A stretch of DNA of 64,000 nt from Castanea sativa (taxonomy: Eukaryota; Streptophyta; Magnoliopsida; Fagales; Fagaceae): contig NC_134024.1 in assembly GCF_040712315.1 (NCBI RefSeq), forward strand, positions 29,069,158 to 29,133,157, given 5' to 3'. The translations under genes and the position numbers were made by a program. Shown in pieces: positions 1 to 64,000 of this stretch. Position 1 is the first letter of the stretch. Each line of letters starts with the position of its first letter. The notes under the pieces are model-generated. The model was not told where the DNA came from. It saw only the letters and a program-made list of their open reading frames with translations, and did no database searches.

Positions 1-1348
1 CATTATCGCATCGGTTTGTAACATGTGAATTATCAACTAAGTCCTTTTAAAAAATATATATATTTTTTAACGATGATACCTATATTCAAACGTAGGATAA
101 AAATTTAATGGGTTTTGCTTTGCAGATGATACTTTCATTTGAGCTTCCATTTGCTCTAATCCCCCTCCTTAAATTTAGTAGCAGTGCCACACAAGAATTC
201 AATATATGTAAGTTGTTTTTGTACCCTTTTTTTTTAGAAGGGGCGAAGTCTTAAGGTGATAGGCTGAATTTGTAATGCCCATAAATGCAATTCATGTGTA
301 TAAGATTTAGATATGAGCAAAAATTAGGTACAATATTTAAGTGTTGTTCCTTAAGTTCCCCTCTTAGGATTCTGTCATGTGAATTTTTTCTCATGAGATG
401 GAAGTATATTTTTTAGCTAAGTAGCCACATAACTGAATCTAAAGAGAAGAACATAAGAAACGGCATCTAAGGTATTGTACTTAAGTTTTTTCCTTTAGAT
501 ATAGTCTTTTAGATACTTTATCTTAGATTTGTCTATTAAGTTCAATCATATAACTACATTGCTCAGTATAGCATAAATATAATGAATTTCTTTTAATGAA
601 AATTAAATTAAATTATATGGCATATTGATTAATGCAGTCACATGATTGAATTTAATTAAAAAACATAATTTATAACACCTAGGTAACCATATTTAAGTTT
701 AAAGGTATGTTTCTGATGGTTGAATAAGAGATCTGAGGTTCAATCCCCCTACACCAAAAACCAATTGGTGTCTTGGTCTGATGATAAAGAGCTATTATCA
801 GGAGTGGACGTTATCAGTTGAAAACTAGTTCAAAAAATGAAAAATTTTGAAGGTATGAATTAGATGGCCAAAGCAAGCAAAGCATAATAAATAAATTTAA
901 AAAAAAAAACCACATTTTTGTTTCTATTACACACACAGACAAGAAGAAAGAAAGAGTAAGGCAAACATCCTTTTATTAACTAAGCATCGGGCGATTATGC
1001 TTGTAGGTTATTGTGATCTCGTGGATCCTAGGCATAGGAATCATTGGAATCAACATCTACTACCTGAGCACAGGCTTTGTGGGTTGGGTAATTCACAACA
1101 ATTTACCAAAGGTTGTAAATGTGTTCATTGGGCTCATAGTGTTTCCCTTAATGCTCATCTACATCTTAGCAATCATCTATCTTACCATTCGAAAAGACAT
1201 TGTTGTAACATTTGTTGAGCCTATAAAGCATGACCACCCAGTAACCCAAAACAACATGGAACACGGGTTAGGCAATTCTTGTGAGGTGGGCGAGTTCAAT
1301 CACATTCCTTACAGAGAGGATTTGGCTGATATCCCACTACCAGAGTGA
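1..1348 (+). CDS. NRAMP metal transporter, copy A, 3' end only
   Basis: This is the last part of a natural resistance-associated macrophage protein gene, a proton-coupled transporter of divalent metals (Mn, Fe and similar) in plant membranes. Three exons are visible. Bases 1-13 encode ..IIAS and are followed by a GT donor. Bases 126-207 (after TTTGCAG, before GTAAG) encode [17 protein letters not shown], a helix conserved in plant NRAMPs. Bases 1007-1348 encode 113 residues with two hydrophobic helices (start [10 protein letters not shown], later [15 protein letters not shown]) and a hydrophilic tail ending in ..DLADIPLPE and TGA. The tail resembles the NRAMP1/NRAMP5-type group by recall. One oddity: exon 126-207 ends in phase 1, but the last exon reads correctly only from phase 0, so canonical sites leave a 2-base mismatch. 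Either a TA was lost at the donor or splicing differs. The 5' part of the gene lies before the window, so I cannot say whether the gene is intact. Confidence 0.85.
696..850 (+). repeat. SINE-like repeat in the last intron of NRAMP copy A
   Basis: A short repeat containing GAGGTTCAATCCCC, which resembles the B box of a tRNA-derived Pol III promoter, followed by ACACCAAAAACC and TTGGTCTGATGATAAAGAGC and an A-rich end. A second diverged copy lies at 56625-56765 with the same order of blocks (AAGAGATCTGGGATTTAATC, then ACTTGGTCTAATGATAAAGA). The B-box match and A-rich tail suggest a SINE. I did not find clear target duplications. Confidence 0.55.
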
Positions 1349-1653
1349 AGGGGTTTTTTATAGATCAAATGCAACAACAGCCAAGCCAAGGTATATCGTT
1401 AGTGGTAGGGAGCTCCAAGTTAAATGTGACTCGAACTTTCTTCGAGTTCATCTAAGGCTTTCCTCCTATGGAAATCGTACGTAATTTCAAACCACCTATT
1501 GTAGTTTCCATTGTTCAATTGTAAGTTTATATTGAACATTTTTGTTTGCCTTTAATGAAATTCGACTTTTCATAATAGCTATTTAGTCTCATGATAAATC
1601 ATTGATGAACTTAAGTCTCGTGATATAGGAGAATGAGGAGAGAAAATGGGAGA
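1349..1653. other. 3' flank of NRAMP copy A
   Basis: AT-rich sequence directly downstream of the copy A stop. It probably holds the 3' UTR and polyadenylation region: an AATGAAA-like signal is near 1553. I see no other coding sequence. Confidence 0.4.
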
Positions 1654-2288
1654 TGTTAAGTTTTAAACCCCTTAACACAATATGTTTAACCTAATATTAA
1701 GCCAAGTTGATTAAGAAGTTTGATAATGAAATCTAGGTTAAACAAATATGTGTAGAACAAAAAAAAATGTGGAAACTAAAGAACACAAAGATCTAATGAC
1801 CCAGGAAAATGTAATCGGTAAAAAACCTAGGGAGGATTTAACCTAACTATCCTCAAGGTGAAAACAGATCTACTATGAAAGAATTGAAGTTTGTACAATA
1901 AGCTTTAACCCACAATGTATGAAGGTAAACACCTCTGGATCTCACAAAAGATTCAACACACAACTCATAAAAGACTTCTAAAACATAGCTAAGGTTTTTC
2001 CTTTTATACTTGAAGTAAAAAACTTAACACGTCATATGGGCTTGGGCTAGTTTCATAATATTGCAGAATTCTCTCATTTTGTGAGATTCAATCGATCGAG
2101 TCTAATTTTTGATCGATCGAGCCTTGCAGAATTTGACCATTAAATTCTTGCAATTACTTGATTTAAACATTACATAAAACCAATCTTTGAGCAAGTCTAA
2201 ACCTAGACTAAATGTTTTAATTATGGTTTGCCAACATATACAAAGTGAAGTTCTAATACATTAGTTCCTAAAGTCTTAGAACCTAACA
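1654..2288 (-). mobile_element. Solo LTR, Copia-type, TSD GGAGA
   Basis: A 635-bp block starts TGTTAAGTTTTAAACC and ends AGAACCTAACA, flanked on both sides by the 5-bp direct repeat GGAGA (1649-1653 and 2289-2293). It shares the block GGAGGATTTAACCTA with the LTRs of element 0 and, inverted, with the LTR at 10093-11047, so it is an LTR reading on the minus strand. It contains GATCGATCGAG motifs at about 2091-2125. There is no internal region, so this is a solo LTR left by recombination. Confidence 0.85.
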
Positions 2289-2307
2289 GGAGAAATTTTT
2301 GAGATTT

Positions 2308-3153
2308 TGTTAGGTTTTAGGGGTAAACTGGATTGTTTAACCTAATAATTAACCGAGTGAATATTTAGATTTATTTTTCAAATCTAGGTTAAAACAAAAC
2401 AATCATATCATGTAAAACAGTGGAAAAGTAAATAACTCAACGATATGATGACCTAGGAAAACCAAACCGGTAAAAAACTTAGGGAGGATTTAACCTAGCT
2501 ATCCTCAAGGTAAAAAGCAAATCCACTAGAAAGAATTGAAGTTTACAAAAAGACTTAGAACACTAACATCCTATTGCTATAACATGTAGAACTTACTGAC
2601 ACGACAACGTGCAAGCTCCGAATCCACAGACTCCTTCTCTCTTTGGACTTTGCACCAACACAAACTCACTTGCTTGTGACTTTGAGACTCCACTCAAAGG
2701 TTTTGGATCTCCTTAGACATTGATCTTGTATGTAGCAACTTCTACAATACTGAATCTTGAGATTCTTTAAGGAATAATACCGATAGAAGACTTTAGAGAG
2801 TTTTCGATACAAAACCCTATATCTACAAAATAGGCACAAGATGCACTCTAATCTCTCGAAAAACTTTGAAAACCTTTTCTAGAGTTAGCTTATAATGTCC
2901 ATTAAATACTGGAAAAAACAGCTTGCGATTTGGGCTTCAAATTGTCAAGTTATGGGCTTTTTACGTTTATTGATTTTTTGCTGATATGAAACTTTCAATC
3001 GATCAAGTACCAATTGAAAGAAATAGATTGTAACTCATTTTTTTTCATCCTGAACTTGATTTTTTTGTCTTGGACTTGAAAGTACACTATTCTAAACCAA
3101 TGAGACTTACTTTTTTTCTTGGTTTACCAACATTACAAACTCAAAACTTAACA
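2308..3153 (-). repeat. 3' LTR of element 0
   Basis: It starts TGTTAGGTTTTAGG and ends AAAACTTAACA. Its partner is at 5861-6713, and they share TTGCACCAACACAA and AAACCCTA blocks. It contains TCGATCAAGTACCAAT, a motif that recurs in the interior of the same element at about 4147. Confidence 0.85.
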
Positions 3154-4145
3154 ATCTCCCCATTTGGCAATCCATGACAAAACACACATACAACATAATG
3201 CCCATATACAATAAAATGCCCAAATACATCACAAATCCCAATCTAAGGCTCCTAACCTAGAAGTTGCAAGAAGAGACAGAAGATCTTGATCAGAATATAC
3301 CTATCTTTCCTAAAACACTCAAAAGAACACAACAACGCATGTGTGGAAAGAAAGACATATAAACAATATGAAACACAATATAAAAATAAAAGTAAACTAA
3401 CTCTCCCCCTAAGTTAGTTTCATCAAAAACTTTTCTTGTCTCCCCTTTCAAAAGCAATTTCATCTCCCCCTAAACAAAACATTTTAAAAACATTTTCCAA
3501 ATTTCATATATTTCTCCCCCTTTTTGTCACGTATTGACAAAGACAACCCAATCAAAGAGTAAACAGAAAACATATGTAACAAAGGATAAGAGGAAATAGA
3601 GAATCAAGGAAACAATTCCCCCTATGGTCGACATAGGTTTTAAAAACATCTTTCTCCCCCTATAAAAATAGGAAAACAAGACATGTTTTGGGAAAAATTT
3701 AGGATGTGGGAATAACTAAAAACACACATAAGTTGATGATACACTTGAAGAAAAAAAATAATTCTCTCTTTCAAAATATGCAAACTTGACACTATCTAAC
3801 CTATAAACAGTTACATGAGTAGAGAAAATATTTGCACATTATTATCCATCATATCTTTTTTTTTTTTTTTTTTTTTATAATTATTCTCAATTTTCAGCAG
3901 TTCATGCATCAAAAATAGCATATACTAAACTGTACAAAACTCAAAAATTAATCAATCAATTTTTAAATCAAGTTGAGTACCCAATTGAGCAAAGTGTATG
4001 CGTGTTGTGTGAAAACAATGAAAGATATGATTGCAAAAATGCAAGATGGATACTAAAAACAATGCGATGCATGTGAATTCTAAACACAAATGATGCATGA
4101 AAAGACAGATTGGTCAAAAACTTAAAAACTGAAAAATTTTCAGTT

Positions 4146-4260
4146 TCGATCGATCAAGTATTAATCAAGAATCAATCGAATTAGACAGAGAGTTTTACTG
4201 TAAAACCTGAACATTTTCGATCGGTTGAATATATGATTCGATCGGTCGAGACTTGGAAAA
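4146..4260 (-). promoter_or_regulatory. Internal GATCGATC motif cluster of element 0
   Basis: About 115 bp hold TTTCGATCGATCAAGTA, AATCAATCGAAT, TTTCGATCGGTTGAA and GATTCGATCGGTCGAG. The same core TCGATCAAGTA occurs in the element's own LTR (about 2998-3010). The role is inferred from equivalent clusters in elements 1-4, where they sit upstream of an apparent internal promoter. In element 0 the downstream ORF is gone. Confidence 0.45.
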
Positions 4261-4634
4261 CTTGAATATTTTGAAAACCTAAAATTGTTTTGCAGAAACA
4301 CTTTTCAAAACAGGATTTCATGAAATGAATTGCATGTGAATGATTTCAGATGTTTTCAAAAACCCATTGTCTTCAAACATCACAAATGGTATAATCTTGG
4401 ATGGCCACGCTAGTTTACACACAATCTCATGTACAAGATTTAGCAAAGACTTACTTGTGATGTGTGTTCAACTAGTAAGAGCACGAGATACATATAAGGT
4501 GATATGTAGATAGTAATCAATCAAATTTCTACATCATCCATCACAAATGTTTGAAAGTGACTATCACCTAAAGTGTTACATCCCATAACTCCCACAAACT
4601 CTCACATCTCCTAGAAAACAAGCTTGCAATAATG

Positions 4635-4636
<2 letters not shown>

Positions 4637-4688
<52 letters not shown>
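4637..4688. repeat. (TA)n microsatellite
   Basis: About 52 bp of uninterrupted TA dinucleotides within the spacer of element 0. Confidence 0.95.
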
Positions 4689-4691
<3 letters not shown>

Positions 4692-5564
4692 CCTTATCAT
4701 ATATTTTTTAAGCATATTTTCTTTTTCAACTTCTCTTTTAAATGCAACACCTTATGATTTTTTTTATTTTATGTGCAAGTGCTACACTTTCTCGAGCACA
4801 AAAACTTTTTAAATGCACTAAGGTGTTCATGATTGGCTAGTAAACAGTGGTCAAATGGTTATTTATGCCTTTATCTTAAGATTTTTTTAGTCCATACAAT
4901 TAAGAGCATGTGACTTCAAAATCAACAGTATGTGATAAAAAACTATCAACAACTCACACAAAACATGCACTACATAGCTAAAACTAGCAAAGTGTAGAAA
5001 AATAAGCTTATCTAAGCTAAACAAGGTACACAGGCATGTTATGCAAAGATAATAGGCCAACCTCAATTACATATTCATGATGTGTAATACAAAAGAAAAA
5101 AAAATCTTTTTAGTTTCAAAAAAAAATATGACCAAAACTAAAAACACATATTATGCTAAATGATTAAAAATGCAAACGCAACGCATGACAGTGCTTAACT
5201 AAGCTATAGAGGGGACACAAGCAAGAAATATTAATTTCTTAATTAACTCTTGAGCACATGTACAAACTAGTACATACTCACACAAAATCAGAAATAGCTT
5301 AGCACTTATATAACACATACTATTCAAGTTTCTTTACAATGTCAAGCATGTTCTAAATCAAGAGAGAGATATTATAACTCATGTTATCCTCAAACAAATA
5401 AAACAAGACACAAAATAAAATATTTTTGTCTTTTTGAAATATTTCAACGCTTTTGGATTTTTTTTTTTAACAAAACAACCTAAAAAAATCAGACAACCAA
5501 AAATAGAAAGAAAACATGTCCACAAATAATTGACAAAATTAAATCAGGGATAAGTAAGAAACAC

Positions 5565-5850
5565 TCACCTTAGAGAAACTTTTCTTACCCATATAGCATG
5601 AGTCTTTAGCTTTGTAGGTGAAAATCTATGAGAAGCAGAGTGTATTTGATGAATTACACCAATCTTCTGAGAAAGACTGAAATGCTGCAAATTCCTTTCA
5701 CAAGCCTCAAAAAGATCAACTGAAACAATAGTGTCATTTTTATTCAAACCATCACAATTAAAAATAGTAAGACACTTAAAATTATCCACGATAACAGAGA
5801 TCAAGGATCAACTCTAGGTATAATAACCTAAATCAAGAGCTAACCCACTC
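5565..5850 (-). pseudogene. gag remnant of element 0
   Basis: A minus-strand frame of 79 codons (5804-5565) ends in THAIWVRKVSLR. This matches the gag C-terminal signature seen in elements 1 (TRKVWVKKGTHA) and 2 (SRLTRTHAFHL). The N-terminal domain, coiled coil and CCHC knuckles are missing, so start and end of gag have been joined by deletion. It is not expected to make a functional capsid protein. Confidence 0.6.
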
Positions 5851-5860
5851 TAATACCACT

Positions 5861-6713
5861 TGTTTGGTTTTAGATCCTTGTAAACTAGATTTTTTAACTT
5901 AATTAATTACCCAAGTGAATACTTAGGTTTATTATTCAAATCTAGGTTAAAACAAAGCAATCATATCATGCAAAACAGCGGAAAAGTAAATAATACAACG
6001 ATATAATGACCCAACAAAACCAAATCGGTAAAAAACCTAGAGAGGATTTAACCTAAATATTCTCAAGATAAAAAGAAAATCCACTAGAAAGAATTGAAGT
6101 TTACAATAAGACTTAGACCACTAACATCCTATTGCTACCACATGTAGAACTTACTGACACGATCACGTGCAAGCTCCAAATCCATAAATTCCTTCTCTTT
6201 TTGGACTTTGCACCAACACAAGCTCACCTACTTATGACTTTGAGACTCCACTCAAAGGTTTTCATTCTCCTTAGACGTTGATCTTGTTTGCAACAACTTC
6301 TACAACACCGGATCTTGAGATTCTTTAAGGAATGACGCCGGTAAAAGACTTTAGAGAGCTTTTGGGTACAAAACCCTAGATCTACAAAAGTGGCACAAGA
6401 TGCACTCTAATCTCTCTAAAAAACTCTAAAAACCCTCTCTAGGGTTAGCTTATAATGTCCTTTAAATGTAGGAAAAAACAACTTGCGATTTGGGCTTCAA
6501 TTGGTCAAGTTATGGGCTTTTTACATTTGCTAATTTTTTGCTGATGTGCGACTTTCGACCTATTGAGTACCAATCGAACGAAACAAATTATAACTCTTTT
6601 TTTTTCATCCCGAACTTGAGTTTTTTGTCTTGGACTTGAAAGAACACTATTCTAAACTAGTGAGACTTACTTTTTGTCATGGTTTGCCAACATTACAAAC
6701 TCAAAACCCAATT
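5861..6713 (-). repeat. 5' LTR of element 0
   Basis: It starts TGTTTGGTTTTAGATCC and is next to the primer-site complement. It aligns along its length with 2308-3153. Its last three bases are ATT instead of ACA, but the GATTT target duplication follows at the expected position. Confidence 0.82.
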
Positions 6714-6821
6714 GATTTGATTTCAATAAGTCAGTCAACAAAAAAAAAGAAGGAAATATTTGGTTTGTTAGTTGGTGAAATCCCAATACTGATTTGAATA
6801 TTGTGTCTCCCAACCCTCTCC

Positions 6822-7220
6822 TCAAGTTAGAGCATGAATGTCAAACTTGTAATCTGGGTGACAAAATTGATCTCTGCCAAGAGGCTTAGTGAAGAAGCCA
6901 GCAATACGAGAAGTTCATATTTATCTAGCTTCAATCTTTTCATAAATAAGGTGGCAATCCAGTACAATATGTTCGGTTTGCTAGCGGATGATGATGAGAT
7001 TAATAAGGATATGGAGTATTACTTTGTTGTCACAATAAAGTCTCATATGGCCATTATGGTTGATGCCATGGTCCCTGAGAAGCTATTGAAGCAAAATGAG
7101 TTCATATGTGGAGGTCATGATATAATATTCGGCTTAAGCAGAGGAGTGAGAGACACTAGTTTAGTGCTTGATCTTCCAAGAGATGGGGTAGTTACCCAAA
7201 AAAATCCAATAGTTGGTTAG
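6822..7220 (-). pseudogene. Copia RNase H fragment
   Basis: On the minus strand the translation shows the C-terminal end of a Copia polyprotein in several frames. In order: a SWK-like block, AEYYIM, a TYELILLQ-LLRDHGI block, RLYCDNK, TEHIVLDCHLIYEKIEA and a final FFTKPLGRDQF. These match the RNase H region and the 'DI(F/L)TK' tail of Copia pol. A stop and a purine-rich stretch with GAGGAGAGGG follow (about 6785-6822), as expected before a 3' LTR. Stops and frameshifts break it. It is the only pol-derived Copia coding sequence I recognise in the window, and it lies outside elements 0-4. Confidence 0.8.
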
Positions 7221-7432
7221 AAATTTACCAAGTAGTTGGACAAGAACCTAATCAACCACATCTGTTTCGAACACTAATTTGATAGTATAATTTTCTTTGG
7301 GAAAAAATAATTCCTATTTCCAATTTAAGCTTTCTTGGCTGATCCATTTGACCCTTTTCCGCCCTTTTCGCTTCTAGCACATAAATGGATCACCAAAGGT
7401 AATTGAATCATAAAATTAAGAACTTGTATAAT

Positions 7433-7433
<1 letters not shown>

Positions 7434-7472
<39 letters not shown>
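7434..7472. repeat. (CT)n microsatellite
   Basis: About 39 bp of TC/CT dinucleotides followed by a T-rich tract. Confidence 0.95.
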
Positions 7473-7476
<4 letters not shown>

Positions 7477-7689
7477 CTTTTTAATTTTTTTTTAAAAAAC
7501 CTGACCTAGAGTTAGAACCGTATACAAGTCAAAGCATTGGATGATTGAGTAGGTTGTGCATTCCCCGAAGAGTTGAACATGACATTTGAAGTAGATAACT
7601 GCTGTATTGAAAATTTGAAATGCATGATTGATGCCTAAATTTACATTTTACCCCTTGAACTATGACCTCCCTCCAAAGAAAGTTATAAC

Positions 7690-8725
7690 TGTTAAGTTAT
7701 GATTTTTCTCATAACATTTGTATTGGCTTATTCCATGACAAAAAGTGTTGTAATTGCATACATATATTTCCTTGTATTTTTGTGGAATTTATTTGTAATG
7801 GGTTTAGTATTTAGTGGTGGAGATTTGATGGAGACAGCTAAAAGTCACATGAGGAGCATATGCCAGAAGCTGAAGAGTTAAGGGCCAGCTATGGAAGTTG
7901 AAGAGACATGTGCTAGCTGTTTTCGTGACTCAGTTAACCCACGAATGACCCGCGAAAAACACTGGTTTGAGGATTTTTTAGTGTGACCAATTTGCCCATC
8001 ACTTATACTATATATATACTCTCATTACCCACAGAAATAGTAAGGAGCCTATTGAGAGAAAAACTCTAAGTGAGGTTTCTTGAACACACCCACCCTATTA
8101 GAGAGAGCTACTCATTCTTAGAGAAAAATCTTTGTATTCTCTTCTCATTCCCTCTCCCACTGTTATATCCATTGAGAGGAGATTTGTACTCAAACACTAC
8201 TCACACCCATTTAGAGTGTTGAGAGTGTTTTTGGAGCTTTGGGAAGCATTGGAAGATGCCAAGGATGACGGATGCAATATGGAGCTTATTACGGGATCCG
8301 GTAAGTTAGAGAAGATAAGGTTTGATGTAACCCTGTTGGAGTAAGAAGCTTGGAGGGCTTAGGTGCATCGGGTAGATTAGGCTTGGAGGGCTATTGCTAT
8401 TCATGTATCCCAACTTCATTCTCTAGTGGATTATTGACTGCTTGGAGGGCGGCAGAGAGGTTTTTCACCGAGTACTTCGGTTTCCTCTTTGATAACACAT
8501 CGTCGTGTTATCTTTGTGTTTGCATCTCTCTTCCCTTACTCTTTACCTTTTAATTATTGCTGTGGTTGTGATTAATTTTGGTTTGGAGTGTTTTACCAAT
8601 TTGGATTTAGCTTATATTCATCTTTCCATACATATGTTGTTTGTGTATAAGCTTGTGTTGGTTATTTTAATTTTTTTTTGGGGTCTAAACATTCATTAGT
8701 GTTTTATACGCTATTTGAAGTTTCA
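7690..8725 (+). mobile_element. Solo LTR of the element 1 family, TSD ATAAC
   Basis: A 1036-bp LTR starts TGTTAAGTTATGATTTT and ends TTTGAAGTTTCA, with ATAAC at 7685-7689 and 8726-8730. It is homologous to the LTRs at 15614, 28286 and 49410: shared blocks include TTCCATGACAAAAAGTGTTG with 49410 and TTATCTTTGTGTTTGCATCT with all. It has a TATATATACTCTCATTACCC promoter block near 8010. Weak versions of the family's CGCGAA motif lie just upstream (about 7921-7965). Confidence 0.88.
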
Positions 8726-9847
8726 ATAACCATGTACTATACTTAATCCCCTGCCTTTTGTTTTGAAATTAAGTCTAACAAAATTTAGCATTAAAAGACT
8801 AATTTACCTTTTATTGTTTGTGTTTTATTAGAGGAAAGGGTAGATTGGTCTTTTAATGCTACATTTCGTTAGATTTAACTAATAATGAGACACGTGTTAC
8901 ATAAGTTTTAGTTTAGAGAGTTAAATCGTGCATTCTTGTAGTTTAGGAGATAAGTGTAAAATGAGATACAATTAATGGTGAAAATGTGTAATTCTTATAG
9001 TTTACAACAAAAATGATTGTGATATGCCTTCATAAGTTGTTTTATTATTTGTGTGCCCTGTAATTCTTGCTTATTTATTTTATTTTAGAATTTTATTTGA
9101 ACTTTTTACTAGGAGACATAAAACTTCAATATTTGGATTTTTCACTCAAGAATTCATGACTAACCTCACATCAAAATATATATAATGCATTTTACATTCA
9201 ATTATTACATAAAATGAGATATTTTGTAAATAATGTAATGTGTGGTTAGAATTTTTTTTAGTACTCCTTACAAATGGTTCATCCCCTATACATTTTGAAT
9301 GACCTAAAAAGGAAGCAAATATCAGTAAATCCATCACTCATAAAAATAAAAATAAAAATAAAAATTGTAATAACATAAGAAAAATGTAATTTTATAAAAT
9401 CCTACAACCATTATGCTATGAAGAGAAGGTGACATAATTAACAATAAAGTGACTCCTCTTTTGACATAAACTTTTCCTCCAAAGCATTACCAAGGTGGAC
9501 TGAATGGACAAAAAATAGACCGAATATACCAAAATGGACTGAACTTGACGGAATAGACCAAATTGGACCATATGGACCGAAATACAACGTTGCTACAACT
9601 TAACAAGAGTGTAGTAAAAATAAATTATGCATTTTAGTTTGTACATATTATATAGACAAGACTTACTCCTTGTTAGACTCAATGCCTCACATAGACCAAG
9701 GCTCATGGAATTCCATTATTTTTGGTTCTTTACTGTTGCAGCACTTTTGGTTTTAGTTGATTACTTATGAAATAACATGTGCTGCTTTTATTGGTTCCAT
9801 GCTATTTTAAAATGCAAGTTTGATGGTTTGTAATGTGTAAACTTCAG
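8726..9847. other. Unassigned AT-rich DNA with transposon-like pieces
   Basis: I see no gene. Bases 8740-9005 share blocks (GTTTAGGAGATAAGTGTAAA and similar) with the terminal repeats of the 12640-14965 element, so they may be a relative of it. Bases 9494-9590 repeat a degenerate TGGAC(C)GAA(T)/TGGACCAAA unit in tandem. The stretch before 9848 reads as an intron ending TAAACTTCAG. Confidence 0.45.
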
Positions 9848-10092
9848 GTTTTTTCGCAGTGCGTTTGTTCATTGGTCATGGACACGGCACAATGGGATAT
9901 GTTGTCCCCTATTCTCTACTCTTTGGTTGTCAGTTTCTAGATAAGTTCAACCCTCTAAACAGTTTGAAAATAGAAAACAGGACTAGATAATGTTGAATAT
10001 CATTACATTTTATAATGAAATCTTAATTTATATCCCTGCTGTAAAAAGCGTCTACTGGTTGAGTTTGGCCCTGCTGGAACAACTACGAAAAC

Positions 10093-11047
10093 TGTTAGGT
10101 TCTAAGACCTTAGGGACTAATGTATTAGAACTTCAATATGTACTGTGTTGGCAAACCATGATCAAAACATTTAGTCTAGGTTTAGACTTGCTCAAAGTTT
10201 GGTTTAATCTAAGTTTGGAATCGAGTAGTTGTAGGAAATTACTGTTCTATTTCTGTATGGCTCGATCGATCGAAGAATAGACTCGATCGATCGAGAATCG
10301 TGCATCAGGAATTTTCTGTAGAATTTTAAGTCGGCCCAAACAGCAGTTCTAGCCCATTAAGGATTAGGGTTTCAGATCTACTTCTCCCACTATATAAAGG
10401 AAACCCTAAGCACTTTTTTAAAGGCTTCTATGAGAGAGAAGAGAGTGCCTCTTTTCGTTTTTAGGGTTTGTACTCAAAAGCCCTCTAGAGTACAAACCCT
10501 ATGAGAGAGAAGAGAGTGCCTCTGTTGCTCATATTGCTGTTTGTGTGAATCTCTTGGGAGATCTGAGAGGTGCTTGTCTTCACACAAGTTTAGGATTATC
10601 AAGAAGGAGATTTCTTCAAGAACTTGACGATCATTCAGTTGTTGCCATAAGAGCTTAACGATATACAAGCAGGAGTGCTTGTACTTGCTGGAGAATCCAA
10701 GAAAGAAGGCATTTGTGGTCTCGAAACTTGCACGTGGTCGTGTCAGTAAGTTTCGACTGGTGGGTAGCAATAGGATGTTGGTGGTCTAAGTCGCTATTGT
10801 ACAAACTTTGATTCTTTCATAGTGGATTCAGGTTTACCTTGAGGATAGCTAGGTTAAATCCTCCCCAAGTTTTTTACCGGTTTGGTTTTCCTGGGTCATC
10901 ATATCATTGTATTTTTATATTCTGCACTTTACATTGATATGATTATATGATTGTGTTAACCTAGATCTAAAATTTGGACGAAGTAATAACTTGGCTTGTT
11001 AACTAGGCTAATCCAATTGTGGTTTAAGGGGTCTAAATAACTCAACA
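10093..11047 (+). mobile_element. Solo LTR inside an RBR pseudogene exon, TSD AAAAC
   Basis: A 955-bp LTR starts TGTTAGGTTCTAAGACC and ends ATAACTCAACA, with perfect direct repeats AAAAC at 10088-10092 and 11048-11052. It splits the RBR reading GTTTK / TNRVPEM. It contains paired CTCGATCGATCGA motifs (10261-10305), then a TATATAAAGGAAACCC promoter block (about 10393). Related LTRs lie at 1654-2288 (inverted) and 13704-14599. Confidence 0.92.
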
Positions 11048-13065
11048 AAAACTAACCGAGTTCCTGAAATGGGTATGATTCTGTAACAAATTTATATGTA
11101 ATTGTCAAACACTTTTCTTTTTTTTTGGTGTCCTTTGCAATTGCCATCCTGATAGCCATTGCCTAATATGCCTCCTTTGTCTTTCCTGGCTGATTGGTTC
11201 CATGTCCTGGGTCACCTAAAATATTTCCTTTTCCAAGTCTCCCTAATACGTCTCCGAAGAAAGTATCAGTAGCACACAATGATCATCAAAGGTACTGGTT
11301 TGTTTCTTTACGTGATATTAATATGTGCTTTGCTCCTTTGTCTTCCTTTTCAAATCTGTTAACCTCACATGTTAATAAGCCCACTATTGCAAAGGACAAC
11401 AAGCATTTGGAGATGTGTATAATTCTTCATGTGTTATGTGAAGTTGTTTTAGATATTTGGCATATGCTTGACTCTTCAATTTAGTAAACATACCTGCTGG
11501 TTTTAAATTTGAATATATATGTAATTCTTCTAAATTTTCAATTTGTTGGAACTTAGAACCTTGATTTCCCCTCGCCTTAAAAGGTGATTTTGTTTCACTT
11601 TATTTTGGTGTGAGAATTCATACCAATTTTCATATATATATTCTAAACTATATATAACATCCACATGCATGTACACGCGGATGAACAGCCATATGTACTA
11701 TTATACCTACATATTTTGCTTGATGCTTGAATTTCTACAATAGAAAGATGCTTAAATGGACATAACACAAACAAATATAATTTATAATTAACTGTTGAGG
11801 GGTGTGTAGATCTGTATGAATCGGTTGCATGATTGGAAAGAAAATCAACTGCATTTTTATGTAGAAATTTCCCTTCATCTATTATCTTATAGATGGACAA
11901 ATAAATTTGTAGGTTAGGCATGGAGATATATTTGTAGAAGTTGAGGTTGTGAGAGTCCACTTCTTGGACTCAAATGTTGGTGTTTTTGAGATTTTTTAAA
12001 CTGGAGTTTTCAGTGAATGTTGAGGTGCATGTTCATAGAGTTTAGTTGGTATGCTTTTCTCCTTAGTTGTTGATTGATTTCATATTTAACTCTTCACATT
12101 TTTTTTTAGTTGATCAAAGTCCTCAAGCTAAAAGACTCATTATAAAAAGAGAAAAGATCCTCAATCTGACATGAGTTTTATTTCTTTTTTATTTTGGTTG
12201 TAGCATTTGACCTTCACCACGTGTATTTTTTTCTTCATTAAAAAAAAAAATCTATTTTTTACAAGAAAAAAGAAGATTGTTTTTTTTTTTTTTTTTGCTG
12301 AATAAGAAAGAAGAAGAAGTAGATAGTGTTGATGATGAAGCACCCATGATAAGGAATTGTTATGGGTTTTGGCGTGCTTTATGACATATTTGATTGGTAT
12401 TTGACTACCTAAACATTGGAAGATATTTCTTTTTCACATTCATCAATATAATTTTAGGGGAATTTTTCTTTTACATTTTACAGTACAATGTAAAAAGTGT
12501 ACAACATTTACCACATTTTTTGTGTTTGCAATGTATGTTTACATTGTAAGTATAATGTTAACATATAAAGGTCCTAATCTTTATCTTTCTTGATTAATTG
12601 TGATGATGATACTTTGACTAAACAAAAAAGAATTTGAGGAAATTAAATTTTATCTCTCTAAACTATACCTTCATTTACACTTATTACATGAATTTTTAAA
12701 ATGCACAATTACCATCCTAAGCTATAATCTATGTTTCACTTTGCCTCTTATTGTTTATTAGGCTGTTAACTTGAATGAAAAAGCAGGTCACTTGCAACTT
12801 ACATGACATTTGCCTACATGAGTCATGACACCACATGGAAAGAGCAAATTACCCCTCTTCAATCCTTTAAACAAAACCATTTAACAAATTTAACTATTAT
12901 GGTCCCACATTATAACCTTTGTTTTAAGGGATTTAAGAGGGATAATTTGGTCTTTTCATATAGTGCTAGTGGCAGCTCTAGGAATTTTTTCAAAGTGGCC
13001 ATTAAGAAACTTAAATTATACAAAATCTAATAAAAAAAGAACTTCATAAATTGATAAAAATAAAT

Positions 13066-13070
<5 letters not shown>

Positions 13071-13115
<45 letters not shown>
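13071..13115. repeat. (CA)n microsatellite
   Basis: About 45 bp of AC dinucleotides. Confidence 0.95.
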
Positions 13116-13117
<2 letters not shown>

Positions 13118-13703
13118 CAAATACATAAAGTCTTACAATTTCTTTTTACGAGTTTTCTTATTTTAAAATTGTTGCTTAATAGTTTTATTATTAATGCTAC
13201 AAGCTACATCTCTTTCAAAATTTTAGTTTAACAAAATTTGTCTCGGGCTTTTTCTTTTTGTTTGTAAGGGCCTATTATATTGTTAAGATGACTAATGTTT
13301 AAGAACAAAGTTTGGCTACAAACTTAGTTGTAGCCTAAGGCACAGTAAAAAAAATTAACATTACTACATATTTTGAAAATCTAACTGTTGTATTGCATGT
13401 TTTTTATATTTTTAATATACATATTAAATTTCATGCCAATTGCATGTTATTTACTATTTGATCTACAAACTTATTTTTTATGTATAATTTTAAACTACAA
13501 AAATTTAAAATTTAAACATTTGATTGATGACATAGTTATTAATCTTTGATCTTCTTGAAATTTTGCAAGCATGAAGGATATAAGAAGAAAATGTAATCCA
13601 ATATAGTAGATTCGTCAAAATTGACATCCAATAAAAAAATATTAAGTAGAGTTGTAAACTTTGTCTACAATGAAATTTATTGTCAAATTTTGTCCAAGTG
13701 GTC

Positions 13704-14599
13704 TGTTAGGTTCTAAAGTTTAGAACAATTAACAAACCGTGAGTACAAACTTGTCTAGATATAGATCTATAGGTTTTATTAGACAATGCTCAAGGTACTA
13801 TATGTCAAAATACAAGAACATTTAAGCTACAGAAATGAGAATTCAAATTCAGTGAAATCCGACAGATCAAAAATCACAGATATGAAATTTCGGCAAAATT
13901 CTATTTCATCCTAAACTTTACTTAAATGTTTAGGGTTTCACTTAAACTTCTCCACATATAAAAGGGAAACCCTAGTCACGTTTTAAAGGTGCTGAAGAAG
14001 ACTTGTGTGTTACTCTTTGTGAGATTTGAGAGGTTCTATACCTTCTAACTACATAAGAATTTATCGGGGCTAAAACTACAATCAAGGATTGGTAGATCTG
14101 AAGTTGTTGCAACAAGATCAATAACTGCTGATGATCTAAACCTTCAAGGGTGGTCTTGGAGTCACAAACTGGAGAGTTTGTGTTTTTAAACCTTTGAGTG
14201 GGATCTCAAAGTCACAAGCAAGGATGCTTGTGTTGGTGTAAATCCAATAAGAGATGGAGTCCATGGATTCGGAGCTTGCACGTGGTCATGCCAACAAGTT
14301 ACTACATGAGGTAGCAATAGATTTAAGGTTAAATCTGATTGTAAAAACTTCAATTTTCTTATAGTGGAATTTTTTTACCTTGAGGATAGCTAGGTTAAAC
14401 CTCTTCAGATTTTTTACCTTGAAACGGTTCGTTTCATTGGTTTTCCTGGGTCATTATATTGTGATGTTATTTATTTTCTACTGCTTTACATGATATGACA
14501 TATTTGTGTTTAACCTAGATTTGAATAATTAATCTAAGTAATCACTTGGTTGATATATTAGGTTAAACAATCTGTTTAAGTGGTCTAAACGAACATACA
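13704..14599 (+). mobile_element. Solo LTR, TSD TGGTC
   Basis: An 896-bp LTR starts TGTTAGGTTCTAAAG and ends CGAACATACA, bounded by TGGTC at 13699-13703 and 14600-14604. It shares GAGGATAGCTAGGTTAAA and TTTTCCTGGGTCAT with the LTR at 10093-11047. It has a CACATATAAAAGGGAAACCC promoter block (about 13953). Confidence 0.9.
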
Positions 14600-15613
14600 T
14601 GGTCACAAATTTATATTGGGCCTAAAGAAATTTAGAGTGGTCACAAATTTTTTTTAAGGGTAAAAAAATCATAAATTTTTAAAGTTTATATATAATAAAT
14701 TTTTTTTTTCAGGTTAGGGTCCTATGACCACACTGCCTTCAATGTGAAGTTGCCCCTATGCATGTGGTGTCACATATGCAGATGTCATATGAGTTGCACG
14801 TGACATACTTTTCTGTTCAAGTTAATAACCTAATTGACATACTTTTCCGTACAGTATGGTGCAAAGTGAAGCTTTGGTTATAGTTTAGGGTGATAATCAT
14901 GCATTTTGAAAGTCTAGGATAGTAAGTGTAAATGAGGTTATAGTTTTGGGTTGTAAAGTATAATTATTCCAAGAACTTGATGGTGATAATATGGTGACTG
15001 TATCTCAATTCATAGAGTTGGCATCAAAATAAGTTGAATTTGCAAATGCTTTGTTCTTAAATTTGGAGCTCAGCATCCTTGGGCTACTTGTTAGATTCCA
15101 TATTTTGAAAAAAAGAAAAAATATTTTGAATTATGTCTGCAGATGGATGCTTAATGCTTTAATATCTCATAGCTCCAAAAGCTATATGCTTGCGTTGGAG
15201 AGAATACTCATGCATATTACAGCTCTTCAAAGGAACTGACTACTCCGACCAAGTGCTTGAATGGGTATGCTTTTCTATATGATTCGACTTCTGAGGTTTG
15301 ATGGACCCTGTCCTCACTAGGATTACTTTTTCGGTGCCTGGAAGCTTAGCTCAGAAGCGCCCTAAAATTTGACGATGTTGATATTGCCTTGGTTAATGAT
15401 TCTATGGTGGCCAACAGCCTGTATCTTTAAAAACAGGATTTGTGCATCCTCATCAGGTGTACCACGAAAATCTAATCAGCCTGGCTCTAAATTAAATTCA
15501 TTGTTTGTAAAATTCTTGTTATTCTCTCATTTCTTGAATTATTTTAATCTATACTTGTTTTATCTTATGATGGGTTATTGTGTGAGGAATGCTAAGTTCT
15601 TTCTTTTCTTATA

Positions 15614-16677
15614 TGTAAAGTTGTGATTTACAACTATTTTTGTGTTGACTTTAATTCTGTACCAAATTTGATTGTAATTTTGTTCAATCTTTTGTACCCT
15701 GTATTTTATGTGGGATTTATTTGTAAGGGTTGTGTGTAAGGGAGAGTATGTGAAGACTCAAGGCATATTTTGAAGACAAAAGGAGTTTTCGCGGGTAGCT
15801 CGCAACTAACCATCCCGAGAAGTGAGGCATGTGCTCATTACATGATTGGAATGCGAAAAGTCATGACAGATGGTTTTCGCGAGTGTCTCGTGGGTAAGGT
15901 CTTTTCGCAAGATACCCGCGAAACAGTCTGTTTTGCTATTTTGTCCTATCTGCTCACTGCATCCTCATACACACTATATATACCATCATTACCCACATAT
16001 TGAGTAGAGAGTTTTTCAGAAGAGAAAACCCTAACCTCAAACCCTTGAAAGTGTGAGATTGTCATACCCACAATTCTCTACACCATCCATTGTGGTTTTC
16101 CTCTATTCCTACCTCTCCATTTCCAAATCCTTGAGAGGTTGATAGCCCAAACACTTACTACACCCATACTGAGTGTCCAGTGAGGTTTTGGTGTTGCTGG
16201 GAAGCATTGGAAGAAGCCAAGCTTTGGCGGATGCAATCGGGCGCATTGCGGGATCCAGAAAGCTAAACAAGACATAGTTCTGAGAAGCCTTGTTGGAGTA
16301 GGAGCTTGGAGGGCTTAGGTGCACTGGGTAGACTAGGCTTGGAGGGTCTTTTGCTATTCGTGTATCCCAACTTATTGTTTAGTGGATCGATTTACCACTT
16401 GGATGGTGACGGAGAGGTTTTCGCCGAGTTCTTCGGTTTCCTCTTCGATAACACATCAGAGTGTTATCTTGTGTTTGCATCTCTCTTCCCTACTACTTTA
16501 GCTTTCATTTTACTGCTGTGTTTTAATGAATATGGCTTAGAGTAGTTGTTTTATTTGTCTGCTTGCATTTACTCTATTCCGTACTTAGTTTAAGTTAGAG
16601 TAAAATCAACCGAGCTGTAATTTTTTTATTTGGGGTCGAATCAGCTTTTGTGTTTTTAACATAAATCTGAGTTTTCA
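15614..16677 (+). repeat. 5' LTR of element 1
   Basis: It starts TGTAAAGTTGTGATTTAC and ends CTGAGTTTTCA. A cluster of CGCGA-type motifs (15788-15925) lies about 50 bp before a TATA box (CTATATATACC, 15974). Downstream of it comes an R-U5-like tract with TTATCTTGTGTTTGCATCTC. Its partner is 28286-29360. Confidence 0.9.
15788..15982 (+). promoter_or_regulatory. LTR promoter of element 1 with CGCGA motif cluster
   Basis: Motifs TTTTCGCGGGTAGCTCGCAA, TTTTCGCGAGTGTCTCG and TTTTCGCAAGATACCCGCGA lie within 140 bp, followed by a TATA box at 15974-15982. The same cores (TTTTCGCGAG, CCCGCGAAA) recur at 25444-25731 inside the element. The promoter role is inferred from the TATA position. Confidence 0.6.
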
Positions 16678-16693
16678 ATTGGTATCATAGTGG
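16678..16693 (+). other. Primer-binding site of element 1
   Basis: ATTGGTATCATAGTGG directly follows the LTR end. TGGTATCA is complementary to the 3' end of plant initiator Met-tRNA, the usual Copia primer. The later bases differ from the canonical TGGTATCAGAG. Confidence 0.85.
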
Positions 16694-16745
16694 TTTCACT
16701 TGCTATGGTTTCATTACCTAAGTACGATCCAAGACCCCTTTTGTA

Positions 16746-18696
16746 ATGGATCAGTCACAATCTCTCAATGCTCCACCATACTTTGATGGGAGCAACTACG
16801 CTTTTTGGAAAGTCCGTATGAAGGCATTTCTTTGTTTTATAGATGAGTCTGTATGGGATTCCGTTGAGAATGAGTATGTTAGACCCACAACAGCCAAGTC
16901 CGAATGGGACAAGGCAGTACTTGCTTTGGCAAATGCCAATAGCAAAGCAATTAACGCTATCTTTTTTGGTGTGTCTACTGATGAATTTCATAGGATATCA
17001 CATGTGAAGACCGCCAAGGGAGCTTGGATAATTCTTGAGACTACCTACGAAGGTACCAAGAAAGTCAAGGACACAAAACTCCAAATGCTTACCACTCGAT
17101 TTGAAGAGCTTAAGATGAGTGACAATGAGTCATTTGATTCATTTTATGGGAAGCTCAACGAAATCGTGATTTCCAAGCTCAATCTCGGTGAAAAGATTAA
17201 GGATGCTAAGGTGGTGAGAAAGATTTAGAGGTCCTTACCGGAAAGCTACCACACGAAGGTTACTGCTAAAGAAGAAAGCAAAGATTTGGATGAGATTAAG
17301 ATTCAAGAGCTAATTGGATTTCTCCAAATATATGAACTTGGACTGCCTTCTCACAAGCCAAGCAAATCACGTGCACTCAAAACCATCAATGAGAGAATGT
17401 ATGACACTTTCGAAGAAGATGATGTGGAGAAAGAAGTAGCATTCCTTGCAAAGAACTTCCAAAAATTTCTGAAGATGAAGAATAGTGGGAAGTCCTTTAG
17501 CAAAGGAAAGTTCTCATCATCCAAAGGTGGTAGAAAGGAGTTTAAGAAGAAAGATAGGAAGGACTTTCAATCCCCTCAAGGAGTTGTGTGCTTTGAATGC
17601 AATGACCATGGACACATCAAGAAAGAATGTCCCAACTACTTGAGAGGGAAGGGTAAGGTGTTTGCCACTACTCTTAGCGACTCTAAAAGCTCAAATTCAG
17701 ACACGGAAGAAGAGTGTGACAATGATGGGAACTATAGGGCCTTTATGACAATTACCTCTGTTAAATCTAAGGATGATTTGAGCAATTTGGTCAATGAATG
17801 TGGTGAGCATTCCAAGGGTGAGGAAGTTGAAAAATCGGAAGATGAAGATGTATGCCAAAATGAAGGTGAGAACAACCTTCAAGAAGCATATGATTCTTTG
17901 CTAAAAGATTGTGGAAAATATGCCAAGGTTGCAAACCATGTTGTGAGAAAGATGAAGAAGATTGAAGAAGAGCATAAGTGTACTCTTGTGCAACTTAAAG
18001 AGACAAAATGTGAAGCAGAAAGACTCAAGGGAGAGCTGATTGAAGCCTACTCTAAGATCAAGTTTCTAGAGCTTGAAATAATCCAAGCTAATGTCAAGGT
18101 TGAGCGTATCTCCACCAAGAAACTTGACAGTGTGTTATCCTCACAGAAATCCTCACATGACAGACCGGTTTGGGTTATACTAGAGAAGGAAGTTCCAGCA
18201 GTGAACCTAAGAAGGAAGTGAGGTTCGTATCAGCCAAGAGTATTAAGAAACTTAAAGAAGTGATAACTAAGACTGAGACCCCTATTGCTGAGAAGAGAAC
18301 CATTGGTGTAAAACCACAGGATAAAGGGAAGTCATCATCCAAGAATCAGAGTGGGCCTCAAATGAAGCATGTGTGTCATCATTGTGGAGTTCAAGGGCAC
18401 ATAAGACCTAATTTTTCAAGCTTCATGCACTCAAGAAAGCTGATTCCATGCATAACCAAGAAAGTTCAAAGAAGAAACCAAAGAGAACACAATCTAAGGG
18501 AGAAAATGAAGGACATCTCATTGCAGACGTCATGGAAATGCTGAAGAACATCTCTCTATGCCTTGCTAGCTTGACTCTGAGGCTGGAAAGCTATGTTGGT
18601 CGTGCATCTCCATCCAAGGCTCTCACCCAAAACACTCGAAAAGTGTGGGTGAAGAAGGGTACCCATGCATGTTTATTTCCTATGCTCATGCTTTAA
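16746..18696 (+). pseudogene. gag of element 1 (Copia capsid/nucleocapsid), broken
   Basis: The start is ATG at 16746 (MDQSQSLNAPPYFDGSNYAF), the usual opening of Copia gag. The capsid region includes LETTYEGTKKVKDTKLQML and FDSFYGKLNEIV (UBN2-type gag). A first zinc knuckle CFECNDHGHIKKEC is at 17589-17630. An acidic coiled-coil stretch follows, then a second knuckle CHHCGVQGHIRPN whose last Cys is lost. An in-frame TAG at 17226-17228 replaces the Leu found in element 3 (KILQSL). Frame changes occur near 18165 and 18413. The frame ends soon after KVWVKKGTHA, with nothing of pol behind it. Capsids, if once made, would have packaged RNA in the cytoplasm. Confidence 0.88.
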
Positions 18697-19380
18697 TACT
18701 TTTGATCTTTAGAGGTCATAGGTTCATGCATCATGACATGTAAAATCTTCTTATATCATTACTTCCGATTCATAGCATGATTCTTTTGCTAGTTGCATTT
18801 TGCTCTTGTTTTTTTGTTGATCTTACTTTTTTTGTTATGTTTTTTAGTGTGTTGAAAAATTCAAAAACTCATAAAAAATTGAAAAATCTCCAAAAAGTTT
18901 GATCGCTTGTGTTGTGTATATCACATGTGAGTTTGGCCTAGTTCCTTCGTACTAAAGGTGTAGTGCATTTACGAGCTTAGCTTGTTCTCTATGCACATCT
19001 ATCATTATGGGAAAAATCTTGAAATCTATGTGTGATTGTTGTAAATCGATCTTCAAGCTTGTCATGAATGATTAGTCAATAGTCTTGTTGGTTTTGATAT
19101 ATGTATAGACTTGTGTCTATATCTTTTCCCACATTTTTATGTTTTTGCTATATAGCTCATCAAATGTCAAATCTCGAAAAGAGATATTAAGCTGCAAAAT
19201 TCGTCGCACATACTAGTATTTTACTAGGAAAAAGGGAAAGCGACTTGTATCAAATTGTATGGTGCCTCAAAAGCCAAAGACTCACTCACAAAGTTGAAAT
19301 ATCCAAAATTTCAGGAATCGATCTCAAAATGAGATGTATTGTTCAAAAATTGATCAAATGTTATGATTTGTAATGAAGCC
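18697..19380 (+). other. Non-coding spacer of element 1, first part
   Basis: AT-rich, with no ORF. Bases about 19195-19370 (CTAGTATTTTACTAGG, GGGAAAGCGACTTG, ATCTCAAAATGAGAT) are conserved, inverted, in element 3 at about 35430-35660, despite lacking coding capacity. Confidence 0.55.
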
Positions 19381-20387
19381 TGTTGGGAAATTTAGACCTC
19401 GGTTGATAGAATTAACAAGTTTTAAACCCAAGTTAATAATTAGGTTTATTATGAATAATACTTTTTAAAACAAACAAACATCAATATCATGTCAAAACTA
19501 AGTGCAGCGGAAAAATAAATAAGACAAGATATGATGACCCAAGAAAACCAATGAAACCAATCAATTTCACAGTAAAAAACTTAGGGAGAAACCTTCTCGA
19601 AAAGCAATTCACTATAGTAAAGAGAAGTTTCAGATCTAGTACAAAACCTTTGTCCCTAGACTCTACAATCCCCGTAGATGAACTCACAGGAGAAACCTTC
19701 TACTGCTTCAGAACCTTTGAACTCTTCAATATATGAACGTCACCCTTTGATGCACGGATCCCAGTACGTGACTCACTCACCAACTTGAGAAAGAAGAATG
19801 TTGGCTACAAAGTTCTTCACTTCATCAACAATGAAGATCAAGAAGCATTTGGTTACAAAACCCTAAGGGCAAAGACGCAGTAGCTTCTTTTTGATAGAAT
19901 AAGACTTCAGTCACCTTTTGCATATGTTCTCCTTGTATCCTTTTATGTGACGGCCTCTAAAATAAGCCTTATATATGCCTAGGGTTGTGAGAAAAGAAAC
20001 CCTACACAAATACAAACCCATGGGCTGAAAATCAGATCTAGAAATCTGAATTCCCGTAACCTTGATAGATACCTCGATAGATAGCAGGTGTCGAGCCTTA
20101 TTAAACCTCGATAGATAGCTATCTGTCGAGAAGCTATCGAGCAGCTATCCATAAGTGTCCACAGGTGTCCAGCTATCTGTCTAGCTTTAGTGAGCACCTT
20201 TTCTTCACTTGTTTCTTGGTCCAATCTTCATGGCTTTAATACTAGACTTGAACAACATGTTCTTTGAAGTATAAAACATATCCTAGATCTACCCAATTAC
20301 AAGTAAAGTGCATTTTGTCAAAGGATTAGCCGATTACATAAAATAATGACATGTGTTCTTAACAATTGAACCACATATGTCCTAACA
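19381..20387 (-). repeat. 3' LTR of element 2
   Basis: It starts TGTTGGGAAATTTAGACC and ends ATATGTCCTAACA. Read on the minus strand, a cluster of TCGATAGAT/TGTCGAG motifs (20060-20180) lies upstream of a TATATAAGGC box (about 19966-19977). Confidence 0.9.
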
Positions 20388-21107
20388 ATCTCCCCCTTTG
20401 GCAATCCGTGACAAAACCACAACAAACAAATGAACATATGAGAGAAGTCATAAATCACTCAACTTATACTCACTTGTTGAATACAATAAAATCTATCCTA
20501 ACATAAACTCTTGAAAAAATTTTGCAAGAAGAGAGTTCTTGACAAGTAGACTTTAACAACTTGTATTTCTGAAACACTTAAACAAAACTCATTAAGGCAT
20601 CTTGTGTGAAACAGAAATAAAAGATTGCATACAAATAAAGAAACATGTGTATAAAGAGAGAATAGAAACAACACATGTAGAGGTAGGTGAAGAAAATATA
20701 CATCATCACATATGTATCAAAGATAAGAACAATGTATGTAAACATGGTCACAAGACCTAGGATACAAGAATAAGAAGCTAAAAGTTGCTCCTACAACAAC
20801 AAGGAGATAAGCACTCCCCCTAACAAGATGAAACAGATCTCCCCCTTGCAAAGGAATGTATTTCTCCCCCTAACTTGTAGAATCTTAAAGAAAGAAACCA
20901 CAAATTTTCCAATTTCTCCCCCTTTTTGTCACGATTGATAGAGGATACAGGAAGTTATAAAGCTTTACCCGAGAAACATAAAGATGATCAAGAATGAACA
21001 AGGGGGCACAAAGAACCCATAAAGATGCATGAATGTAATGAAACAAGATGCTATGGATGACAAGATAAGAGAAACATGCAAAACATGTGAAGAACAATGC
21101 ATGCAGA

Positions 21108-21310
21108 GGATCTCGATGGATCGAGAGGTGTCGAGAAGCTATCGAGCATACCTCGATGGATCGAACAGCTATCGAGAAGCTATTGAGGGGACAAGAACTT
21201 TCTCGATCGATCCACCTAGCTATCGAGAGGTGTCGAGATTGCGGTAAAACGTCAACTGAAGATCTTGATAGATAAGCCAGGTATCGAGAGGTGTTAAGAA
21301 GGTGTCGAGA
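21108..21310 (-). promoter_or_regulatory. Internal TCGAG motif cluster of element 2
   Basis: About 200 bp with many copies of TATCGAG, GTGTCGAG and CTCGATGGATCGA. The 17-mer GTCGAGAAGCTATCGAG is identical here (about 21130) and in the LTR (about 20126). In element 4 the equivalent cluster precedes a TATA box and the second ORF. In element 2 that downstream part is deleted. Confidence 0.6.
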
Positions 21311-22506
21311 TGGCTTAAAAACAGTTTTTCAAAGAGGAAAAAAACACAAATATGAATGCAATCAAACATGCAACTCAGACAATGACCCAGCTAACATATT
21401 AACCTCTTAAAACATCTCTCATTTAACAAAGAGTTAAGCATTGAGCTCCCAAAAACTCACACACACACTAAACAAGTCTAACCAATTTTATATTTCAAAA
21501 ACAAGTTAAGACAGTTTAGTGAGCATACATCAACACATGTAAACCTTGTGATGGCCAAATCACATTGTACCTGCACATCTATCAAGAGTAGCAAAGAATA
21601 TTACGTATTGTGTGTGAAAAACATTGCAAGATTGCATGAGTGTCTCAAGGTTATGATGATTTGAGATATGAGAAAATCACTTTAACTCACACACAAGCAT
21701 AACTGTTTGATGAGGACTGTCACCTTTGAGGTACATCCTATAACTCCCACATCTCTTAGAAAACACGCTTGCAATCATATTTAAAGTATTTTTGTCTTTT
21801 TGCTTTTATTTCTTTGCATATTTTCTTTTATTAAGCAAACCATGCATGGGTATACAAAGGACAGAAAAGAAATACCCAATTATGTTAAGCTTTTTGACAT
21901 TGCACTTTTGCTATGCCAAAGCATACTGATGTCATTGACATTACACTTTTGCTATGCCGAAGCATACAGATGTTATATCATGATTGGCGGGTAACAATAG
22001 TGAGATGGTTATTTATGCTTTTCTCTTAGGATTTTCTAGTCCTTCCCGTCAAAAAGAGTGATACGAGTGTTAAGTACAAGAGATCACTTAACATTACTCA
22101 TCACAAACAAAGAGCCACAAAGCTCACTTAGTTAGTTTTTGCATAAGAATGCTCATCTAAGCTACAAGAGATACAAAGTTTCGAAAACTCTGTTTCAATG
22201 GTCATTTTAAGGTTCACAAGAACCGATGTACACATACACACACTATTTTTTTATTTTTCTGATTTTTCAATTTTTTTTTTGAAAAAAAAAACAAAATAAA
22301 AACTAAACAATTAAACAAAAACAGACAAACAACATGAGAGCATGAAAGAAAAATGCAAATGCATGAAATCATGATAGAAAATGCAGATGCATGAAAGCAT
22401 GATTTCAAAAGAAGATAAGAAATCAAGCAAAGGGAGTCCTACTTTAGATAGAAAGAATTAAAGCAGAGGACAAACATAAAGGACAATTAAGTCTTAGGCT
22501 CATTTC

Positions 22507-23940
22507 TCACCCACACAGCACGAGTCTTTGACCGTGAAGATGAAAAGCATGTGTCCTAGTAAGTCTACTAAAGGACATAGAAGAATTAAAATTCTCATGA
22601 AATTGAGTTAAAAAGCTTAAAGCTTTTAATAACTCTCCAAACAAAGGTGTAGGTCCTTGAGAGGAAACCTGTGACCGTTTGGACACTTGCTTTTGAGGAT
22701 ACAACTTAAAGCAATTTGGATGAATATGTCCAAAAACACCACAATGGCGGCAAACATGAGGTCTAACAAAGGATTTAGAATTAGCCAAAATAGTTTTGGA
22801 TTTCATACCTTTATTACCTTTCTCGGATTAAGGCACAATGACAGTCTTTGATCCAGAAGTCGTGGAAGAGGAGGGGCTGGAGGAGACAGCATATCCTAAG
22901 CCAGTCTTATCAGAATTAGGCTTTTGAGCACTTAAGACCTCATCAAGCTTTGCATTAGACATCCTCTCTATTTGAGTTCTAGCTTGACTAAGCTCAACCT
23001 CAAGATTCTTGACCTTCTCTTCTAATGAGGTGTTCTCCACAATGAGAGTCTCAACTAACCTTGTAGTCTCATCTAGTTTAACTAACAATTCAACTTTTTC
23101 AGTTTTTACCTCATTAAGCTCTTTTCTACAAAGATAGGAAGTCTTTTCAGATTTTATGAATTCAGTGCATAGCTTATCATAGGCTTCTTGAACGGTCAAC
23201 TTCTTGGGTACTTTTTTATCAGAAGAATTCTCACTGTCATTAGCACTCTCCACAATCACCTTATCGGTTGAGGCAGCAAAGGCCATAACGTGACTACATT
23301 CGTCCACATACTCATCAGAAGAGTCATTCTCAATGTCACTCCAAGTAGCAACCAACCCTTTATCCTCTGACTTCTTGGTCTTTTCCTTCATAAGGTAGTT
23401 TGCGCACTCTATTCTCATATGACCAAAACCCTTGCACTCATGGCATTGGATGAGGGGCTTCTCATTCGTACAATTTTGGATTCTGCTATAGACTCTCCAA
23501 GGTTAAAAGCAAAATTCACAATATCCTTGAGTTTAGCATAAAACTCATCAAATGTTTCATCCTCCTCCATCCTTATTTCTCGAAAACTACTAGTGAGTCT
23601 TTGAAGCTTCACAGTCTTTACAGCCATGGTACCTTTATAGGTGGTCTCAAGAATGGTCCATGCTTCCTTGACATCTTCCGTGGATGATATTTTCTTGAAT
23701 TCCTCATTGGTCACCCCACAAAACAAAGCATTGAAGGCCCTACTGTTGAAATTTGCCACTATGATTGTTGCATCATCCCAATCCACCGGCGCTTCCTTTT
23801 GGCTTAATCCAACCAACTTCAACAGCTTGCCAAACCTGTTCACCTAGAGTCTGCAGGAAAATTTTCATACGAACTTTCCAGTACGCATAATTAGTGCCAT
23901 CAAATAAAGGAGGAATCAAAAGAGATTTTCCACGATCCAT
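22507..23940 (-). pseudogene. gag of element 2, frameshifted
   Basis: It starts at ATG 23940 (MDRGKSLLIPPLFDGTNYAYW). The capsid core follows in a second frame (LETTYKGTMAVKTVKLQRLT, FDEFYAKLKDIVNFAF). Then come an acidic coiled-coil region ending at 22828 and a tail with the knuckle CRHCGVFGHIHPNC and SRLTRTHAF. At least three frame changes or stops break it. The first CCHC knuckle found in element 1 is largely missing: around 23418 the reading jumps from the capsid part to ECANYLMKEKTKK. No pol follows. Confidence 0.82.
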
Positions 23941-24008
23941 GACAACGGGGGTCAAGGACCACACTCAGGAAATTAATTCAATCAGATTGTACCCACTCTG
24001 ATACCACT

Positions 24009-25050
24009 TGTTGGGAAATTTAGACCTCGGTTGATAGAATTAAAAAGTTTTAAACCCAAGTTAATAATTAGGTTTATTATGAATAATACTTGTTAAAACA
24101 AAAAAGCATCAATATCATGTCAAAACTAAGTATAGCGGAAAAATAAATAAGACAAAATATGATGACCTAGGAAAACCAATGAAACCAATCAGTTTCATAG
24201 TAAAAAAACTAGGGGGAAACCTTCCCGAAAAGTAATTTTCTATAGTAAAGAGAAGTTTCAGATATAGTACAAAACCTTTGTCCTTAGACTCTACAATCCT
24301 CGTAGATGAACTCACAGCAAAAATATTTTACTGCTTCAGAACCTCTGAACTCTTCAATATATGAACGCCACCCTTTGATGCACGGATCCCAGTATGTGAC
24401 TCACTCCTTTGCATGAATCTAGTACGTGACTCACTCACCAACTTGAGAAAAAAGAATATTGGATGCAAAGTTCTTCACTTCATCAACAATGAAGATCAAG
24501 AAGCACTTGGTTACAAAACCCTAAGGTGCAAAGACGCAGTAGCTTCTTTTTGAGAGAATAAGGCTACGGTCACCTTTTGCATATATTCTCCTTGTATTCT
24601 CTTATGTGACGGTCTCTAAAATAAGCCTTATATATGCCTAGGGTTGTGAGAAAAGAAACCATACATAAATACAAAACCATGGGCCGAAAATCAAATTTGG
24701 AAATCTGAATTCCCATAACCTCGATAGATACCTTGATAGATAGCAGGTGTCGAGCCTCATTAAATCTCGATAGATAGTTATCTGTCGAGAAGCTATCGAG
24801 CAGCTATCCGCAGGTGTCCACAGGTGTCCAGCTATCTGTCCAGCTATCTGTCCAGCTTTATTGAGCACCTTTCTTCACTTGTTTCTTGGTCCAATCTTCA
24901 TGGGTCTAGACTTAAACTACATGTTCTTTGAAGTATAAAACACTTCCTAGATCTACCCAATTACAGTAAAGTGCATTTTGTCAAAGGATTAGCCGATTAC
25001 ATAAAATAATGACATATGCTCTTAACAATTGAACCACATATGTCCTAACA
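24009..25050 (-). repeat. 5' LTR of element 2
   Basis: It pairs with 19381-20387, with the same termini. It is about 35 bp longer because of an extra GAATCTAGTACGTGACTCAC-like duplication (about 24404-24440) and small repeats in the TATCTGTCCAGC tract. Differences between the two LTRs are scattered, so the insertion is not recent. Confidence 0.9.
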
Positions 25051-25055
25051 AAGCC

Positions 25056-26581
25056 AAATGAAAAGTTTCAAAGAAATGTAATCATTTTTCTTGTGGGAGA
25101 TCATATATGTTCATTTCTATAATTGAGATAGTCCACTTGACTTATTACTAGTTATGTATGACTTGATTGAATTGATCATTGAAGCTTCACTCTAGACTAA
25201 AGACTATTCCACATTTGATACTCACACACAACACACAAGACTTTGTTCAATGAATGTTTATTTCATTTGTATGATTGTACATGATCAAATGTGATGTGTA
25301 TACTTAATTGCTTGCTGATCAAACCCAAAAAGATTTTTTTGAGTATTTTATATGTTTTTGAAAGTGTTTTTATACTTTCGTGCTTTAAGTTTTTGTTCAA
25401 AATGCATTTTTGTGTTGTTCTTCAAAAACTGGTTTAGAGGCATTTTCGCGAGAAGTTTGTGACTAAGAACTTCTCGCGAAAAGTGTTTAAGGGAAATCTA
25501 AAATTCTTAATTTTCACACAGAGAGTATAGTGACTATATCGCGACTATTTCGCAACCAAGCTCTTCCCGCGAAATATTTTTTAGGCAAAAACTAGAAAAC
25601 ACAATTTCATACAGAGACTTTCCCGACTGTCTTGCGACTGTATCGTGATTTAACGCTTCCCGCGAAAGTGTTTGTGCTTCAGTGGTGTTTTTTGCGAGTA
25701 ATTTCACGACTGTCTAACTTGCGAAAAATGCGTGTTTTCAGTTTTATAGGGCTGATGTGACTGAGTTTTTAAAACACTCTCTATTTCCCTCGCACTACCT
25801 CTCTCGAACCTCTCTCAACCCAAATCTTATTTTCTCTCAAAAGCCCATCTTTTCAAGATTGTTTTTTGCAAAATCAACTTCAAGGTATGTTTTCTAAAAC
25901 ATTCTTTTCATTTTTGTCTTAGATTATGCAGAAATTATCTTAGGGTTATACGTTTTGGGGATTTTCGAAACAAAGGTTGGGTTCATGATTTTTAAGCAAA
26001 TTGTTTTTCAAAATTTTGATTGGGCTGAGTCCCATTTGGTTTGTGTGTATTTGTGTTGACCCCTTGTGGCATTTTACACTTGTATTTAGGCATATTCCCA
26101 TGTGTTCATGCATTGCCCACATGTGTAGAACTGTGTTGCATTTTTAAGTGTCTGACAATATGTTCAAGTGACACTTTTGTGTTGAATTGGACTCAAATGA
26201 GCTCCAATGTTTGGGTTTACCCTTGATTGAACATGCTTGATATTTTTTGATCATTGGGTGTGTGTTTTACACACTTTGCCCAATTTGTGCCTCAATGCCA
26301 TGCCATGGACCACACTAGGCACACTCCATGCATCACTTCATGCACACACATGCACAGTTGATATATTCATGCATTTTACTAGTGATTACATAGTTTAGAA
26401 CTTAAAGCATGAGTTTTAACACTGTTATGTTCTGTTTTAAGTAATTGTGCTTATTTTTTTTTTATCTAACTTGACGTTTATCAAGTTTGTGTTTTGTTTT
26501 TGTTTTTGTTTTTTTTGTTTTTTGTTTTTTTGTTTTTGTGTTTTTGCATTCTCTTTGTGTGTTCTATGTCTATTTATGCAG
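25056..26581 (+). promoter_or_regulatory. Spacer of element 1 with internal promoter and leader of the second ORF
   Basis: Bases 25444-25731 hold a cluster of TTTTCGCGAG, TTCTCGCGAAAAG, TTCCCGCGAAA and TTGCGACTG motifs matching the LTR of the same element. A TTTATAGGG box follows at 25742. Then comes a C/T-rich leader (ACACTCTCTATTTCCCTCGC), and AAGGTATG at 25883 looks like a splice donor ahead of the ORF at 26582. A T-rich tract (26450-26560) with GTTTTTG repeats precedes an apparent TGCAG acceptor at the ATG. An internal promoter with a leader intron is inferred. Confidence 0.5.
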
Positions 26582-27607
26582 ATGTCTCCCACCAAGCATG
26601 CTGCTTTCAAGAAATCCTCCAAGCGTGCTCGCACGGATTCTGACAACTTCAAATCTGTTGAGGCAGATATGGCTTACAATGATTTTTTCAAGAGCGGAAC
26701 AATCATCATGGAGAGAGTTGTCCAATTGGATACCCTTGAAGACACTTTCATTCCCGATGTATTCAAGGAGAGGACATGGACGAAGCTGTAAACTCCGTGT
26801 GGAAATGTGTAATTGAAAATCATTAAAGAATTCTTTTCCAATGCTAGTGTGGACGGAGACCACATTAACTATTGGGTGAGACCCAAGGAATTTGTGATTA
26901 CAAGAGATTCAATTCAAGATTTTCTTGAAGTTCGTCCTCCTTCACAGCCAATTACCGTGCAATACAGTGATCGTTTGGAATCCATTGAGGAAATGGTAAA
27001 AATTCTTGGTGGTACACCAACTAAGAGGTCTATGAACACAATTCCATTCAGTCTGGAAATGAGGGCTCTTGCTTATGTGATGATCCACAATTTATATCCA
27101 GTAACCAACTTGACAACATTGTCCGTTGTAAGGACAATCTTCTTGTACGATCTCTTCACTCACAAAGAGATTGATATTTGTTGACACATCTTCCACCTTT
27201 TGACCAAAAGTATTGAAAAGCGGAACTCCAGATCAATCATGCTATTTCCCTCTCTTATTATAGGTCTCATTACAAAGGCAAAGCTCAAACTTCCGAGCGG
27301 TCTCAATATTGTGCATAGAGATTACCCCATTGGTGCACACACAATGACTCCAAGCAGAGCTCACATTAAAGGATCAAAGATCGGCACTTCTAAAATTCCA
27401 AAGGCTGCTGTTCAAGAAGAAGGTGGAGACACGGACGATGAAATTGACAGATTCACCTCTGCTCCAAAGAGCTCTACACAGTCATCTTCCCAAGCACAAC
27501 CACAAGGATCCGATCGTCTTGATCGCCTTCTTACAATGGTAGATCAGATATATGGGATGCTCGAGTCTCATGTGCAGCACACCGCGGATCAATTTGCTTA
27601 CATCTAG
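26582..27607 (+). pseudogene. Second ORF of element 1, PF20167-like 'putative plant transposon protein'
   Basis: A frame of about 342 codons from ATG 26582 (MSPTKHAAFKKSSKRART). It runs through MERVVQLDTLEDTFIPDVF, IKEFFSNASVDGDHINYWVR, PFSLEMRALAYVMIHNLYP and DLFTHKEIDIC to a Ser/Gln-rich tail and a final helix with LLTMVDQIYGMLESHVQ. This resembles the domain Pfam calls Transposase_32 / putative plant transposon protein. That name is recalled and was not searched. The start is basic and the tail acidic/low-complexity. Three in-frame stops (26789, near 26831, 27182) break it, with no frameshift. Homologues are in element 3 (34033-33094) and element 4 (about 41930-40713). The biochemical role is unknown; it shows no reverse transcriptase or integrase motif. 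Confidence 0.75.
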
Positions 27608-28271
27608 GGTCAAATCACTGCATTATCATCAATTCTAGCTCGTTTGGCCATTCTGGTCAAAAATGGGGAGAAACTTTTGAGGGGGAGTTGCACATTTTGA
27701 AGGGGAGCATAGTGGAGCATAGTGTAGCACATGCACTTCATAGACATATTGGTTTTTTTTTTAGTGGTTTAGCTGTTTACTTTCTTTTGCCATAGTCTAG
27801 AATGCTTTTATTTACATTGCTTTCTTTTAAAGCTTTAAGTACTTTGTTTTGAATTCAATTTAATATTTAGTACTTTGTGTTTATCTCATTGCTTTGTAGC
27901 ATTTTTTTAGTACTTATAGTTTACCTTGAGTACTATACTCTTGTGTCCTTGTTGGATCTTGTATCCTTAATGCGAATACTTTGGTATTTTGCATTGGTTA
28001 GGTGTTTTGGACATACAATTGATTCTTGCTTTGCACTTAATTGCATTGTGTGTTCAGATGATCGTTTACTAGTTAAATAATCATTGTAGTCATTCCATAA
28101 TGACTGTTCTTGTATGATCAAGTTATGCTTCATTGTTTATATCTTGATGTTTAGGTGTATTCGTGCAAGTGCTTCACAGCTTCTAGATTAGGTGTGAGTG
28201 AAGTTTTTCCATTGTTCCCAAACTCACGTTTAAGTTTAGAGTCTGTTATAGGGTGTTTTGTCGCGGAATAG

Positions 28272-28285
28272 CCAAAGGGGGAGAT
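28272..28285 (+). other. Polypurine tract of element 1
   Basis: CCAAAGGGGGAGAT directly precedes the 3' LTR. The same tract is found, inverted, next to the 3' LTRs of elements 2, 3 and 4. Confidence 0.85.
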
Positions 28286-29360
28286 TGTAAAGTTGTGATT
28301 TACAACTATTTTTGTGTTGGCTTTAATTCTGTGCCAAATTTGATTATAATTTTGTTCAATCTTTTGTACCCTATATTTTATGTGGGATTTATTTGTAAGG
28401 GTTATGTGTGAGAGAGAGAGTGTGAAGACTCAAGGCATCTTTTGAAGACAAAAGGATTTTTCACGGGTAGCTCGCAACTAGCCATCCCGTGAAGTGAGGC
28501 ATGTGCCCAACACATGACTAGAATTCGAAGAGTCAAGACAGATGGTGACAGCTGGTTTTCTCGAGTGTCTCGCGGGTAAGGCCTTCCTATGAGATACCCG
28601 CGAAACAATCTGTTTTGCTATTTTATCCTATCTGCTCCACTACATCCTCATACACACTATATATACCATCATTACCCGCATATTGAGTAGAGAGTTTTTC
28701 AGAAGAGAAAACCCTAGCCTTAAACCCTTGAGAGTGTGAGATTGTCATACCCACAATTCTCTACACCATCCATTGTGGTTTTCCTCTACTCTTGCCTCTC
28801 CATTTCCAAATCCTTGAGAGGTTGATAGTCTAAACACTTACCACACCCATACTGAGTGTCCAGTGAGGTTTTGGTGCTGCTGGGAAGCATTGGGAGAAGC
28901 CAAGATTTGGCGGATGCAATCGGGCGCATTGCGGGATCTAGAAAGCTAGACAAGACATGGTTCCGAGAAGCCTTGTTGGAGTAGGAGCTTGGTGGGATTA
29001 GGTGCACTGGGTAGACTAGGCTTGGAGGGTCTTTTGCTATTCGTATATCCCAACTTATTATCTAGTGAATTGATTTACCGCTTGGAGGGCGGCGGAGAGG
29101 TTTTTCTCCGAGTTCTTCGATTTCCTCTTCGATAACACATCAGAGTGTTATCTTGTGTTTGCATCTCTCTTCCCTACTCTTTTAGCTTTCATTTTATTGC
29201 TATGTTTTAATGAATATGGCTTAGAGTAGTTGTTTTGTTTGTCTGCTCGCATTTACTCCATTCCGCACTTAGTTTAAGTAAGAGTAAAATCAAGCGAGCC
29301 GTAATTTTTTATTTGGGGTCTAATCAGCTCTTGTGTTTTTAACACAAATCCGAGCTTTCA
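28286..29360 (+). repeat. 3' LTR of element 1
   Basis: It starts TGTAAAGTTGTGATTTAC and ends CCGAGCTTTCA, and matches 15614-16677 with scattered substitutions and small indels. The CGCGA cluster and TATATATACC box are both kept. Confidence 0.9.
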
Positions 29361-29635
29361 TTATATCCTGGATGAAAATTATATGGATTACAAACTAATA
29401 TTGTTGTTTTCAATCATTAGTGCTTGCGAACATGTCTCTCACATTACACTCAAATTTCTATTCATTGATCATAAGATAGACTGATTTCTAAGTGAAACAA
29501 AGAGCTTGAACTTTAGCCAAGCTTTCATTCATGAATAGCTTTAATTAGGATGATCCTATTCGACCACTCATTTGCATTACCCTACTACATCAGGTTATGC
29601 TTAAGTCATTTACATGATTCATGAATATAACTTGG

Positions 29636-29802
29636 GTCCGGTTAATGTATGCCCTTAAGGTATACATTAATTATCTATTTTGGGAAAGTTTTATGAGGAA
29701 TTGAAAAGACTGTCAAAACAGTTAATCACTTTTTTTCATAAAAAATTTCCTAAAATAGCTTACTAACGTATCCCTTGAGGGTACATGTTAGTAAAACTCA
29801 TA
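29636..29802. mobile_element. MITE, GGTCCGGTTAATGTATGCCC family
   Basis: A short element with inverted ends (GGTTAATGTATGCCCTTAAG against CTTGAGGGTACATGTTAGTA). Other copies are at 45596-45805 and, interrupted, at 54582-55818. The interior TTTTGGGAAAGTTTTATGAG and GTCAAAACAGTTAATCACTT is shared. Confidence 0.65.
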
Positions 29803-29849
29803 TTACTTTACATTGTTAGGGATACATAAGATCAATTTATTTATTTTTA

Positions 29850-30408
29850 GGTGATAACATTGAACTTTTAACTGATGTAAAACAAACATCACAAATCTTC
29901 CTAGAGCAACGAAGGTGCCTGAAATCACAGTACAAGAGCAAGGAGTGCTAATAGAAATAATTGAGGAGACATTGTTGGAATTGGATAAAATTTGGATGGT
30001 TGAAGGGAAATGATCTTCTAAATAAAATTCGTCATTTTGCCATGAGCTGCGCCTTAATTTTGGTGAATTCCTCCATTAAGGCTCTAGAAAAAGTTAATTT
30101 TTTGAAATTTTTGTTTCTTTAGGTTATAGCATTGAACTTTTAATTGATGTAGAACAGACATCACAAACCTTCCTAGAGCAATGAGGGCGCCTGAAATCAT
30201 AGTACAAGAGCAAAGAGTGCTAACAAAAATAATTGAGGCGATGGTGTCGGAATTGGATAAAATTTAGATGGTTGAAGGGAAATGATCTTCTAAATAAAAG
30301 TCATCATTTCGTCCTGAGGTGTGCCTTTAATTTTGGTGAATTCCTCCATTAAGGCTCTAGAAAAAGTGAATTTGTCATTTTTAGTAATTTTTGTTTCTTT
30401 AATAACTT
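29850..30408. repeat. Tandem duplication, two units of about 265-285 bp
   Basis: Unit 1 (29850-30118) and unit 2 (30120-30408) both run from AGGT(G/T)ATA(A/G)CATTGAACTTT through GACATCACAAA.CTTCCTAGA, TTGAAGGGAAATGATCTTCT and CTCCATTAAGGCTCTAGAAA. Divergence is moderate. No ORF is kept. The start of one unit is present in P2 at 45853. Confidence 0.85.
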
Positions 30409-31075
30409 TTTGCTCAAGAGTCAGAATAAAGTCTCTCTTGGTTTAGGATGAAAGGTTTGTAGTTTATAATTTTGCATTTAAAAAATCTTCACCTTAAATG
30501 GTTGCATGTTTTTGATGAAGAGCTTTGATCAAAGCAAATGGCATCATTCATTTCGAATAACTCGCCGGTTACTTACTCTTGGAAGATAATGTTTGTTATC
30601 ATTTTTTGGAATTTTTTTAAGAGTGGATAGTACCTCTAGGTCATAAAAGCGCTATGAAAATATTGTATTCAAATAGATATATGTACATGTAAAATAACCA
30701 TTCTAAGTTAGAGTGTAATCATAGTTCCTATAAGAATGGGATTGACATTGTATTACATTTTAGGTGCATTGTTTCGTAGTTTTTCAAATGAACACTCTAT
30801 AATAAATTTCTTACTCATAGAGTAGCACGAGCCTTACACATGCCATTAGAGGTGTAGCTAGGAATTTTTATTTAAGAGATGTTGCAAACTATGTCTAGTT
30901 CACTATGGACATACAAAAATATCCAAAAAAAGAACATTTCGTATAAAAATTATGCTCAACAACGATCTTTCATAAAATAGATTCTTTATTGTAGAGTCTG
31001 AGTTGTGAGGGGAATTTATTTGGTTGTTGAGATGAGAGTTGTGTTAAAAAGAAAGAAATATTGGGCAATGTGGGC

Positions 31076-32178
31076 TAAATGACCAAAAAGTGTGAAAAAC
31101 ACCTTAGAACGTTTAGACTCCCAATTTACAAATTACCAACACAAGCTTATTATCAAACAATGTATGTGTAGAATATGAAAATAAGCTAAATCAGGATTGG
31201 TAAAACGATCTAAACCAAAATTAATCACAACCACAGAAGCAATTAAAAGGTAAAGATTAAGGGAAGAGAGATGCAAACACAAAGACAACACAACGATGTG
31301 TTATCGAAGAGGAAACCGAAGTCCTCGGCATAAAACCTCTCCGCCGCCCTCCAAGCGGTCAATAATCCACTAGAGAATGAAGTTGGGATACATGAATAGC
31401 AGAAGACCCTCCAAGCCTAATCTACCCAGTGTAGCTAAGCCCTCCAAGGTTCTTGCTCCAACGAGGTTACACCGAACCTTTGTCTTCTTTAACTTACCAG
31501 ATTCCGCTATAGCTCATAGCATCAACCAATATCAATTGGTCCCTTCCTAACTGCTTCCCAAGCACCAAATAACCTTCTCACGGATATGGGTATGGTGAGA
31601 AAATAATTTGGCTAAAATGTACCTCTCAAGGATTTAACAATGGAGAGGGTGAGAGTAGAGGAATTTGGAGAATCAAATGGTGAAGATTGTGGATGAGTCA
31701 ATCTTGTTTTTCTCTAGGGTTTCTCTCTCAAAATTCTCTTTGGAAGCTCTCTACAATACGTGGGTATAAGGGGTATTTATACTGGTGTGTGTTTGGAATG
31801 CCAAAGGTCATTTTTAGTCAAATAGGGCATTCAAGCGACTCGAGCTCTCGACTGGAACGAGTCACGAGTTTGAGTCGTGAGCTAACTGCTTGGCCAGCCG
31901 GAGGTTTTGTCTTGTAGTGCGACAGCTGGCATGACCCTTCAGCTCCCCCTGCGTGCTTCACACGTGTGCCATTTTGGCGACTCACTAGTTGCGAGCCAAT
32001 CATAAGGTCCAGTCGCGAGCCCCTGCTTGATTGCACACTCTTGAGCTTTTCTTCACACTCTCTCACACACTAACCTTACATGATTCCCACCTAAATAAAA
32101 GGGTTTCTAAATGCTGAATTACAAGCAAATTGGCACAGAATAAAGGCAACAAAATGATTGAATAAATTTAATCTTACA
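31076..32178 (-). repeat. 3' LTR of element 3
   Basis: It begins TAAATGACCAAAAAGTG (its TG has mutated to TA) and ends TTTAATCTTACA. Its partner is 37691-38768. It contains GACTCGAGCTCTCGACTGG, GAGTCGTGAGC and CAGTCGCGAGCC motifs (31833-32030), upstream on the minus strand of a TATAAATACC box (about 31771-31781). Confidence 0.88.
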
Positions 32179-33093
32179 ATCTCCCCTTTTGGCTATTCCA
32201 TGAAGAAACCCTAAAACGAACTCTAGATTTAACATGTAAGTTGGGAACAGTTGAACAAAACTCATGCATACCTAACTTTAGAATTTGTGAAGCTCTTAAA
32301 CCATACAGACAATTATATCCTGAAAACAACAACACAATACAATCATTGTAAGCAGAAAACTTGAAATTCATATGGAGCAAGCACAATGCAATCAAGCAAT
32401 AATAAATAATCAACTGTAAAGCATGGCTTGACCAAAACGAACAATCACTATAAATAGTGACTATAATGATCATTCACACAGGGAATGAACATCCGGACAT
32501 GCAAGCTTATAAGCTCAATGCAAAGAATCATTTGCATGTCTAACACTCAACTGATACAACAACACAAGGTAATTGCATCAAGGATATAAAATCCAACAAG
32601 GGCACAAGAGTTATGTACTTAAAGAAATGCATAACATTAACACCAAGTACTAAGCCACAAAGCATGGGTACAAAATAAAATATTGAATAACAACTGAAAT
32701 AAATAAACCAAAGTACCCAAAAGCACACTAAATATCCAAAAGATATATAAGCTATAAACAAATCCAAAATATTTATAAACTCTAGACTATGCAATGAGTA
32801 AGAGTATGTGTATATGTATCCTTTTGAGCTCACACAACTCCCCCTTTCAATATGTATACTTCCCATTTTTGTGTTGCTCTCCCCCTTTTTGGCACCAACA
32901 ACTAAAGGCTGTATTCGAGCTTCTGTTGAATAGCATCCAATTGTGTCTCAATGGTTGTTAGATGCATTTGAACCTGGTTGTTGGTGGAGTAGATAACCCT
33001 TTCAATTCCAGAAATACGCTGGTACACGCCCTTTATCAAGGTGCTCAACATATCAACTTGAGAACTAGAAGAAATAGTTTGAGTGTTAGCAGT

Positions 33094-34033
33094 CTACAAC
33101 TCAGGGGCGAGAGGAGATGCAGTATCGGTATGCACAGGTGTTGCTGAGCCATGACCAGATGGATTAGCAAAATGGAAAGATTCACTCTTAGGTGCTTCAG
33201 AGGAGTGACTCTTACTTGCTTGAAGAGATATCATCGATAATGGTCGAAGACATGTTAGCATTTTTCCATTAGTTGGTGGACGAACACCTTCAAGAACCAT
33301 GATCTTCATGATTAGACTACAGAAAGGTAGGCATGTTCTTGCTGCTGTACGAGCTGCTGTTTTCCTTATTAACTGGAAGATGTGGGCAGAGATGTCAATT
33401 TGAACTCTGGTGATGAGATCACATAGAAATTGTGTTCTTCCAAGGTTGATGAATGCAATGTTTGAGAATGGATAGAGGTTGAAGAACATGATCAATTTAA
33501 GAGTCATCAGATCAAGTCCAAACTTTGTTGTTCCAATGGACGTGCCTTTGGATGAAATCTCAATTTGGCCCAAGAATTTGAAGAATATCTTGAACCTTAG
33601 GAAGTTTATCATCATATGGAGTGAGGTCTACATTTACCGGTCTATTGATTCGAAGAACCCTTGCAATGTAGTCTGGATTGATGTTGAACTCCTTTCCTCG
33701 TACCCAACACTGCAACTCAACGCCAGTGTATTTAGCGTTTGAATAAAACTCCTTAACCAATTCATCAATCAGGTCTTCAAAGTTCCCGAACAGGTTAGCC
33801 CAATCTTTTTCTTCAAAAATCCGAGGAATAAATGTTGTTCTCAAGGTATCAAATTTTACAACTCGCTCCACCATAGTGGGAGCATCTTCAAAAATGCTTG
33901 AGAAAGTCTGTGAATCGAGGGGAGTCCTGAATCTCTCACTATTTGAAACACTAGATGAACGTTGAGTCTGTTTTGCAAGAAATGATGAAACATCAATTAT
34001 AGGTTCTTTTCCTCGACATGAACGATGAGACAT
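33094..34033 (-). pseudogene. Second ORF of element 3, PF20167-like
   Basis: It starts at ATG 34033 (MSHRSCRGKEPIIDVSSF). It has MVERVVKFDTLRTTFIPRIF and LVKEFYSNAKYTGVELQCWV in the first frame (to 33560), then FFNLYPFSNIAFINLGRTQF and LITRVQIDISAHIFQLI in a second frame ending at 33094. Position by position these match the element 1 ORF (MERVVQLDTLEDTFIPDVF, IKEFFSNA, HNLYP, DLFTHKEIDIC). One frameshift near 33600 separates the halves. A Ser-rich tail with SHSSEAPKSESF follows. It lies between the spacer and the polypurine tract, as in element 1. Confidence 0.75.
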
Positions 34034-34734
34034 TTGCAAAAGAGCATACACACAGTAGAGAACCAAGTGCAAAACCACACACCACAAACATAAACTTGAT
34101 TAGATCCAAGTTAGTCCATGAAATGACCATCCATAGTTAAAAAAAAACTAAGTACTCAAACATGGTAAATGAACCAAGTATGCAGTATTTAAGCATGTAT
34201 ATGCTCATGAGCAACACTAATGCGTGTGGTGTACAAATTGTGATGATTGTGCAGACTCAACAAATCACAATGTAATTTATGAAATCCACAAAAAGCTCCT
34301 AAAACAATTTTCTATAGGGATGACATGCACAACATAGCACAAAACTTGAAATACTATACAAAAAGGAGACACAAACATGAACACATGTATAACAAGCAGC
34401 AAAAAATCCAAGACAACACAACCCATTCACGCAATACTCGATAAAAATTATACCCAAACCATATTCGAATCATCATAGATATCAAAACTCAACAATAACC
34501 CAAAATCCAAGAAATCAAGTCTCTAAACATGAAATACTTAGAGAGAGTTAGAAAACTCATACCTTTTCTTGAAGATTGAAATTGAGATGATGAAGAAAAA
34601 TGGAGGTTTTTGATGGAGAAACACGGTGAGTTTGTGAGAGAGAAGAAAATGAACAGTCAAAAATTGTTTGAGGGAAAACTGAAAAGTTTTAAAAACTGTC
34701 CTAAAAGTGCAAATTACGCATTTTTTGCAACTGG

Positions 34735-35080
34735 ATTGAGTCGCGAACAAGTCGCCAAAATAAGCCGCCAAAAACCCTTGAGACAAAATTTTGAAAAAAT
34801 TTACTAAGTGTTTTTCATGGCTGGAAGTTCCACCCACGAGTAAGTCGCGACAGGAGTCGCCAAACCTTCTGAGTAAACTCCCAACTGAAGCCTCCACTCG
34901 CGAATAAGTCCCCAAACTGAGTTGCGTGATATTCAAAAACTTAGATTTTCAAAAAAATTTCTTAGTCTTTTTCGTGACTAGGACGTTGACCTGCCAAGGA
35001 GTCGCCAAAACCTTCTGAGTAAGCTCGCATCTGAGGCATGCGACTGGCTTGACCCTTGAGGCAAGTCGCCAAAACAGGGT
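34735..35080 (-). promoter_or_regulatory. Internal GTCGCGA motif cluster of element 3
   Basis: Repeats of AGTCGCGAACAAGTCGCC, AGTAAGTCGCGACAGGAGTC, CACTCGCGAATAAGTC, AGGAGTCGCCAAAA and GCATGCGACTGGCTTGACCC. The LTR of the same element carries CAGTCGCGAGCC and GGCTTGACCTTTCAG. On the minus strand the cluster lies upstream of a C/T-rich leader (34640-34570) and a donor-like AAAAGGTATGAG (about 34565), then the second ORF. Confidence 0.55.
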
Positions 35081-35751
35081 TGCACAGATTTTTGAAATTT
35101 TTCATAAACAAAAATACTTTCCAAAAACAACTAAAACACTCAAAAATACTTTTGTGTTTGATCAACATATACTTGAGCATGTGCAACATATATTTAATCA
35201 TGTACAATCACAGAAATGAATAAGGCATTCATTGAACATAAACATGTGTGATGTGTGTGGGTACCAAAGATGAGATAATCCTTAGTCTAATGTGAAGCTT
35301 CAATGATCAATTCAACCAAGGCATACACAATCAGCACGAGGAGAAGTAATCCATCTCAATTATAGAAATGTGCATATATGACTTCCCACAAAATTTGATA
35401 ACATTATTTTGAAGCTTTTCATTTGGCTCCAATTACATCATAACATTTGATCTTTTTGAATCAATACATCTCATTTTGAGATCGATGCTTGAAATTTTGA
35501 TATTTCAATTTGATGAGCAAGCCTTTGGCTTTTTGGGCATCATACAATTTTTCACGAAAGTCGCTTTCCCTTTTTCCTAGTCAAATACTAGTATGTACGA
35601 AGGTTTTTGCAGCTCAATATCTCTTTTCATTTTGAGATTTACATTTGTTAAGCTATATAAAAAATAAAAGAATAAAAGAGTGGGAAGATATATAGGCACA
35701 AGTCTATGCAAGGACATGTTATAATGCTTATGCATGAGTACCCTTCTTCAC

Positions 35752-37622
35752 CTACACGACACTTGCGTTTGGGGTGAAGCTTGTCAAGCAGGTGGTGAAA
35801 ACATCAATCATCTTCATCACATCCCTCATTCCGGGATGACTTTCTTGACCTTTAGGTTGCTCAACAGTCCAATTTCCTTTGCCATGTCTTGGTCCTCTCC
35901 ACCTTCGACCACTTGAATTCTTCAATGCTTGGAGCTTATGACAATTTGGGCTGGTGTGTTTTAAAATTCCACAGTGATGGTAGAAATGTTGAGTTCTAGG
36001 ACCTCTTTGTGACTTTGGGAGAGATATCCCTTTACCTTTAGGTACGACCACTAATTGGTTAGGTGGCTTAGTCAAAAACCTTTGGTCAGTCACGTTTCAC
36101 TTCTTTTCTGGCTTCACCTTCTCAATAATAGAAGTTTCTACAACTTGTTCCTTAGCTTTCATGAATTTCATTTCCTTGGAGATATTAGCAACCAAACTAC
36201 TCTCTCTGGAGTATCCCAATCTGCTTTTGTCGGAAAAAGGTTTTTTGTGAGCAAGCATTTCTTCAAGCTTCTTGGAGGAGACTCGCTCTATTTTATCATT
36301 AGCTTGAACCACCTCAAGCTCAAGAAATTTTATCTTTGAGTAGGCTTCGGTCACTTAGTCTCCTTGTATCGAACTAAAAGACTCTTGTAGTCTTGCTCTG
36401 CTCTCTTCATTTTATTAATGGCTGCATTAGCCACTTTTGCATATTCGCCGATCTTCTCAAAGAGAGAGTTGGAGGTCTCTTGCAGTCCTTCAGCTCTTTC
36501 ATCTTTCTCATCATCGGATTCTTCTGCTATCCCCACCGACTCCAATTCAGTTTACTCACCAAGCTCTTTCACTAACACACTTAAATCATCCGAAGATTCC
36601 ACATGAGCAATGGTCATGAATGCAGAGAAGTTTCCCTCTCCATCACAGCTTTCATCTGAATCTAAATTAGAGGAGTCGGAATCACTAAGAGTGGTGGCAT
36701 ACACCTTGCCTTTCCCTCTTAAATAATTGGGACACTTTTTCTTGATATGTCCATGTCCATTGCATTTGAAGCATGTGATTCCTTGAAAGGATTGAAAATC
36801 CTTCCCATATTTCTTCTTAAATTCCTTTTTATCTTTTCCGGAACTTGGGAATTTTCTCTTCTCAGCAAATTTTCCATTCTTCTTGAATTTCAAGAACTTT
36901 CTAAAATTCTTTACAAGATATGCTACATCTTTCTCGACCTCATCCTCATCTGATGAGTCGTGAGTTTCCACCCTCTCATTGATTGTCTTTAGAGCAAGTG
37001 ATTTGCTCTTCTTTTGTGATGGCAATGACAGCTTGCAAGTTTGAAGTGAGCCAACTAACTATTGAACTTTGATATCATCAAAGTCCTTGCTCTCTTCAAT
37101 AGCTGTAACCTTCGCACGAAAGCTCTCCAGCAATGATTGAAGAATTTTCCTCACTATCTTTGAGTCCTCCGTCTTTTCACCCAAGTTGAACTTGCCAATA
37201 ATTACCTCATTCAGCTTGCCATAGAATGAGTCAAATGACTTGTTGTCACTCATTTTTAGCTCTTCAAATCGAGTGGTTAGCATCTGCAATTCGGTGTCCT
37301 TGACTTTCTTTGTTCCTTCATAGGTGGTCTCCAATATTTGCCATGCCTCCTTGGCAATTGTTATGTGAGAAATCCTGTGAAACTCATCTGGAGAAACACC
37401 ATAAAAAATAGCATTCAGTGCCTTGCTATTTGCATTGGCTGCCGCAAGTGCAGCCTTATCCCATGTGGATTTAGCGGCTTCCGACCTTGTCCATCCAACA
37501 TCTACAGCATCCCAAATAGTCTCATCAATTGAACATAAGAATGCCCTCATGCGAACTTTAAAAAAAGCATAGTTGCTTCCATCAAAATATGGTGGAGTAT
37601 TGAGGGATTGAGATCGATCCAT
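35752..37622 (-). pseudogene. gag of element 3, broken
   Basis: ATG 37622 (MDRSQSLNTPPYFDGSNYAF) opens a frame to 37059 that covers the capsid domain (LETTYEGTKKVKDTELQML, FDSFYGKLNEVI, ILQSLLESF). A second piece (37025-36552) has the knuckle CFKCNGHGHIKKKC and an acidic stretch. Two more pieces (36545-36351 and 36354-36097) carry the coiled coil. The last (36093-35752) has a damaged second knuckle, YHHCGILKHTSPNC, in which the first Cys has become Tyr. It shows close similarity to element 1 gag. Several frameshifts and stops are present. Confidence 0.87.
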
Positions 37623-37690
37623 CTCAAATAGGGTCAAGGATCACACTTAGGTAATTAAACCACAACAAGTGCACCCACTCTGATACCAAT

Positions 37691-38768
37691 TGAATGTTCA
37701 AAAAGTGTTAAAAACACCTTAGAACGTTTAGACCCCCAATTTACAAATGACCAACACAAGCTTATTATCAAACAATGTATGTGCGGAATATGAAAATAAG
37801 CTAAATCAGAATCGGTAAAATGATCTAAACCGAAATTAATCACAACCACAACAGCAATTAAAAGGTAAAGATTAAGGGAAGAGAGATGCAAACACAAAGA
37901 CAACACAGCGATGTGTTATCGAAGAGGAAACCGAAGTCCTTGGCGTAAAACCTCTCCGCCGCCCTCCAAGCGGTCAATAATCCACTAGAGAATGAAGTTG
38001 GGATACATGAACAGCAGAAGACCCTCCAAGCCTAATCTTCCTAGTGTACCTAAGCCCTCTAAGCTTCTTGCTTCAATGAGGTTACGCCGAACCTTTGTGT
38101 TCTCTAGCTTACCGGATTCCGCTATAGCCCATAGCATCAACTAATATCAATTGGTCCCTTCCTAACTGCTTGCCAAACACCAAATAACCTTCTCACAGAT
38201 ATGGGTATGGTGAGAAAAGGATTTGGCTAAAATGTACTTCTCAAGGATTTAACAATTGAGAGGGTAAGAGTAGAGGAATTTGGAGAATCAAAGAATGAAG
38301 ATTGTGGATGAGTAAATCTTGTTTTTCTCTAGGGTTTCTCTCTCAAAGTTCTCTCTGGAAGCTCTCTACAATACGTGGGTATAAGGGGTATTTATACTGG
38401 TGTGTGTTTGGAATGCGAAAGGTAATTTTTAGCCAAACAGGGCATTCTAGTGACTCGAGCTTGCGACTGGAACGAGTCATGAGCTAACTACTTGGCCAGC
38501 TGGAGGTTTTGTCCTATAGTGTGACAGGTGGCTTGACCTTTCAGCTCCCCCTTCATGCTTCACACGTGTGCCTTTTTGGCAACTTGCTAGTCGTGAGGTC
38601 CAGTCGCGAGCCCCTGCTTGAGTTCACACTCTTGAACTTTCTTCACACTCTCTCATATACTACCCTTACATGATTCCCACCTAAATACAAGGGTTTCTAA
38701 ATGTTGAATTACAAGCAAATTGGCATGGAATAAAGCCAACAAAATGATTGAATAAATTCAATCTTACA
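37691..38768 (-). repeat. 5' LTR of element 3
   Basis: It starts TGAATGTTCAAAAAGTG and ends TTCAATCTTACA. It aligns with 31076-32178, with small deletions in the motif region (38445-38620). Confidence 0.9.
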
Positions 38769-39235
38769 TGGGCCATCACTATAGAGGAGGAAAAGGGCGG
38801 TAGCATTGAGATTGAGAATTGAAGGGGGAAAGCAAATATTTGTTTAGAAATGAGCTGCCAAATATGCTATTTGGAGAGAGTGAGTTATTGTTCATTGGAT
38901 AAACTACAAATATTTGGACAATTAATTGTCGTGCTAGGTATTCTCATATTTAAGAACAAATAGTCATTGTCTAATGGATTAAATACAAATCTCAGGAACA
39001 ACTTGGTTGGAAGGGCCAATTGTATTTTTTTAGGAGGGCACATATCCTATTTTTATGTAAGTTACAAAAGCAAATTAAAATTTAAGGAGCAATGTAGCCC
39101 CACCCGTGCGTGCAACCTAACCTAGTACAATATTAGACAAGGATTGGAAACATCATTCTTAGAATATCTTTTTCTTTTGTATGTTCTTAAGTAGTGCACT
39201 TCTAGACAGAAGAGAGTGAAAATTTTATTTCTCTA
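38769..39235 (+). promoter_or_regulatory. Host segment P1, end: orphan NRAMP promoter region
   Basis: It matches 48028-48505, the sequence directly upstream of NRAMP copy B (CATCACTATAGAGGAGG through TTAGAATATCTTTTTCTTTT and AGAGAGTGAAA). The last 95 bp also match the region upstream of copy C (59457-59560). No NRAMP exon follows: element 4 begins at 39236. Confidence 0.8.
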
Positions 39236-40265
39236 TGATAGGCCTAAAACGTATTGACCCCTTGCGATGGATTAAGTTGATTAATTAGCCAAGTTTATTA
39301 ATTAATTAAATTAACATAAAAACGCGTGGTAGCGCAAACAAATCACCAATAAACTAAAGGGTAGCGGAAAATAAATTGACACGATGATTTGTTTACTAAT
39401 AAGGAAAACCTACAAGGCAAAAACCCCATCGGGTGATTTTAAAGTCACCACTCCCGTGAATCCACTATTATCACAACAAGCGGTACAAGTAAAGGAATCC
39501 CAGTACCTTATACCAATCTACAGTTGAACCCTTACCCCAATACCCAATTGGACTTGTTTTGTAGTGACAATGTCTCCTTTTCAATGCACGGCTCCGAGTA
39601 CATGACTAAACAATTGCATGGATCTCAATATACGACTTCAGTCATCAACTTGAGAAAGATGTTGGCTGCAAAATTCTTTAGTTCATCCTCACAATGAAGA
39701 ACAAGAAGATGCTTGGTTACAAAACCCTATGGTGCAAGGACAAAGCAGCTTCTTCACAAAGAGATGAACTAAGGCAAACTTTGTCTCCAGTCACAAATTG
39801 CTTGAGCAGACTTTGCTCAATGCTTGTGCAACTTGTGTCTACTTTGACGGCCCTTAAAATAATCCTTTTATATGTCTAGGGTTATGAGAAAAGAAGGCCC
39901 AAAGATATATCCACGGATTAGAATCAAAACAGATCTGAAACACTGTTTTTCTTAAACCTCGACAGCTAGAGGTGTCGAGATGCTGTCAAGCAGTTGTCAA
40001 GCCTCGGGGCTGAAACAGCTTCTTAAAGCTCGATAGATGTAGCTGTCAAGCCAGCTGTCGAGCTTTAACGATAGGCATTTCTTCAACTTGTTTCTTGGAC
40101 AAACTTGCATGGCTTTAACACTTTATCTTGAAACTTTTTTTCTTGACGTATTAAACCATCCTAGATCTACCCAAATACAAGTAAAGTGCATTTTGTCAAA
40201 GGATTAGCCAATTACATAAAAGAATGACATATGTTCTTAACAAGTGAACCACATATGTCCTAACA
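39236..40265 (-). repeat. 3' LTR of element 4
   Basis: It starts TGATAGGCCTAAAACG and ends ATATGTCCTAACA. It is related to the LTRs of element 2 (shared AAGTAAAGTGCATTTTGTCA, TGGTTACAAAACCCTA) but diverged at the outer end. It carries GTGTCGAG and CAGCTGTCGAG motifs (39955-40072), upstream on the minus strand of a TATAAAAGG box (about 39865-39873). Confidence 0.82.
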
Positions 40266-40712
40266 ATCTCCCCCTTTGGCAATCCGTGACAAAACCATAA
40301 CAAACAAATGAACATATGAGAGAAGTCATAAAACACTCAACTCATGCTTACTTGTTGAATACATCAAGACATCTCCGTGTGAAGCAGAAATAATAGATTC
40401 CATACAAATATAAGAATCATGTATATAAAGAGAGAAAAGAAACAACACATGTAGAGATAGGTGAATAAAACATATGTCATCATATATACCACTTTATAAG
40501 CATCATGTATGTAAAAATGGTCATAAGACCTAGGTACAAGAACAATGTATCTCTAACAAGAAAGAAAAGAAAAGATATATGTAATCCTTACTACATCCCT
40601 CAAAAACAAACTAACAAAAATCTCCTATGTCCTAACTCTCCCCCTAAGAATGACTACTCTCATATTCAAAACTACTCCTCTTTTTTGTCACGAGTGACAA
40701 AGGATAAGAGTG

Positions 40713-41930
40713 TCAAGTAGACATCTCGTCAGAATTGGAAGAGCTAGCATCTCCATCCTCATCATCATCATTGCCAGAACCATCATCAGGTGTCTCGAAT
40801 GCCTCAGGAGGAGGAGAAGGAGACTCCACAAAACCACCAAGGCGAGCTTGCCATCTAGCAATATGGCCAACAAGGGTGTTCACCTGATACAACTCTGTAG
40901 AAAGTGTATCAAGGCAAGCAGCCATGCGCTGAAGCTACACCATGATCGCATCCAAAGTCACACTTCCCGCTGAAGAAAAGGGAGTGGAGGTAGAAGGAGC
41001 CAAAGGAGTAGGAGAAGCTGCTGAACCGGACCACCTCGAATGAAACTACGCCTCACTCCGTTAAATGGTAGCGTAGTCAATGGCACACATGACAGAGACG
41101 TGGTCAAAAGAGGGAAAAGGAACAAAAAAATGGCGTAAGATCCGCGTGACAACAGAAGGAAAGATGAGCTTATCACGGGTCGCCGTATCCCTATACACGT
41201 CGATGATAGAATTGATGAAGTGTGAAGGAAAATCTATAGAAAGATCCTCAAGAAGGGACAATTGAAAATGAGAATGAGACTCTGTAATGGAGTTGTAATG
41301 AGAGAGAGGATACAACACAAAAGTCATCACCATGTTCAAGAATCTAGGACCTTTAGCAAAAGGTCGACATGATGTAAACTGACGTCCACCCCAATCAGCT
41401 GGGTGCTCACAAAAAGCAGAGATCATCTCATCTTTAGACACAGTCTATAGACACTCACAACTGGGGTAGTCAGGATGCACAACCCTCGAAACATGAAGCA
41501 TATCGGATACTAACTCCTATGTGACTACAATGTGCGTACCTCGATGCGAGTATGAAAGAGAGGTACTGAAGTATCAGTTCTATGCGTGTTGGAGTAGAAC
41601 TCCTGAATTAGCACAGAAGGATATGTGACCGAGACGTCACACATTTACTTCTATTCCCGTTTGTGAATGACATCAGGAAGGTCAGTGTCGACGAAATCTG
41701 ACAAAACAACTTGGTGTTTCGAATGAACAACTCATTTAGAGAAGTTCTCTAAGAAGTCCTTTTGGGTTTTTCATCACGGAACTGAACAAAAGAAGGAGTA
41801 GGATCAGAAGACAATGAGGCCCTAGAACGAAAAGGGTTCTGGGATGGAGCAGACTTACGTTTTGGGGCTATTGACGCACTAACGTAAACTAGAGAGAGAG
41901 GGGGAAGAAAGAAACACTCAGAAAAGTACC
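40713..41930 (-). pseudogene. Second ORF of element 4, PF20167-like, diverged
   Basis: Minus-strand pieces in order: APKRKSAPSQNPFRSR (about 41880), LIQEFYSNTHRTD (about 41600), RFLNMVMTFVLYPLSHYNSI and VYRDTATRDKLIFPSVVTRI (41441-41061), and a C-terminal helix CLDTLSTELYQVNTLVGHIA with an acidic Ser/Asp tail (40925-40713). The layout (basic start, (I/V)xEF(Y/F)SN motif, LYP motif, acidic tail with a terminal helix) parallels the ORFs of elements 1 and 3. Sequence identity is lower, so this is a different subfamily. Several stops break it, and the start codon is not clear. Confidence 0.6.
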
Positions 41931-42404
41931 AACACAGGTCAACTATAGCAAGTATATTGAAAGGAAAGAACGTATGCATGAACATGTAACCTGCAATATA
42001 AAAGACCTCATGGGCTCAGCCCAATCCAATCCTACCAGCACACAATCAAATTGCACACATCTAAATGCATGATAATACAGTTATAATGCTCATGGAATGC
42101 AATGTATGAGATTGAAAACTCATTTAGGTAAAATCCCATCCCAAAAATTTTACAAAACTCAACAATTTTGAAAAACCCCAAAATTTTTAGAAACTCAAAA
42201 CCTAGGTATGAATGCATGAAAATATCATGAGGAAGGAGAGAGAGAGATCATACCAAGTGATTTGAATCAAGAGAGGCCGAAAATCACGTGGGTTGAAGGT
42301 TTTGAGAGAGAAGAGAGTGTTTGGGAGTTGAATAGGCCCGGAAAGATCGAGAGAGAACGAGAAAATGAAATCCAGATCGCGTGAGAACCTATATATAGAA
42401 CCTC

Positions 42405-42755
42405 AGTCAATCTCGACAGATCAAGGTGTCGAGAGGTATCTAGACAGGTGTCGAGGTAGGTGTTGAAAATACAGGCGTCGACAGATGCAGCTGTCGAGGA
42501 GGTGTCGAGGAACAAAATATCAGACACACAAAAGAAGCTTGATCGATCCACAAGGAGTCGATAAGCTATCGAGAGGTCAGGAGGTTTCTCGATCGATCCA
42601 CAAGCTGTTGAGAAGCTATTGAGAGGTCAGGAGGTTTCTCGATCGATCCACCAACTATTGAGAGGTGTCGAGATTGCGATAAGATACAACAGATGAGCTC
42701 GACAGATAAGCCAGGTATCGAGAGGTGTCAAGAAGGTATCGAGAAGGCTTAAAAA
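42405..42755 (-). promoter_or_regulatory. Internal TCGAG motif cluster and TATA box of element 4
   Basis: Around 20 copies of GTCGAG, TATCGAG or TCGATCGATCC occur in 350 bp (for example CAGCTGTCGAGGAGGTGTCG). On the minus strand a TATA box (CTATATATAG, 42389-42398) follows about 15 bp later. Then come a C/T-rich leader and a donor-like CTTGGTATGAT (about 42255) ahead of the second ORF. CAGCTGTCGAG also occurs in this element's LTR. Confidence 0.6.
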
Positions 42756-43892
42756 TAGTTTTTCAAAGGAGGAGAAACACATAGATATGAATGCAATCAA
42801 ACATGCAACTCAGCCAATGATCCAACCAATATTTTAACCTTTCAAAATCATCTTTCACTCAACAAAAAGTTAAGAAATTAGCTCCAAAAACTCACACACA
42901 CACACACACACTAAACAAGTCTAACCAATTTTATATTTCAAAAACAAGTTAAGATAGTTTAGTGAGCATACATCAATACATGTAAACCTTGTGATGGCCA
43001 AATCACATTGTACCTACACATGTATCAAAAGTAGCAAAGAATATTGCGTGTTGTGTGTGAAAAACATTGCAAGATTACATAAGTGTCTCAATGTTATGAT
43101 GATTTAAGATATGAGAAAATCACTTTAACTCACACATAATCATAACTGTTTGATGGAGACTATCACCTTCAAGGTACATCCTATAACTCCCACATCTCTT
43201 AGAAAACACACTTGCAATCATGTTTTAAAGCATTTTTTTTTTCTTTTTGCTTTTATTTTCTTTGCATATTTTTTCTTTTAATTAAGAAAATTATGCATGG
43301 GTATATAAAAGAGAGAAAAGAAATATCCAATTATGTTAAGCTTTTTGACATTGCACTTTTGCTTTGCCGAAACACACAGATGTCAATGACATTGCACTTT
43401 TGTTATGCCGAAGCATACAGATGTCATATCATGATTGGCGGGTAACAGTGGTGAGATGGTTATTTATGCCTTTTTCTTAAGATTTTCTAGTCCTTCCCGT
43501 CAAAAAGAGTGATATGAGTGTTAAGTACAAGAGATCACTTGACCTTACTCATCACAAACAAAGAGCCACAAAGCTCACTTGCTTAGTTGTGCATAGAGAT
43601 GCTCATCTAAGTTACAAGAGATACAAAGTTTAGAAAACTCTGTTTCAATGGCCATTTTAAGGTTCACAAGAACCGATGTACACAAACACACATTGTTTTT
43701 GTATTTTTCTGAATTTTTCAATTTTCTTTTATTTTTATAAAACAAAATAACTAAAACTGAAAAACTAACAACCAAAAACATGTAAAAAAAAAATAAAGCA
43801 ATGCATAAAACTAGACTAACTCAAAACATTAAAGCAAAACACACAAGTAATGCAAAACTAAAAAAAATGGAAAGAGAGAAAAAGTGATTAAA

Positions 43893-44170
43893 TCACTTGG
43901 AACCTTTTTCCTTCCACACCTTGGAAGAACCTTTCCTTTTCGCTAACCTTTGAACCGGCGATGAGGGGGAAGAATTGACACCATTCAAGTTCATAAGGAA
44001 CATAAGGGTTTTGAGAAGATCTTCGAGAGGAGCAAACGAGGACGGAAACTGATTCTGGTATTCTGACGCCAACATGCTGTTGCTATTTTGAGTGGCTAAC
44101 CACTTATAGCAATTTAGTCTAGTAGGACCAACTACTCCACAGTGATGACAAATTGCATGGAACTCAAATT
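43893..44170 (-). pseudogene. gag C-terminal fragment of element 4
   Basis: A minus-strand frame holds the knuckle CHHCGVVGPTRLNC (the His of CCHC is replaced: GPT where other copies have GHI), then LLKTLMFLMNLNGVNSSPSS and a basic end. Everything N-terminal to the knuckle is lost at the junction with the tandem array. Confidence 0.65.
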
Positions 44171-44800
44171 CATGAAGCTCGAATTCCATATAAAACGCCA
44201 CTATAGTTCTTCTAAAACGCAGCTATTGGTTTGGTACGATCAAACTTAAAAAAAAAAAAAAAAATTGCATGGAACTCGAGTTCATGGAGCTCGAGTTCCA
44301 TATAAAACGCCGCTATAGGTCTTATAAAACGCAACTATAGGTTTAGGGGTGATTAAACTTAAAAAATAATTGCATGGAATTGGAGTTCATGGAGCTCGAG
44401 TTCCATATAAAACACCGCTATAGGTCTTATAAAACGCAGCTATAGGTTTGGGGTGATTAAACTTAAAAATATTTTGCATGGAACTCGAGTTCATGGAGCT
44501 CGAGTTCCATATAAAATGAAACGTAGCTATAAGTTTGGGGTGATTAAACTTAAAATTTTTTTTTCATGGAACTCGAGTTCATGGAGCTCGAGTTCCATAT
44601 AAAACACCGCTATAAGTCTTATAAAACACAGCTATAGGTTTGGGGTGATCAAACTTAAAAAAAAACATTTTGCATGGAACTCAAGTTCCATATAAAACAC
44701 CGCTATAGGTCTTATAAAACGCAGCTATAGGTATGGAACTCGATCTCCATGAACTCGAGTTCATGCAATTTTTTTTTTTTTATAAGTTTGATCACCCCAT
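44170..44800. repeat. Tandem array of units of about 105 bp with a palindromic core
   Basis: Six direct units, two of them shortened, plus a partial inverted unit at the end (44728-44800). Each unit has ATGGAACTCGAG, a 9-base gap, CTCGAGTTCCAT (12-base inverted arms), then ATAAAACGCCGCTATAGGTC, TTATAAAACGCAGCTATAGG, GGGGTGATTAAACTTAAAA and an A-tract. The closing inverted unit makes the whole array a large imperfect palindrome. No ORF and no match to a family I can name. Confidence 0.9.
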
Positions 44801-44966
44801 ACTCGAATTTCTACCAATCGAGTTTTTTGATTGAAATTCAATTTTAGTAAAATTGAGTTTCTAAACAGGGGTACGAACCTAAATAGCTTCAAAACAGGGC
44901 CATATTGCCAAATATTTTTAAAAATAGGGGTAAAAGGCTAGAATTCCCCCAGTAGTGCTTCAACTG
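44800..44966. other. Unassigned repeat-derived DNA after the tandem array
   Basis: AT-rich sequence containing AATTGAGTTTCTAAACAGGG and CAGGGCCATATTGCCAAATA. It looks like part of the mobile element that carried the tandem array. I see no gene. Confidence 0.35.
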
Positions 44967-45214
44967 TAGTGACCCTTCAGCTCCCCCTGCATGCTTCACA
45001 CGTGTGCCATTTTGGCGACTTGCCAGTCGCGAGCTAGTCGCGAGATCCAGTCACGAGACTCCTTTGAATTGCACATATCTTGAGTTTTCTTCACACTCTC
45101 TCACACACTATCCTTACATAAATGTCACTAAATACAGGGTATCTAATTGCTAAATTACAAGCAAATTGGGCACGGAATAAAGCCAACACATGATTGAATA
45201 AATTCAACCTTACA
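44967..45214 (-). mobile_element. Truncated LTR of the element 3 family
   Basis: It matches the outer 248 bp of the element 3 LTR (GACCCTTCAGCTCCCCCTG, CACGTGTGCCATTTTGGCGA, TCACACACTATCCTTACAT) and ends with the correct terminus CAACCTTACA at 45214. Its other end is lost at about 44967. It marks the left limit of host segment P2. Confidence 0.82.
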
Positions 45215-45930
45215 TTCTCTCATTTCTTGACTTATTTTAATCTATTGGGTTATTGTGTGAGGAATGCTAAATACTTTCTTTGCTTATATCCTGGATGAAA
45301 ATTATATGGTTTGCAAAAAGCTATTTGTTTGATGTTGTTAGTAACTGAAGTTTTACAATTAATACTGTTATTTTCAATCTTTAGTGCTTGCGAACATGTC
45401 TCTCATGTTACACTCAAATTTGTATTCATTGATCATGAGATAGACTGATTTCTAAGTGAAACAAAGAGCTTGAACTTTAGCCAAGCTTTTATTCATGAAT
45501 AGCTTTAATTAGGATGATTCTATTCGCTCATTTGCATTACCCTACAACATCAAGTTATGCTTAATTTATTTACATGATTCATGAATATAACTTGGGTCCA
45601 GTTAATGTATGCCCTTAGGGCATACATCTATTTTAGGAAAGTTTTATAAGAAATTGAAAATGCTGTCAAATAGTTAATCACTTTACAAGAAGTGAGTCTA
45701 AAAATAATAAAAAAAGTTAATTACTTTTTCATTTTTTTCATAATTTTATTTGTCTAAAATAGCTTACTAACATATGCCCAAAGGGTACATATTAGTGAAA
45801 CTCATATTACTTTACATTGTTAGGGATACATAAGATCAATTTATTTATTTTTAGGTGATAACATTGAACTTTTGATTGATGTAAAACAGACATCACAAAC
45901 CTTCCTAAAGCAACGAGGGCACCTAAAACG
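45215..45930. other. Host segment P2, left part, with empty site of element 1
   Basis: It matches 15530-15613 plus 29361-29930. TTATA at 45284-45288 occurs once, where element 1 has two flanking copies, so this is the unoccupied target. It includes a MITE copy (45596-45805) of the family at 29636. No gene is present. Confidence 0.85.
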
Positions 45931-48027
45931 ACACCGTTGCCTCAATTATGCTTTGATACCAATTATAAGAGAGAGTAAGGGAGTGTAAGAAGATTATGGA
46001 AACTGGTTAATGACATATATTGTTAAGAATGTATAAAAGATAACATGAAAATAGGGAATGGAACACATGATAAGATACAACAAGCTAAGGGATATTATTA
46101 GATTCAACAACTTTTTTACATCAGACATAAGAGAAACTGAGAGACATCTTACAAGGGCTTTCTTCACTCTTTGCCCGTTCCAAAGATGCAAGAGGCCTAT
46201 ATATAGGCAATAAGTTACAAAAATACTTTACATTCAGATGATAAGGAGTCTCTACAGTAGACGGTAGGGGTTGGATCCTTCTTGACAAATTTCCATATTA
46301 ACAGGGGTCCTGGTTGTTTAGTAATGTTATTAGATTGCCAAATGCCATACTGAGTTAAGGGGCCTGGATTGTGGTGATCTTCATTTGGATATGTTGCTGA
46401 TATTGGAGTAAATATCTTCTGACCAATAAAGATAAGGATGGCCAGGGCCATGTTCATGGTCGACATTTGTCAAGGGTAGTAAGGGCTGCTGGTATATTAT
46501 GTAGATAGCCTTGAAGTCCTTTGTCAAGTAAAGATAAAATGCTTAGAGATAAGTTTGGGAAAGGGAGAAATATCTCTGACTACCGAAGATAAGGTGGTAC
46601 GTCTGAAGACGTTTTTGGGACTTTTTTTTTTAAGTGTTAGAAATGTCTAGTCCCATCCATCTCTCCCTTGGAACCATTCTTCATCAACGTCAGCATCAAC
46701 ATCTGGATCATGGTTATGGTAGTAAGGGTCATCATGTCCAATAAAAGGATTAGACATTTCCCAATGATCTTCATGTGGCCACTGTTGTCTACAAGCATCA
46801 GGATCAGTTGGTACTATTTTAGGTAAGATTCCCTGATTAAGGGATTCTGCCAATGTGAGAGAATAGTAACAAGATGCCCAAGAAACATCCATGTTTGTGT
46901 GGAGAGTACCATCTGCATTAGTCACCCAATGCATTTCTGCAGGGTAGAGGATTCCTTCTACACGGACATCTTTTTTTGAATTGAGTTTGGCAACTAAACA
47001 TGCTGAAGTAACTTTGTGACCAAATCTTTGGTGCTCTGTTTTGGGATACTTTATCCATTCACCATCATGAGCACCATTTTTCAAGATTTCAAACCAGAAT
47101 TTGTGAAAATATTTATTTTCACGAAGGAAAATATATGTGTAAAATTCTAGCTCAAAATGGAGACACAAGTAATGCTCATTAAGTAAATACCACATGTAGA
47201 GGTAATGTACAACTGTCCAATTGGTTATCCAAAAAGCAAAATGGGTTTTCCATGGTTGGTCTATATCTTGGAAAATAGCAGGAAAATGGCACTAATGCTT
47301 TTTACGGTAATCATGGAGGACTCTAATGATTCTTTTGGATCTGGCTTCAAGGGTCAAGGTTTTTATTTGGTCTTTTATCTTTGGAGGAAGGGCTTCTACC
47401 ATATTAAGGATATCATTAGGGGCTGCAGAGGAAGGATTTGAGGATGAGGATGGATCAGTAATAGGATATACACACAGGGGTGGATGAATAATGGTGGTAT
47501 TAAGGATTGGAGGTTTTCTAGAAAGGTAATCAGTGATAAGGTTATCTTTTCCTTTGATGTGTTTGACTTGAAAAGACCATTGGGAAGACCAATTTGATCA
47601 TCTGAGTAATTGAGGATGTGGAAGCATTTTCCTTTTGAACTGGAAAATTTTGGGAAAGGAGGACATGCCCATTTCTACTAGAAAATTATGTCCTAGAAGA
47701 TGAAATTGGAATTTTTCAATTCCATGTTTGACTGCCAAGATTTCATTAAAAGTGGAATGGTAATGGAGTTCTGAGGGCTTGAATGCACCACTTTTATAAC
47801 CAAAAAAATTTCTTTTGCCATCAACTTCTTCAAAGAGAGCTGCTGCCCAGAACTCATCACTTGCATCTGTTTGCAAAATCTGTTTGCCTGGTCTTGGAAT
47901 CTGTAAAGGGGGAAGCCTTTCTGCTAATCTTTTCAATTGTTGGACTCTAGAGTTTGAGCTGTGAGGAGTTTTATTTGGTTGTTGAGATGAGAGTTGTGTT
48001 AAAAAGAAAGAAATATTAGGCAATGTG
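45930..48027 (-). pseudogene. Endogenous pararetrovirus (Caulimoviridae-like) fragment
   Basis: A minus-strand fragment of an old viral integration. Bases 48023-47598 encode an RNase H region (LPPLQIPRPG, TDASDEFW, YHSTFNEILAVKHGIEKFQF), as found after reverse transcriptase in plant pararetroviruses. Bases 47195-46647 encode a further polyprotein-like part with an acidic end (DPDVDADVDEEW). An apparent intergenic region follows, with a TATATATAGGC box (about 46195-46206, minus strand) and a Met-tRNA primer-site match (TTGGTATCAAAGC, about 45966-45953). The reverse transcriptase, coat and movement regions are absent. Frames are broken between the two coding pieces (47598-47195). The order coding, intergenic, primer site fits a circular viral genome. 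A piece of its edge is also in P1 (31000-31075). Family placement is from motif knowledge. Confidence 0.75.
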
Positions 48028-48660
48028 GGGCATCACTATAGAGGAGGCAAAGGGCAGTAGCATTGAGATTGAGAATTGAAGGGGGAAAGTAAATTTTTGT
48101 TTAGAAATGAGCTGCCAAATATGCTATTTGGAGAGAGTGAGTTATTGTTCATTGGATAAACTACAAATATTTGGACAATTAATTGAGCTGCTACCTATTA
48201 TCTTAGTTGAGAACAAATAGTCATTGTCTAATGGATTAAATACAAATCTCAGGACAACCGGGTTGGAAGGGCCGGTTATATTTTTTTAGGAGGGCACATA
48301 TCCTATTTATATGTAAGTCATAAAAGAAAATTAAAATTTAAGGAGCAATGTAGCCCCCCCCCCCCCCCCCCCTTGCGTGCAACCCAACCTAGTACAATAT
48401 TAGACAAGGATTGGAAACATCATTTTTAGAATATCTTTTTGTTTTGTATGTTCTTAAGTAGTGCACTTCTAGACAGAAGAGAGTGAAATTTATTTCTCTA
48501 TCAAAAATATAAATTAAAAAAAAAAAAGAAAGATGATGGAGTAAGTTAGTGTAGAGTGAGTGACTACTAAGCCGTCCCCAGTTGCCAAAAGAATACTTGG
48601 TTCATACCAGATGCACTATAAATAAAGGAGATCCATTTGAGACTTTCACATGCAGTTGTT

Positions 48661-48692
<32 letters not shown>
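48028..48692 (+). promoter_or_regulatory. Upstream region of NRAMP copy B
   Basis: Shared with 38769-39235 and, in part, with 59457-59822. It holds a 19-base run of C (48354-48372; only four C in P1), a TATA box (TATAAATA, 48617-48624) and a GA repeat (48664-48692) reaching to the ATG. The GCACTATAAATAA box and the ACTTTCACATGCAG leader are conserved with copy C. Confidence 0.65.
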
Positions 48693-48695
<3 letters not shown>

Positions 48696-49049
48696 CAGAA
48701 GCAACAGCAGCAAGTAAGTGACGTAGTACCATCATCAACATGGGGGTAGAGGGAGCAACCGTGTAGTAGCCATTAATCTGGAGGGAACCCCATCTGCCAA
48801 TATCACTGACAGTCCTAATAAACAGTTTGATCATAATGAGGACTCTCTGGTTTCACTCTTATAACCCTCTTTTATTTCTTTCTTAGCTATGCATTTTCTA
48901 TTTTTAAATCACTTAGTTCTATATGTTTATATAAATTGCCTTGTTTGGATAATATATGATGTTCCAGAAATCTAGGTGGAGAAAGTTCCTAACATATGTA
49001 GGCCCTGGATTCCTTGTCTCCATTGCTTATATTGACCCAGGCAATTGTA

Positions 49050-49054
<5 letters not shown>

Positions 49055-49101
<47 letters not shown>
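49055..49101. repeat. (CT)n microsatellite in intron 2 of copy B
   Basis: About 47 bp of CT/TC repeats directly after the donor site, followed by a (GT)n-like stretch. Copy C has only a short CTCTTTCTGCCTCTCCCTC at this place, so the run expanded in copy B. Confidence 0.95.
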
Positions 49102-49103
<2 letters not shown>

Positions 49104-49409
49104 GTGTGTGTGTGTTTGTGTGCATGTGTGTGTTTGATAGAGTAATATCATTTTTACCATGTCACAGTGGAAACTGATCTACAAGCTGGAGCAAGTTACA
49201 GATTTAAGGTAAATCAAAAAAAAAAAAAAAAATGGAACTATTACACGAAGTATTATGGAAAAGAGAATGAAAACAAGAGCATTTATTTATTATCTTAACG
49301 CATGCAAATATATTATATAGGATTATTTTGAAATATTTCCAAAGAAATTATTTTTACTCATTATATTACTTCTTGATAAAAGGAGAGGAAATATAGATTA
49401 AGATTAATA

Positions 49410-50486
49410 TGGTAAAGTTGTGATTTATAACTATGTTTTATGTTGGCTTTATTCCATGACAAAAAGTGTTGTATTTGCTTTAATTTTGTTCCTTGTACTT
49501 TGTGAGATTTTATTGTATTGGGTTTAGTATTAAGTTGGTGAAGACTCAAGCTTAATTGAAGATCAGTAGATTTCGTGACTGTCTTGCTAGATACTAACCC
49601 GTGAAAGAGCCACGTGAGAAGCACATGCTGGAAGCTGAAGCGTCGTGCTAGCCTGGAGGTGTTCGAGATTGTCTCGCGGTTAAGGCCTTCCCGCGATACA
49701 CCCACAAAACTCTCTATTTGGAGGATTTTTAAGTGCGACTTTCTTACCCTTCATCCACACTATATATACCCTCATTACCCACATATGTGTAAGGAGGCTA
49801 TTCAGAGAGAAAAACCCTAGATAGGTTTTCAACAACACACACACCCATCTTTTAGAGAGAGAGCTACTCATCTTTAGAGAAAAATCATTGTAACATCTTC
49901 TTCTTCCCTCTCCCATTGCCATACCTTGAGAGGAGATTTGTACTCAAACACAATCCACACATTTTCAAAGTGCAGAGAGTGTTTTGGAACTTGGGAAGCT
50001 TTGGGGATTTGCCAAAAGAAGCCGGTGAGGCTTGGCGGATGCAATCGGGTATATTGCGGGATCTGGAAAGCTAGAGAAGACATGACTCCGTGAAGTCCGT
50101 TGGTAGCAGGAGGTTGTAGGGCTCAAGTACATTGGGTAGACTAGGCTTGAAAGGTCTTTTGTTATTCGTGTACTCTAACTTTATTCTCTAGTGGATCGAT
50201 TACCGCTTGGAGAGCAGCGGAGAGGTTTTTCGCCGAGTTCTTCTGTTTCCTCTTCGATAACACATCGCGGTATTATCTTGTGTTTGCATCTTTCTTCCCT
50301 TACTCTTGTGCTTTACTTTTATTTTTTGTTATTTATGTTTATGCACTAGAGTAGTATCGGTTGTTTTCGCTTCATTTACTCTTGTTTCCGCACTTAGATA
50401 AGTTAGAGTAAAAGCAATCTAGCCGTAATCTTTTATTTTGAGGTCTAAACAGCTCTTGTGTTTTTTAACACAAATTAGAGCTTTCA
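49410..50486 (+). mobile_element. LTR of the element 1 family in intron 3 of copy B
   Basis: It starts TGGTAAAGTTGTGATTTA and ends TTAGAGCTTTCA, a full-length LTR with the CGCGA motifs (49565-49705) and a TATATATACCCTCATTACCC box (about 49762). It breaks homology with intron 3 of copy C at GATTAATAT. No target duplication is seen: TAATA on the left, ACTTG on the right. Confidence 0.85.
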
Positions 50487-51602
50487 ACTTGCAATATTGT
50501 TGATACTCATTTTTGTAAAAATCCTACAAACTCAATGCAAGTTAAGCACAATTTATTTTTGGGTCCAATTCATGTATTTTATCTTATTTTATTCTCTTTT
50601 TCATGGCATGACCCAAGGGTGTGGTTTGGTTGGTGTGGGTAGACTTTTTACATGAGCCCAAAACATAGGTCATGCTATGTAGGATGGATATGTTTGCATG
50701 ACCTAGTACTCATGGAGAATGTCATGTCAAAATATTTCAACCAAATGGAGACTTATATATCCTGTTTTATGTGTCTAAAATCTTTAGAAAAACCTTCTTT
50801 AGCCCTAAGAACAAGCTAACTTCTTAGGCCACTTAGTCCCATGGGGTTGAATTGGCTAGAGAAGAGCACTCAATCCCAATTGATCAAGCTTTTCCCCTTT
50901 TGATGTAAAAAGCAAGCCAACTCTTTATCTAAACAAAAGTAATCTGAGTACAAACATCAAAATAGTACCAAAGAGGTCCATGGCCTCATCCATTATACAT
51001 AGACAAGTCCTTAAGGACATCCCAAGCTTGTTATAAACCAACTAGCCACGTTTTACCTACAAAAGCTCTAACTTTAGAGCAAAAGCTCATAAACAGAAGC
51101 ATAAGAGCCACATTCGGAGGTCTTGGAGTGAAAATAATGGCACAATCGATTCTTCCCTTTCTCCCTCACCAACTTTCTCAAAGTTTTCTTCTTGTTTTAT
51201 GTGAAGAAAAGTTTCAAATTTATGTATTTCGCATATTTTGTCATTTTTTTTTGTTGTCTAGCACCTTGGACTTGTTCTTGTAATGCACCAATAGCATCTA
51301 TTTAACCAATATTGGAATTTTAGACTTGAAGTGCATTTGGCATGGATTATTTTTGCCAACTTATTTTACTATTCAGCTTATTTTTACTACTATTTATGGG
51401 CCCCAATACACTTTTTGGTTCTATTCATGGGTCCTACTGTACTATTTTAGCTAATTTTTACCTTAATCTACAGTACTTTCTGCAAAAAGTTTTCAATTTC
51501 AGCAAAATAAGCGAATTTCAAACAGACCCTTGATCTCCTCCATCTTATTTCATTTTCTAAGAACCAAAGGGAATCCCCTATTCAAAAATCGTCCCCAACA
51601 AA
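50487..51602. other. Insert in intron 3 of copy B, unassigned, with a MITE
   Basis: It has no counterpart in copy C. Homology to copy C intron 3 resumes at about 51603 (TTCTTGGGTGCATTCATGCA). Bases about 51322-51532 look like a MITE with TTGGCATGGATT and CAAACAGACCC ends. The rest resembles LTR or leader DNA, but I cannot name it and see no gene. Confidence 0.5.
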
Positions 51603-53721
51603 TGTTAATGTATTTCTTGGGTGCATTCATGCATATGAATTTTTTTTTTCCTTTTGTTACTTTTAGTTTCAATTATTGTTAAAGCAACTTAATAGACTTG
51701 AGAAGTAATGTCATATTCTAAATAAATTGTTTCTTATATAAACTCATTTTACATGAAAAATAAATGCATTTCCTATAAATTAATACATGAATTTAAATAC
51801 ATTTACCCCCATTAACATATGAGAATGAATTAATACTTTGATATGAATACAAAGTTTTGATGAGATGAAAATTTAAATAAAATGTATTTCATTTTCTATC
51901 AAAGATGTACGACTCATGGCACAAATTTAAAGTACTGTAACTTACTTAGGTTCATATTTTTAGATGAAAATATACTTCTGACCTTTAAAGTTTGAGACTA
52001 TCTTCATTTTGGCAATTTCTGTCTTATAAATTCATTTTGGCTCTTCATGTTTGACTTGGTTTTTGTATTGGCCCTCTAAGTTTCAAGTTTTTCATTCAAA
52101 ACGAAATTTTGAAATGTAAATGACCAAAATAAAAACAACCCAAAACTTTAAAGACAAAAAATATACTGAAACATGAAGGCCAAAATAATTAGAAATTATT
52201 TACAAGAGAAACACTAAGCATGGTCGTGCTATTCTCTATTTTCAGCAACTATGGGTGATACTTATTGGGTTGATCTTTGCACTCATAATTCAATCACTAG
52301 CTGAAAATCTTGGTGTAAGCACTGGTAAGATGCACAGCAAACAAATTATAGACAAAAATAGCCAATTGATAAAAGCTATTATAGTTTCTTCCCCAATTTT
52401 GTTTCTACTAGTAATTAATCAATCCAAGTATTTGTTTACTGTTTACATATCTCGACAGGAAAACACCTTTCAGAATTATGTAAGTTTGAGTACCCAAAAA
52501 ATATGAAGTTTTGCCTATGGTTGCTAGCCGAGATTACTGTCATAGCCGCTGACATACCCGAAGGTAAAACAATAAAATTGACTTTTTAAAAAAAAATAAT
52601 AATAATAATATCTTTACCATTCATGCATGTAGTGGTCTTATTATTCTTGAATTTTCTGTTGGGTCATGTTGAGCCTAATTTGTTTTTTAATCTAGTTTGT
52701 GACCCAACCCAACATGAAAGCATGCCAATTTTAAAAAGGAGAAGGTTCCATTTAACAAAATCTTGGCCAAGTAGGAAAAGCAGGAAATAGTGCTCTGAGG
52801 CTTAGTCCATGGCTACCCCTAGGAAAAAAATTTGTCCCAATTTTAGCCCTTTTAGTATTTGCAATTTAGGTATTTATTTGTTACTTCATTTTAGGGTTTG
52901 AATGTATTAATGACTGCTTCTTCTGTAATTTCTCTCTGATAGAGTAAACACACAACAATTTTGTGGTCATAGGAAAATTACCAAACCAAGTAAATTTCTT
53001 AGGTCATACAATTGCTTTTATTTGTTATTTTTCTTCTATTTTTTGTCGCTCACAAATTTGGATATAGGTTGAATTCCCAACACATTCCTCAACTATTTCT
53101 CATTGTTCATATTCAAATTAAGAGAAGAATAACACAGCAAATAAACAAGACAATATAGACAATGTCATTAATAAATAACTTTCTAATTTTTTTTATATAT
53201 TTGTGGTAGTGATTGAGACAGTCTTTGAACTAAATGTATTGTTTCACATGCCAGTCTGGTATGGAGTTCTCCTCACTGGTTTAAGCACTCTCTTACTTCT
53301 TGGCCTGCAAAAATACGGGGTAATTTATTCATTATTTAAACTTTCTAGGGCATAATTTAAGAATCTTTTCTGCTTCATTACTTGTGTATGAAATTTGGGT
53401 GGTTAATTTTTATGCTCTACTATATGTCCGCATACTTTGTATACTATACTTATGCCAACTATCCATTATCTACGTATGTTTTTGTCTAGCCCTTAACGTT
53501 CTCCTTTTTTATTCTTTTTTAATAAATTCAGTCTAATATTCTTATGGCCAACTATCAACTACTACGTAAGTTTTTGGCCATTTTTTTATTATTTTTTTTC
53601 AGAAATGTGTATAATATTTTTATGCTCAACTATCTACTTATGCCATTCAAAAAAAAAAAACTACGTAAGTTGTGTGATGTATAGTTACATTTTATTTCAT
53701 AGTTTGTGACTTGTAAGCAAG

Positions 53722-54290
53722 GAAGTCAATACCATAACGGAGGCTGTACCAGTTTGGCCACCGGTACGATATATTTCGGATACCAATTGATACTGGTGTA
53801 ACATTTCGGGTTTACTGCTATTTTATATATTTAATACATAAACACACACACACACACACACAAAATCCCTATTTACCATAAAACATTACCTCAAAAATCT
53901 CTGTTTACCATAAAACATTACTTCAATTGTTCATTGTATACAAAGAAAAAAAAAACACAATAAAAAAAATAAAAAAAATAAAAACTTAATTGTTCATTGT
54001 ATACAAAGAAAACAAATAATATCAGTGGTGTTTATGGTGCGGCTTGGGTAGTATTTAGGGTTAGATTAGGATTTGAAATTACCATCTCGCCCTTAAAAAA
54101 CTACCACAATTACAAAAACAAAAAAAAAACAGCATTTTGTATGGCCGGTATGGTATTCATTTACCGGCCGGAATTCGCTGGTACGCGGCTGGTATGGCCG
54201 GTATTTTTTTCGGTACGAAATAAGAGTGTACCTGTACCGGTACACTGGCCGGTACGGGCCGATACGGTACAATATCAGTAACACTGCCTG
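53722..54290. mobile_element. Repeat element rich in CCGGTAC motifs
   Basis: It interrupts intron 6 homology between copies B and C. Multiple CCGGTAC, GGCCGGTA and GTACCGG palindromic motifs occur at both ends (GGCCACCGGTACGATAT on the left, TACCGGTACACTGGCCGGTA on the right), with an AT-rich middle containing repeated CATTGTATACAAAGAAAA. No coding sequence. Class uncertain. Confidence 0.5.
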
Positions 54291-54544
54291 TAAGTAATTG
54301 GATTCATATAAACAATAGGAAAGAAGGGGTATTGACTCGGTCGCAGGCTTTTGAATCCATTCACACTACAAATTTTCTATCTATTTTATTTTTTAATCAT
54401 TGTGATAGTTTGATAATTTTATAAAGTTAAAAATCTTAAAATTGAATATAGTATAACCTCTGTGACTATCAAATGCAAGTCAAAACAATTCACACTAATT
54501 GAATCGAACGAAACACCTTCATTCACCGAAGTTGTGAATTAATA

Positions 54545-54548
<4 letters not shown>

Positions 54549-54580
<32 letters not shown>
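54549..54580. repeat. (TA)n microsatellite
   Basis: About 32 bp of TA, directly before the MITE at 54582. Confidence 0.95.
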
Positions 54581-54581
<1 letters not shown>

Positions 54582-54583
<2 letters not shown>

Positions 54584-55816
54584 TCCAGTTAATGTGTGCC
54601 CTTAGAGCATTTGCAGCAGTGTAGCTAAATAGCTATATAGCTATTTTAGCTACACCAAAACAAAAAAGATGGTTGTAATAGTGGAGCTAAAGCTAAAAAT
54701 TTTAGCTTCTCAGCTACAGTGCGCAGCTAAAGATAGCTGTGCACTATAGCTCAAAAGTATAAAAAAAAAAAAAAAAAACTATTTTATGTTGTATTCACAC
54801 TAATCATAATATTTTAATATTATTTTTTTCTTATCTTTTCTTCTCTCCTCTTTTCCATTTCTGCCCGTTGCTCCTCTTTACTCAGTCCTCACCCTCTTCA
54901 TTTTTGCCCGTTGCCACTGACCAAGCCCATGCCTAGCGCCGACCACTCTATCTTGCATTTTCTTTCTCTGATGAAATTTTTGGGGGTATTTTGTTTACAG
55001 TATTTTCCAATTTGGCTATTGTGGGGGCGGCGATGAAGATAGAGTGAAAGGGAAAGAAAGACAAAGCTGAAGTAGAAAAACAAAAATGCAAGTGAAGATA
55101 GAGTGAAGATAAGAAAGTATATGCGTGTGGAGGAGATAAGAGGAGTATACGTGTGTGGAGGAGAAAACAAAGAGAAAAAAAGAAAGAAAAAGAAAAGAAA
55201 AGAAAGAAACGTGTATTTGGATGAATAATAAGAATTTAAAATTAAGAAATGTTACCATAATATTTTTGCAATAAATTTTAAGTGGTAGGTTATTACTATC
55301 TAATATTGGTGAGAAAAAAATAATTTTTCTGATGGTGGCAATGGTGGTAGTTACAATGGTGGTGGCAGTGGCTGTGATTGTTGTTTATTGTAGAGAATAC
55401 ATTATTTTATCATGTGACGGCGGAGGCCGTGACGTTGGTAGTGGAAGAGTCGGTGGCGGTTTCAGGTGGTTGTGATTGTTGTTTATTGTAGTTGATGTAT
55501 TATTTTATTGTAGTGGATATATTATTTTATTGTAATGTTTATATTATTTTATTATGTTAAAAGTTAAAATAGATCCACTGCTGTAGCATGTGACTAGGTA
55601 AAATAGATAAAGTAACTTTTTGTGATGTCAAATAGCTAAATTTTTAGCTTCACTATTGTAGATGCTTTTAGAGCACATATTAACCATCCATTTTGGGAAA
55701 AATTTTATGAAGAATTAAAAAAGTTGTCAAAACAGTTAATTACTTTTTTGTTTTTCCATAAAAAGTTTTCTAAAATGGTTTACTAATGTATGCCCTAAGG
55801 GCACACGATAGTAAAT

Positions 55817-55818
<2 letters not shown>
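54582..55818. mobile_element. MITE of the 29636 family, split by a nested element
   Basis: The left piece (GGTCCAGTTAATGTGTGCCC) and the right piece (ATTAACCATCCATTTTGGGA to ATGTATGCCCTAAGGGCACA, 55677-55818) together make one MITE copy. They are separated by the 54603-55667 element. Confidence 0.65.
54603..55667. mobile_element. Non-autonomous TIR element of about 1.06 kb nested in a MITE
   Basis: Ends are inverted: GCATTTGCAGCAGTGTAGCT on the left, and on the right the complement of GCATCTACAATAGTGAAGCT. TTAGAGCA occurs at both borders and is a candidate 8-bp target duplication, which would fit a hAT-type element. The interior has repeated AGCTA motifs, T-rich DNA and GGTGGC repeats. No transposase. 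Confidence 0.6.

Positions 55819-55819
<1 letters not shown>

Positions 55820-55876
<57 letters not shown>
55820..55876. repeat. (TA)n microsatellite
   Basis: About 57 bp of TA followed by ATGTATGCATG repeats. Confidence 0.95.
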
Positions 55877-55880
<4 letters not shown>

Positions 55881-56039
55881 GTATGTATGCATGTATGCAT
55901 TTTACTGTTTATTTGAAAAGACAATTACGTGGACTTTATTATTATTTTTTCCCTCTTTATTCGTGTGGATTGCATCATTGTTTAAGTAGGTCTAATTATC
56001 TCTCAAAAAATTAATATAAAAAGAGAAGGAGGTACTAGT

Positions 56040-56612
56040 TTATTTTAATTTGCTTCTCCCCAATTCTTGATGACAAAGTCAAACAATTAACCACCGGACC
56101 CATAGGTCGGGATGGTACCTCCCCCATGCACTAAATTAAAACGTGCCATGGGCTTTACTGGCTAGCATTCCTACTGGGCCAGCCCATTCCGTGCCATGGG
56201 CTTCCTCAGCCCATTTCATTCCTTGATCTTCCTTGGCCCATTTCATTCTTCCTTACCTCTTTCACTCCCATGGGTTTTTGCTAAATCTTTTGGGCTTCCC
56301 GATTACCACATCCTTACCTTTTAGGCTTATTGACCTTTATGTCAGCCCTATGAATTTACGAATTCCTTTCTTGGGCTTTCCCGACCCATTTTACTTTTTC
56401 TCCATCTCTTATAATTTTCATGGGTTTACTACTTCATTCTTTGGGTTTCCTCGGCCCATTTGCTTTCTTCCTGGTCACTTATTATTTTTGTGGGCTTGTT
56501 GATCATTATTCCTACCATTTTGGCTTGATGGTCTTTACTTTACTATTTTCTTTCCCCATCTTTTTTATATTGTTGGGCTTTTTCTACCATTGGACCCTTT
56601 TGTCAAAAGTGG
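56040..56612 (-). mobile_element. Possible LTR fragment, GGGCC-rich
   Basis: It contains many GGGCTT / GGCCCATTT repeats and ends GTGGGCATCAACA. Inverted, that is TGTTGATGCCCAC, a plausible LTR start. The partner LTR is not in the window. An open frame of 89 codons (56233-56502) reads repeated PHGFL/FLGFP units and is probably chance. Confidence 0.35.
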
Positions 56613-56624
56613 GCATCAACAAAA

Positions 56625-56765
56625 GTCTCTAGTAATTAAATAAGAGATCTGGGATTTAATCATTGCCTATACTAAAAACTGATTTGACTTGGTCTAATGA
56701 TAAAGAACACAATTATTAGAAGCAGATGTCGTAAATTGCAAATTCAAAAAAAAAAAGATAAAAGT
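56625..56765 (+). repeat. SINE-like repeat, second copy
   Basis: It has the same block order as 696-850 (AATAAGAGATCTGGGA, ACTGATTTGACTTGGTCTAA, AGAAGCAGATG) and ends in a tract of A. More diverged in the B-box part. Confidence 0.5.
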
Positions 56766-57923
56766 TAAATAAAATAAATAGATAATTTACGTTGGATCCG
56801 CAAATAGTGGGAAAAAAAAAGTAACTTATGTAGGACTTGCAAATAGTAAAAATTAAATTAAATTAAATAACAATGTAGCTTGTAAGTACTTCCCAAACTA
56901 TTATTTTAACCAAAAAGTACCTCCCAAACGGGCACGAAGAATAATAACATGATTGTCTCCTTTCATGCTAAATATCATAGCCTAAGCTCTTGATGTTGAT
57001 GTTATTCAAAGGTTAAACTAATAAGAGAAGAATTTTATTCCGATAATGGACGGTGATTCATCAATAATAAGCAATTCATGAGGTGGATTCTTGCTCTCCT
57101 CCCCCTTTTTTTTTTCTTGGTTCAATTGGAATCTTAAACAAGATTATTAATAAAAATTATTATACTTATTCAATTTCATTAATAACCATATTATTTAGAG
57201 TCAAGACGAGACATAAAAAAAAAATTTAAAAATGGGAAAGCTGAAAAAGGTAAGAGTGAGATATTAGAAAGTGAAGTCGGACTCACGTGAGAGTGCTTTT
57301 AAAAGTAAAGATGAAACTACTTGGAAGCTTCGTACTCTTTCGTAACTTCTTGTATACTTTTTATTTCCAAAAATACGATATTTGAATATATATTTTTTAG
57401 GTCAAAATGCAAATTGAATCTTTTAAGTTTAACTGAAATTTATTTTAGTTCTTTAACTTTACTTTTTTTTAATTGAGTTTTCTAAGTTTTAAATTTACTA
57501 AATTCAAGCATTTTCATCCAATTCTATTAAAAATTTGTCGTTTAGTATGCAATTAACTAATAGAAAAAAACATTCACATAAAAAATCTATAAAATATTTT
57601 TATTAATTTTATAGAATTTTTTCATGTGAGAAAAATGTTTTTTAATGAAAACTTTTTAAAGAAATTAGACAAAAAGACTGACTTGAATAAATTTAAAATT
57701 TATAGGGCTCAATTAAACAAAAGTAAACTTAGAGAACTTAAATGAATTTTAGTTAAAATTAGATGGTGCAATTTGTATTTTAGCCTAATTTTTTAAGTAA
57801 CTAATCTCATCACTCTTTATAAAGATTTATTTATAAACATTAAATTAAATCAATTAATATAAATCAACTAGCTTATAATAGAAATAAGTAATATATATGT
57901 ATATACATATATATATATATATA
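56766..57923. other. AT-rich DNA without a recognisable feature
   Basis: I see no gene and no known element. Bases 57400-57785 contain two inverted stretches (TTAAGTTTAACTGAAATTTA against TTAAATGAATTTTAGTTAAA), so they may be a small inverted-repeat element. Confidence 0.35.
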
Positions 57924-58121
57924 TATAGTGAGTGTTTGGATCCAACTTATTCACGGCTGCGTTTTCTTTTTGTGCTTTTTTTTTCACGGGACCCACAAAC
58001 TTTACTTTTCAGCAATTTTTTCATTAAAAATAGGTCACACGGCACTATTCACACATTTAAAAATTATTTTGCTACAGTTTTTTCAGTTTTCAGTAATAAA
58101 TTCTATCCAAACAGACCCATA
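57924..58121. mobile_element. MITE with GTTTGGAT ends
   Basis: The left end AGTGTTTGGATCCAACTTAT and right end CTATCCAAACAGACCC are inverted and match a common plant hAT-like MITE style. ATAGTG flanks both sides and may be the target duplication. A related copy is probably at 51322-51532. Confidence 0.55.
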
Positions 58122-58420
58122 GTGCATAATTTCGAAATAGTGCACCGATACTAAAATATTCAGTTCCAGTGGTCAATTTGGGATGGCCTCCTAAACAAAA
58201 TTCAAAACCTGGGTCCAAATGTAATTGGAATGCAAGGTCAAAGTTAATTGAGAAATTTGGTACTTGAAACCATTGTCTTGGTATAAAGCTCTCTTGAGAT
58301 AGTGGAAATTTTTATACCTATTTGTTGTGTGTAACCACTACTAACCTAACGCCAATAGCATCCATCTGTTCTTCACTACTACCGTACGTTCATTATTCAT
58401 GCTATCATTGTCATTACTTA

Positions 58421-59066
58421 GGGATGGAAATGGGGCGGGGCGGGGCGGGGCGGGGCCGAAGGATAGGATCTTCGTCCCCGTCTCGCATGACGGGGAAAAC
58501 TTTCTCATCCCATCCCCGCCCCCTTGGGGCCCCGCCAAGCCCCGCCCCACCCCGTAAAAACTCTACTTTTTGTTAATTTGCCCTACAATTAGTACAATTT
58601 TTTTAATGAAACCTATTTCATTAATAAAAATATACTTGAAATTACAACTAAATTTATCCTATCAAATCATATCAATTTTTAGAAAAATTTGAATAATATA
58701 TCCAAGCATTTAACAAGACAATCACAAAAAAAAAAAAAAAAACCCTCATAGTATAACACATAACAAATTAAATGCAGAGAACCACATTGGGTAGAATAAA
58801 ATAAGTTAACATTAATATGTTATTTAAATAATATGGTTTTAGGGTATGAAAAATTTACAATTATAACCCTTAGCAACTCTGGCGGGGCGGGGCGGGGCGG
58901 GGTGGGTCTAAAAATTCTAAACCCATCCCCACCCCGTCCCGTGATGCGGGTCTAAAATCTTGCCTCATCTCAGCCCATCACCTTTGCGGGGCGGGAAAAA
59001 CCTGCGCGGGGCGAAGCGAGGGAGGGGCGGGTTAAGCGGGGCAGGGCAAAATTGCCATCCCTATCA
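58421..59066. mobile_element. GC-rich MITE with AGGGATGG ends
   Basis: The left end AGGGATGGAAATGGGGCGGG and the right end GGGGCAGGGCAAAATTGCCATCCCT are inverted. Both arms carry tandem GGGGC units (58435-58455, 58880-58905). The centre is AT-rich. It stands out sharply from the AT-rich surroundings. No coding sequence. Confidence 0.7.
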
Positions 59067-59456
59067 TCACTACTAATCACCACTGCCAATAGTATGCAAA
59101 TTGTAATATATAAACATGCAATGTTTTTACCACTTTACCCACAAAAAAAAAAAAAAATTAAGGTTAAACTGTGGAGATCTATTTTTCATGGGTTTTCTTT
59201 CACACCCTTGTTTTGAAATTCAGTGGGCAGAAATTGTGATGAGAAGCCGACCTGATCTCAACCAAGTTACATTGAGACAATTTATAAACAGACATGAGCA
59301 TAAGCAAGTCATGTTACGAAAAAAAAAAGGGCTAATTTACCTGTTCATTTTGTCTTGATCAAATGGATGATACAGGGTTAGGTATTTCTTTGCCAAAAAG
59401 AACAGAATAGGCAGGGAGAGTTCTTCCAAATATAGAATGCAAAAGAGGAACATATT
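59067..59456. other. Intergenic DNA upstream of NRAMP copy C
   Basis: A short open stretch (59221-59325) reads WAEIVMRSRPDLNQVTLRQF and looks protein-like, but I cannot assign it. It may be a gene scrap. Nothing else is recognisable. Confidence 0.3.
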
Positions 59457-59822
59457 AGCCAGGAGTGGAAACATCATTCTTAGAATATCTTTTTGTTTTG
59501 TTTATTCTTAAATAGTAGACCTCTTCAAGACAGAAGGAAGTGAAATTTTTATTTCTGTACAAAGATTTTTTTTTTAATTTTTTAAATTAATTTATTTTTT
59601 TTAAGAAAAGAAAAGAAGAAAGTGACATGTCCATATTTGGCGATGAGGCTGGAGACAAGCTGGAGTTAGTGTAGAGTGACTGCTAAGCCGTCCTCAATTA
59701 CCAAACATATTGCTTTATTCATGCCACATTGCACTATAAATAATGGAGCTCCATTTGAAACTTTCACATGCAGCAGTTAATCAAAGTCGAAAGAGCGAAA
59801 CAGAGAGAGAGAGATAAAAAGA
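59457..59822 (+). promoter_or_regulatory. Promoter and 5' UTR of NRAMP copy C
   Basis: Bases 59457-59560 match the upstream regions of copy B and the orphan block at 39140. The TATA box CTATAAATA is at 59734-59742. A leader with CTTTCACATGCAGCAG and a short GA repeat runs to the ATG. Roles are inferred from position and from conservation among the copies. Confidence 0.65.
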
Positions 59823-62800
59823 ATGAGAAGCCAAGAACAACCGCAGCAAGTAAGTGATGTCGTACCATCATCTTCATCATGGGGTGGAGGGAGCAACCGT
59901 ATAGCTGCCCTTAATCTAGAGGGAACCCTCCCCCCCAATATCACTGATAGTCCTGATCATAAACAGTTTGATCATCATGATGAGGACTCTCAGGTTTTTC
60001 TCACCACTTTTCGTGCTTTCTTAGCTATGCTATACATTTTTCTATCTTTAAATTTCTTGGTTCTATATGTTTGGATAGATTATCTTGTTAGAATCAACAT
60101 TTGAGTATATATGATTGATGTTCCAGAAACCTGGGTGGAGAAAGTTCCTATCACATGTAGGTCCTGGATTCCTTGTCTCCTTTGCTTATCTTGACCCAGG
60201 CAATTGTGAGTCTCTTTCTGCCTCTCCCTCTGTCTCTATGTGTTTGTGTGCATGTGTGTGTATTTGACAAAGTAATGTCATTTTTACCATGTTGCAGTGG
60301 AAACTGATCTGCAGGCTGGAGCAAATCACAGATTTGAGGTAAATCAAATAGAAAAAAGATGGAACTAGCTGTAACACGAAAAATTTTGAAGAGAGAAAGT
60401 CGGCCTTTAACAAAAGTGTAGATATATTATAGGTTTATTTTGAAACATTTCCTATGAAATATTACTTTTACTCCTTATGGAAGTTTTAATTATATTACTT
60501 CTCTGTAAAAAGAGAGGAAATATTAAAATTTTAGATTAATATAAGTTTGAAATATTAATTTATTTCTTGAGTGAACTTACGCATATGAATTTATTTATTT
60601 ATTTATTATTATTATTATTATTTTGCATTTTGTTATTTTTAGTTTCAATTGCTGTCAAAACTTGAACAATAATGTCAAATTCTGAATGAATTGTTCCTTA
60701 TATAAATTCATTTTACATGAATAATTAGTGAACCGTTTATAGATTAATATATGAAAATAATTGTATTTATCCCATTAATACATGAAAATAAATTAATACT
60801 TTGACATAAATGTAAAGTTTTGTTGCAATGAAAAGTTAATGAAGAGTATTCATTTTCTTTTAGAATAAAGTGCACTTTTGAGTCTTAAAGTTTGTAATTA
60901 TTTTCATTTTGACCATTTTAATTTTAAATATTACATTTTGACTTTTCATATTGGATTTAATCTTCATACTGGCCTCTTCAGTTTTTTTTTTTTAATTTTA
61001 TTTTTGTTGAAAATGTTAAAACCTAAAAGGCCAAACAGAAAACTGAATTAAACATGGAGGATTAAAATAAAAATTTTGAAATAAAAATGATCAAAATGAA
61101 AATAACCCAAAACTTAAGGACCTAAAATATATTGAATCAAAATTTTTTTTTTTTTTTGAGAAACTGAATCAAACATAAATGGCCCAAATAATTAGAAATT
61201 AGTTTACAAGAGAAATATTAAGCATGGTCGTACTATTTGCTATTTTCAGCTACTGTGGGTGATACTTATTGGATTGATCTTTGCGCTCATAATTCAATCT
61301 CTGGCTGCAAATCTTGGTGTAAGCACTGGTAAGATGCACAAAAAACAAATTCTAGAACAAATTCTAGAAGTTACTATAGTTTCTGCCTCAATTTTCTTCT
61401 TCTTCTAGTAACGAATCAAGATAAGTTTTTGTTTACGTATTGCCACAGGCAAACACCTTTCAGAATTATGTAAGGCTGAGTACCCAAAATATGTGAAGTA
61501 TTGCCTATGGTTGCTAGCAGAGGTTGCAGTCATAGCTGCTGACATCCCCGAAGGTAAAACAATAAAATTGACTTACAAAGGCAAGTGATATCACTACCAT
61601 ATTATGTTGATGCATGCACTAGCCTCATCATTCTTGAATTATCCTCTCATCCATGTCTCCTTGATCATATTGAAATTAAGGAAGAATAAAAATTTTCAAT
61701 TTTTTCAATTTGTGGCAGTGATTGGAACAGCCTTTGCACTAAATATATTGTACCACATTCCAATTTGGACTGGAGTTCTCATCACTGGTTTGAGTACTCT
61801 CTTACTTCTTGGCCTACAGAGATACGGGGCAATTTATTTTACTACCTATTTAAAATTTTCTGCTCCATTAATTATTTATTAAGAAATTTAATTGGGTGTT
61901 TAATTTTTATGCTCAACTATATATCCGTACTTTGTGTGATATTTTTATGCCAACTATCAATTATCTACGTACATTTTTGGCTAGCTGTTAATTATTATTT
62001 TATTTTTAATTGAGTCTAATATTTTTATGGCCAACTATTAACTACTACCTACGTTTTTTTTGGCCCTTTAATTTTTTTAAAGAAATGTGTATAATATTAT
62101 TATTCTCAACTATCCACTTACGGTATTCAGCAACAAAAAAAATCTACTTACCCCACCAACCCAAATAATTAAAAAAAAAAACAGAAAAAAAAGAAACTAC
62201 GTACGTTGTGTGACATATAGTTAGGTTTTATTACATAGTTTGCAAGTAGTACAGTTTGTTTATACACGGATACAATGGGGAAGGTGGGGGGACTATTGAC
62301 TCTGTCTCTAGCTTTTTGGAACCCTCTATTAACAGGAAAATGACTTGGTTCAGTATTTTTGTACATTGAATTTATTGGGATATGAATTTATATCAAACAT
62401 TTGTCACGTGTGATGTGTGTATATTACAACTAGTTTACTGCACAAAAATACTATACCCAATTCTTATCCCTTAACATTTAATCAATGATGCGTAATGCCC
62501 CTCTAAAATTTTGAATCCCTTCATAGTGATATTGTTTTTTAATCCTAATGATACTACACCCTCTGTTGCTATCAAGTACAACTAGTCAAAAGTACTACTA
62601 GTCAAAAGAATTTTCACGTTATTTGACTCGAATGAAGCCTATTTATCTACCAAGTTGTGAATTAGTTACTAATAATGTATGCATTTTAACTGTTTGTTTG
62701 ACTTTAGTTTTCACTTTTTTTTTCCCACTTTGTGTGGAGGATTGCATCATTGTTTTAGACTTTAAGTATTTTGTATGTTTTTTTAATTTTTATTGCGTGG

Positions 62801-63851
62801 ATAATGCCCTGTGTCTTTAGAATTGGCTGCTCCGTGATTATTGCCGACTAAGTCAAACAAGTAAATTAGTACACTACTTTTTTTTTTTTTTTTGGGAATG
62901 AATTAGTACACTAATTGATCTGTTGAAAACGATTTCTTATTTTGTGACACATTAGAATATAAATCTTAGCATATTCTTTTCTTTATTTTTGGCAACTTAA
63001 CTTGAAAGTTGAAACCGAATTTTTATAATTATGAGAAATAAATAGATGCTTAGATTACCCTGACTTCAAGCAGATGCATAATCTCTTACACAACATTAGT
63101 CATTGAGATATGTGGAACTCTCACACTGTGAGCGAGTAAATTCTGCATGAGATACCTGCTCTTACTTTGTAGGAGAGATAGATAAAAATTTTCCTTTGTA
63201 TTTCACTTTATTTTATGCTCCACCTAAAAAAAACAATCAAACAAATTATATATATAATTGGTGAAATATAAATTGAAACACTAAAAATCAAGGTCGACTT
63301 GATATTGGGATAATTTATCTTAAAAGGAATAAAACCATTACAAAATTGGGAGCTTTAGGCCTAGGTCTCAACCGTTATGCATGCTACTCCTTGGAGTTCA
63401 AAACGTTGAATTTCATCTTGCTTCCCGTTTTCCACTATAGTTTTAATTCTTGTTAAAACATTTCTTGTTGGGTAGGTTAGGAAGCTGGAATTGCTGATAA
63501 CAATACTGGTCTTCGTAATGGCTGCATGTTTCTTTGGAGAAATGGGTTATGTAAAGCCTCCAGTAGTTGTTGTGCTAAAGGGAATGTTTATACCCAAGCT
63601 CAGTGGCCAAGGAGCCATTGGGGATGCCATAGCACTTTTGGGTGCCCTTGTCATGCCGTACGTTATTTACTTCTTCATTAAATATATACCCTTTCATTAT
63701 TTCATAACTATTTCTTTTCTTCCTTCTAATAATTAATTTGTGTTATACCTTATTATTTATTCCATTTCTTTTGATCAATAGGCACAATCTCTTTCTCCAC
63801 TCGGCTCTTGTGCTATCCAGGAAAATACCAAATTATGTCCATGGTATCAAT
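59823..63851 (+). CDS. NRAMP metal transporter, copy C, 5' half (runs past window end)
   Basis: A proton-coupled divalent-metal transporter of a plant membrane. Eight exons give 279 residues in one open frame: 59823-59993, 60127-60205, 60298-60338, 61250-61328, 61449-61553, 61719-61828, 63476-63657 and 63782-63851. Residues 1-57 are a hydrophilic N-terminus. Helix 1 carries DPGN (80-83), part of the metal site. VIAADIPE and IGTAFALNI follow, then a helix with [17 protein letters not shown]. The second metal-site helix has VMPHNLFLHS, with the conserved Met at 255. All phases agree. Intron 6 begins with GC (61829-61830) instead of GT; copy B has GT there. Family members are usually 500-550 residues, so about half is visible. 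ATG 59823 is supported by the same start in copy B and by the TATA box. NRAMP1/5-like grouping is by recall. Confidence 0.92.
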
Positions 63852-64000
63852 GTAAGAACCTAGTGCTTACAAATTGCCCCTTTTAATTTTATTCAAAATT
63901 CAATTTAGTATATAACTTTTGATTTATTCAACTCACTCCAATAACATCCATTCGTTTTCAATGCAGTCCTTTCGTTAGGATGGTAGCCAGTTACATGTCC

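What the first reader, a model, noticed from the sequence alone, without database searches (positions are those of the whole stretch)
2308..44170. Matched motif clusters at the LTR promoter and at an internal site, with a different motif in each subfamily
Five pol-less elements each carry a cluster of short CG-containing motifs in the LTR upstream of a TATA box, and a second cluster of the same motif in the spacer. Element 0: TCGATCAAGTA at about 2998 and 4150. Element 1: TTTTCGCGAG/CCCGCGAAA at 15788-15925 and 25444-25731. Element 2: GTCGAGAAGCTATCGAG at about 20126 and 21130. Element 3: GTCGCGA at 31833-32030 and 34735-35080. Element 4: CAGCTGTCGAG at 39955-40072 and 42405-42755. The motif changes between subfamilies but agrees within an element, which looks like coevolution with something that binds both sites. 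A candidate is the element's own second ORF product, in the manner of the VANC anti-silencing proteins of VANDAL transposons, which bind short motifs repeated in their own element. That analogy is inference.
Basis: partly seen in the sequence, partly recalled or inferred. Interest (0 to 1): 0.87.

Follow-up and report, generated by a model that had tools for sequence, protein, structure and literature searches.

The report
Twin promoter arrays in plant retrotransposons
Plant retrotransposons here carry the same short palindromic DNA motif in front of their main promoter and in front of an extra gene inside the element, a layout first described in 2010 that probably lets one DNA-binding protein control both, although which protein does so is not shown.

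Summary
The motif clusters are real, at the stated coordinates and above chance. They form three motif classes rather than five motifs: E1/E3 (TCGCGA), E2/E4 (TGTCGA/TATCGA) and E0 (TCGATCGA, weak). ORF2 matches lie in E1, E3 and E4 only. Among sampled genome copies, 35 of 35 labelled pre-ORF2 arrays match the class of their ORF2 clade (10 of 45 unlabelled), and 23 of 24 labelled LTR-internal pairs agree. The internal array is not copied LTR: own alignments are at most 27 bp in 22 of 23 elements.

The layout is in print: Bousios 2010 reported such motifs in Sirevirus LTRs and upstream of ENV. New here: pol-less elements, a PF20167 gene in that position, other cores, a candidate promoter, leader and intron, and the same gene family with a private palindromic array beside Mutator-like transposase.

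The coevolution claim is weakened. One group carries a swapped ORF2, yet LTR and upstream region keep the old backbone type. Most likely one trans-acting factor serves both promoters; whether it is ORF2 or a host protein is open.

The parts
15614..16677 (+). E1 5' LTR (partner 28286-29360, 91% identical)
   Evidence: self-BLAST
15787..15925 (+). E1 U3 array, class A (TTTTCGCGAG/CCCGCGAAA); TATA-like TATATATA at 15975-15982
16722..18218 (+). E1 gag, in more than one frame
25443..25731 (+). E1 internal array, class A, upstream of ORF2
25742..25884 (+). E1 candidate internal promoter and CT-rich leader (TTTTATAGGG at 25742, TTTTTAAAA at 25767)
   Evidence: inferred from sequence
25885..26581 (+). 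E1 candidate 5' UTR intron (AAG|GTATGT ... TTTATGCAG|ATG)
   Evidence: inferred from sequence
26582..27604 (+). E1 ORF2, PF20167-type, in broken frames (matched part 26633-27310)
28286..29360 (+). E1 3' LTR; U3 labelled class A (2 words)
19381..20388 (-). E2 3' LTR; class C array about 20073-20150
21130..21310 (-). E2 internal array, class C; no ORF2 match downstream of it
22831..23964 (-). E2 gag
24009..25051 (-). E2 5' LTR; class C array about 24720-24815
31078..32178 (-). E3 3' LTR; U3 array 31833-32030, labelled class A (2 words)
33097..34033 (-). E3 ORF2, PF20167-type, in two frames
34034..34562 (-). E3 candidate 5' UTR intron (donor AAG|GTATGA; reads TGCAA at the acceptor in this copy)
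   Evidence: inferred from sequence
34735..35080 (-). E3 internal array, class A (GTCGCGA/GTCGCCAAA)
35755..37640 (-). E3 gag, in several frames
37693..38768 (-). E3 5' LTR (its U3 gets no class label: one class A word)
39300..40266 (-). E4 3' LTR (inner end counted from the PPT junction in the alignment, outer end approximate); U3 array 39955-40072, class C
41064..41662 (-). E4 ORF2, PF20167-type (matched part)
42390..42397 (-). E4 TATA box (TATATATA) just downstream of the internal array; candidate splice donor GT at 42253
   Evidence: inferred from sequence
42405..42755 (-). E4 internal array, class C
2307..3147 (-). E0 3' LTR; a single weak motif near 2999
4146..4250 (-). E0 internal cluster, class B (CGACCGATCGAA, TTGATCGATCGAA)
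5860..6707 (-). E0 5' LTR

Best explanation
These are pol-less, Sirevirus-like Copia elements and fragments of them. The two clusters are matched cis-regulatory arrays for two promoters: the LTR promoter, which makes the genomic RNA, and an internal promoter that drives the second ORF (PF20167) through a leader with a 5' UTR intron. The arrays are made of dyad-symmetric CG motifs, so the likely reader is a dimeric DNA-binding protein that uses the same sites at both places, giving joint control of the two transcripts. Shown: same class in both arrays, excess of inverted repeats, position before ORF2, no long copy of LTR in the spacer. Suggested by sequence only: TATA box, leader and intron. 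Inferred: promoter activity and a shared binding protein.
For: CG-containing k-mers are shared between the two arrays of an element above chance. In the genome sample 1 of 10000 partner permutations reach the own mean for CG 7-mers, 597 of 10000 for non-CG 7-mers (41 elements). CG-hexamer profile similarity: own 0.411, same ORF2 group 0.370, other class 0.070; 0 of 5000 permutations (23 of 41 elements used). Motif label vs ORF2 clade: internal 25 of 25 labelled (10 of 35 unlabelled); U3 21 of 22 labelled (13 of 35 unlabelled, not located, or left out by the filter); internal-U3 pairs 17 of 18. With the rules frozen, 10 new loci gave internal 10 of 10, U3 6 of 6 located (4 not located), pairs 6 of 6. 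Control windows: 0 of 32 labelled. Inverted repeats: 84 vs shuffle mean 25.8, maximum 42 (internal); 112 vs 28.4, maximum 48 (U3) (23 elements). Array, CT-rich leader and a GTATG/GTAAG-type donor recur in that order in three separately aligned groups, with a TATA-like box between in many but not all rows (output partly cut). An acceptor joined to ATG is seen in E1 and in 4 of 8 ERTW loci.
Against: A crude regular-expression test of TATA, donor and acceptor in 32 loci did not clearly beat shuffles (TATA before donor 11 vs mean 6.1, maximum 12; acceptor with ATG 8 vs mean 6.4, maximum 13; all three 4 vs mean 1.4, maximum 4), so the promoter reading rests on alignments of related copies. No expression, methylation or binding data were at hand. 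Ten of 35 sampled internal regions carry no label. The class words were chosen after seeing the first data; only one search is out of sample. The loci were not a random sample: ranks 1 and 4-22 by PF20167 score, then 28 picked by me from the list, mostly frames without stops. One element (L041) pairs a class B internal array with a class C LTR. Within an ORF2 group the own partner is not clearly the best (320 of 5000).
Confidence: 0.7

Rival explanations
1. The ORF2 product itself binds the arrays at both promoters and activates or de-silences its own element, as VANC does for VANDALs or Tas for foamy viruses.
For: Motif class follows ORF2 clade in 35 of 35 labelled internal arrays. Of 204 ORF2 homologs 83 matched a start pattern and 56 of these have a basic, NLS-like stretch after it. 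The model of one homolog ends in a long helix, residues 320-360. E1-E3 ORF2 pieces differ more than gag pieces. PF20167 genes beside Mutator-like transposase have their own dyad array.
Against: In DWN-S (5 loci) an E3-type ORF2 is joined at about -250 to E1-type upstream sequence and the LTR stays E1-type. OPIE-2, PREM-2, Osr8 and Tnd-1 have LTR motifs without an ENV gene (PMC2829016 Table 3), and E2 keeps both arrays without an ORF2 match. No DNA-binding fold recognised, in a low-confidence model. Co-inheritance alone would give the class-level correlation.
Confidence: 0.4
2. Host transcription factors read both arrays; lineages switched from one host factor family to another, and ORF2 is only a passenger gene.
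For: LTR and upstream region keep the backbone type when ORF2 is swapped. Elements without an ENV gene keep LTR motifs. Bousios et al. recovered mainly stress-factor sites when they compared their motifs with PLACE.
Against: It does not by itself explain why three classes follow the ORF2 clades with no internal exception among 35 labelled arrays, or why PF20167 genes beside Mutator-like transposase have a further private array.
Confidence: 0.4
3. The arrays are palindromic because the structure itself matters (hairpins, siRNA origin, recombination, or RNA packaging), not because of a binding protein.
For: Inverted repeats are three to four times shuffled expectation. A paper on palindromes in maize Sirevirus LTRs and siRNAs is recalled only; it was not among the 15 of 27 papers listed.
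Against: Structure alone would not need the same letters at both places; class-specific letters are shared although arms and spacing vary.
Confidence: 0.15
4. The internal array is a recent partial duplication or conversion tract of the LTR.
For: The longest own alignment is 35 bp at 91% in one element (L039).
Against: In the other 22 of 23 elements there is no alignment (1) or one of 9-27 bp, on either strand.
Confidence: 0.03

Closest known systems
Sirevirus repeated motifs (RM) in LTRs and upstream of ENV (Bousios et al. 2010, PMC2829016; abstract, passages, sections 9 and 20 read)
   Same: Palindromic CG-containing motif arrays in the LTR upstream of the TATA box; further copies of the same motif upstream of the 3' gene; the motif differs between elements; an internal promoter was proposed there.
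   Different: Here the window elements show no pol, the gene is PF20167, cores are TCGCGA or TCGA-based rather than CGG-CCG, and a candidate TATA, leader and intron are visible. The published table gives one consensus per element; here classes follow gene clades.
VANC anti-silencing system of VANDAL transposons (PMC5735166 passages; PMC10398659 outline and abstract)
   Same: Short motifs repeated in non-coding parts of the element that differ between related families; an element-encoded accessory protein; PF20167 genes also lie beside Mutator-like transposase here.
   Different: VANC has DUF1985/DUF287; ORF2 has PF20167 and no DUF1985 hit. Binding is shown for VANC, untested here.
Foamy virus Tas, internal promoter and LTR (PMC3798896 passages)
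   Same: Two promoters of one retroelement, one internal and in front of the accessory gene, both described with response elements for one factor.
   Different: An animal retrovirus, unrelated; Tas is a known transactivator, ORF2 is not.
Maize Grande gene23 (PMC7264820 passages, incl. a reference title)
   Same: Accessory gene between pol and 3' LTR, nuclear product, own promoter.
   Different: Antisense to gag-pol; no matched LTR array is described in the passages read.

Membership tests
Sirevirus (Copia) | reverse transcriptase phylogeny | not testable with these tools
   No pol was identified in the window elements. Three related loci (L010, L016, L021) have a Copia-like RNase H stretch upstream, identified by recall only: Pfam and NCBIfam named nothing for the L016 stretch
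Sirevirus (Copia) | Copia-type gag | tested here: met
   PF14223 at 2.9e-21 (E3) and 1.5e-12 (E2); E1 by similarity to these
Sirevirus (Copia) | conserved 5' LTR junction/PBS | tested here: inconclusive
   TGGTATCAGAGTGG or close variants follow the 5' LTR in E0, E1, E2, E3; agreement with the published junction is recalled, not compared
Sirevirus (Copia) | multiple PPT copies upstream of the 3' LTR | tested here: met
   Several GGGGGAG copies before the E2 3' LTR and in L026 and L027; other elements not counted
Sirevirus (Copia) | palindromic motif array upstream of the LTR TATA box | tested here: met
   (weak in E0)
Sirevirus (Copia) | CGG-CCG core in the motif | tested here: not met
   Cores are TCGCGA, ATCGA, TGTCGA/TATCGA; Tnd-1 is a published exception with TCGA. 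So I call the elements Sirevirus-like, not certified members
VANC | DUF1985 domain | tested here: not met
   No hit in the ORF2 pieces scanned; one genome match below cut-off, itself a better match to the plant mobile domain. DUF287 was not searched in the genome
VANC | sequence-specific binding and hypomethylation of own element | not testable with these tools
   no binding or methylation data
PF20167 Transposase_32 | profile match above the curated cut-off of 45 bits | tested here: met
   150 scored genome copies, 73.1-100.6 bits; window pieces, which are fragments, 28.8-45 bits

The most novel reading that the evidence does not exclude
A portable control module, made of a PF20167 gene plus an upstream array of dyad CG motifs recognised by its product, is shared by Sirevirus-like Copia elements and Mutator-like DNA transposons in this genome. 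The so-called envelope gene position of Sireviruses would then hold a sequence-specific self-activator or anti-silencer that works on its own promoter and on the LTR, in the manner of foamy virus Tas or VANC. Motif classes would diverge with gene clades and insulate families from each other.
Probability: 0.33. Interest if true: 0.87.

Novelty: new variant of a known kind. Interest (0 to 1): 0.6.

Why it matters
It ties a published but unexplained Sirevirus feature to one gene family, gives candidate promoter and intron coordinates for the open question of how the 3' gene of such elements is expressed, and offers natural recombinants (the DWN-S group and L041) that can test whether the motif follows the gene or the backbone. 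The same gene family with another palindromic array beside Mutator-like transposase makes a shared anti-silencing or activation role testable.

Tried and rejected
Partial LTR duplication: rejected for the 23 elements compared.

Five distinct motifs: rejected in favour of three classes. ORF2 tree with class labels: the labels there were assigned from ORF2 groups, so it is circular and I rely. Regular-expression promoter test: inconclusive.

Structure: two AlphaFold2 models of low confidence (mean pLDDT 64.5 and 50.7). Only the first was searched: Foldseek gave no match at E<=0.001 and VIA-align showed only the terminal helix. ORF2 profile against the plant-mobile-domain protein L088: no similarity. 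NCBIfam named none of four proteins. Two PDB sequence searches gave nothing useful. A survey of pol-bearing copies was not possible because the genome search was busy.

Sampling and dropped rows: the 48 genome loci were ranks 1 and 4-22 of the PF20167 list and 28 picked by me from the rest (10, 8 usable, 10), mostly frames without stops. Dropped: 18 of 41 elements (listed there; six SRHW/other loci are among them); L041 left out of class B U3; L014, L028 and L063 left out of internal arrays; L049 and L050 unused (wrong and dummy coordinates).
Full report
Self-comparison gives LTR pairs for E0 (2307-3147/5860-6707, 87%), E1 (15614-16677/28286-29360, 91%), E2 (19381-20388/24009-25051, 89%) and E3 (31078-32178/37693-38768, 90%); E2 lies inside E1, and no 5' LTR of E4 was seen. 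U3 and internal clusters of E1-E4 share CG-containing 8-mers seven to sixteen times above shuffled expectation, with 0 of 300 shuffles reaching the observed value; E0 is weaker (13 of 300). The cross-table shows blocks, not five separate motifs: E1 with E3, E2 with E4, and E0 alone. Between E2 and E4 the U3 flanks align closely while the motif stretch does not.

WHAT THE ELEMENTS ARE. gag of E2 and E3 matches Copia gag PF14223, and pieces of the second ORF of E1, E3 and E4 match PF20167. PF20167-type matches in the window lie at 26633-27310, 33268-34033 and 41064-41662 only; gag matches lie within 16722-18576, 22831-23964 and 35755-37640. PBS-like and PPT sequences flank LTRs. E1 and E3 share sequence up to the foot of the internal array.

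GENOME TEST. The host genome is held (716 Mb in 13 contigs, unnamed; named ORF2 relatives are from Quercus suber and Lithocarpus litseifolius). The PF20167 first look found 3562 candidates, of which 150 were scored, all above the cut-off. I used flanks of 38 loci (mainly best-scoring ones and others of my choice, not a random sample) with E1, E3 and E4: 41 elements. CG 7-mer sharing between internal and LTR side: own 0.105, near relatives 0.1045, far relatives 0.070; 1 of 10000 partner permutations reach the own mean; non-CG 7-mers 597 of 10000; Mantel correlation with ORF2 distance -0.44 (0 of 2000 as low) for CG and -0.095 (40 of 2000) for non-CG. So the match is real but sits at the level of the group, not of the single element. 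With U3 located and a cluster present (23 of 41), profile similarity is 0.411 own, 0.370 same group, 0.392 same class but other group, 0.070 other class; permutations 0 of 5000 overall, 76 of 5000 within class, 320 of 5000 within ORF2 group.

Class words (A: TCGCGA, CCGCGA, GTCGCC; B: GATCGAA, AATCGAA, GATCGAT; C: TGTCGA, TATCGA; at least 2 hits and a unique maximum) were chosen after these data. On 35 elements of the retrotransposon clades, internal labels agree with the ORF2 clade in 25 of 25 labelled (10 unlabelled), U3 labels in 21 of 22 labelled, and internal with U3 in 17 of 18; control windows gave 0 labels in 32. With the rules frozen, 10 further loci gave 10 of 10 internal, 6 of 6 located U3 and 6 of 6 pairs; in 4 the U3 was not located. 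In the window the labels are A for E1 and E3, C for E2 and E4, and B for the E0 internal cluster; E0 U3 (both LTRs) and the E3 5' LTR stay unlabelled.

ANATOMY. In labelled loci the CG peaks of the internal arrays start mostly 1.0-1.5 kb upstream of the PF20167 domain. Inverted repeats exceed shuffles (84 vs 25.8 internal, 112 vs 28.4 U3, 23 elements), with units such as TTCGATCAATCGAA in class B. CpG observed/expected is 1.30 in the internal peaks, which were picked for CG, 0.66 in U3, and 0.18 in a region between array and ORF2. After the array come a TATA-like box, a CT-rich leader, a GTATG/GTAAG-type donor, an AT-rich stretch and an acceptor near the ORF2 start; this order is seen in E1 and E4, and in E3 with a changed acceptor. 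Group alignments of ERTW, EWESLC and GWLPL rows repeat array, leader and donor, and a TATA-like box in many but not all rows (output partly cut; DWN groups not aligned). A crude automated test of the order was not decisive. gag lies within 3 kb upstream of ORF2 in 8 of the 14 retrotransposon-type 7-kb loci (L027 weakly), and a Copia-like RNase H stretch in 3 of 14 (L010, L016, L021; identification recalled), so pol-less and apparently pol-bearing relatives share the unit.

NATURAL RECOMBINANTS. LTR family against ORF2 group among the 38 loci: ERTW copies have E1-type LTRs in 7 of 8 (1 no match), DWN-L E3-type 7 of 7, DWN-S E1-type 5 of 5, GWLPL E0-type 7 of 8, EWESLC E4-type 4 of 4; 6 SRHW/other loci match none. 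In all 5 DWN-S loci the switch from E1/L023-type to L012-type sequence falls at about -250 from the PF20167 domain, near the ORF2 start. In L016, L024 and L037 the E1-type match covers the internal array; in L028 and L035 it covers only the part downstream, and these two have no labelled array. By CG words DWN-S U3 arrays resemble ERTW more than DWN-L (0.618 vs 0.380 at six letters, 0.304 vs 0.174 at eight). Internal arrays do so weakly (0.542 vs 0.513, and 0.334 vs 0.241; ERTW against DWN-L itself gives 0.535 and 0.297), and the cross comparison of DWN-S internal with U3 gives no preference at eight letters (0.163 vs 0.170). So within class A the ORF2 was exchanged and the arrays did not follow. 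This is the strongest evidence against tight ORF2-motif coevolution, although both ORF2 types belong to a class with the same TCGCGA core. L041 has a class B internal array and ORF2 with a class C, E4-type LTR.

THE SAME GENE BESIDE MUTATOR-LIKE TRANSPOSASE. Five loci form a further PF20167 group (SRHW). In 3 of 5 a Mutator-like transposase stretch lies upstream on the same strand: L017 and L015 by PF10551 (L015 also a sub-cut-off PF03108 hit), L020 by similarity to these; none was found in the 3 kb held upstream of L013 and L019. All five have 4-12 copies of AACTCGAT in the 1.8 kb upstream of PF20167 (35 in all, 0 in the 36 other elements), several as AACTCGAT-N9-ATCGAGTT. Whether this array occurs elsewhere in those transposons was not tested. 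DUF1985, a VANC domain, gives one sub-threshold match in the genome search.

COMPARISON WITH PRINT. Bousios et al. 2010 (PMC2829016; abstract, passages, sections 9 and 20) describe palindromic repeated motifs in LTRs upstream of the TATA box in 13 Sireviruses, additional copies in the linker in the nine with ENV (77 of 79 linker copies upstream of ENV) and none in the linker of the four without, and propose an internal promoter that they could not conclusively identify. That is the kind of thing found here. The one search that named PF20167 listed 6 papers; I read passages of one, where the domain is reported in a sunflower Athila element (PMC11728184). The listings showed no link of PF20167 to these motifs; beyond those searches I cannot say. 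Foamy virus Tas (PMC3798896, passages) and VANC (PMC5735166, passages) are working analogies, not relatives.

VERDICT. A new variant of a known kind: matched promoter arrays in pol-less Sirevirus-like elements with a PF20167 gene. One shared trans-acting factor is the simplest mechanism; whether it is ORF2 is an even bet against a host factor.

Noticed in passing
L013, L015, L017, L019, L020 (about 0.8-2.0 kb upstream of PF20167): PF20167 genes, in 3 of 5 with a Mutator-like transposase upstream, carry a private dyad array AACTCGAT-N9-ATCGAGTT.
   Followed up: partly
L016, L024, L028, L035, L037: An E3-type ORF2 sits in an E1-type backbone with the breakpoint near the ORF2 start: an ORF2 swap found in five loci.
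   Followed up: partly
L041/L042: Class B ORF2 and internal array combined with an E4-type, class C LTR.
   Followed up: partly
L010, L016, L021: A Copia-like RNase H stretch (recalled identification) upstream of PF20167, so pol-bearing relatives seem to exist.
   Followed up: partly
window 1801-2401 and 9951-10601: Two further class B motif clusters; repeats at 2088-2289 and 10092-10294 are 85% identical in inverse orientation.
   Followed up: no
window 44150-44736: Tandem-like repeated stretch next to what looks like the E4 gag remnant.
   Followed up: no
G000:C11:8316185-8340043 (L001-L003): Three PF20167 frames of 444-469 aa without stops within 24 kb, the best-scoring of the 150 scored.
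   Followed up: no
L088 (G000:C5:29797198): The only DUF1985 match reported for the genome is below cut-off and matches the plant mobile domain better.
   Followed up: yes
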